Of a DNA stretch of 33,583 nt, positions 1-33,583 are shown piece by piece. Location of the stretch: the NCBI RefSeq assembly GCF_001499735.1, contig NZ_LN848257.1, positions 1,267,419 to 1,301,001 of the forward strand, read 5' to 3'. Positions within the stretch are counted from its first letter, which is position 1. Each line of letters starts with the position of its first letter. The stretch comes from Thiocapsa sp. KS1 (GTDB lineage: Bacteria > Pseudomonadota > Gammaproteobacteria > Chromatiales > Chromatiaceae). The translations under genes were made by a program, and so were the position numbers. The notes beneath the pieces are model-generated. The model had not been told where the DNA came from, did not search any database, and worked only from the letters and a program-made list of their open reading frames with translations.

Positions 1-83
1 CGGTGCATGGCCTTTTTGTGTCATCGAGGATCCGAGCCCGCAATCCATCGGATCGCCGGGATCGAGACCCTGTCTACCGGCGA

Positions 84-1181
<1,098 letters not shown>

Positions 1182-1245
1182 CTATCCGGGCTGAGTGAGC
1201 CGCAAGCCGCGCAAGCAGCTCGATCCGACGAAAATGATCGAGGAC

Positions 1246-1333
1246 TTAAACCGCGTCCGCCGCAAAGGTGGCGGACAGGTACCGGACCACGCCCACGGCA
1301 AAACGGCTCATGTCGCGCGCAGACGCGGTTTAA
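1246..1333. repeat. TAAACCGCGTC inverted-repeat element, copy A (ilvN-ilvC)
   Basis: An 88-bp element with arms TTAAACCGCGTC (1246-1257) and GACGCGGTTTAA (1322-1333), a perfect 12-bp inverted repeat. Inside the left arm a second hairpin forms between GTCCGCC (1255-1261) and GGCGGAC (1270-1276). The right end overlaps the ilvN stop codon (1330-1332, TAA on the minus strand). It occupies most of the ilvN-ilvC gap and would be transcribed within the operon mRNA. The rest of the gap (1107-1245) shows no gene. Confidence 0.85.
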
Positions 1334-1821
1334 ACCGCCAAACCCTTGTCGCCGCGCGAGATGCCGGTCGGACCCGAACGGACGACCTCGACGATCAGCC
1401 CCTCCGGAACCGCGTCGATGAAGGCATCCAGCTTCTTGGATGCCCCGGTCAGCTCGATGACATAGCTGGTATCCGTTACATCGATGATCTTGGCGCGGAA
1501 GATCTCGGTCAGGCGCTTGAGCTCCTCGCGGTCCTGCCGCTCGGCGCGCACCTTGATCATCATCATCTCGCGCTCGATGTGCGGGCCCTCGGACAGATCG
1601 AGCAGCTTCACGGTGTCGATCAGTTTATTCAACTGCTTCTTGATCTGCTCGACCACGTCGTCGTTGCCCGTGGTCACCAGGGTCATCCGCGAGAGGGTCG
1701 GATCATCCGTCGGCGCGACGGTCAGCGATTCGATGTTGTAGCCACGGGCGGAGAAGAGCCCTGCAACGCGCGAGAGCGCGCCTGCCTCGTTCTCCAGCAG
1801 CACGGCGATGATATGTCTCAT
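1330..1821 (-). CDS. ilvN: Acetolactate synthase small (regulatory) subunit
   Basis: Regulatory subunit of acetohydroxyacid synthase; it binds IlvB and in this family confers valine feedback inhibition through its N-terminal ACT domain. At 163 residues it has the length of E. coli IlvH and matches it closely: LLENEAGALSRVAGLFSARG (from residue 8), then YNIESLTVAPTDDPTLSRMT, are near-identical ACT-domain signatures. The C-terminal half is the usual small-subunit activation domain. Its ATG lies 31 bp after the ilvB stop, so the two are cotranscribed; the ribosome-binding site is weak (GAGACC). The TAA stop is part of the terminal repeat of element A, so the repeat end has become coding sequence. 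It could equally be called ilvH. Confidence 0.96.
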   Translation of the reverse strand: MRHIIAVLLENEAGALSRVAGLFSARGYNIESLTVAPTDDPTLSRMTLVTTGNDDVVEQIKKQLNKLIDTVKLLDLSEGPHIEREMMMIKVRAERQDREELKRLTEIFRAKIIDVTDTSYVIELTGASKKLDAFIDAVPEGLIVEVVRSGPTGISRGDKGLAV

Positions 1822-1842
1822 GTCGTCAGGTCTCTTTCGCTC

Positions 1843-1856
1843 GGGACGCGGTTTAG
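1843..1856. repeat. Half copy of the TAAACCGCGTC element (ilvB-ilvN)
   Basis: GGACGCGGTTTAG at 1844-1856, preceded by G at 1843, is identical to the right arm of copy B (7574-7586). No partner arm occurs within 100 bp on either side, so this is a solo end. It fills about half of the 31-bp ilvB-ilvN spacer and provides the ilvB stop codon (1853-1855, TAA on the minus strand). Confidence 0.7.
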
Positions 1857-3646
1857 GCCAGCTCGCGATCCGACAGACTCGGTGCCAGATGCATCTCGTG
1901 GTGGCCCTTGCCGCTGGCGATCATCGGATAAACGTTCTCGGTGGGATCCACGATGACATCCATGAACACGAGACGGTTCTTCATGGCGAATGCCTCGGTC
2001 ATGGCGGCCTCCAGGTCCCCCGGCTGGTCGACACGCATGCCGACATGCCCGAAACTCTCGGCGAGCTTCACGAAGTCCGGCAGGGCGTCGACGTAGGAGT
2101 TCGAGTAGCGGCTCTCGTAGAAGAGCTCCTGCCACTGCCGCACCATGCCCATATAGCCGTTGTTGAGCAGGATCACCTTGATGGGCAGCCCGTATTGAAG
2201 GCAGGTGGCCAGCTCCTGGATACACATGAGGATGCTCGCCTCGCCGGAGATACAGGCGACCTGCGCATCCGGAAACGCCAATTGCACGCCCATCGCTGCC
2301 GGAAGGCCGAAGCCCATGGTCCCCAGACCGCCCGAATTGATCCAGCGCCGCGGCTTGTCGAACGGATAAAACTGGGCGGCAAACATCTGGTGCTGCCCCA
2401 CGTCGGAGGTCAAATAGAGATCGCCGTCGGTCACCTTGTAGAGTGTTTCCACCGCGAACTGCGGCTTGATGGCGGCGCTGTTGCGGTCGTAGCGCAAACA
2501 GTCGACCCCCTGCCACTCGGCGATCTTGGCCCACCAATCGGCGACCGCAGGCGCGTCGGAACGCGGAGCCGGGGCCAGTTCTCGGTACAGCTTCAGCATG
2601 TCGGCGAGCACGTTCGCGACCTGTCCGACGATGGGGACATGCACCTTGACGGTCTTGGAGATCGAGGACGGATCCACGTCGACATGGATAATCTTGGCAT
2701 GAGGACAGAAATGCTCGATCTTGCCGGTGACCCGATCATCGAAACGCGCGCCGATGGCGATCAAGACATCCGTCTCGTGCATCGCCATGTTTGCCTCGTA
2801 GGTGCCGTGCATCCCGAGCATGCCGATGAACTGCGGATCGGTCATGGGATAGGCACCGAGCCCCATCAGGGTACTGGTGACGGGAAAGCCGGTCGCACGC
2901 ACGAGCTCGGTCAGTTGGGACGACGCCTCGCCGAGCACCACGCCGCCGCCGGTGTAGAACACCGGCCGCTTGGCCTGGAGGATGAGATCGACGGCCTTGC
3001 GGATCTGCCCGGGATGCCCCTTAAGCACCGGGTTGTAGGAGCGCATCTTGATATCGCGCGGGTATTCGTACGGGATCTTGATGTTCGGATCCGTCACGTC
3101 CTTGGGGATGTCGACCACCACGGGTCCGGGCCGACCGCTCGTCGCGATATAGAAGGCCTTGCGAATGGTCATCGCGAGATCGCGCACGTCCTTGACCAGG
3201 AAGTTGTGCTTCACGCAGGGTCGAGTGATGCCGACCGTGTCGACCTCTTGAAAGGCGTCGCTGCCGATCACGGGGATCGGTACCTGACCGGTCAGGATCA
3301 CCATCGGGATGGAGTCCATGTATGCGGTGGCGATACCCGTGACCGCGTTGGTCGCACCAGGGCCGGACGTCACCAGACAGACACCGCACTTGCCGGTCGC
3401 GCGTGCATAGCCGTCCGCCGCATGCGAGGCACCCTGCTCGTGACGCACCAGGATGTGCTTGACGGACTCCTGCCTGAAGAGTGCGTCGTAGATGTGCAGC
3501 ACGGCACCGCCGGGATAGCCGAAGACGAACTCGACACCCTCGTCGGCAAGGGCCTGGATGACGATCTCGGCCCCGCTCAGCTCGAGACCACGCCGCTCGG
3601 GCCGCCCCGGATCGGCCCCATCGGGTTGCGCTTCAGACAGTGCCAC
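1853..3646 (-). CDS. ilvB: Acetolactate synthase large (catalytic) subunit
   Basis: Thiamine-diphosphate enzyme condensing pyruvate with pyruvate or 2-oxobutyrate, the first common step of branched-chain amino-acid synthesis. It has 597 residues with the three usual domains: N-terminal TPP PYR domain with catalytic Glu (about E70, in VRHEQGASHAADGYARATGK), the central FAD-binding domain, and the C-terminal PP domain. The metal-binding GDG motif reads GEAS at residues 468-471, keeping an acidic ligand as Glu469. The start is GTG, with a good GGAGGT seven bases upstream. About 25 residues precede the conserved LSGAEIVIQAL, a length common in proteobacterial homologues. First gene of ilvBNC. Its stop codon lies in a half copy of the repeat element. 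Identification is secure; ilvI is the alternative name. Confidence 0.96.
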   Translation of the reverse strand: MALSEAQPDGADPGRPERRGLELSGAEIVIQALADEGVEFVFGYPGGAVLHIYDALFRQESVKHILVRHEQGASHAADGYARATGKCGVCLVTSGPGATNAVTGIATAYMDSIPMVILTGQVPIPVIGSDAFQEVDTVGITRPCVKHNFLVKDVRDLAMTIRKAFYIATSGRPGPVVVDIPKDVTDPNIKIPYEYPRDIKMRSYNPVLKGHPGQIRKAVDLILQAKRPVFYTGGGVVLGEASSQLTELVRATGFPVTSTLMGLGAYPMTDPQFIGMLGMHGTYEANMAMHETDVLIAIGARFDDRVTGKIEHFCPHAKIIHVDVDPSSISKTVKVHVPIVGQVANVLADMLKLYRELAPAPRSDAPAVADWWAKIAEWQGVDCLRYDRNSAAIKPQFAVETLYKVTDGDLYLTSDVGQHQMFAAQFYPFDKPRRWINSGGLGTMGFGLPAAMGVQLAFPDAQVACISGEASILMCIQELATCLQYGLPIKVILLNNGYMGMVRQWQELFYESRYSNSYVDALPDFVKLAESFGHVGMRVDQPGDLEAAMTEAFAMKNRLVFMDVIVDPTENVYPMIASGKGHHEMHLAPSLSDRELA

Positions 3647-3692
3647 CTCGGTGACCTCCGATCAGTCCTAGGAAAGGGTTCAAAAGCGGTCG

Positions 3693-3721
3693 AAATTACC
3701 GCGATCGGTGCAGCGGGTCAA
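3693..3721 (-). promoter_or_regulatory. Candidate sigma-70 promoter for ilvBNC
   Basis: On the minus strand TTGACC (plus 3716-3721) is followed after exactly 17 bases by TAATTT (plus 3693-3698), about 46 bases before the ilvB GTG. The -35 is good and the -10 is weak. I saw no leader peptide rich in Val, Leu or Ile and no terminator-antiterminator pair in the leader, so attenuation of the enterobacterial type is not supported here. Confidence 0.4.
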
Positions 3722-3783
3722 GCGAAGTGCCGAACCGCATGCGATCGTGCCCGCTCGGACCCGCCCCGGAAGACCCGAGCGCC

Positions 3784-4839
3784 TCAACGACAACGCGTCG
3801 GGCGCAACCGGCTCAGTCTGGTCGCGGAAAGACCGTAGACGCAGTCATGGATGTCCTGCAGAAAACCCAGCTCGTCCCAGGCATCCTCGGGCCAGCCCCC
3901 CGGCTCGGCGCGACTGCCCAGCGTCAGCTCCCGGAACGCAAGGTCGAATGCTTCGGGGTCTCCCCACACCATGCGCAGGCTTGCCAAGGCGTCCGGAAAG
4001 CGTGACTCCAAGACCGAAACATCGGTGCGCTCGCCGAGCGCGAGGTCTTCCGTCGGCCGCGCGACATGCATCGCGCGCAGCCAGTCCGGGGCGCCCGCAA
4101 AGCTGGACTCGGGATCCTTCCAGACCGGCGGAAGCTGCGCGGTCAGCAGATCGACGAACGCCTTGATCGCGGATGTCGGATGCTCGAATCCGAGGTCGAG
4201 GCCGAACAGCTCGGCCGTGGCGAATCCCTCGACCTTGACCCTCGCGATCGAGCGCACGCGCGCCCTCAATCGGAAACTCGGCAGGCCCGCGCCCCCGTGG
4301 ATCGCCAGACGGATACTCTGGCCTGCATCGTATGCCTCGAAGACGGTCACGCCGAGGTGACCGGTCGCGATCTGCTCGAGCATCTCGCGCATCGCGCCGG
4401 CATCCTCGACCGCAACCTCGAGCTCGCGCACGAGCAAGCCTGCGTCCTGCTCCGAGGAGCCGTCCGCCGCATCGAGCATGGTCAGCAGCTTTTCAAGCCT
4501 CGCTTGGCTTCTCGGCGAGAGGCTCGCGAACCGAACCGCGACCTGATAATGGCCCGAGGCCAAACGTTGCGCCCGGACCACCTCGGCCTCGACCGCAACC
4601 TTCTCATGGCCTCGCCAGGGAAACACCAAACGCAGGGTGCCGGACAGGGCGGCCAGCGGCGCCGCGACGACGAACTGGGCACCACCCCAGGAGATGTCCT
4701 GATTCATGGCGATGAGCGGATCGCCCGATGTCGGCAGATAGACCTGGATCGGGATCCGCACGACGATACGGCGCTGCGTTCGCCGGTTTGCAACCGGAGC
4801 AGTCTGTTCCGGACTCGAATCCGCAGGTTGCTTTGTCAT
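3784..4839 (-). CDS. PilZ domain protein (probable c-di-GMP receptor)
   Basis: A 351-residue protein whose first ~110 residues form a PilZ domain: the arginine cluster RRTQRR (about 19-24) and DISWGG (about 48-53) supply the RxxxR and D/NxSxxG signatures that bind cyclic di-GMP in this family. A second region of similar layout follows (about 150-255, ending FGLDLGFEHPTSAIKAFVDLL) and may be a degenerate second PilZ fold without the arginine motif. The last ~95 residues are unrecognised. There is no signal peptide or membrane segment. The reading frame is open to 5097, but the upstream part is low quality and overlaps the proS promoter; I chose the ATG at 4839 (4857 is possible). The output it controls cannot be told from its neighbours (ilv and proS). 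Confidence 0.82.
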   Translation of the reverse strand: MTKQPADSSPEQTAPVANRRTQRRIVVRIPIQVYLPTSGDPLIAMNQDISWGGAQFVVAAPLAALSGTLRLVFPWRGHEKVAVEAEVVRAQRLASGHYQVAVRFASLSPRSQARLEKLLTMLDAADGSSEQDAGLLVRELEVAVEDAGAMREMLEQIATGHLGVTVFEAYDAGQSIRLAIHGGAGLPSFRLRARVRSIARVKVEGFATAELFGLDLGFEHPTSAIKAFVDLLTAQLPPVWKDPESSFAGAPDWLRAMHVARPTEDLALGERTDVSVLESRFPDALASLRMVWGDPEAFDLAFRELTLGSRAEPGGWPEDAWDELGFLQDIHDCVYGLSATRLSRLRPTRCR

Positions 4840-4894
4840 CTCGCACTCGGATCGCATCGGCGCCGGGGCTGTCGGTGCCGGCTGGATTTCACCC

Positions 4895-4900
4895 AGTATA
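4895..4900 (-). promoter_or_regulatory. Possible -10 box for the PilZ gene
   Basis: TATACT on the minus strand (5 of 6 consensus bases), 56 bases before the chosen PilZ start. No convincing -35 at 16-18 bp. It lies in the 189-bp divergent region shared with proS. Confidence 0.3.
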
Positions 4901-4968
4901 TCGGGGCCTTCGAAGTCTCGCGAAACCCCGGCTCGACAGACGTCGCGCCCGACCGGACGATCGCGCGG

Positions 4969-4997
4969 TTGTTTCGATACCGGTAGACCAATACACT
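4969..4997 (+). promoter_or_regulatory. Candidate sigma-70 promoter for proS
   Basis: TTGTTT (4969-4974), 17-bp spacer, TACACT (4992-4997), 32 bases before the proS ATG. Each hexamer matches consensus at four positions, and the spacing is ideal. It faces away from the PilZ gene. Confidence 0.4.
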
Positions 4998-5028
4998 TCG
5001 CGCCTTTACGTTGCCGATAGTCCTGCCG

Positions 5029-6750
5029 ATGCGCACCTCCCAGTTTCCGATCCAGACCCTCAAAGAGACCCCCGCCGACGCGGAGATCGCCAGTCACCGG
5101 CTGATGCTGCGCGCCGGCATGATCCGCAAGCTGGCGGCCGGACTCTACACGTGGTTACCGATGGGGCTTCGCGTCCTGCGCAAGGTCGAAGGCATTGTCC
5201 GCGATGAAATGGACCGCGCCGGTGCCTTGGAGGTTTCCATGCCCGCGGTGCAGCCCGCCGAGCTGTGGCAGGAATCCGGCCGCTGGGACCAGTACGGCCC
5301 GGAGCTGCTGCGTCTGCGCGATCGCCATCAACGGGACTTCTGCTTCGGCCCGACGCACGAGGAGATCATCACGGACCTCGCACGCAACGAGCTGAAGAGC
5401 TACAAACAGCTGCCGATCAACTTCTACCAGATCCAGACCAAGTTCCGCGACGAGATCCGGCCACGCTTCGGCGTGATGCGCGCCCGCGAGTTCCTGATGA
5501 AGGATGCCTATTCCTTCCATCTCGACGATGCCTCGCTCGAAGACACCTACCGGCAGATGCACGCGGCCTACAGCCGCATCTTCAGCCGCTGCGGGCTCGA
5601 TTTCCGCCCGGTGCAGGCCGACACCGGCAGCATCGGCGGCAACGCCTCGCATGAGTTCCATGTGCTCGCGGACTCGGGCGAAGACGCCATCGCATTCTCC
5701 GACAGCAGCGACTACGCGGCCAACGTCGAGCTGGCCGAGGCCCTCGCCTTGGCCGACGCCGCCCCGGCACCGCAGGAGACCGCGCGCCTGATCGACACGC
5801 CGAACGCACGCACCATCGCGGATCTGGTCGAGCAGTTCGCTCAGCCGATCGAGCGCACGGTCAAGACCCTGGTGGTCGCGGCCTCCGCCGAGAGCGCGTC
5901 CGCGCTGATCGCCCTGCTGGTGCGCGGTGATCACGAGCTCAACGCCATCAAGGCCGAGAAGCTGCCCGGGGTCGCCGCGCCGCTGCGCATGGCAACCGAG
6001 GCCGAGATCCGCGAGGCGATCGGCGCCGGTCCCGGATCGCTGGGGCCGAAGGATCTGCCGATCCCCTGCATCGTGGATCGCACCGTCGCGGTCACCGGCG
6101 ATTTCAGCGCCGGCGCGAATCAGGACGGCAAGCATTGGTTCGGTCTGAACTGGGGCCGTGATCTGCCGCTTCCCGAGGTCGCCGATCTGCGCAACGTCAT
6201 CGACGGCGACCCGAGCCCGGATGGCGAGGGCCATCTGAAGATCGCGCGCGGGATCGAGGTCGGACACATCTTCCAGCTCGGGCGTAAATACAGCCAGGCC
6301 ATGAAGGCCAACGTGCTCGGCGAGGACGGCCGTGCGACGACCCTCACCATGGGCTGTTACGGCATCGGGGTGTCGCGCGTGGTCGCCGCGGCGATCGAGC
6401 AGCATCACGACGAGCGCGGTATCTCTTGGCCGGCGCCGATCGCGCCCTTCCAGGTCGCACTTCTGCCGATGAAGCTCGGCAAGTCATACCGTGTCCGCGA
6501 GGCGACGGAGCAGCTTTACGCGGACCTGAAGCAGGTCGGCATCGACGTCCTGCTCGACGATCGCGACGCCCGCCCCGGCGTCATGTTCGCCGACATGGAG
6601 CTGATCGGCATCCCGCATCGCATCGTCGTCGGCGACAAGTCGCTCGACGACGGTCAGGTCGAGTACAAGGGCCGCAACGACAGCGAGACGCAGCTTATCC
6701 CGATCGAGGAGATCGTCGGCTGGCTGTCGGCGCGGCTTCGGTCGGACTGA
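5029..6750 (+). CDS. proS: Prolyl-tRNA synthetase (bacterial type, with editing domain)
   Basis: Charges tRNA-Pro with proline; cytoplasmic. The 573 residues are close in length and sequence to E. coli ProS, starting [20 protein letters not shown]. Class II motifs are visible: [18 protein letters not shown] and [19 protein letters not shown] (motif 2), and the C-terminal [14 protein letters not shown] (motif 3). The inserted YbaK-type editing domain that hydrolyses Ala-tRNA-Pro spans about residues 225-405 ([10 protein letters not shown] onward), so this is the prokaryote-type rather than the archaeal-type enzyme. The C-terminal anticodon-binding domain ends [12 protein letters not shown] at 5011 would add six residues; the ATG at 5029 matches the family start. 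The gene is followed by a heptamer array starting six bases after the stop. Confidence 0.97.
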
Positions 6751-6755
6751 TTCAG

Positions 6756-6811
6756 GCCGCCAGCCGCCAGCCGCCAGCCGCCAGCCGCCAGCCGCCAGCC
6801 GCCAGCCGCCA
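6756..6811. repeat. Heptanucleotide array, 8 perfect copies of GCCGCCA
   Basis: Eight uninterrupted 7-bp units starting six bases after the proS stop. On the minus strand the unit reads GGCTGGC, one base from the GGCTGGA unit of the array at 25966-26028. Because 3 x 7 = 21, the array stays open in all frames and yields spurious ORFs with a repeated GGWRLAA peptide on the minus strand. It lies in the 231-bp proS-fabA gap, which otherwise holds only the next array. Confidence 0.95.
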
Positions 6812-6890
6812 GCGATCCTCGCGCGCTCGCACGGGCAACGCAACACCCAACGCCTCGCGTGCAATCCATACCGCCCCGCCACCTCGAACG

Positions 6891-6939
6891 GAGGCAGGAG
6901 GCAGGAGGCAGGAAGCTGGAGGCTGGAAGCTGGAAGCCA
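6891..6939. repeat. Degenerate heptanucleotide array, 7 copies of GARGCWG
   Basis: Three GAGGCAG units, then GAAGCTG, GAGGCTG, GAAGCTG and GAAGCCA. The unit is a permutation of GGCTGGA with changes and runs in the opposite orientation to the array at 6756-6811, so the two face each other across a 79-bp spacer upstream of fabA. The degeneracy suggests it is older than the perfect neighbouring array. Confidence 0.9.
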
Positions 6940-6981
6940 CCAAACACTGGAACCGCAAGACACACAGGACCTCACCCCAAA

Positions 6982-7497
6982 ATGACTAAAGAAGCCTCCT
7001 TCGACCGCGACGCGCTCCTCGCTTGCGGACACGGCGAGATGTTCGGTCCGGGCAATGCCCAACTGCCCGTGCCGAACATGCTGATGATGGATCGCGTGCT
7101 GCGCATCGCCGATTTCGGCGGCGCCAACGGCAAGGGCGAGATCCTGGCCGAGCTGGATATCAAGCCGGAGCTCTGGTTCTTTCAGTGCCATTTTCCCGGC
7201 GACCCGGTCATGCCCGGCTGTCTGGGTTTGGATGCACTCTGGCAGCTTGTCGGCTTCTATCTCGCGTGGATCGGCAATCCCGGGCACGGGCGTGCGCTCG
7301 GTGTGGGCGAGGTCAAGTTCACCGGTCAGGTGCTCCCGACCGCCAGCAAGGTGACCTATCACATCGACATGAAGCGGGTGATCTCGCGCAAGCTGGTGCT
7401 CGGCATCGGCGACGGCGTGGTGCAGGTGGACGGGCGCACCATCTATACGGCCAAGGATCTGCGGGTGGGGCTCTTTACCTCGACCGAGGGCTTCTAA
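6982..7497 (+). CDS. fabA: 3-hydroxydecanoyl-ACP dehydratase/isomerase
   Basis: Dehydrates 3-hydroxydecanoyl-ACP and isomerises the trans-2 to the cis-3 double bond, starting anaerobic unsaturated fatty-acid synthesis; cytoplasmic hot-dog-fold homodimer. The 171 residues are close to E. coli FabA (172). The catalytic pair is in place: His70 in [20 protein letters not shown] and Asp84 in the same stretch. PNMLMMDRV and [18 protein letters not shown] are family hallmarks. The open frame extends upstream through the heptamer array to 6859, but that part is repeat-derived; the ATG at 6982 gives the normal N-terminus. The ribosome-binding site is poor (AGGA, 12 bases away). fabB, a frequent partner, is not in the window. 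Confidence 0.97.
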
Positions 7498-7499
7498 GA

Positions 7500-7586
7500 C
7501 TAAACCGCGTCCAGAGCGAGATGCTCACTTTCGAGTGAGCTCGACGTTTGGTGCATCCACGACCCTTAGCGGGGGACGCGGTTTAG
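7500..7586. repeat. TAAACCGCGTC inverted-repeat element, copy B (after fabA)
   Basis: An 87-bp element with perfect 13-bp arms CTAAACCGCGTCC (7500-7512) and GGACGCGGTTTAG (7574-7586). Inside is a clean hairpin, GCTCACT (7523-7529) and AGTGAGC (7534-7540), closing a TTCG tetraloop. It starts two bases after the fabA stop codon. Confidence 0.88.
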
Positions 7587-7598
7587 GATCGGAAAAGG

Positions 7599-7649
7599 AT
7601 TTTTCGGTTTTGACTTGGCTGAGATCGGCTTCGTTGATCTCCGAAAAAT
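7599..7649. other. Nested hairpin, possible bidirectional terminator of fabA and crtA-like gene
   Basis: ATTTTTCGG (7599-7607) pairs with CCGAAAAAT (7641-7649), and inside it GAGATC (7621-7626) pairs with GATCTC (7636-7641). It lies between the converging fabA and CrtA-like genes. The A/T-rich outer stem gives T-rich strands in both directions, but the loop is long for a standard terminator. Confidence 0.4.
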
Positions 7650-7658
7650 TCCATACCC

Positions 7659-7689
7659 GTAGGTCGGGCAAAGCGTAGCGTACCCAACA
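7659..7689. repeat. REP-like palindromic sequence
   Basis: GTAGGTCGGGC, then AAAGCGTAGCG, then TACCCAACA. This imperfect palindrome resembles a short intergenic repeat I recall from many proteobacterial genomes (GGTGGGC-AAAGCG-...-GCCCACC type). It is the only copy in the window, and the assignment rests on resemblance. Confidence 0.45.
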
Positions 7690-7702
7690 CACCGTCGTCG
7701 TA

Positions 7703-8458
7703 TCACTGTTTCCGCGACTCCCCTGATATTGCGACGCCCTGCGGGTTACGCTCTCGAGACTCCATCATTGCAGCCAGGGCAGGATAACGCTCTAGATCGC
7801 CCTCGACCCGCTCGATCGCGAAGCGGACGAACATCGACTCGCTCAACCAGTCCTCCTGGCGGGACGCGCGACCGGCCCGATGATGCGGCGTGGTGCGATA
7901 GGCAAACGCCTGCATCCGAGCCAGATCCTCCCAGACGCTGAAGGTGGCGAGCGTCAAAAGCGGGTGCTCTCCGAATCCGACGTGATAGGGGCAGCCCGGC
8001 GTGTCGCGCAGCTGCCGGCGGATCTCGGGGACGCTGCGCCAGAAGGCACGCGCCCGCGTCGGAGCAACCCGCGCACGGGTGAGTACAACGAGCGGCCGAT
8101 CCGGCTGCTGTTCGCCTCGATAGTCGAAGAGTGCCTCGCCGCCCCAGGTTCCGCGCCCGGAAACCGGCGTCAGCGTAAAGTGGAGCTGCTCGGTGCTCGC
8201 ATCGGCGACGGCTCGGTAGAAACGGGTCCGTCGCGAACGCGCCTCGTCCTCGGGATCCGCGAAGACCCGCATCAGACAGTAAGCACCGAGATCCGGCACC
8301 ACGGAAAACCCGTCGCCGCCGCCGCAGCCCATCAGGCGGATTCGGCCGGTCGGCATACGGCGATCCATCAGAAACCGCTGAAAGCCCATCCGCAGGAAGG
8401 CATCGGCGACACGCAGCCCCGAATAGCGGAAGAAGCTGAACACGACCAAACGACTCAC
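7703..8458 (-). CDS. crtA: CrtA-type carotenoid (spheroidene) monooxygenase
   Basis: Resembles spheroidene monooxygenase CrtA, which introduces a keto group at C-2 of acyclic carotenoids such as spheroidene in purple bacteria. Family features seen: VVFSFFRYSG near the N-terminus, GCGGGDGFSVVPDLGAY (CrtA has a GTGEGFTPLPN-type stretch here), VLTRARVAPTRARAFWRSVP, GFGEHPLLTLATFSVWEDL and EDWLSESMFVRF. The sequence is 251 residues from the GTG at 8458, preceded by GAGGGG at good distance; an ATG at 8479 would add seven residues. It stands alone, divergent from an AAA-ATPase gene, with no other carotenoid or photosynthesis gene in the window, so its substrate is open. The call is from remembered family sequence. 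Confidence 0.72.
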   Translation of the reverse strand: MSRLVVFSFFRYSGLRVADAFLRMGFQRFLMDRRMPTGRIRLMGCGGGDGFSVVPDLGAYCLMRVFADPEDEARSRRTRFYRAVADASTEQLHFTLTPVSGRGTWGGEALFDYRGEQQPDRPLVVLTRARVAPTRARAFWRSVPEIRRQLRDTPGCPYHVGFGEHPLLTLATFSVWEDLARMQAFAYRTTPHHRAGRASRQEDWLSESMFVRFAIERVEGDLERYPALAAMMESRERNPQGVAISGESRKQ

Positions 8459-8599
8459 GATCACCCCTCGCTCGAGCATCGAAACGACACGCCGATTACC
8501 CTGGGAACCCTCTCGGACGGACGCCCCAACCGCGTCCTACACAACATCGAAGCGTGCTATGTTCGCGGAACGATCCACGCACCCGGAGCAGGTCGCGCC

Positions 8600-10378
8600 A
8601 TGCGATTCCCCTATGGATTGAGCGACTTCGGTAAGCTGATCCGCGAAGGCTATTTCTACCAGGACCGCACCGACCGCATCCCGCTGCTGGAAGCCTCGGG
8701 CGATCAGCTGCTCTTCATCCGCCCGCGACGCTTCGGCAAGAGCCTGCTGCTGTCGATGTTGGAATGCTACTACGATCTCGGCCGGGCGGAGCAGTTCGAC
8801 GCCTTGTTCGGATCGCTCGCCATCGGTCGCGCGCCCACGCCGTTGCGCAACCGCTATTTCGTCATGCGGTGGGATTTCTCGCTGGTCAAGGCACAGGGCG
8901 AGGTCCGTGACATCGAGGCGGCGCTGCACCAGCATCTCAACGACTGCATCCGCGAGTTTGCGATCCGCTATCAAGACCAGCTGCCGCAGCCCATCGAGAT
9001 TCAGACCGAGAATGCCCTGTCATCATGGCGTTCGGCCTTGACGGCCGTCTCGCAAACCCCGCATAAGCTCTATCTGCTGATCGACGAATACGACAACTTC
9101 GCCAACGAGGTCCTGATGGCGAAGCGCGAGCAGTACGAGGCGCTGCTCTACGGCGAAGGTCTGTTGAAGACCGTCTTCAAGGCGGTCAAGGCCGGTGCCG
9201 GGGGCCAGGGGCTCGATCGGGTGTTCATCACGGGCGTCTCGCCGGTCGTCCTGAGCGACATGACCAGCGGCTACAACGTCGCCAAGAATGTCTATCTGGA
9301 GCCCGAGCTCAACGACCTATGCGGCTTCACCGAGCCGGAGATCGACGCCGTGCTGACCCTTCTGGCAAGCGACGGCGCCGACTGGTCGCACGCCGAGGCG
9401 CTAGACACCATGCGCACCTTCTACAACGGCTATCGTTTCAGCGAAGACGCCGAGGCCCGGATCTACAACCCGACCCTGAGCCTCTATTTCCTGGAGCATC
9501 TCGACAAACGCGGACAGTATCCGCGCCGAATGCTCGACGAGAATCTGGCGATGGACCGCGCCAAGCTCGTCTACATCGCGCGGCTGCCGCACGGCGAGGC
9601 CCTACTGATCGAGGCCCTGAGCAACACCGAGGGCGTGACTATCCCGCAGCTGGCACGGCGCTTCGGGGTAGCGGACATGCTCCTTGCCGTGAAGGATCAG
9701 CCCTTCATGGCCTCGCTGCTCTATTACTTCGGCATCATGACGTTGGCCGGCGAAGGCGTGCTCGGGAAACTACGGCTGGCGATACCCAATCTGGTCGCCC
9801 GCGCGCTCTATGTCGAACGTCTCCAGGAGCTGTGGCTCCCCACCTACGACGACCGCGAGACCATCCAACGCCGGGCCGAGACGGTCTATCTGCAGGCAGA
9901 CCTTGAACCGATCTGCGACTTCATCGAACAGCGCTATTTCAAGATCCTCTCCAACCGCGACTACCGCTGGAGCAACGAGCTGCTGCTGAAGACCGCCTTC
10001 CTCACGCTCCTGTTCAACGACCGGCTTTACATGATGGTTTCGGAGCTGGAGACCGAGCGCGGATATGTGGATCTCGCCCTGATCGTACGCCCCGATATGC
10101 GTCGCGTCCGGGCGCTGGATCTGCTGCTGGAGCTCAAATACCTCGGCCTCAAGGAGTTGGGGCTCAGCGGCGAGCAGGTGCGCGCTCGTTCCCGCGAGAC
10201 GCTTTCCGTCCTGCCCGCGGTCGCCGCCAAGCTCGACGAGGCCGAGGCGCAAGCCCGACGTTACGGCGCAACCTTGCGCGAGCGCTATGGATTGACGGAC
10301 CTGCGCGCCTTCGCCTTGGTCGGCATCGGCCACGAGCGTCTGGTTTGGCGGTCGGTCGATGCGGCGGTGCGCCGATAA
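8600..10378 (+). CDS. AAA-ATPase-like protein with C-terminal PD-(D/E)XK nuclease-like domain
   Basis: A 592-residue protein of the AAA-ATPase-like/DUF1703 group common in Bacteroidetes and Chromatiaceae; cellular role unknown. It starts MRFPYGLSDFGKLI, with the usual FYQDRTDRIPLLE, the P-loop variant RPRRFGKS (residues 41-48) and Walker B LLIDEYDNF (D162-D165). The C-terminal part carries a nuclease-like core: D491 in GYVDLALI and E511-L-K513 in LLLELKYLGL, the D...ExK pattern. The frame is open back to 7880 but overlaps the antisense crtA gene; the ATG at 8600, with GGAG upstream, matches the family start. It converges on the following gene with a 7-bp gap. Family members often occur in multiple copies per genome and are suspected, not shown, to be mobile or defence-related. 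Confidence 0.85.
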   Translation: MRFPYGLSDFGKLIREGYFYQDRTDRIPLLEASGDQLLFIRPRRFGKSLLLSMLECYYDLGRAEQFDALFGSLAIGRAPTPLRNRYFVMRWDFSLVKAQGEVRDIEAALHQHLNDCIREFAIRYQDQLPQPIEIQTENALSSWRSALTAVSQTPHKLYLLIDEYDNFANEVLMAKREQYEALLYGEGLLKTVFKAVKAGAGGQGLDRVFITGVSPVVLSDMTSGYNVAKNVYLEPELNDLCGFTEPEIDAVLTLLASDGADWSHAEALDTMRTFYNGYRFSEDAEARIYNPTLSLYFLEHLDKRGQYPRRMLDENLAMDRAKLVYIARLPHGEALLIEALSNTEGVTIPQLARRFGVADMLLAVKDQPFMASLLYYFGIMTLAGEGVLGKLRLAIPNLVARALYVERLQELWLPTYDDRETIQRRAETVYLQADLEPICDFIEQRYFKILSNRDYRWSNELLLKTAFLTLLFNDRLYMMVSELETERGYVDLALIVRPDMRRVRALDLLLELKYLGLKELGLSGEQVRARSRETLSVLPAVAAKLDEAEAQARRYGATLRERYGLTDLRAFALVGIGHERLVWRSVDAAVRR

Positions 10379-10385
10379 CCCCGGG

Positions 10386-13300
10386 TCAAAGATCCAGCCG
10401 CATCTCCTCCGTCTCGGGCGTGCGCCTCGCCTTCGACCGCTTCGGCTCGGCCGCGGGTAGCTCGCGCCAGACCAAAGGCTTGGATAGTCCCTCCCAGCCC
10501 CAGCGCAACCAGTCCAGCAGCCGCATCGCAAGCCAGAGCGCCCAGGCGAGCATGAGTGCGCGGTAGACCCACATGGGAACCGAGAGGACCCACACCTCCG
10601 GCAGCACGGGTCCACCGCGGTCTTGATACCAGTTGAGCGTGGTCGCGGTCGAGCCGTTCCCCATGATCTGCATCTCGGGCGTGCCGAGCAGACCCTGTTG
10701 GACGGCACCGAGGAGTCCTCCAAGGGCGAAGAGCGTCAGGACCACGAGCCCAACCTGAATCAGGTTGAAGCGCCAGGCCGGACGGGCAAGCGGATCCAGG
10801 CGATGCCGCAGGCCGAGCGCGAAGAGCCAGCCGATCACCAGCAACACCACCCAGACCTGAGCCAGGATGAGGCCGATGCCGAGCAGGATCCAATCGTGAA
10901 CCCGCAAGGGTGTGAGCCGGCTGCGGCCCAGACCCGCGGCCAGCCCGATCAGCACCAGCAGGATCCCCCAGAAGAGCACGGCCGGTCCGATCCGCGGCCC
11001 CCACGTCCAGAGGACCCATCGGTCGTCCGGTAGGCTCAGCGAGAGATTCAGGTTGACCGCCGGGCTGCGCAGATCCGGCACGCTCGGGCGGTAGCCGAAG
11101 GTCAGCGGTTGCGCCTCGCGCCAGGTCAACTCGACACGCGTCGAGCCGGGCGTCAGCGGCAGCTCGACCTCCGGCGCCGTGTCGGGCAGCGGAAGGCTGC
11201 GGCCATCCAGGCTGAAGGCGATCGGCTCGGCGGCGTCCGGCAGCTGGATGACATGGCTGCCGCCTTGACTGCTGCGGATCGCCAGGGTCAGGGTCGAAAG
11301 GGTTCCGCGCTGGCCGCGCTCGACCCGCGTGTCGACGCGATCGATGGTCAATGTCGGCCCCGGGACGCCCGGTGGGCGGGTAAGGGTCAGGACCAAGGTC
11401 TCGCCCGGCAGAGGGCGCCAGTTGGGCAGCCAGCGCTCGGCCGGACCCAGCCGATGGATCGGAGCGATGCCCGCGTACTCCAGATGCCAGAGTGGTCCCA
11501 CGTCGAGACGCCAGTCTTCGCTCAGGCGCGGATCCAACGGGGCGACCAGGCTCAACTCGCGGGTCGGCTCCAGGCGCGACGACCAGGTCACCTCCGAGCG
11601 CCCGGCGGGCAGGTCCACGAGGACCGCGGCACCCTCGACCTGGACCCCGGGCGTTTGCACCGACTCGCCCGGCAGCAGCGGCACCGGGATCAAGACCGGG
11701 AACTCGCTCGGCGAGAGACGCACCACACGGGTCTCCACGCGCCAGTCGATCCCCATCCGCAGGGTTCGCTCGACGCGCAGCAGCGGGGGCAGCGCACCTT
11801 GGGCGAGCGATGCTTCATGCGGGGCACCGGTCTCGGAGAGACGCACCAAGCGAAGCTGAGCACCGGCACGCCCGCCCGCGTCCAGCCCTTCGAGGTTCCA
11901 GCCCTCGACGGTCGCCCGGATGAGCCGCGGCGGCAGCGGAAGCGGGATCTCGACCTGATCGCGGCTCGCCAGCGGGCCGACGAGCCTGACCTCATGTCGG
12001 CCGGCAGGGAGCATGAGCAGGAGCCGACCGGCCGCGTCTTGGCGCAGTCCGTCGGAGGGCTCGCCGTCCACGCGGATCTCGGTCGGCAACCAGCCCCCTG
12101 CCCCGCCCGGAACGGGTGCCGCGACTGCAACCGCGGCATCCAGGGTCAGATCCAGGACCAGCCGATCCGGATCCGCCGCGAGGACCATGAGCGACAGATC
12201 GACACAGTGCGGCAAACAGTCCGGCGGAGCGAGCAGACGGGTGCGCAGCTCCTGGAGCAGCTCGGGGCTCGGCAGGTCCTCGGCCGAGGCCGGCTCGGTG
12301 CCGAGCGAGGTCCCCAGCCCCAAGGCAACCAGCAGGGCCAGACCAGCTCCCTGAGTACCGCGACCGCCGACGAGCCCTGCCAGCCGCAGACCGAGCAGCA
12401 CCAGGAGAACGGCGCCGAGGAGCGACAGCACGAGGTTCAAGGTCGGGGTCAACAACCAGAGCCGTGCCGACTCCTGCTCGCCGACGGGTCCGCCCCAGCG
12501 CAGATCGACGCTGTTCCAGCGCCAGTCCGGGATGCCGGCTCCGGTCTGGAGACGCGCATCGGGATCCAAAAGATCGATCGGCTCGGGAATCGGGGCCGCG
12601 GGTTCGTAGAAGGCGTCGGAGAGCCGCTCGCGCTTGGATACGGCATCCATCTCTGTCGCGCTTTGCGATTCGAACGCAGGGGGTGCTGCCGCAGTCATCC
12701 GGGTGCCCGATCCCGCGTCGCCCAAAGCCATCCAGGGGCGCTCCAGATGCGGAAAGAGCCCGTCGCGGACCTCGGTCACCAAGAACGGGAGTCCGATCAC
12801 CAGTAGCCCCAGCAACGCCAGCCGGAAATAGAGCGTCGCCAGGGTCCGCAAACGCCGCAACCCGGTGCGCACGGGCGCGTCCGGGATCAACCGCAGCAGG
12901 GCCGCGGCGGCGAGCAGATGCAGCCAGATCAGCCGCGGCGCACCGGGCGCCTGCCAGGTCAGACCCAGCGTGACCAGGGCAAGCAACGCCCAACCCCAGC
13001 CCCAAATCCGGCCGATACCGAGCGTCGTGATCAGCACCAGAAAGAGATCCAACAGACTCCAGCGCCCGACCCAGGTGTTCGGCAGGTTGTCGACGCCTTG
13101 GACGGTCAAGAGATCCCAACCCGGGGGCAGATAGAGCTGCGCGTCCACGTTCTCGAATTCGGTCGCCCAGCCGGAGGCCGGAACGCGGCCGGGTGCGGAC
13201 TCGAGCCGAGCATCGGCGACCACATCCAGACTGCCCCGTCTGACCTCCACCCCTGGCGACGCCTCGTCGTTCAGACGCGTGATGAGCACCGGACGGCCGT

Positions 13301-14531
13301 CGACGCTCACCGCACCCAGCGCGAGTGCCGGACCGGCGTCCAGACGCCACCCGCGCGAGAGCTGACCGCCGATGCGATCCTGCACGCTGTAGCCCTTGCC
13401 GTCGAAGTCGAGCCAAAGCTCGCGCTCCAGGCGCAAACGGTCCGGCCCGGGATCCGGATCACCGCGCACCTGCGCGGTCAGACGCAGAACGGCACCGGGG
13501 TCGGCCCGATAGACCGGCAGACGCGACCACTCATCGGGGATGCCGGTCTGACGCGGATCCACGGCATCGAGTCCGGAAGGCTCGACCCGCCGCAGCGCCG
13601 GTTCCGCAGCGAAGGCCCAGATCTCGCCCTCCGGCCAGGGAGCACCGGTCTTCGGACGCGACAGCTCCGACACCTCGCCTTGGTGATGCGCCACGACATC
13701 CAGCGCCCAGCGCCCGGGACGCACCTGCACCCGCAACATCCCGTCCGCTTCGAGCCGCGCCGGCAAGGGGCTGTCGATCCGCAAGGGAATTCCTCCGGGC
13801 AAAAGCACCGGACCCAGCCGCACCTCGCGCGCGCCGCCGGACACTTCGAGCTGGAGCCGGGTCAGAACCTCGAGCGGAAGACTGTCTTGGATGCGTCGGT
13901 AGACCTCCAGGCTCAGGCGATCGCCCGAGCGCTCGATCTCGGACCCGGCAGGGTCACCGAGCCAGAGCCGGTTGGCCCGGTCCAATCGAGGCGTCGGCAC
14001 CGCACGGCCATCCCGAACCAACGCGACCAACCCGATCATGGGCGGGATCAGGAGCGCGTCGGGCGGACGCTCCCAAACGAAGCGCCCGGTCACCCGATGC
14101 ATCCCGGCGGCGAGCGTCACCGTCGGCCGGCCGTCGCGTTGGATCACCGGCAGTGCTGCCCCGCCCGCCTGGACCCCGAGCGGCCAGGCATCCGCGTCGC
14201 CCGGGAGCGGAACCGCGGACTCGGCAAGGACCTGCCAAATCTGAGCGAATGTCCCGCCCTCCCCGCTCAGCGACAGATCCAGACGCCCGGGCCACGCGCA
14301 GAGCCGTGCGCCGTCGGCCGGATCGATCGGACAGGCGCGTTGATCCTGCCCCTCCGGACCGCCTTCCAGGACCCAAGGGATCCAAGGCTGTAATGCCTCG
14401 GGGACGGTCGGCGCGGAAAGGGTTTCGGAGCCGAGCGGCCCGGAACCCTCCGCAGCGGCGTCCATCTGTGCCCGCAAGGGCGCCGACAGGATCAGGAGAA
14501 GCAGCAGCAGACGTCGCGGAACGTTCGGCAT
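10386..14531 (-). CDS. Very large unrecognised envelope protein with internal duplication
   Basis: I do not recognise this 1381-residue protein. Residues 1-21 form a signal peptide (RRLLLLLLILSAPLRAQ). Then come a beta-rich periplasmic-type region (to ~485), a hydrophobic cluster (~490-600), another membrane segment (~690-712), and a second signal-like stretch (~728-748, LALLVALGLGTSL then ASAED). A second beta-rich region (~750-1175) and a final membrane cluster (~1180-1350) follow. The halves resemble each other at an offset near 695: LAAGMHRV (140-147) with LPAGRHEV (~840), PEALQPWIPWVL with PELLQELRTRLL, and WSLLDLFLVL with VLFWGILLVL. This suggests fusion of two tandem copies. The start codon lacks a clear ribosome-binding site. 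It is divergent from the phosphatase gene; no function is assigned. Confidence 0.85.
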   Translation of the reverse strand: MPNVPRRLLLLLLILSAPLRAQMDAAAEGSGPLGSETLSAPTVPEALQPWIPWVLEGGPEGQDQRACPIDPADGARLCAWPGRLDLSLSGEGGTFAQIWQVLAESAVPLPGDADAWPLGVQAGGAALPVIQRDGRPTVTLAAGMHRVTGRFVWERPPDALLIPPMIGLVALVRDGRAVPTPRLDRANRLWLGDPAGSEIERSGDRLSLEVYRRIQDSLPLEVLTRLQLEVSGGAREVRLGPVLLPGGIPLRIDSPLPARLEADGMLRVQVRPGRWALDVVAHHQGEVSELSRPKTGAPWPEGEIWAFAAEPALRRVEPSGLDAVDPRQTGIPDEWSRLPVYRADPGAVLRLTAQVRGDPDPGPDRLRLERELWLDFDGKGYSVQDRIGGQLSRGWRLDAGPALALGAVSVDGRPVLITRLNDEASPGVEVRRGSLDVVADARLESAPGRVPASGWATEFENVDAQLYLPPGWDLLTVQGVDNLPNTWVGRWSLLDLFLVLITTLGIGRIWGWGWALLALVTLGLTWQAPGAPRLIWLHLLAAAALLRLIPDAPVRTGLRRLRTLATLYFRLALLGLLVIGLPFLVTEVRDGLFPHLERPWMALGDAGSGTRMTAAAPPAFESQSATEMDAVSKRERLSDAFYEPAAPIPEPIDLLDPDARLQTGAGIPDWRWNSVDLRWGGPVGEQESARLWLLTPTLNLVLSLLGAVLLVLLGLRLAGLVGGRGTQGAGLALLVALGLGTSLGTEPASAEDLPSPELLQELRTRLLAPPDCLPHCVDLSLMVLAADPDRLVLDLTLDAAVAVAAPVPGGAGGWLPTEIRVDGEPSDGLRQDAAGRLLLMLPAGRHEVRLVGPLASRDQVEIPLPLPPRLIRATVEGWNLEGLDAGGRAGAQLRLVRLSETGAPHEASLAQGALPPLLRVERTLRMGIDWRVETRVVRLSPSEFPVLIPVPLLPGESVQTPGVQVEGAAVLVDLPAGRSEVTWSSRLEPTRELSLVAPLDPRLSEDWRLDVGPLWHLEYAGIAPIHRLGPAERWLPNWRPLPGETLVLTLTRPPGVPGPTLTIDRVDTRVERGQRGTLSTLTLAIRSSQGGSHVIQLPDAAEPIAFSLDGRSLPLPDTAPEVELPLTPGSTRVELTWREAQPLTFGYRPSVPDLRSPAVNLNLSLSLPDDRWVLWTWGPRIGPAVLFWGILLVLIGLAAGLGRSRLTPLRVHDWILLGIGLILAQVWVVLLVIGWLFALGLRHRLDPLARPAWRFNLIQVGLVVLTLFALGGLLGAVQQGLLGTPEMQIMGNGSTATTLNWYQDRGGPVLPEVWVLSVPMWVYRALMLAWALWLAMRLLDWLRWGWEGLSKPLVWRELPAAEPKRSKARRTPETEEMRLDL

Positions 14532-14671
14532 ATTGTCACAAGAAGGTAAGGGTCTTTCTGTAGATTGCGCCGTGCCGATCGGGGAACGCCCGACACCTTG
14601 GTCACGTCCCGAGCGGTCCGCCGGCCCCGTCCATCCAGGGCCAACTATGACGAGAAGTAGAGAGAAGGCAA

Positions 14672-16240
14672 GTGAAACACCGACATTTGATCCTCAGTCT
14701 GTCCGCCACGGCGTTGCTTGCAGCAGCGACATCGGCAAGCGCGGCGCTGCCGAAGTATGTGTTCTTCTTCCTCGGCGACGGCATGGCGAATGCCCAGATC
14801 CAAGCCACCGAGGCCTATTTGACGACCGTCAACGGCGGGGATGCGACCGTCGCCGCAGATCTCATGCGCCCCGAGAATCGCCTGAACATGAGCAAGATGC
14901 CCGTTCAGGGAATGCAGACGACCTACGATGCCTACGCGCTGATGACCGACTCGGCATCCTCGGGTACGGCCTTCGCGAGCGGGCTCAAGACCAAGAGCGG
15001 GGTCGTGAACATGGATCCCGAGACCCAAACCTCCTGCTACAAGAGTGTTGCGGAGCTTGCCCATGAAAGCGGCAAGAAGGTCGGAATCATCTCCAGCGTC
15101 TCTTTGGATCACGCCACACCGGCCGCCTATTACGCGAGCGTGCCGAATCGCGGCCTGATGAACAACATCGCCACCCAGCTTGCAAACACCGGCTACGAGT
15201 TCTTCGGCGGCGGTGGCTTGGTCGCGCCCGAGGGACCGGCACGCTCCGGGGACACCGAGACCAATGTTTGGGATCTGCTGAGCACCAACGGCTATACGGT
15301 GCTCAACGACCGCGCGTCCATCCTGTCGCTCAAGACCCAGCCGATGGATAAGGTGGTCGCGATCAACCCGACCCTCGATCGCAGCTCCGCCATGCCCTAC
15401 GCCATCGACCGCCCGGATGGCAACCTCTCGCTGAAGGAAATGGTCGAGGTCGCGATCGCGAATCTCGAAGAGCGTCCGAAGCAGCGCGGATACAAGGAAA
15501 AAGGCCCCGTTCGCAAAGGCTTCTTCCTGATGGTCGAAGGCGGCAAGATCGACTGGGCGGGCCATGCGAACGACGCGGTCGCCAGCATCAACGACATGCT
15601 GGATTTCGACGCCGCGGTCGGGGTCGCCGTCGCGTTCGCGAGCCGGCATCCGAACGAAACACTCATCGTCGTCACGGGCGATCACGAGACCGGCGGCATG
15701 AGCGTCGGTCATGCCACGACCGCCTATACGGCCTATTACGATCGCCTGCTCGGCCAGACCAACAGCTTCGAGTACTTCGGAGAGAACCAGTGGGCAGAGC
15801 ACAAGGCCGCCACCAGCGAGACCGCGTGTGCGGGCGAGGCCTGGCAGGCATCCGACAACCTCGAGCAGGATACTGTCATGCTCGGGCTCATGTCCGATGT
15901 CTTCGGCATGGATTGGGCGGACCTGAACGCCTACCAGAAGGAAAAGCTCGAAGACGCCTACGACCAGTCCATGTGCGGCGCCAACGACAACAGCCAGGAC
16001 GAGAACAAGCTCCTCTACGGCGGCTACGAGCCGATCGTCGTCACCATCACGCACATCTTGAACGAGCGGGCCAGCATCGGCTGGACCTCGTACTCCCACA
16101 CCGGCGTTCCTGTCCCCGTCTACGCGCAGGGATGGGCCGCGACTCGCCTGGCCGGTTTCTACGACAACACGGACATCGCCAAGCGCCTCGCCACGCTCAT
16201 GCGCCTGCCCGAGCTGCCCGTCAAAAAGGCATGTCCATAA
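14672..16240 (+). CDS. Alkaline phosphatase (PhoA family), secreted
   Basis: Periplasmic phosphomonoesterase of the alkaline phosphatase superfamily, using a phosphoserine intermediate and metal ions. The 522 residues start with a signal peptide (LILSLSATALLAAATSASA, cleavage near 24). Active-site features: D36 in FLGDGM, nucleophile S94 in TDSASSGTAFASG (E. coli has TDSAASAT), EGGKIDWAGHAND, VTGDHETGGM and the late His in SYSHTGVPVPVYAQG. The start is GTG with AGAGAAGG just upstream. No convincing Pho box was seen in the 140-bp divergent region it shares with the large envelope gene, so phosphate control cannot be claimed. A strong terminator follows, so it is probably monocistronic. Substrate range is unknown; phosphodiesterase activity is an alternative within the superfamily. 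Confidence 0.88.
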   Translation: MKHRHLILSLSATALLAAATSASAALPKYVFFFLGDGMANAQIQATEAYLTTVNGGDATVAADLMRPENRLNMSKMPVQGMQTTYDAYALMTDSASSGTAFASGLKTKSGVVNMDPETQTSCYKSVAELAHESGKKVGIISSVSLDHATPAAYYASVPNRGLMNNIATQLANTGYEFFGGGGLVAPEGPARSGDTETNVWDLLSTNGYTVLNDRASILSLKTQPMDKVVAINPTLDRSSAMPYAIDRPDGNLSLKEMVEVAIANLEERPKQRGYKEKGPVRKGFFLMVEGGKIDWAGHANDAVASINDMLDFDAAVGVAVAFASRHPNETLIVVTGDHETGGMSVGHATTAYTAYYDRLLGQTNSFEYFGENQWAEHKAATSETACAGEAWQASDNLEQDTVMLGLMSDVFGMDWADLNAYQKEKLEDAYDQSMCGANDNSQDENKLLYGGYEPIVVTITHILNERASIGWTSYSHTGVPVPVYAQGWAATRLAGFYDNTDIAKRLATLMRLPELPVKKACP

Positions 16241-16282
16241 CCAAGACAAGGGCTTAGCTTAGCCTAGGCCTGCCCTCCCCTT

Positions 16283-16312
16283 GGCGCCGCCTTTGCGGCG
16301 CCTTTCTTGTTT
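16283..16312 (+). terminator. Intrinsic terminator after the alkaline phosphatase gene
   Basis: A perfect 8-bp stem, GGCGCCGC (16283-16290) and GCGGCGCC (16295-16302), with a CTTT loop, followed by TTTCTTGTTT. It is the clearest intrinsic terminator in the window and lies six bases before the ATG annotated for the next gene. Confidence 0.88.
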
Positions 16313-16317
16313 GCGCA

Positions 16318-17499
16318 ATGGTCAGCTCGAGGTATGGGTACGTGTCGAGAATAGGTCGCGAATGGCTCTTTGCGGCGGTCATCGCCGTCGTCTGCATCGG
16401 TTTGTTCTTTCTCGATCTGGCGCCCGACCCGCACGCCGAGCACGGCCTGCATGCCCGCGGCCTGATCACCGCCGTCGACAACAGCGCAGTGCGTACGAAC
16501 CTGATCATCAAGACAGAAGCCCAGGTCTTGACGGTCCGTTTGCTGGACGGGCCGTCCAAGGGGGAGGAGCTCGCCGTCACCAACATGCTCACCGGCAAGC
16601 TCGAGCTCGACGAATTCTACGAAGCCGGCGCACTCGTGCTGGTCGAGTACGACATGCTCGACGGTAAGCCGAGCCACGGGATGGCCCGGGGACACTATCG
16701 GCTACAGATGCAGCTCCTGCTCATCGGGATCTTCGTTGCACTCCTGATCGCCGTTGCCGGGGTCACCGGGCTCAAGGCCGCGCTCTCCTTCATCTTCGCC
16801 GCGCTGGTGCTTTGGAAGCTCTATTTTCCGCTCCTGCTCCTCGGCTACGCGCCGATCCCGACGGGTCTCGCCATCGTCGCCGTGCTGACCGGCGTCATCA
16901 CCTTCTCGGTCGGCGGTCTGACTCGCCGCGGCATCGCGACCTTCTCGGGATCCATGCTCGGCGTCCTGCTCACCTGCGCACTCGCCGTCTGGTTCGCGCA
17001 TGCGTTCAACCTGCACGGCGCCATCCGCCCCTTCGCGGAATCGCTCCTGTACGCGGGCTATTACGAGCTGCGTCTCACCGACATCTTCATCGCCAGCGTC
17101 TTCATCGCCTCGTCCGGTGCTGTCATGGATCTGGCAATGGACATCGCCGCGAGCATGGAGGAGATCAAGCAGAGCAAGCCCGAGATCGGGCCGGTCGAGC
17201 ATATCGCGTCCGGGCTGCGCATCGGCCGCGCCGTCATCGGCACCATGACCACAACCCTGCTGCTGGCCTATTCGAGCAGCCACATCTGTATGTTCCTGTT
17301 GTTCATGGCGAAGGGTCTGCCGGCGCAGAATATCCTGAACGCCCCCTTCGTCGCCGCCGAGATCCTCAACATCCTGGTCGGCAGCTTCGGACTCATCACG
17401 GTCGCCCCCTTTACCGCCTTGGTCGCGGGCCTGCTCTATCGGGCGAAGAGCGGAGGGCTGGATACGCTCGGGCGGGTCTGCCGCAACGACGCGACCTGA
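16318..17499 (+). CDS. YibE/F family membrane protein
   Basis: A 393-residue inner-membrane protein of the YibE/F-like family, whose function is not established. One N-terminal membrane anchor (about 17-33) precedes a ~100-residue extracytoplasmic beta region (LHARGLITAVDNSAVRTNLI...). About seven hydrophobic segments follow, with the family signature SSGAVMDLAMDIAASMEEI. The ATG at 16318 directly follows the terminator T-run and has no ribosome-binding site; the in-frame GTG at 16342, preceded by GAGG, is a credible alternative and would remove eight residues. The upstream terminator implies its own promoter or read-through. No partner gene is apparent. Confidence 0.85.
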   Translation: MVSSRYGYVSRIGREWLFAAVIAVVCIGLFFLDLAPDPHAEHGLHARGLITAVDNSAVRTNLIIKTEAQVLTVRLLDGPSKGEELAVTNMLTGKLELDEFYEAGALVLVEYDMLDGKPSHGMARGHYRLQMQLLLIGIFVALLIAVAGVTGLKAALSFIFAALVLWKLYFPLLLLGYAPIPTGLAIVAVLTGVITFSVGGLTRRGIATFSGSMLGVLLTCALAVWFAHAFNLHGAIRPFAESLLYAGYYELRLTDIFIASVFIASSGAVMDLAMDIAASMEEIKQSKPEIGPVEHIASGLRIGRAVIGTMTTTLLLAYSSSHICMFLLFMAKGLPAQNILNAPFVAAEILNILVGSFGLITVAPFTALVAGLLYRAKSGGLDTLGRVCRNDAT

Positions 17500-17539
17500 C
17501 CGTCGGACAGATCGGGGGCGACCCGACAGGGCGAATCGC

Positions 17540-17545
17540 TATAAT
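17540..17545 (+). promoter_or_regulatory. Possible -10 box for the HAD hydrolase gene
   Basis: A perfect TATAAT 55 bases before the HAD gene ATG, in the 100-bp gap after the YibE/F gene. No recognisable -35 at the expected distance. Confidence 0.35.
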
Positions 17546-17599
17546 TCGACCGCACGGCTACCTGTTTTCCGTTTCGCCCTGTCCGGCGAGGAGTGATTC

Positions 17600-18424
17600 A
17601 TGGCAGGGCTTCCCGCCCGAATTGTTCGCGACTCCAGACTCCTGCTGCTGGATTTCGATGGCGTCGTCACGACCGAAGCCGAGGACGTCGGACTCAAAGC
17701 CCAGACCCTGTCGGTCTTCGCGGCGATCGGCGCACAGTTCGGCGAACGTGCACTGAAGATGGTACGACTCGCCGGCCGCGCGATCTACGATGCGGGCGGA
17801 AGCCTGCAGCTCGGGCCGCTCCTCTACCATGCGGCGAAGCTGCTCAAGCCCGTCGATGCGCCGATCGAGCCGACGCTCGCAAGGCTCATCGCCGCCTGCA
17901 CGGACAGCCTCGACTATCGGGGAATCGCTCCCGCGGGCGAGAATCTCCGGGAGGCTCTCGCGCGCCTGCAGGAACGGGGAATCGAGGTCGCGATCCTGAC
18001 CAACGGTGTCCGCGAGAACGTCTTCCGGGTGCTCGCACTCAAGGGTCTGACGGAGATGTTCCCGCCCGAGCACATCTTCGACGCCATCTCGACGCTGGAC
18101 AAACACGGCAAGCTGCATCCGAAACCCGATCCGAAAGGCTACCAGTTCGTGCTCCGGGAATTGGGCGTCGAGCCCGCCTCCTGCATCGTCGTCGACAACA
18201 GCCGGAAGAATGTTCGCGCGGCGAAACGCGAGGTCGGGTGCGGCGCAGTCATCTACATCGGCAACAGCCTCAAGGCCAAAGACCGCAAGGTGATCGACCA
18301 TCTGTCGCCCTCGTTCGTGCATCTTATGGACGAGATCGTCGCCGTGCTCGGGCGAGCGGATATCGTCGAGCCCGCACGCATCGGCCTGCCCCTCGACGAG
18401 CACATATCGGCACCTGTCGATTAG
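17600..18424 (+). CDS. HAD-superfamily hydrolase, nucleotidase-like
   Basis: A 274-residue haloacid-dehalogenase-fold phosphatase. All four motifs are visible: nucleophile and acid D18/D20 in LLLLDFDGVVT, motif II T134-N-G in AILTNGVREN, motif III K175 in HPKPDPKGY, and motif IV VVDNSRKN (D199). The DNSRKN form recalls the DDSxRN of pyrimidine 5'-nucleotidase-type HADs, so a phosphorylated small molecule is the likely substrate; which one is unknown. A helical cap lies between motifs I and II. There is no signal peptide. A good GAGGAG precedes the ATG. Its neighbours do not indicate a pathway. Confidence 0.82.
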   Translation: MAGLPARIVRDSRLLLLDFDGVVTTEAEDVGLKAQTLSVFAAIGAQFGERALKMVRLAGRAIYDAGGSLQLGPLLYHAAKLLKPVDAPIEPTLARLIAACTDSLDYRGIAPAGENLREALARLQERGIEVAILTNGVRENVFRVLALKGLTEMFPPEHIFDAISTLDKHGKLHPKPDPKGYQFVLRELGVEPASCIVVDNSRKNVRAAKREVGCGAVIYIGNSLKAKDRKVIDHLSPSFVHLMDEIVAVLGRADIVEPARIGLPLDEHISAPVD

Positions 18425-18774
18425 ACTGCTGCCGCAACCGCATGCGGAGGCGCCTATGCAGCCCCTGATCCCGACCACGATCGCATCGGTCGGCGTTGCC
18501 GGAAACCCGCCTGCTGCGTCGACGCGACGAGGCCAGCTGCACCGCTGTTGACGGCAGCGGCAGGGAGTATTCGCAGACCGGCCAGGCCGTTCGCGGTACC
18601 CTTAGGCGGGCTTCGGGCCGAGGGATCGCCGGTTCGCGATGGCGGCCCCGATCCAGACTCGAGTGTCGACCCTGACCTGCCCGGTATCGATCGGGACGAT
18701 TCACTTTTGACCTTTTCCCGTGCTCGGCCGACAGGATCGACTGTCCCGGCACCGATAATCAGAGAGCAACCACG
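18425..18774. other. 350-bp interval without a confident gene
   Basis: No conserved ORF or RNA recognised. A 31-codon ORF (18456-18551) has an unusually good GGAGG five bases before its ATG, but its peptide is not familiar. A CCGCATGCGG palindrome lies at 18438-18447. The promoter of the following small gene should lie near the 3' end; TTGACC at 18709-18714 has no good -10 partner. Confidence 0.5.
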
Positions 18775-18948
18775 ATGGCCAAGACAAACTACGCGTTCGA
18801 AAAGCGTCAGCGCGACCTCCAAAAGAAGCAGAAAAAAGAGGAGAAACAGAAGCGCAAGGCCGAGCACACCGGCAATCAACCGCAGGACTCCGAGGCCGGC
18901 TCGCCGGAGACGGACACCGACACGGACACGGATCAACAACCCGACTGA
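18775..18948 (+). CDS. Small basic/acidic protein, 57 residues
   Basis: An ORF too short for most gene callers. It begins MAKTNYAFEKRQRDLQKKQK, a Lys/Arg/Gln/Glu-rich N-terminal half predicted to be one long helix, and ends in an acidic tail with alternating Thr and Asp (SPETDTDTDTDQQPD). The opening resembles small conserved proteins annotated only as hypothetical in many proteobacteria, which supports it being real. The ribosome-binding site is modest (AGAGAG, about 8 bases upstream). It sits alone between the HAD and DUF3422 genes, all plus strand. The charge split suggests nucleic-acid or ribosome association, which is inference only. Confidence 0.7.
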   Translation: MAKTNYAFEKRQRDLQKKQKKEEKQKRKAEHTGNQPQDSEAGSPETDTDTDTDQQPD

Positions 18949-19117
18949 ATCGAGCGGCAGGTCATTCGGACCGGCCGACCGCCGCACGGATCGACACCAA
19001 GGCTTCTCCAGGGGATGACGACATCCCTTACTGCCGCCGAGGACGGCGCATCTCGCGCAGGTACGAGGCGCCGTCCGACGGGTTACACTCGCGCCGCCCA
19101 ACAAGGATCATCACGGC

Positions 19118-20413
19118 ATGTCACTCCCTTTTCGAGAGCATCCGCTCCGTCACACCGTCACCGACGAGCTGCACGCCCGCACCTTCGAACCCCTGCGCGC
19201 ACCCGAACGCGTCTCCTATCTCGCCGCGGTCTCGGGCGAGCGCGGAAGCGGTCGCAACGTCGAGCACCTGAAGCGACTCCTCGCCCACTACGGGCTGCCG
19301 GTCCCGGAGACGGTCGATCAGCATTATTGGATCGACTTGGGACCCATGCGCCTGCGCTGGGAACGTCATACCGAGTTCGTCACCTACACCTTCAGCAAAC
19401 GCGGCGCCTTCGAGCACCCCTTTGCCGATCCCTTGCTCGACGAGCTGCCGCAGGATTGGCTGCGCGACCTGCCCGGCGAGGTCATCACGGCGACATCGCT
19501 GGCCATCGAGCCGTGCGACCGGCCCGAACGCACCAACGACGAGCTGGTCGCGCTCTTCGACGGCAATCCCGTCATCGGCTCCGAGGTGGTGGGCGGTGCG
19601 GGGCGCGCTTGGTCGGACCACAAGATCCATGCGGACGGGTACTCCTGGATCCTCCTGCGCGACTGCGGTCTGTCCGACAACCAGGCCGGACGACTCGCCA
19701 AGCGGGTTTTGGAGATCAACGCTTACCGAGGCATGGCTCTGCTCGGGTTCCCCTTGGCACGGGGGGTGTCCGGGCCCCTCAGCGATGCCGACCGTCGCTT
19801 GGCGATGGTGGCATTACGCCTGTCGAGTCAGGGCTCGTCCGGCCAGCCGGCCTTCGAGAATGAGCTGCTCGCCGAGTTGACCAGCCTTGCAGCGGAGATC
19901 GAGGCGGTCTCGGCCCGCACCACCTATCGCTTCGATGCCTCGCGCGCCTATTACCAGATGATCCAGCAGCGTCTCGATCAGCTGCGCCAAAACCGGATCG
20001 AAGGGTTGCAGACCCTGTCGGAGTTCCTCGACGCGCGCTTGGCGCCCGCCATCGCGACCTGCGAGTCGACCCAACGACGTCAGCATGACTTGGCCGAGCG
20101 CGCCGCCCGTATCACCAGTCTCTTGCGCGCCCGTGTGGATGTCTCGCTGCAGGAGCAAAACCGTCGGCTCCTGGAGTCCATGGATCGCCGCGCTCAGATG
20201 CAGGTGCGCCTGCAGGAGACGGTCGAAGGGTTGTCCGTGATCGCGATCGGCTACTACGGCGTCGGCCTCATCGGATACGCGCTCAAAGGTCTGGAAAGCG
20301 GCGGCTTTCCGATCGACGCCGGCCTGTGGATGGGCATCGCCCTGCCCTTCGTGATCGGCTTTGCCTGGTTCGGACTCCGGCGCATCAAAAAACGCTTGAA
20401 CGGGTCGGCCTGA
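19118..20413 (+). CDS. DUF3422 family protein, C-terminal membrane anchor
   Basis: A 431-residue protein of the DUF3422 family, widespread in proteobacteria and without known function. The family opening is clear: HPLRHTVTDELHARTFEPL (from residue 8). The first ~240 residues are soluble. A helical, probably coiled-coil region (~245-365) follows, with many Arg, Gln and Leu, and then two membrane segments near the C-terminus (IAIGYYGVGLIGYAL and GLWMGIALPFVIGFAWFGL) and a basic tail RRIKKRLNGSA. This suggests a large cytoplasmic domain tethered to the inner membrane. AAGGA precedes the ATG. The 169 bp upstream show nothing certain. It converges on cbiB with a 34-bp gap and no visible terminator. 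Confidence 0.88.
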   Translation: MSLPFREHPLRHTVTDELHARTFEPLRAPERVSYLAAVSGERGSGRNVEHLKRLLAHYGLPVPETVDQHYWIDLGPMRLRWERHTEFVTYTFSKRGAFEHPFADPLLDELPQDWLRDLPGEVITATSLAIEPCDRPERTNDELVALFDGNPVIGSEVVGGAGRAWSDHKIHADGYSWILLRDCGLSDNQAGRLAKRVLEINAYRGMALLGFPLARGVSGPLSDADRRLAMVALRLSSQGSSGQPAFENELLAELTSLAAEIEAVSARTTYRFDASRAYYQMIQQRLDQLRQNRIEGLQTLSEFLDARLAPAIATCESTQRRQHDLAERAARITSLLRARVDVSLQEQNRRLLESMDRRAQMQVRLQETVEGLSVIAIGYYGVGLIGYALKGLESGGFPIDAGLWMGIALPFVIGFAWFGLRRIKKRLNGSA

Positions 20414-20447
20414 TCGGTGGAGGGTTTGAACGGCCGGGGCGGGATGC

Positions 20448-21413
20448 TCACCAGGGCATGAGCAAGCGCAGCGGCGCAACCGCCAAACCGAGCAGCAGCG
20501 CCAGGAGTGCCGCGACCAGGATCAGACGCAAGGCGCTGTTCAGGTGTCCGGCATCGAGATCCGCCGGCCAGTCCGGGTCGCCCATGTAGGCTTCGGTCAC
20601 CAAGGTGCCGCCGTAACGGATGGGACCGACCAGCCGTACCCGCAGCGCGCCGGCGCAGGCCGCCTCGCTCCAGCCGGAGTTCGGGCTGGGGAGCATGGCG
20701 TGATAGTCACCCGCGGCTCGGAAGACCAGCCGCGGGTGTAGCTTGAGCAGTGCCGCAGCGGTCGCGATCAAGGGGACCGAGAGCCGCGCCGGGACCCAAT
20801 GGACGAGGTCGTCGGAGCGCGCCGCGGCCCAGCCGAAACGGCCGTAGCGTTCGTTCTTGTAGCCGACCATCGAATCCAGGCTCGACACCGCCTTCACCAG
20901 GATCAGACCCGGGAGCCCGAAGAGACAGAGCGCCCACAGGGGCGTCAGGACTCCGTCGGTCAGGTTCTCCGAGAGGCTCTCGATGGTCGCGCGCACGATG
21001 CCGTCGCGCTCCAGTTGCTCGGTATCGCGACCGACCAGCATCCGCAGTCGGGCACGGGCCTGCGGGAGATCATCGAGCATTTCGAGCACCCGGCGTCCGT
21101 GATCCAAGAGATCACGGGTGCAGATCAGGCTGTAGGCGATGAAGACATCCCAAGCAAAGGCCGCCCACGGATACAGCGCGCCGAGACCGGATCGAACGCC
21201 CCACCAGACCGCCAGCGCGCCCCCGACCACCAGCAACCAATGCAGAATGCCGCCGACCCGCCCATTCAGCCCGACGGCAAACAAGAGACGCTCGCAACCG
21301 AGACTCCAGGCTCCGATGATCCGGATCGGATGAAGACGATAGACCGGATCCCCGATCAGCGCGTCCAGGAGGCAGGCCGCAAGTATGAGCGCGAGATGCT
21401 CGGTCAATCCCAT
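20448..21413 (-). CDS. cbiB: Adenosylcobinamide-phosphate synthase
   Basis: Attaches aminopropanol (phosphate) to adenosylcobyrate, forming adenosylcobinamide (phosphate) late in cobalamin synthesis; an integral inner-membrane enzyme. The 321 residues have several hydrophobic segments. Family features are the N-terminal DALIGDPVYRLHPIRIIG, the central ATIESLSENLTDGVLTPLWA, VGYKNERYGRFGWAAARSDD and LPSPNSGWSEAACAGALRV. The gene overlaps the end of cbiZ by 10 bp, so the two are translationally coupled. Called cobD in the aerobic-pathway nomenclature. Confidence 0.94.
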   Translation of the reverse strand: MGLTEHLALILAACLLDALIGDPVYRLHPIRIIGAWSLGCERLLFAVGLNGRVGGILHWLLVVGGALAVWWGVRSGLGALYPWAAFAWDVFIAYSLICTRDLLDHGRRVLEMLDDLPQARARLRMLVGRDTEQLERDGIVRATIESLSENLTDGVLTPLWALCLFGLPGLILVKAVSSLDSMVGYKNERYGRFGWAAARSDDLVHWVPARLSVPLIATAAALLKLHPRLVFRAAGDYHAMLPSPNSGWSEAACAGALRVRLVGPIRYGGTLVTEAYMGDPDWPADLDAGHLNSALRLILVAALLALLLGLAVAPLRLLMPW

Positions 21414-22603
21414 TTGTGCGCGAACCCCCGCACGACGGCGAGCGCGGCCAAGCGCCCGTCCGGCAACCCTTGATGCGGCGCCAGCTCGGCGCGCAGCGCG
21501 ACGAATCGCTCGGGTTTGACCGCGACGGCCGCCCCGAGCAACGCCGCCTGGTTCAGCACTGCCTCGCGCGCGACCTCGGCATGCAGCACACCGGTGCGCA
21601 CCAGATCCAGGATCTCGGCCAGGCCATAGGCCGCCGCGGCGCTGTGCGGATCATGGATGATGGCCTGGAGATTGGCGGCGAAGACGGTGGCGCCCGGAGC
21701 GTCCAGCTCGGACTCCGCGCAGGCCAGCAGCGCCGCCTCGTCGCAACCGAAGCGGCTCAAGGCCGCGCAGATGCTGCGTCTGAGCTCGGGAACGATGCCG
21801 TTCTGCAGCAGCAGACAGCGGGTGACGGCGTCATGCGTCGCCCGCCCGAGCAGCTCGCCCAAGGTGTTGTGACCGCCCGCCCAGTGACGCTCCCACTCGG
21901 CCTCGCGCGCCAGCGGGGCAGCGACAGCGAGCTGATCGGTCCCGGTGCCGGTCGCAAGACCCGACGATTGCAGACTCGGCATGCGCAGATCGAGCAAAGC
22001 CGTGCTTTTCGCCTCCGTGACCATGGTCGCTGCACGAACCAGGCACGCAGGCGTGCAGGGGTGATCGATCAGGACCAGGGTGACGATGGTTCCCGAGCCG
22101 GAGTCGTCGGGCGGTGGATCGTCGGCGGTCGGGCCTGCGGATCCGGGCTGCACCGCCGATTCCCCGGAACGCCCGCGACGGGCGGGACGGCTGCCGTCGG
22201 CCTCCTCGTGCCAAGCGGCCGGATCGCCCGCGCGGACGGCATTGCCTGTCACCCCGGCGGTGGCGACCACCGTCACGCGAAGATCCTCCGCATCCGCGTG
22301 TGCAACGACCGCGCATTGCATGTTGGCGGCGGTCCCCATGAGGGCCGTCGTCTCGGGCGGAAGCCCGGCCTCGGAGCAGGTCCGTGCGTGATAATCCCGG
22401 GCACCGAGTCCCAATACCCGCTCGTAGCGCGCCAGATGGGCCACACCCTCGCAGCTCTGATGGTTCGCGAGATGGGTCAGCGACTCGGACATCCCGCCGT
22501 TGACCCGACAGGTGCCGAGCACACGATGCGGACGCGCGAAGGCGACGACGAGATAGCGCCCCTGCCGGTGCAGGGCGTAACGGTCGGTCTCTTCGAGCAG
22601 CAT
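21404..22603 (-). CDS. cbiZ: Adenosylcobinamide amidohydrolase (cobinamide salvage)
   Basis: CbiZ removes the aminopropanol arm from adenosylcobinamide (and in some bacteria from pseudocobalamin), giving cobyrate that CbiB can re-use; the pairing with cbiB therefore makes biochemical sense. In this 399-residue protein the CbiZ domain occupies about residues 15-230, with TCRVNGGMSE (31-40), ATAGVTGNAVRAGDP and later TEAKSTALLDLRMPS. It is interrupted by a low-complexity Pro/Asp/Ser/Arg-rich insert (about 127-170). The remaining ~165 residues (AREAEWERHWAGGHN onward) are an extra helical C-terminal region not needed for the basic fold. GAGGT precedes the ATG. No clear cobalamin riboswitch was found upstream. 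Confidence 0.88.
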   Translation of the reverse strand: MLLEETDRYALHRQGRYLVVAFARPHRVLGTCRVNGGMSESLTHLANHQSCEGVAHLARYERVLGLGARDYHARTCSEAGLPPETTALMGTAANMQCAVVAHADAEDLRVTVVATAGVTGNAVRAGDPAAWHEEADGSRPARRGRSGESAVQPGSAGPTADDPPPDDSGSGTIVTLVLIDHPCTPACLVRAATMVTEAKSTALLDLRMPSLQSSGLATGTGTDQLAVAAPLAREAEWERHWAGGHNTLGELLGRATHDAVTRCLLLQNGIVPELRRSICAALSRFGCDEAALLACAESELDAPGATVFAANLQAIIHDPHSAAAAYGLAEILDLVRTGVLHAEVAREAVLNQAALLGAAVAVKPERFVALRAELAPHQGLPDGRLAALAVVRGFAHKWD

Positions 22604-22771
22604 GCCGGACCTCGATCACGGGGACAGTGGGATGGCCGTCGAGCGACGGGCCGACGGACGCGCGAGGCTATCGCAAGTGACTGCGGGGCTGCAATTACTG
22701 CATGTCACGTGAGCTCGGGTGGGTTATCGTCGATCGGGTCGAGGGGAGTACCGAGATCCGGAGGAAGAGGT

Positions 22772-22990
22772 ATGGGAAAGCACGAATCGAAGACCTGCCC
22801 GCGCTGCGGCGCCGAGTTTGAATGCAAGGCCAATCGGGCGGAGCGATGCGGCTGCCTGAGTGTCGTCCTCACGACGGAGGCACTCGACTACCTCGGCGAG
22901 CGTTATCAAGACTGTCTGTGCGTCGCCTGTCTCGCGGACATCAATCGTCTCTGCGCCGACGCCGCCGATGTGTCCAAAGAGCATCGCTAG
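22772..22990 (+). CDS. Cysteine-rich CWC-type small protein
   Basis: A 72-residue protein with nine Cys (9, 12, 18, 26, 28, 48, 50, 53, 61). The CPRCGAEFECKAN and CGC pattern matches the Cys_rich_CWC family, of unknown function, and could bind zinc or an Fe-S centre. GGAGGAAGAGG precedes the ATG, one of the best ribosome-binding sites in the window. It lies between divergent cbiZ and convergent cobB. Members of the family are often found near cobalamin genes in my recollection, but no role is established. Confidence 0.82.
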   Translation: MGKHESKTCPRCGAEFECKANRAERCGCLSVVLTTEALDYLGERYQDCLCVACLADINRLCADAADVSKEHR

Positions 22991-23035
22991 GCGAGTGTCG
23001 GTCCGATCGAGTACGCCGGCGACACACCGGCTGGT

Positions 23036-24334
23036 TCAGGGCAGAAACAGGTCCGCGGCAGCCTCCGGGGCAGACGGAAAATAGAGATGCAGGTAGCTCG
23101 CCCGCACCGGGCCGAGCCGATAGAAGGGCTCGCCCGGCTGTCCGTCGGAACGACGTTGTCCCCTGAAGCTCGGCGTCATCGGGCTCTCGAGGGCCGAATG
23201 ATGGAAGCTGTGCCCGCGCACCTCGCCCCCGGGCAGCGCGATCGATTCGAGGCCCAACCCGACCAGGCGCGGCATCAGGCGCGCCTGCCCGGGCAGCAAA
23301 CCCACCATCGCGCCGCGCTCGCCGTCGCGATCGAGCAGTGACTCGAGCAGATAGAGCATGCCGCCGCATTCGGCATAGATCGGCCGACCGGCACGCGCAT
23401 GCGCCTGAATGGATGCCTTGATGCCGTGATTGCCCTCCAGCCGCTTCAGATGTAGCTCGGGGTATCCGCCGGGCAGGTAGATGGCGTCGGCGACCACGGC
23501 GGTGTCGGCGAGCGGGGAGAACTCGACCAGCTCGGCGCCCATCGCGCGAAGTAGGTCCAGATTCTCCGGATAGATGAAGCTGAAGGCGGCGTCGCGGGCG
23601 ACGGCGATCCTGCGCCCGGCCAGCAGGAGCGGCACATCCGCGGCGGCCTCGGCGGGGTGATCGAAACGCACCGGCTCGGGGAGCCGCGCCAAGGAGGTGC
23701 CGGCAACCACCTGCGCTGCGACGTCGAGACGCGCATCGAGATCGGCGATCTCCCCGGCCTGGACGAGGCCCAGGTGTCGGCTGGGCAGCGTCGCCTCATC
23801 CACCCGTGGCAGCGCGCCTAGAAAGGGAATGCCTTCCGGCATTCCGGCCGCCAGCATCTCGGCATGGCGCGCACCGGCAACCCTGTTGGCGACGACGCCT
23901 GCGAACGGGAGGCTCGGCCGATAACGGGCCAATCCGAGCGCGAGTGCGCCGAAGGTCTGGCCCATGCCGCGGGCGTCGATCAGCACCGCTACCGGGACAC
24001 CGAAGGTCTGCGCGAGATCGGCCCCGGACGGGGTGCCGTCGAAGAGGCCCATCGCCCCTTCGATCAGGATGAGATCGGCCGCGCCGGCGGCCGCGTAGAG
24101 CTTGCGCCGCGAGTCGGTCTCGCCAATCATCCAGAGGTCGAGAGACTCGACCGGCGTCCCGGCCGCCCGTGCGAGGATCATGGGGTCCAGGAAATCCGGT
24201 CCGGTCTTAAAGACGCGCACCCGCCGCCCTTGGTTGCGATGATGGCGCGCCAGCGCGGCGACCAAGGTCGTCTTGCCCTGACCGGATGCGGGAGCGGCGA
24301 GAAAAAGCGCGGGACAGGTTCGTGCAGGGGTCAT
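23036..24334 (-). CDS. cobB: Cobyrinate a,c-diamide synthase
   Basis: ATP- and glutamine-dependent amidation of the a and c side chains of (hydrogeno)cobyrinate in cobalamin synthesis; cytoplasmic. The 432 residues show the N-terminal P-loop-like APASGQGKTT (15-24), FKTGPDFLDP, LILIEGAMGLFDG, and a C-terminal class I glutaminase domain with nucleophile Cys323 in YAECGGMLYL and the late HSFHHS motif. It could also be named cbiA; the window does not show whether the aerobic or anaerobic route is used. Divergent from cobM across 191 bp in which I see no riboswitch. The ribosome-binding site is weak. Confidence 0.93.
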   Translation of the reverse strand: MTPARTCPALFLAAPASGQGKTTLVAALARHHRNQGRRVRVFKTGPDFLDPMILARAAGTPVESLDLWMIGETDSRRKLYAAAGAADLILIEGAMGLFDGTPSGADLAQTFGVPVAVLIDARGMGQTFGALALGLARYRPSLPFAGVVANRVAGARHAEMLAAGMPEGIPFLGALPRVDEATLPSRHLGLVQAGEIADLDARLDVAAQVVAGTSLARLPEPVRFDHPAEAAADVPLLLAGRRIAVARDAAFSFIYPENLDLLRAMGAELVEFSPLADTAVVADAIYLPGGYPELHLKRLEGNHGIKASIQAHARAGRPIYAECGGMLYLLESLLDRDGERGAMVGLLPGQARLMPRLVGLGLESIALPGGEVRGHSFHHSALESPMTPSFRGQRRSDGQPGEPFYRLGPVRASYLHLYFPSAPEAAADLFLP

Positions 24335-24495
24335 GGCTCAAGTGTCGATGCGGGCCTGTTGAAGACGAGGACCGGGCGCGGCCGGACGCATTGCGCCCCG
24401 ATCGACCGGCCATCTATCCTCTAGCTCCGAGCCATCATGCTGGAAGCCTCTTCGCCGATGCAACTCACCGCGATTCGGCTGCGAGAACACTGTTG

Positions 24496-24540
24496 TAGGT
24501 AAGGTTTAAATGGGCAAGGTTCGGTATGGGTAAGGTTTGG
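24496..24540 (+). repeat. Threefold degenerate AAGGTT repeat over the cobM start
   Basis: AAGGTT recurs at 24501, 24516 and 24532 in related surroundings: GTAGGTAAGGTTTAA, ATGGGCAAGGTTCGG, ATGGGTAAGGTTTGG. The third unit is the cobM start itself. The second unit makes a 7-codon ORF (24510-24533, MGKVRYG) whose stop overlaps the second and third codons of cobM in another frame. Confidence 0.6.
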
Positions 24541-25311
24541 TTCGTCGGCGCCGGTCCGGGTGCGGCCGATCTGATCACGGTCCGCGGCAGTCGTCTGCTG
24601 GGCGAGGCCGGCGCCGTCCTCTATGCCGGATCGCTCGTCTCCCGGGCAGCCCTGCAATGGACCCCGCCAGGGTGCGACATCGCCGACTCCAAGGGCATGG
24701 ATCTCGCCGAGATCACCGGCTGGCTGATGGATCGGGCGCGGCGCCACGAGACGGTCGTACGTCTTCAGACCGGCGACCCGGCGCTTTACGGCGCACTGGC
24801 CGAGATGGCCGGACCGCTGGACCGCGCCGGGATCCCGGTCGGCATCGTGCCCGGCGTCTCCTCGGCCATGGCCTCGGCAGCGGCTGCGGGCGAGACACTG
24901 ACCCTCCCGGAGGTGACCCAAACGGTCATTCTTACCCGCGTCGAGGGGCGCACGCCGATGCCCGAGCGCGAATCGCTGGATGCCCTGGCACTCCATCACT
25001 GCTCGCTCTGCATCTTTCTCTCGATCGCCCATATCGATGCGGTGATCGACGCCCTGCGTCGTGCCGGCTGGCCGGACTCCGCACCCATGGTTGTCGTGGA
25101 GAAGGCGACCTGGCCGGGCGAGGAGCGCGTCCTGCGCGGAACGCTCGTCGACATCGCCGAGCAGTGCCGCGCCGCCGGGATCGACCGCCAAGCCATGATC
25201 CTGGCCAGCCCGGCTCTCGGTGCACGCGCGCGCACCGACATCGAGATGTCCCGGCTCTACGCCCCCGAATTCGGCCACGGCTTCCGCCGCGCCGAGCGGA
25301 CGCCAACTTGA
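24526..25311 (+). CDS. cobM: Precorrin-4 (cobalt-precorrin-4) C11-methyltransferase
   Basis: SAM-dependent methylation of C-11 of the corrin precursor in cobalamin synthesis; cytoplasmic. At 261 residues it has the normal length for CobM/CbiF, with the tetrapyrrole-methylase motifs VGAGPGAADLITVRG (7-21), YAGSLVSRA, the dipyrrole-region RLQTGDPALYGAL, GVSSAMASAAAAGETLTLPE, and TRVEGRTPMPERESL typical of the C11 enzyme. The ATG at 24526 is preceded by GGTTCGGT and overlaps a 7-codon ORF with a similar start. The stop is 10 bp before the DUF29 gene, so the two may be cotranscribed. Whether it acts on the cobalt-bound form cannot be told. Confidence 0.93.
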   Translation: MGKVWFVGAGPGAADLITVRGSRLLGEAGAVLYAGSLVSRAALQWTPPGCDIADSKGMDLAEITGWLMDRARRHETVVRLQTGDPALYGALAEMAGPLDRAGIPVGIVPGVSSAMASAAAAGETLTLPEVTQTVILTRVEGRTPMPERESLDALALHHCSLCIFLSIAHIDAVIDALRRAGWPDSAPMVVVEKATWPGEERVLRGTLVDIAEQCRAAGIDRQAMILASPALGARARTDIEMSRLYAPEFGHGFRRAERTPT

Positions 25312-25321
25312 GGACCCCGCG

Positions 25322-25768
25322 ATGAATGCTCTCTCCGAGCTCTACAAGACCGATTTCCATGCCTGGACGCTGAAGGCTGCGGAATTGATCCGCCAGCATC
25401 GCTTCGACGAGGTGAACACGGACGATCTGGCGGAGGAGCTGGACAGCATGGGGGAGCAAGAGCGCAACGAGATCGCGAACTGCCTGGTCGTCCTGCTGGC
25501 ACACCTGTTGAAGTGGCAATTTCAGCCGACCTACCGAAGCACGCGCTGGCGCAGCAGCATCATCGAGCAGCGCAAACAGATTCAGCGTCAGATCCAGTCA
25601 AGCCTCAGCGTGAAGCCTTACGTGCCGGAGGCCGTCGAGGATGCCTACCCCGACGCCGTGGATATCGCCGCGCGCGAGACCCTGCTGAGCCCCGAGCGCT
25701 TCCCCCAAACGTGCCCCTACACGATCGATCGGATCCTCGATTTCGATTTCTACCCGAACGAACCCTGA
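25322..25768 (+). CDS. DUF29 family protein
   Basis: A 148-residue soluble protein of the DUF29 family, common and multi-copy in cyanobacteria and some purple sulfur bacteria, of unknown function. Typical features are LYKTDFHAWTLKAAELIRQ, DDLAEELDSMGEQERNE, LLAHLLKWQFQP and SWR-type RWRSSIIEQR, ending ILDFDFYPNEP. I start it at the ATG at 25322, after GAGGA that overlaps the cobM stop; a longer frame to 25220 reads through the cobM end. Placement after cobM may be chance. Nothing identifies a partner. Confidence 0.88.
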   Translation: MNALSELYKTDFHAWTLKAAELIRQHRFDEVNTDDLAEELDSMGEQERNEIANCLVVLLAHLLKWQFQPTYRSTRWRSSIIEQRKQIQRQIQSSLSVKPYVPEAVEDAYPDAVDIAARETLLSPERFPQTCPYTIDRILDFDFYPNEP

Positions 25769-25794
25769 CCCCAAAGGTTAAAGGCTAGAGGTTA

Positions 25795-25960
25795 GGTTAT
25801 TTCCGGGAAAGAACCTACCGACACGCCGCTTGACGGCGTTGCTTCCGGCCGATCGGATGTGCGATGCACGATCGACGTGTCGATGCCCATTCAGGCGTAC
25901 CTCGTGCTCCTTCAGGTCGTGCGGGCATGCGCAGTCGGGATGCTGATTCCGGAAATAGCC
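25795..25960. repeat. 166-bp interval bounded by 12-bp inverted repeats
   Basis: GGTTATTTCCGG (25795-25806) and CCGGAAATAGCC (25949-25960) are inverted repeats matching at 11 of 12 positions. Inside, ACGCCG (25823-25828) and CGGCGT (25834-25839) form a short hairpin. Degenerate heptamers (GGTTAAA, GGCTAGA, GGTTAGG, 25776-25796) abut the left end and a perfect heptamer array follows the right end. It lies in the 381-bp DUF29-aceE gap; no ORF inside looks real. Confidence 0.55.
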
Positions 25961-25965
25961 TTAAA

Positions 25966-26028
25966 GGCTGGAGGCTGGAGGCTGGAGGCTGGAGGCTGGA
26001 GGCTGGAGGCTGGAGGCTGGAGGCTGGA
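25966..26028. repeat. Heptanucleotide array, 9 perfect copies of GGCTGGA
   Basis: Nine perfect tandem 7-bp units, followed by the degenerate unit GGCTAAC. It shares its unit, with one change, with the minus-strand reading of the proS-fabA array. It lies about 70 bp upstream of the aceE promoter candidate. Confidence 0.95.
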
Positions 26029-26093
26029 GGCTAACACCCTCGCCCGGCTATGCATTGACCACCCAAATTCTTACCATTGCAAACCTGGAGCGC

Positions 26094-26102
26094 TGATATA
26101 AT
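26094..26102 (+). promoter_or_regulatory. Extended -10 promoter for the pyruvate dehydrogenase operon
   Basis: TGATATAAT: a TG-N extension followed by a perfect TATAAT (26097-26102), 47 bases before the aceE ATG. The -35 region at 17 bp is weak, as allowed for extended -10 promoters. No PdhR-like operator was recognised. Confidence 0.55.
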
Positions 26103-26149
26103 CCGCGCTTTGCCCGTGCCGACCGCTTCGACCGCTTCCGGGAAACATC

Positions 26150-28804
26150 ATGACCAACAAGCCCGATATCGATCCCCAAGAGACACAGGAATGGCTCGAT
26201 TCGCTCGATGCCGTGCTCGAGAACGAAGGCGTCGAGCGCGCCCACTTTTTGCTCGAGCGACTGATCGACAAGGCGCGCCGCTCGGGGGCTTATCTCCCGT
26301 TCACCGCCAACACCGCCTACGTCAACACCATTCCGGTGCAGCAGCAGGAGCGCTTCCCCGGCGATCGCGCCATGGAACGCCGCATCCGCTCCTTCGTGCG
26401 TTGGAACGCGATGGCGATGGTGGTGCAGGCCAACCGGCTCTCTACCGAGCTCGGCGGCCACATCTCGAGCTTTGCCTCCTCCGCCACCCTGGTCGACGTG
26501 GGCTACAACCACTTCTTCCGTGCGCGCGACAAGGATCACGGCGGCGATCTCATCTTCTTCCAGGGCCACGCGGCGCCCGGCATCTATGCCCGCGCGTTTC
26601 TGGAGGGACGCATCAGCGAGGAGCAGCTTTACAACTTCCGCCAGGAGGTCGACGGCAACGGCCTGTCCTCCTATCCGCACCCTTGGTTGATGCCCAACTT
26701 CTGGCAGTTCCCGACCGTCTCGATGGGGCTCGGACCGCTGATGGCCATCTATCAGGCGCGCTTCATGCGCTATTTGAACGACCGCGGGCTGGTCAACACG
26801 AGCGAGCGTAAGGTCTGGGCCTTCCTCGGCGACGGCGAGATGGACGAGCCCGAATCGCTCGGCGCGATCTCCTTGGCGGCACGCGAGCGTCTCGACAACC
26901 TGGTCTTCGTGGTCAACTGCAACCTGCAGCGTCTCGACGGTCCGGTACGCGGCAACGGCAAGATCATCCAGGAGCTCGAAGCGGTCTTCCGCGGCGCAGG
27001 CTGGAACGTCGTCAAGGTCGTCTGGGGCAGCTATTGGGACCCCTTGTTCGCCCGCGACAAGCAGGGTTTGCTCCTCAAACGCATGGAGGAATGTGTCGAC
27101 GGCGACTACCAGGCCTACAAGGCCAAGGGCGGCGCCTACACCCGCGAGCATTTCTTCGGCAAGTATCCCGAGCTCAAGGAGATGGTCGCCAACATGACCG
27201 ACGAGGATATCTGGCGTCTGAACCGCGGCGGCCATGACCCGGCCAAGGTCTATGCCGCCTACGACGCGGCCATGCGCATGAACGGCAAGCCCACGGTGAT
27301 CCTGGCGAAGACCGTGAAGGGTTACGGCATGGGTGTCGCCGGCGAGGGTATGAACATCACCCACTCGCAGAAGAAGATGGGCGAGACGCATCTGAAAGCC
27401 TTCCGCGACCGCTTCAATATCCCGATCTCGGACGACCAGATCGGCGCCGCGCCCTTCTACAAACCGCCGCAGGACAGCCCCGAGATGCAGTACATGCACG
27501 AGGTCCGCGAGCGGCTCGGCGGCTTCCTGCCGCTGCGTCGCGACGACGCCGCGGTGCTGCCGATCCCCGAGCTGGATGCCTTCAAGCCGCTCCTGGAAGG
27601 CAGCGGCGACAAGGAGATGTCGACCACCATGGCGATGGTGCGCATCCTCACGATCCTGGTGCGCGACAAGGCGATCGGCAAGTACCTGGTCCCCATCGTT
27701 CCGGACGAGGCGCGCACCTTCGGCATGGAGGGCATGTTCCGCCAGCTCGGCATCTATTCCTCGATCGGCCAGCTCTACGAGCCGGTCGATGCCGATCAGG
27801 TCATGTACTACCGCGAGGACAAGAAGGGACAGATCCTGCAGGAAGGCATCAACGAAGCAGGCGCCATGTCGTCCTGGATCGCGGCGGCCACCGCCTATGC
27901 GAATCACGGCCAGAGCATGATCCCTTTCTACATCTACTATTCCATGTTCGGGTTCCAGCGCATCGGGGATCTGGCCTGGGCGGCGGGCGACATGCAGGCC
28001 CGCGGCTTCCTGATCGGCGGCACCGCCGGACGCACCACGCTCGCCGGCGAGGGCCTCCAGCATCAGGACGGCCACAGCATGGTGGTCGCGTCGACCATCC
28101 CGAACTGTGTCGCCTACGACCCGGCCTATGCCTACGAGCTCGCCGTCATCGTCCAGGACGGCCTGCGCCGGATGTATCGAGAGAAGGAGAACGTCTTCTA
28201 CTACGTCACGGCGATGAACGAGAACTACGTTCAGCCGGCGTTGCCCGAGGGCGCCGAGGCCGGGATCCTCAAAGGCATGTATCCGGTCCATCAGGGCGAG
28301 GAGCACACCCACCGCGTCCAGCTGCTCGGTGCCGGAACCATCCTGCGCGAGGTCTTGGCCGCAGCCGAGCTGCTCGCCAAGGACTTCAACGTCGGCGCCG
28401 ATGTCTGGAGTGTCACCAGCTTCAACGAGCTGCGGCGTGAAGGCATCGACGTGGAGCGCTGGAACATGCTCCACCCCGATCAGCCCCAGCGCACCACCTA
28501 TGTCGAGGAGCAGCTCGCCGGGACCCAAGGCCCGATCATCGCCGCCACCGACTATATCCGGACCTACGCCGACCAGATCCGCCCCTACATCCCGCGACAC
28601 TACCTGGTGCTCGGGACCGACGGCTTCGGGCGGAGCGACATGCGCAGCCAGCTGCGGAAATTCTTCGAGGTCAATCGTTACTACATCGTCGTCGCGGCGC
28701 TGAAGGCATTGGCGGACGAGGGCGAGATCCCGACCGCGACGGTCTCCGAGGCGATTCGGAAATACCGCATCGACCCGGAAAAACCCAACCCGGTAACGAT
28801 CTGA
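26150..28804 (+). CDS. aceE: Pyruvate dehydrogenase E1 component (homodimeric)
   Basis: Thiamine-diphosphate E1 that decarboxylates pyruvate and acetylates the lipoyl groups of AceF; part of the cytoplasmic pyruvate dehydrogenase complex. The 884 residues are close to E. coli AceE (887). The TPP/Mg motif begins at about G227-D228 (FLGDGEMDEPESLGAISLA) and continues to VNCNLQRLDGPVRGNGKIIQ. FFQGHAAPGIYARAFLEGR and LAGEGLQHQDGHS are other strong signatures. It is the first gene of aceE-aceF-lpdA on the plus strand. Its TGA stop lies in CTGAACCGCG, an extra copy of the repeat-element terminus placed directly before copy C. The 210 bp to aceF are filled by two repeat elements. Identification is secure. 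Confidence 0.97.
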   Translation: MTNKPDIDPQETQEWLDSLDAVLENEGVERAHFLLERLIDKARRSGAYLPFTANTAYVNTIPVQQQERFPGDRAMERRIRSFVRWNAMAMVVQANRLSTELGGHISSFASSATLVDVGYNHFFRARDKDHGGDLIFFQGHAAPGIYARAFLEGRISEEQLYNFRQEVDGNGLSSYPHPWLMPNFWQFPTVSMGLGPLMAIYQARFMRYLNDRGLVNTSERKVWAFLGDGEMDEPESLGAISLAARERLDNLVFVVNCNLQRLDGPVRGNGKIIQELEAVFRGAGWNVVKVVWGSYWDPLFARDKQGLLLKRMEECVDGDYQAYKAKGGAYTREHFFGKYPELKEMVANMTDEDIWRLNRGGHDPAKVYAAYDAAMRMNGKPTVILAKTVKGYGMGVAGEGMNITHSQKKMGETHLKAFRDRFNIPISDDQIGAAPFYKPPQDSPEMQYMHEVRERLGGFLPLRRDDAAVLPIPELDAFKPLLEGSGDKEMSTTMAMVRILTILVRDKAIGKYLVPIVPDEARTFGMEGMFRQLGIYSSIGQLYEPVDADQVMYYREDKKGQILQEGINEAGAMSSWIAAATAYANHGQSMIPFYIYYSMFGFQRIGDLAWAAGDMQARGFLIGGTAGRTTLAGEGLQHQDGHSMVVASTIPNCVAYDPAYAYELAVIVQDGLRRMYREKENVFYYVTAMNENYVQPALPEGAEAGILKGMYPVHQGEEHTHRVQLLGAGTILREVLAAAELLAKDFNVGADVWSVTSFNELRREGIDVERWNMLHPDQPQRTTYVEEQLAGTQGPIIAATDYIRTYADQIRPYIPRHYLVLGTDGFGRSDMRSQLRKFFEVNRYYIVVAALKALADEGEIPTATVSEAIRKYRIDPEKPNPVTI

Positions 28805-28810
28805 ACCGCG

Positions 28811-28898
28811 CTGAACCGCGTCCGTCATCCCATGCGGCGATACGGCAAGTCGACCGACGACAAAGCACCTCAAGAAGGCCTCGGTCGACGCGGTTCAG
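28811..28898. repeat. TAAACCGCGTC inverted-repeat element, copy C (aceE-aceF, first)
   Basis: An 88-bp element with arms CTGAACCGCGTC (28811-28822) and GACGCGGTTCAG (28887-28898), a perfect 12-bp inverted repeat. Compared with the other copies both arms carry TGAACC in place of TAAACC, so pairing is kept. The extra unit CTGAACCGCG directly precedes it (28801-28810) and holds the aceE stop. Confidence 0.85.
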
Positions 28899-28916
28899 GA
28901 CATCTAAAATCTATGG

Positions 28917-29001
28917 CTAAACCGCGTCCGGGCCGAAACGCCTGGTTCAGCCGGGCCGCCCACCACAGGGAGCTGTGGTGATCGCCCCGGACGCGGTTTA
29001 G
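28917..29001. repeat. TAAACCGCGTC inverted-repeat element, copy D (aceE-aceF, second)
   Basis: An 85-bp element with arms CTAAACCGCGTCCGGG (28917-28932) and CCCCGGACGCGGTTTAG (28985-29001), which pair over 16 bp. Inside, CACCACAG (28961-28968) and CTGTGGTG (28973-28980) form an 8-bp stem around GGAG. The right end abuts the aceF ribosome-binding site GGGAGGA (29001-29007). Confidence 0.88.
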
Positions 29002-29013
29002 GGAGGACAGAGC

Positions 29014-30720
29014 GTGGCAACCGTCGAAGACATTCTGCTGCCGGATATCGGGGACTTCTCGGACGTCGAGGTGATCGAGATCCTCGTGGCGCCCGGCGAC
29101 CGGATCGAGGCCGAGCAATCGATCCTCAGCCTGGAGAGCGACAAGGCGACCATCGAGATCCCCTCGCCGCTGGCGGGGGTGATCCGAGAGCTGAAGATCA
29201 AGATCGGCGATCGGGTCAGCCGGGGGGATCTCCTGATGACGCTGGAGACCGAGGGGATGCCGTCTGCGGAGGCGCAAACCGGGGAAGCGCAAGCCGAGTC
29301 GGGCGCCGCCCGCGCGCCATCCGGTCCAGCGGTGCCGGCTGCGACAACGACTCAATCGTCGAAGGCACCACCTCCCCGACCGGCGAGCACCGGCCAGACC
29401 ATCTCGGTGGTCCTGCCGGACATCGGCGATTTCGCGGATATCCCGGTGGTCGAGGTGCTGATCGCACCGGGCGATCGCATCGAGGTGGATCAGTCGCTTC
29501 TCACGCTCGAGAGCGAGAAGGCAACCATGGAGATCCCTTCGCCCAACGCAGGCATTGTCGAGGAGCTGGCCGTCAAGGTCGGAGACAGCCTGAATCAGGG
29601 CGATCTCATCCTGACGCTGCGCACCGACGGCGAGGTCGACAGCGGCGAGCCGATCAAGACGTCCGACCCGATGGCTGCCAACACGGCCGAAGAGCTCGAG
29701 GCACCGCCGGGACCGGCATCGAGTGCCAAGCGCGTGCCCGGCGAATCGGAGCGGCGGCCGGCCCCGGTACTGCCGCGTCCCGAGGACATGGCGGCGATCG
29801 CCAAGGGCCGCAAGGCCCACGCCAGCCCGGCGGTGCGACGCTTCGCCCGCGAGCTCGGCGTGGACCTGACCTTCGTCAAGGGGTCGGGACCGAAGGCTCG
29901 CGTGCTCAAGGACGATGTGCAGGGCTTCGTCAAGCAGGCGCTCGCGCAGGGGGCCCCGACCGCGGCCGGAGCCGCCCTGCCCTTCGCGCTGCCTGCCGCG
30001 CCCGAGATCGATTTCGCCAAGTTCGGCCCGGTCGAGGTCGCCGAGCTCTCGCGCATCAAGAAGCTCAGCGGCCGGCATCTGCATCGCAGCTGGCTCTCAG
30101 TGCCGCATGTCACCCAGTTCGACGAGGCGGACATCACCTCGCTGGAAGACTTCCGCAAGGGACAAAAGGCACAAGCCGCCGAAAAGGGCATCAAGCTGAC
30201 CTTCGTCCCCTTCCTGCTCAAGGCGGTCGCCACCGCCCTGAGCCGGATGCCGATCCTCAAGGCATCGTTGACGGCGGACGGCGAGGGTCTGGTGCTCAAG
30301 CACTTCACCCATATCGGTGTGGCGGTCGATACGCCGCAGGGTCTGGTTGTCCCGGTTGTGCGCGACGTCGACAAAAAGGGCATCTATGCCCTGGCGGCGG
30401 AGCTGTCCGAGCTCGGCGAAAAGGCACGCACGGGCAAGCTGCTGCCCGGCGACATGCAGGGCGGCTGCTTCACCATCTCCAGCCTCGGCGGCATCGGCGG
30501 AACCGCCTTCACGCCGATCGTCAACGCCCCGGAGGTCGCCATCCTCGGGGTGTCGCGCGCGACGACCAAGCCGTTCTGGAACGGGCAGACCTTCGAGCCG
30601 CGCCTGATGCTGCCTCTGTCGCTGTCCTACGATCACCGCGTGGTCGACGGGGCGGACGGGGCGCGCTTCACCAGCCTGCTCGGCGATCTGCTCGGCGATC
30701 TTCGACAAGTGCTGCTGTAG
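29014..30720 (+). CDS. aceF: Pyruvate dehydrogenase E2, dihydrolipoyl acetyltransferase
   Basis: Core subunit of the pyruvate dehydrogenase complex, transferring acetyl from lipoyl to CoA. The 568 residues contain two N-terminal lipoyl domains (about 1-80 and 127-205) with lipoylated K44 (ESDKATIEIP) and K169 (ESEKATMEIPSP), joined by Ala/Pro/Thr-rich linkers. A subunit-binding domain follows (about 266-310, GRKAHASPAVRRFAREL), then the catalytic domain ending SYDHRVVDGADGARF with H541 and D545. E. coli has three lipoyl domains; two plus one on E3 is seen here. The start is GTG with GGGAGGA at good spacing, immediately after repeat copy D. Followed by two hairpins and lpdA. Confidence 0.96.
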   Translation: MATVEDILLPDIGDFSDVEVIEILVAPGDRIEAEQSILSLESDKATIEIPSPLAGVIRELKIKIGDRVSRGDLLMTLETEGMPSAEAQTGEAQAESGAARAPSGPAVPAATTTQSSKAPPPRPASTGQTISVVLPDIGDFADIPVVEVLIAPGDRIEVDQSLLTLESEKATMEIPSPNAGIVEELAVKVGDSLNQGDLILTLRTDGEVDSGEPIKTSDPMAANTAEELEAPPGPASSAKRVPGESERRPAPVLPRPEDMAAIAKGRKAHASPAVRRFARELGVDLTFVKGSGPKARVLKDDVQGFVKQALAQGAPTAAGAALPFALPAAPEIDFAKFGPVEVAELSRIKKLSGRHLHRSWLSVPHVTQFDEADITSLEDFRKGQKAQAAEKGIKLTFVPFLLKAVATALSRMPILKASLTADGEGLVLKHFTHIGVAVDTPQGLVVPVVRDVDKKGIYALAAELSELGEKARTGKLLPGDMQGGCFTISSLGGIGGTAFTPIVNAPEVAILGVSRATTKPFWNGQTFEPRLMLPLSLSYDHRVVDGADGARFTSLLGDLLGDLRQVLL

Positions 30721-30726
30721 TCGGCA

Positions 30727-30759
30727 CGGGAGCGCGAGCCCCGGCAGCCCGCGCTCCCG
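30727..30759 (+). other. Strong hairpin just after aceF
   Basis: CGGGAGCGCG (30727-30736) pairs perfectly with CGCGCTCCCG (30750-30759) around a 13-base loop, six bases after the aceF stop. No T-run follows, so it is more likely an mRNA-stabilising or processing structure than an intrinsic terminator. Confidence 0.65.
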
Positions 30760-30776
30760 CACCCAATGCACTGAAT

Positions 30777-30803
30777 AGGGCCGAGGGCTTCGCCTCGTGC
30801 CCT
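30777..30803 (+). other. Second hairpin in the aceF-lpdA spacer
   Basis: AGGGC-CGAGG (30777-30786) pairs with CCTCG-T-GCCCT (30793-30803) with one bulged T around GCTTCG. It is followed by GCTTTCGTCT, only weakly T-rich, so partial termination before lpdA is possible but not shown. Confidence 0.5.
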
Positions 30804-30876
30804 GCTTTCGTCTAGGATTGGGCGCTATCCTCCCATCATCGCGCGGCCACAGCGGCCCCAAGAGAAGAAGCACACC

Positions 30877-32607
30877 ATGAACGACACCAGTGGCGACACC
30901 ATCGAGATCAGGGTCCCGGACATCGGCGATTTCAAAGATGTGGAGGTCATCGAGGTCTTGGTCTCCCCGGGCGACTCGGTGATCGAAGAGGCTTCGCTGA
31001 TTACACTCGAAAGCGACAAGGCCAGCATGGAGATCCCGGCTCCGCGTGCGGGGGTTGTTCGGTCCGTCGAGGTCTCGGTCGGAGATCGGATCTCGGAGGG
31101 CACACGCATCCTGACGCTCGAGGTCACGGATACGGGAGCCGAGCGCCCGTCGTCGGACTCGGAAACGCGGGGGAGCACCGCAGCGTCCGGCACCGCGCAG
31201 GAGATCGTCACCCAGGTCGTGGTGCTCGGCGCCGGTCCCGGCGGCTACACAGCCGCCTTCCGCGCCGCCGATCTCGGCAAAAAGGTCGTCCTCATCGAGC
31301 GTTACGACACCCTCGGCGGCGTCTGTCTGAACGTCGGCTGCATCCCCTCCAAAGCATTGCTGCACACCGCAGCCATCCTCGAAGAGGTCAAGACCCTGGG
31401 CACCATGGGCGTGACCTTCGGCGAGCCGACGATCGATCTGGACAAGATGCGTGCCGGCAAGGAGCAGGTGGTCGCCAAGCTCACCGGCGGTCTCGCAGCG
31501 ATGGCGAAGCAGCGTGGAGTCAAGGTGGTCCAGGGAACCGGTCGCTTCGAGGCACCCAACCGCATCGCGGTGGCGACACCCGCCGGCCCGGTGCGGATCC
31601 TGTTCGACCACTGCATCATCGCCTGCGGCTCTGCACCCATGAAGATCCCGGGCTTTCCGCACGACGACCCGCGCGTGATGGACTCCACCGACGCGCTCGA
31701 GATCGCGGACATCCCGAACCGTCTTCTGATCGTCGGCGGCGGCATCATCGGGCTCGAGATGGCGAGCGTCTACAGTGCGCTCGGCTCGACGGTCGAGGTC
31801 GTGGAGATGAAGGATCAGTTGATGCCGGGTGCGGACATCGATCTGGTGCGCGCGCTCGAAAAGGTCATCAAGAAGCGCTACAGCACCATCCGACTCGAAA
31901 CCAAGGTCGCGCAGATGAGCGCCACGGCCGAGGGCATCAAGGTCGTCTTCGAGGGTAAGACGCCCGGCGAAGAGGTCTACGACAAGGTCCTGGTCGCCAT
32001 CGGCCGGCGCCCGAACGGCAAGCTCGTCAACGCCGAGGCCGCCGGCGTGAAGGTCGACCAGCACGGGTTCATCAAGGTCGACGACCACATGCGCACCAAC
32101 GTGCCGAACATCTTCGCCATCGGCGACGTTGTCGGCGGGCCGATGCTCGCCCACAAGGCCACTCACGAGGCGAAGGTCGCGGCCGAGGTCATCGCCGGGA
32201 TGCCCGCACTCTTCGATCCCATGACCATCCCCTCGGTCGCCTATACGGATCCGGAGGTCGCCTGGATGGGCCTGACCGAGACCGATGCCAAGGCCAAGGG
32301 CATCGCCTACGAGAAGGGCGTCTTCCCCTGGGCGGCGAGCGGCCGCGCACTCGGCATCCATCGCGACGAAGGTCTGACCAAGCTGCTCTTCGATCCGGAG
32401 ACCAAGCGCATCCTGGGCGCGGGCATCGTCGGCCCGAACGCCGGCGAGCTGATCGGCGAGACGGTTCTGGCACTGGAGATGGGCGCGGACATGGAAGACA
32501 TCGGCCTGACCATCCATCCGCATCCGACCCTGAACGAGACCATCGGACTTGCCGCCGAGATGGCGCACGGCTCGATCACCGATCTGCTGCCGCCGAAAAA
32601 GCGCTGA
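30877..32607 (+). CDS. lpdA: Dihydrolipoyl dehydrogenase (E3) with N-terminal lipoyl domain
   Basis: FAD enzyme that reoxidises the dihydrolipoyl groups of AceF with NAD+. The 576 residues comprise an N-terminal lipoyl domain (about 8-85, K48 in ESDKASMEIP), a Ser/Thr/Ala linker (~87-108) and a full E3: FAD motif VVLGAGPGGYTAAFRAADLG, redox-active C150/C155 in GGVCLNVGCIPSK, NAD motif LLIVGGGIIGLEMAS, and the dimer-interface catalytic H549 in HPHPTLNETIG. An E3 carrying its own lipoyl domain is known in several beta- and gammaproteobacterial pdh operons. AGAGAAGAAG precedes the ATG. It is the last gene of the operon; a short TCGCG/CGCGA hairpin lies in the 54-bp convergent gap after it. Confidence 0.97.
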   Translation: MNDTSGDTIEIRVPDIGDFKDVEVIEVLVSPGDSVIEEASLITLESDKASMEIPAPRAGVVRSVEVSVGDRISEGTRILTLEVTDTGAERPSSDSETRGSTAASGTAQEIVTQVVVLGAGPGGYTAAFRAADLGKKVVLIERYDTLGGVCLNVGCIPSKALLHTAAILEEVKTLGTMGVTFGEPTIDLDKMRAGKEQVVAKLTGGLAAMAKQRGVKVVQGTGRFEAPNRIAVATPAGPVRILFDHCIIACGSAPMKIPGFPHDDPRVMDSTDALEIADIPNRLLIVGGGIIGLEMASVYSALGSTVEVVEMKDQLMPGADIDLVRALEKVIKKRYSTIRLETKVAQMSATAEGIKVVFEGKTPGEEVYDKVLVAIGRRPNGKLVNAEAAGVKVDQHGFIKVDDHMRTNVPNIFAIGDVVGGPMLAHKATHEAKVAAEVIAGMPALFDPMTIPSVAYTDPEVAWMGLTETDAKAKGIAYEKGVFPWAASGRALGIHRDEGLTKLLFDPETKRILGAGIVGPNAGELIGETVLALEMGADMEDIGLTIHPHPTLNETIGLAAEMAHGSITDLLPPKKR

Positions 32608-32661
32608 TCCGGAGAGATCGCGCCGGGCCCGCGACAGCCGGAACGAGCGGCGGATGAGGGC

Positions 32662-32943
32662 TCACTGCGTCACACCGCAAAACTCCACGCAACTCTGCAG
32701 GGTCGGGAACGGCACCCGACCCTCGCAGCCCCCGTAGGTGAACGCCTTGCAGCGGTCGTCTCGGTAGTCGTAATAGAACCTGACCTGATTGGAGCGGCAA
32801 GGGCCGGGGTCGGGTTTGACGACGCAGGCAACGGGCAGCTCTTCACGTACGCCGCCACTCGAGGCACCGCCGCATCCCGCTAGACCGGCCAGGAGAATCC
32901 CGAGCACCGGCACGCGCAACCGGCGCAGCCAGTGGACACTCAT
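32662..32943 (-). CDS. Kunitz/BPTI-type protease-inhibitor lipoprotein
   Basis: A 93-residue lipoprotein: signal peptide with lipobox LAGC (lipidated Cys24), a short Gly/Ser linker, then a complete Kunitz domain at about 40-89. Its six Cys are 40, 49, 65, 73, 85 and 89, with spacings 8-15-7-11-3, against 8-15-7-12-3 in bovine trypsin inhibitor. FYYDYRDDRCKAFTYGGCEG matches the family core. The residue after the second Cys (P1 position) is Arg50, which in this family predicts inhibition of trypsin-like serine proteases. The longer open frame upstream (to 33183) is antisense noise; the ATG at 32943 overlaps the cupin stop as ATGA, so the pair is coupled. The membrane in which it is anchored is not determined. 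Kunitz domains are uncommon in bacteria. Confidence 0.85.
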   Translation of the reverse strand: MSVHWLRRLRVPVLGILLAGLAGCGGASSGGVREELPVACVVKPDPGPCRSNQVRFYYDYRDDRCKAFTYGGCEGRVPFPTLQSCVEFCGVTQ

Positions 32944-33446
32944 CGAGACCGGTTCCGCGCCGCCGCTCGGACCTCCGCGCCCTTCGGGGCATGCTTCCAC
33001 CAATCGCGATGTCGAAACTCGCTCCCGTCCTTCGCCATCATCCGGATAGATCCGCCACGCCGGAAGCCCCAGCCTTTGATCCTCGGACCATGCAGGAAGA
33101 GCGTCCAAGCCGGCACGCCCGCACGCAAGACCACGCGGTGATAGTCCGAGCCACGCAGCCGGTTGAGCTGCCCGGGGGCGCAAAAGCGCACCCGGGTCCG
33201 TTCGGGGTCGGTGTGGAGACCGCGAATCTCGTCATATCCGCCCGCGAGCACCAGGCTCACGGCATGTCCCCAGGGGTGATCGTGGAGCCCGCGATCCGGA
33301 TCCGAATCGACGAAACGGTGGAGATAGAGGTGCCAGCCGAAGGCGCCGAGGAGGTAATAGCGTTCGAGGTAGGGCTCGCCCTGCTCACCTTCGATGAGAC
33401 GACAGGGTCGGCGCGCGCTGATCCATTCGAGCAGTGTTTCGATCAC
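32940..33446 (-). CDS. Small cupin-fold protein
   Basis: A 168-residue soluble protein with a single cupin-like barrel: RPCRLIEGEQGEPYLERYYL, then LHDHPWGHAVSLVLAGGYDEI (H55 and H57 in HDHPW as likely metal ligands), FCAPGQLNRLRGSDYHRVVL and WTLFLHGPRIKGWGFRR. Proteins of this layout occur in bacteria and phages; no reaction is known to me. I start it at the GTG at 33446, which gives the short N-terminus expected before RRPCRLI; a TTG at 33470, inside repeat copy E and preceded by GAGGAA, is the alternative. It is followed by the Kunitz gene with ATGA overlap, so both probably come from one message. Confidence 0.72.
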   Translation of the reverse strand: MIETLLEWISARRPCRLIEGEQGEPYLERYYLLGAFGWHLYLHRFVDSDPDRGLHDHPWGHAVSLVLAGGYDEIRGLHTDPERTRVRFCAPGQLNRLRGSDYHRVVLRAGVPAWTLFLHGPRIKGWGFRRGGSIRMMAKDGSEFRHRDWWKHAPKGAEVRAAARNRSR

Positions 33447-33449
33447 GCC

Positions 33450-33538
33450 TTTAAACCGCGTCCGTTGCAACAGGCACTTTCCTCACGCGGACTCCGCGTC
33501 GCACTGACCCACTTGCGCCGCAGTAGACGCGGTTTAAA
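33450..33538. repeat. TAAACCGCGTC inverted-repeat element, copy E (upstream of cupin gene)
   Basis: An 89-bp element with perfect 13-bp arms TTTAAACCGCGTC (33450-33462) and GACGCGGTTTAAA (33526-33538). Inside, ACGCGG (33485-33490) and CCGCGT (33494-33499) form a short hairpin. It ends three bases before the proposed cupin start, so it would form the 5' leader of that message. The last 45 bases of the window hold nothing recognisable. Confidence 0.88.
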
Positions 33539-33583
33539 GAATAAGCAACCGTTCGACAACAAGCGATCCATCTTAGCCCCTCT

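Follow-up and report, generated by a model that had tools for sequence, protein, structure and literature searches.

The window analysed here, by which we mean the whole stretch of 33,583 nucleotides at positions 1267419-1301001 of a 5.07-Mb contig of Thiocapsa sp. KS1 (G000), contains five copies of a short element with inverted ends. A preliminary description, made from the letters of the sequence alone, had placed these copies and proposed that they form a family; the inverted ends were found to be perfect over at least the first 12 bases and the lengths to be 85-89 bp, as it had stated. The copies, and the linker between two of them, are as follows:

1246..1333, no strand assigned: copy A, a single hairpin unit, TTAAACCGCGTC...GACGCGGTTTAA
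7500..7586, no strand assigned: copy B, a single unit of a recent T-type subfamily, by its sequence and interior matches
28811..28898, no strand assigned: copy C, first unit of a pair, CTGAACCGCGTC...GACGCGGTTCAG
28899..28916, no strand assigned: linker of the C/D pair, within GGACATCTAAAATCTATGGC, with 20 bp between the TRAACC arms
28917..29001, no strand assigned: copy D, the second member of this pair, whose end lies 12 bp ahead of the GTG start of 29014-30720
33450..33538, no strand assigned: copy E, a single unit, TTTAAACCGCGTC...GACGCGGTTTAAA, intergenic by the gene calls used

With its right-terminal TTA (1330-1332), copy A forms the TAA stop of the gene at 1330-1821 on the minus strand, an acetolactate synthase small subunit gene (Pfam PF10369 match). 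A FabA-domain gene ends at 7497 with a TAA stop, and the arm of copy B begins 3 bp past it. The C/D pair lies between a pyruvate-dehydrogenase E1-like gene (26150-28804) and the next called gene (29014-30720); the 10-bp end of copy C, CTGAACCGCG, is tandemly duplicated at 28801-28820, immediately before copy C, and the TGA with which the E1-like gene stops (28802-28804) falls within the first of the two repeats. In both arms of copy C a G-C pair replaces A-T, while its orthologues (site 2) read A/A and in one case G/A. Single ends with at most two mismatches numbered 16 in the window, where 6.98 were expected; 1 of 100 shuffles reached that count. An end-like match at 1845-1855, on the stop of the minus-strand ORF 1853-3646, was left out of the count of copies because G007, a congener poor in the family, has a similar sequence there. 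The window also holds a 173-aa ORF at 32662-33183 (minus strand) with a match to Kunitz_BPTI (PF00014, E = 1.8e-12), a domain unusual in bacteria; this ORF overlaps the called ORF 32940-33446.

When 470 elements were compared, copies A, C and D had no interior relative besides their orthologues and copy E matched only at the borderline, passing a lenient threshold, whereas copy B, interior included, was 87-99% identical to many copies in same-genus genomes, among the matches listed. The earlier statement that the interiors do not align therefore stands for A, C and D, is borderline for E and fails for B. Its corollary that this is not the pattern of a young MITE family is wrong or at least incomplete, since recent subfamilies copy their interiors and young MITE-like copies thus exist too.

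Family size and host range

The pattern AACCGCGTC-N45..75-GACGCGGTT occurs 96 times in the 10.38-Mb genome of KS1 and the reversed pattern not at all, so the pairing of the ends is not a product of chance, and the scan of this genome and its relatives bears out the proposed family. Exact-arm copies were found in 18 of 142 genomes searched, KS1 included: seven same-genus genomes carry 127-319 copies each, two genomes of other genera carry 112 (G042) and 56 (G028), eight further genomes carry 1-2 each, and the remainder have none; the reversed control matched once across all 142 genomes, in G073. Carriers named among the matches listed (at least 112 stretches) are Thiocapsa, Thiocystis, Thiobaca, Lamprocystis, a Chromatiaceae bin and Thiorhodococcus minor. 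Three congeners are poor in the family, with one exact-arm copy in G006 and none in G007 or G009, and a looser census of these genomes gave 1 hairpin in 120 kb, 0 in 43 kb and 0 in 60 kb, respectively.

In a census of 1.6 Mb from four genomes, at loci not picked by their arms, hairpins numbered 9 in G000, 55 in G004, 64 in G010 and 48 in G001, with two matches to the reversed control in all four genomes together. The 400 kb fetched from G000 thus held 9 hairpins, compared with 48-64 in the other three. The assembly of G000 measures 10.38 Mb, compared with 3.3-6.1 Mb in congeners.

Single hairpins and two-hairpin composites

The mobile unit takes two forms: a single hairpin of ~80-85 bp (AACCGCGYC...GRCGCGGTT), or a ~190-bp composite in which an A-rich linker connects two hairpins that differ from each other. 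The ~87-bp unit that had been described is real; it is also incomplete, being often half of a 193-bp two-hairpin composite. Among 311 hairpins in the fetched loci, a total in which two overlapping loci are counted twice, close neighbours lie mostly 17-24 bp apart. These form 93 pairs, at loci most of which were chosen by exact TAAACCGCGTC arms: 73 combine a C-type hairpin (arm TAAACCGCGCC) with a T-type hairpin (arm TAAACCGCGTC), 18 are T-T and 2 are C-C. The 73 C/T pairs align as one 193-position consensus consisting of C-type hairpin, A-rich linker and T-type hairpin, and the flanks outside them do not align.

The inverted ends are perfect or near-perfect and consist of TRAACCGCGYC paired across ~60 bp. 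Many copies start AACCGCGTCC(A/G)G.GCG...ATGC, so that the weak shared subterminal pattern suspected earlier is real. Folding of the interior barely exceeded that of shuffled sequences (mean z of -0.36 to -0.66 versus -0.19), and it was set aside as a conserved feature. The interiors at site B are of a recent type in KS1, of another type in G003, G004, G005, G008 and G010, and diverged in G002; in G001 this site holds a 190-bp pair followed by the apparent right end of an older copy. Such differences between genomes, together with conserved ends around a variable interior of near-constant length, would be expected of an integron attC-like or other site-specific recombination site, yet we regard this explanation as very improbable: the family ends depart from the attC core rules, the copies are dispersed singly or in pairs and are not arrayed as cassettes, and an inserted copy has TA on each side.

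Insertion and target site

At three sites where filled and empty forms could be compared, TA is present once when the site is empty and on both sides when it is filled. At the first, a 190-bp pair in G010 faces empty sequences in G001, L023 and G000, of which the empty G001 site reads GGGCAT-TA-GTC. At the second, another G010 element was compared with an empty site in G000, and at the third, filled L078 was compared with empty L018, the left TA now being CA. Other empty-site comparisons were not clean: L023, set against G001 and G010, had AA at the place where TA was expected, and G010 48314, L070, L044, L179 and others had diverged or lost a flank. Insertion was thus found to be precise and accompanied by TA duplication at three sites, the first in three comparison sequences and the third with one base changed. 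The target is YTAR, with C or T before TA and A or G after it, and the other flank positions show no motif. The preliminary description had noticed neither the duplication of TA nor the placement on stop codons described below.

Seating on stop codons

Gene ends were taken from a simple, crude codon-usage gene caller, which called 1118 genes in the 1.6 Mb of four genomes. This sequence contains 131 composites, 3 of them mostly inside called genes and 128 intergenic, and in 65 of the 128 the terminal TAA or TGA at one end or more is the stop codon of the neighbouring gene. Of 151 flanking gene 3' ends, 70 fall at position -3, where the element provides the stop with its first three bases (54 TAA, 16 TGA). 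Insertion at YTAR would duplicate TA and, because the unit begins AACC, insertion into a YTAA or YTAG stop would rebuild TAA at that same codon and leave the host protein unchanged. Homologues (at least 55% identity, with an alignment reaching the last 25 residues) support this: where the homologue has no element end at its stop, 32 of 41 rows share the position of the stop and the other 9 are off by 1 to 23 codons, in a set of rows that repeats genes (8 are the copy-A site and 6 the copy-B site) and in which 3 have an element 3 bp farther on; where the homologue also has an element end at the stop, 51 of 52 rows stop at the same codon. Gene truncation as the source of element-formed stops is ruled out for those 32 of 41 rows.

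Occupancy of YTAR sites by recent copies was 44 of 212 at stop codons and 14 of 45 at 1-12 bp after them, compared with 3 of 135 at 13-60 bp and 28 of 1453 elsewhere (31 of 1588 beyond 12 bp), and the contrast between stops and sites beyond 12 bp gave p ~1e-23 by Fisher's test, uncorrected for shared ancestry. Stop codons and the next 12 bp are therefore enriched ~tenfold over other intergenic YTAR sites already in recent copies. When all copies were considered, 4/46 stop-codon YTAR sites were occupied in G000, 19/68 in G004, 22/64 in G010 and 20/55 in G001, so that about a third are taken in the copy-rich stretches (28-36% in the last three genomes); the corresponding figures for 1-12 bp after the stop were 2/6, 7/14, 10/17 and 1/10, and YTAR sites elsewhere were occupied at 0.2-4.4% per genome. 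At loci of other genera, selected because they hold an element, Thiobaca gave 7/17 at stops, 4/22 at 13-60 bp and 9/74 elsewhere, a weaker contrast than in the Thiocapsa census, and Thiocystis, Lamprocystis and PL23b together gave 11/30, 2/11 and 9/163. With orthologous sites counted once (n = 108), 52 elements sit at stops, 17 within 12 bp and 39 at other positions. In the youngest class (at least 95% interior identity), 12 of 28 composites are at stops.

Either end of a pair may occupy the stop (C-type 14, T-type 12, unclear 2), and a directional terminator was discarded on this ground. Among single units one end was favoured by 14 to 5, with 47 single elements not orientable. The site of copy A carries a clear element in KS1 and seven other genomes of the genus (eight in total), and no element was seen there in G006 and G007. 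In G009, which lacks exact-arm copies, the site holds a decayed hairpin-like look-alike of 91 bp (TGAACCGCGCC / TGAGCCGCATC; L166); the copy-A site may predate the burst in the genus.

Arms that tend to change together

Classified by interior, 176 hairpins comprised 54 without a relative (orphans) and 122 recent ones. At two variable arm positions picked post hoc, orphans showed 28 changes matched in both arms and 5 unmatched, whereas recent hairpins showed 3 matched and 14 unmatched (p ~5e-6 for the contrast); over all scored arm positions the matched and unmatched counts were 36 and 36 in orphans and 7 and 64 in recent copies. Part of the matching in orphans may be inherited old variants, and the census detects only arms near the consensus. 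Between orthologues, one-sided arm differences (162 rows) outnumbered two-sided ones (19 rows), repeats included in both counts, and matched changes that had arisen in place were seen at sites 2, 4, 8 and 10. Orthologues were 0.95 identical in the arms versus 0.80 in the interior, a difference that is only a hint, given an aligner that favours gaps, rows that repeat genomes and flanks that include coding DNA. Statistically, then, the interior drifts after insertion while both arms tend to change together, which agrees with the earlier suggestion of an old family with recognisable ends.

In line with proposals made for ERIC and REP, a transcribed hairpin at the 3' end of a gene may influence how stable the mRNA is or how translation terminates, and selection on such an RNA stem would keep the arms paired; alternatively, arm-templated repair might keep the arms alike. 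The data do not tell these two apart, wobble pairs not being significantly favoured (12 GU to 6 AC in orphans, 25 to 24 in recent copies). That pairing is kept by template-switch (quasi-palindrome) correction at replication and not by selection, in a family that is otherwise selfish DNA, is possible, though we lean against it. Matching changes that arose in place in both arms, such as TAAAACGCGTC at site B in G004 and the change in copy C, are what such correction would produce, as is the matching of the outermost flanking bases (44 of 54 orphans, 78 of 122 recent copies); against it, one-sided differences are common between orthologues, and the arms of old copies stay near the consensus, beyond mere pairing, an argument that is weak because the census finds only near-consensus arms.

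The concentration at gene ends and the behaviour of the arms could also reflect a domesticated structural RNA or 3'-end element under positive selection, its mobility incidental and its stop seating mostly selected after insertion. This would account for the covariation of arms in copies whose interior is past recognition, for the retention of the copy-A site in eight genomes, for the preference of single units for one end and for the fall in occupancy beyond 12 bp, which resembles the distance of <16 nt given in PMC12306157 for the influence of REPs on translation. We think it rather unlikely nevertheless: the youngest copies are already biased toward stops (12/28), pairs have no preferred end, the interiors give no clear folding signal, and G006, G007 and G009 live with 0-1 exact-arm copies.

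Search for a transposase partner

A transposase with the same termini was not encountered among 107 loci checked, drawn from 2 to 10 genomes according to family. None of 30 PF01797 loci checked out of 88 (with matches in all 10 genomes searched) was flanked by family ends in inverted order, nor was any of 30 of 35 PF13358, 30 of 95 PF01609 or 17 of 17 PF07592 loci, some of which are cut by contig ends; PF13586 gave zero matches. IS200/IS605-type, IS630-type, DDE_Tnp_1, ISAzo13 and DDE_Tnp_1_2 partners were each considered and rejected, no checked locus being bounded by family ends. Solo ends 110-6000 bp apart formed 83 pairs, mostly weak, and the best one supported by a profile (L239/L240, G010 C1 4239857-4240990) proved to be not an autonomous copy but a hairpin element apparently split by ~1 kb containing a group II intron match (RF02005, 149.8 bits).

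Three further associations were observed near transposase genes. A TTGAACCGCGTC hairpin lies ~1.3 kb from Y1_Tnp genes, on one side, at L143, L152 and L154, apparently one orthologous site in three genomes. At L314 (G001 C1 2499587) a hairpin pair is close to one of four equal-scoring DDE_Tnp_1 copies and not to the other three. At L344 (G010 C1 5733713) TGAACCG recurs at multiples of 61 bp around an ISAzo13-type copy, in the manner of a CRISPR array.

These results bear on whether the copies are REP/BIME or REPIN-like repeats moved by a RAYT (an IS200/IS605-type Y1 transposase) through single-stranded DNA with no target duplication, which we judge improbable. Several features are compatible with it: palindromic units lie between genes by the hundred, dimers are frequent and their spacer is conserved, stop codons are near as in E. 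coli REPs (PMC12306157, in part), and all 10 genomes searched have Y1_Tnp matches. With an overlap of TA only, a duplication-free insertion of a TA-ended unit looks identical at a single site. However, a single TA in the empty site that is found on either side of the inserted copy fits duplication, the family ends lack GTAG and pair across ~60 bp, 0 of the 30 examined PF01797 loci are flanked by family ends, and Y1_Tnp is present also in the family-poor G006, G007 and G009. The element may instead be moved in trans by a DDE transposase whose IS was lost or not sampled.

Relation to known repeat families

ERIC, RUP and NEMIS are the nearest known kind, ERIC being the closest, and overlap of ERIC with stop codons was reportedly described by De Gregorio et al. 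in 2005. According to the consulted part of PMC2229807, ERIC (also IRU or RU-1) is a small non-coding MITE of 127 bp with TA ends, 7 contiguous terminal pairs, target duplication and an RNA hairpin, and in Yersinia it is linked to regulation of upstream mRNA. Like ERIC of Enterobacteriaceae, the Chromatiaceae family is a small MITE with TA ends, target duplication and a hairpin; it was set apart by the length and ends given for ERIC in that portion of PMC2229807, having 12-pair arms, an 85-bp unit, a 193-bp two-hairpin composite and a YTAR target. The same source, to the same extent, describes RUP (Streptococcus pneumoniae) and NEMIS/Correia (Neisseria) as MITEs of ~107-155 bp with TA ends and ties RUP to IS630-Spn1 through its ends, whereas no IS with matching ends occurred among the loci checked here; its available text does not mention stop-codon seating for RUP or NEMIS/Correia, a feature present in the Chromatiaceae family.

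REP, BIME and REPIN repeats, as covered in parts of PMC3733652 and PMC12306157, are palindromic and of high copy number, form dimers with 20-100-bp spacers, show complementary stem changes and lie near stop codons; known REPs measure 20-40 bp, their stems being 5-13 bp and their loops 2-20 bp long (PMC3733652, in part). The present family shares high copy number, palindromic and dimeric form, complementary stem changes and proximity to stops with them, GTAG- and CGTC-tagged families included, but its arms are ~60 bp apart and its insertion fits TA duplication; nor does it carry a REP-type tag, its ends being TRAACCGCGYC with CGTC inside each arm and not at the foot of a short hairpin. The TAACTGA repeats of marine Beggiatoaceae, short direct repeats by the title of PMC4679880, are likewise abundant intergenic repeats of sulfur bacteria, but the Chromatiaceae family has inverted ends and a variable interior. 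The window gave no Rfam match above the gathering score, and one composite (L045) gave just six matches against Rfam, all far under gathering scores. No matching description was found in the open-licence literature, among the matches listed. The repeats make up a large MITE-like family that is new but belongs to a known kind, and that stands out by its unusual two-hairpin form and by its strong and quantified placement on stop codons.

Interpretation

Taken as a whole, the observations are probably best explained by non-autonomous, MITE-like repeats of some Chromatiaceae that move as one hairpin or as a two-hairpin composite, insert at YTAR with TA duplication, rebuild the stop codon, concentrate at gene ends and have arms that tend to change together. 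The concentration may arise because insertion favours gene ends and because copies there cost little or are retained. More tentatively, and with some doubt on our part, the element might be actively directed to stop codons, reading gene ends, rebuilding the stop with its own first bases and then being maintained as an RNA hairpin; the gene end would perhaps be sensed through the terminating ribosome, a 3'-end R-loop or another mark within the stop-proximal 12 bp.

Under the MITE-like reading, landing on stop codons while leaving the protein intact makes this repeat a clean natural example of a mobile element that uses a harmless niche, and its hundreds of datable insertions allow insertion bias and selection at gene ends to be separated. 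Another possibility is that the family provides phototrophic sulfur bacteria with 3' hairpins throughout the genome.
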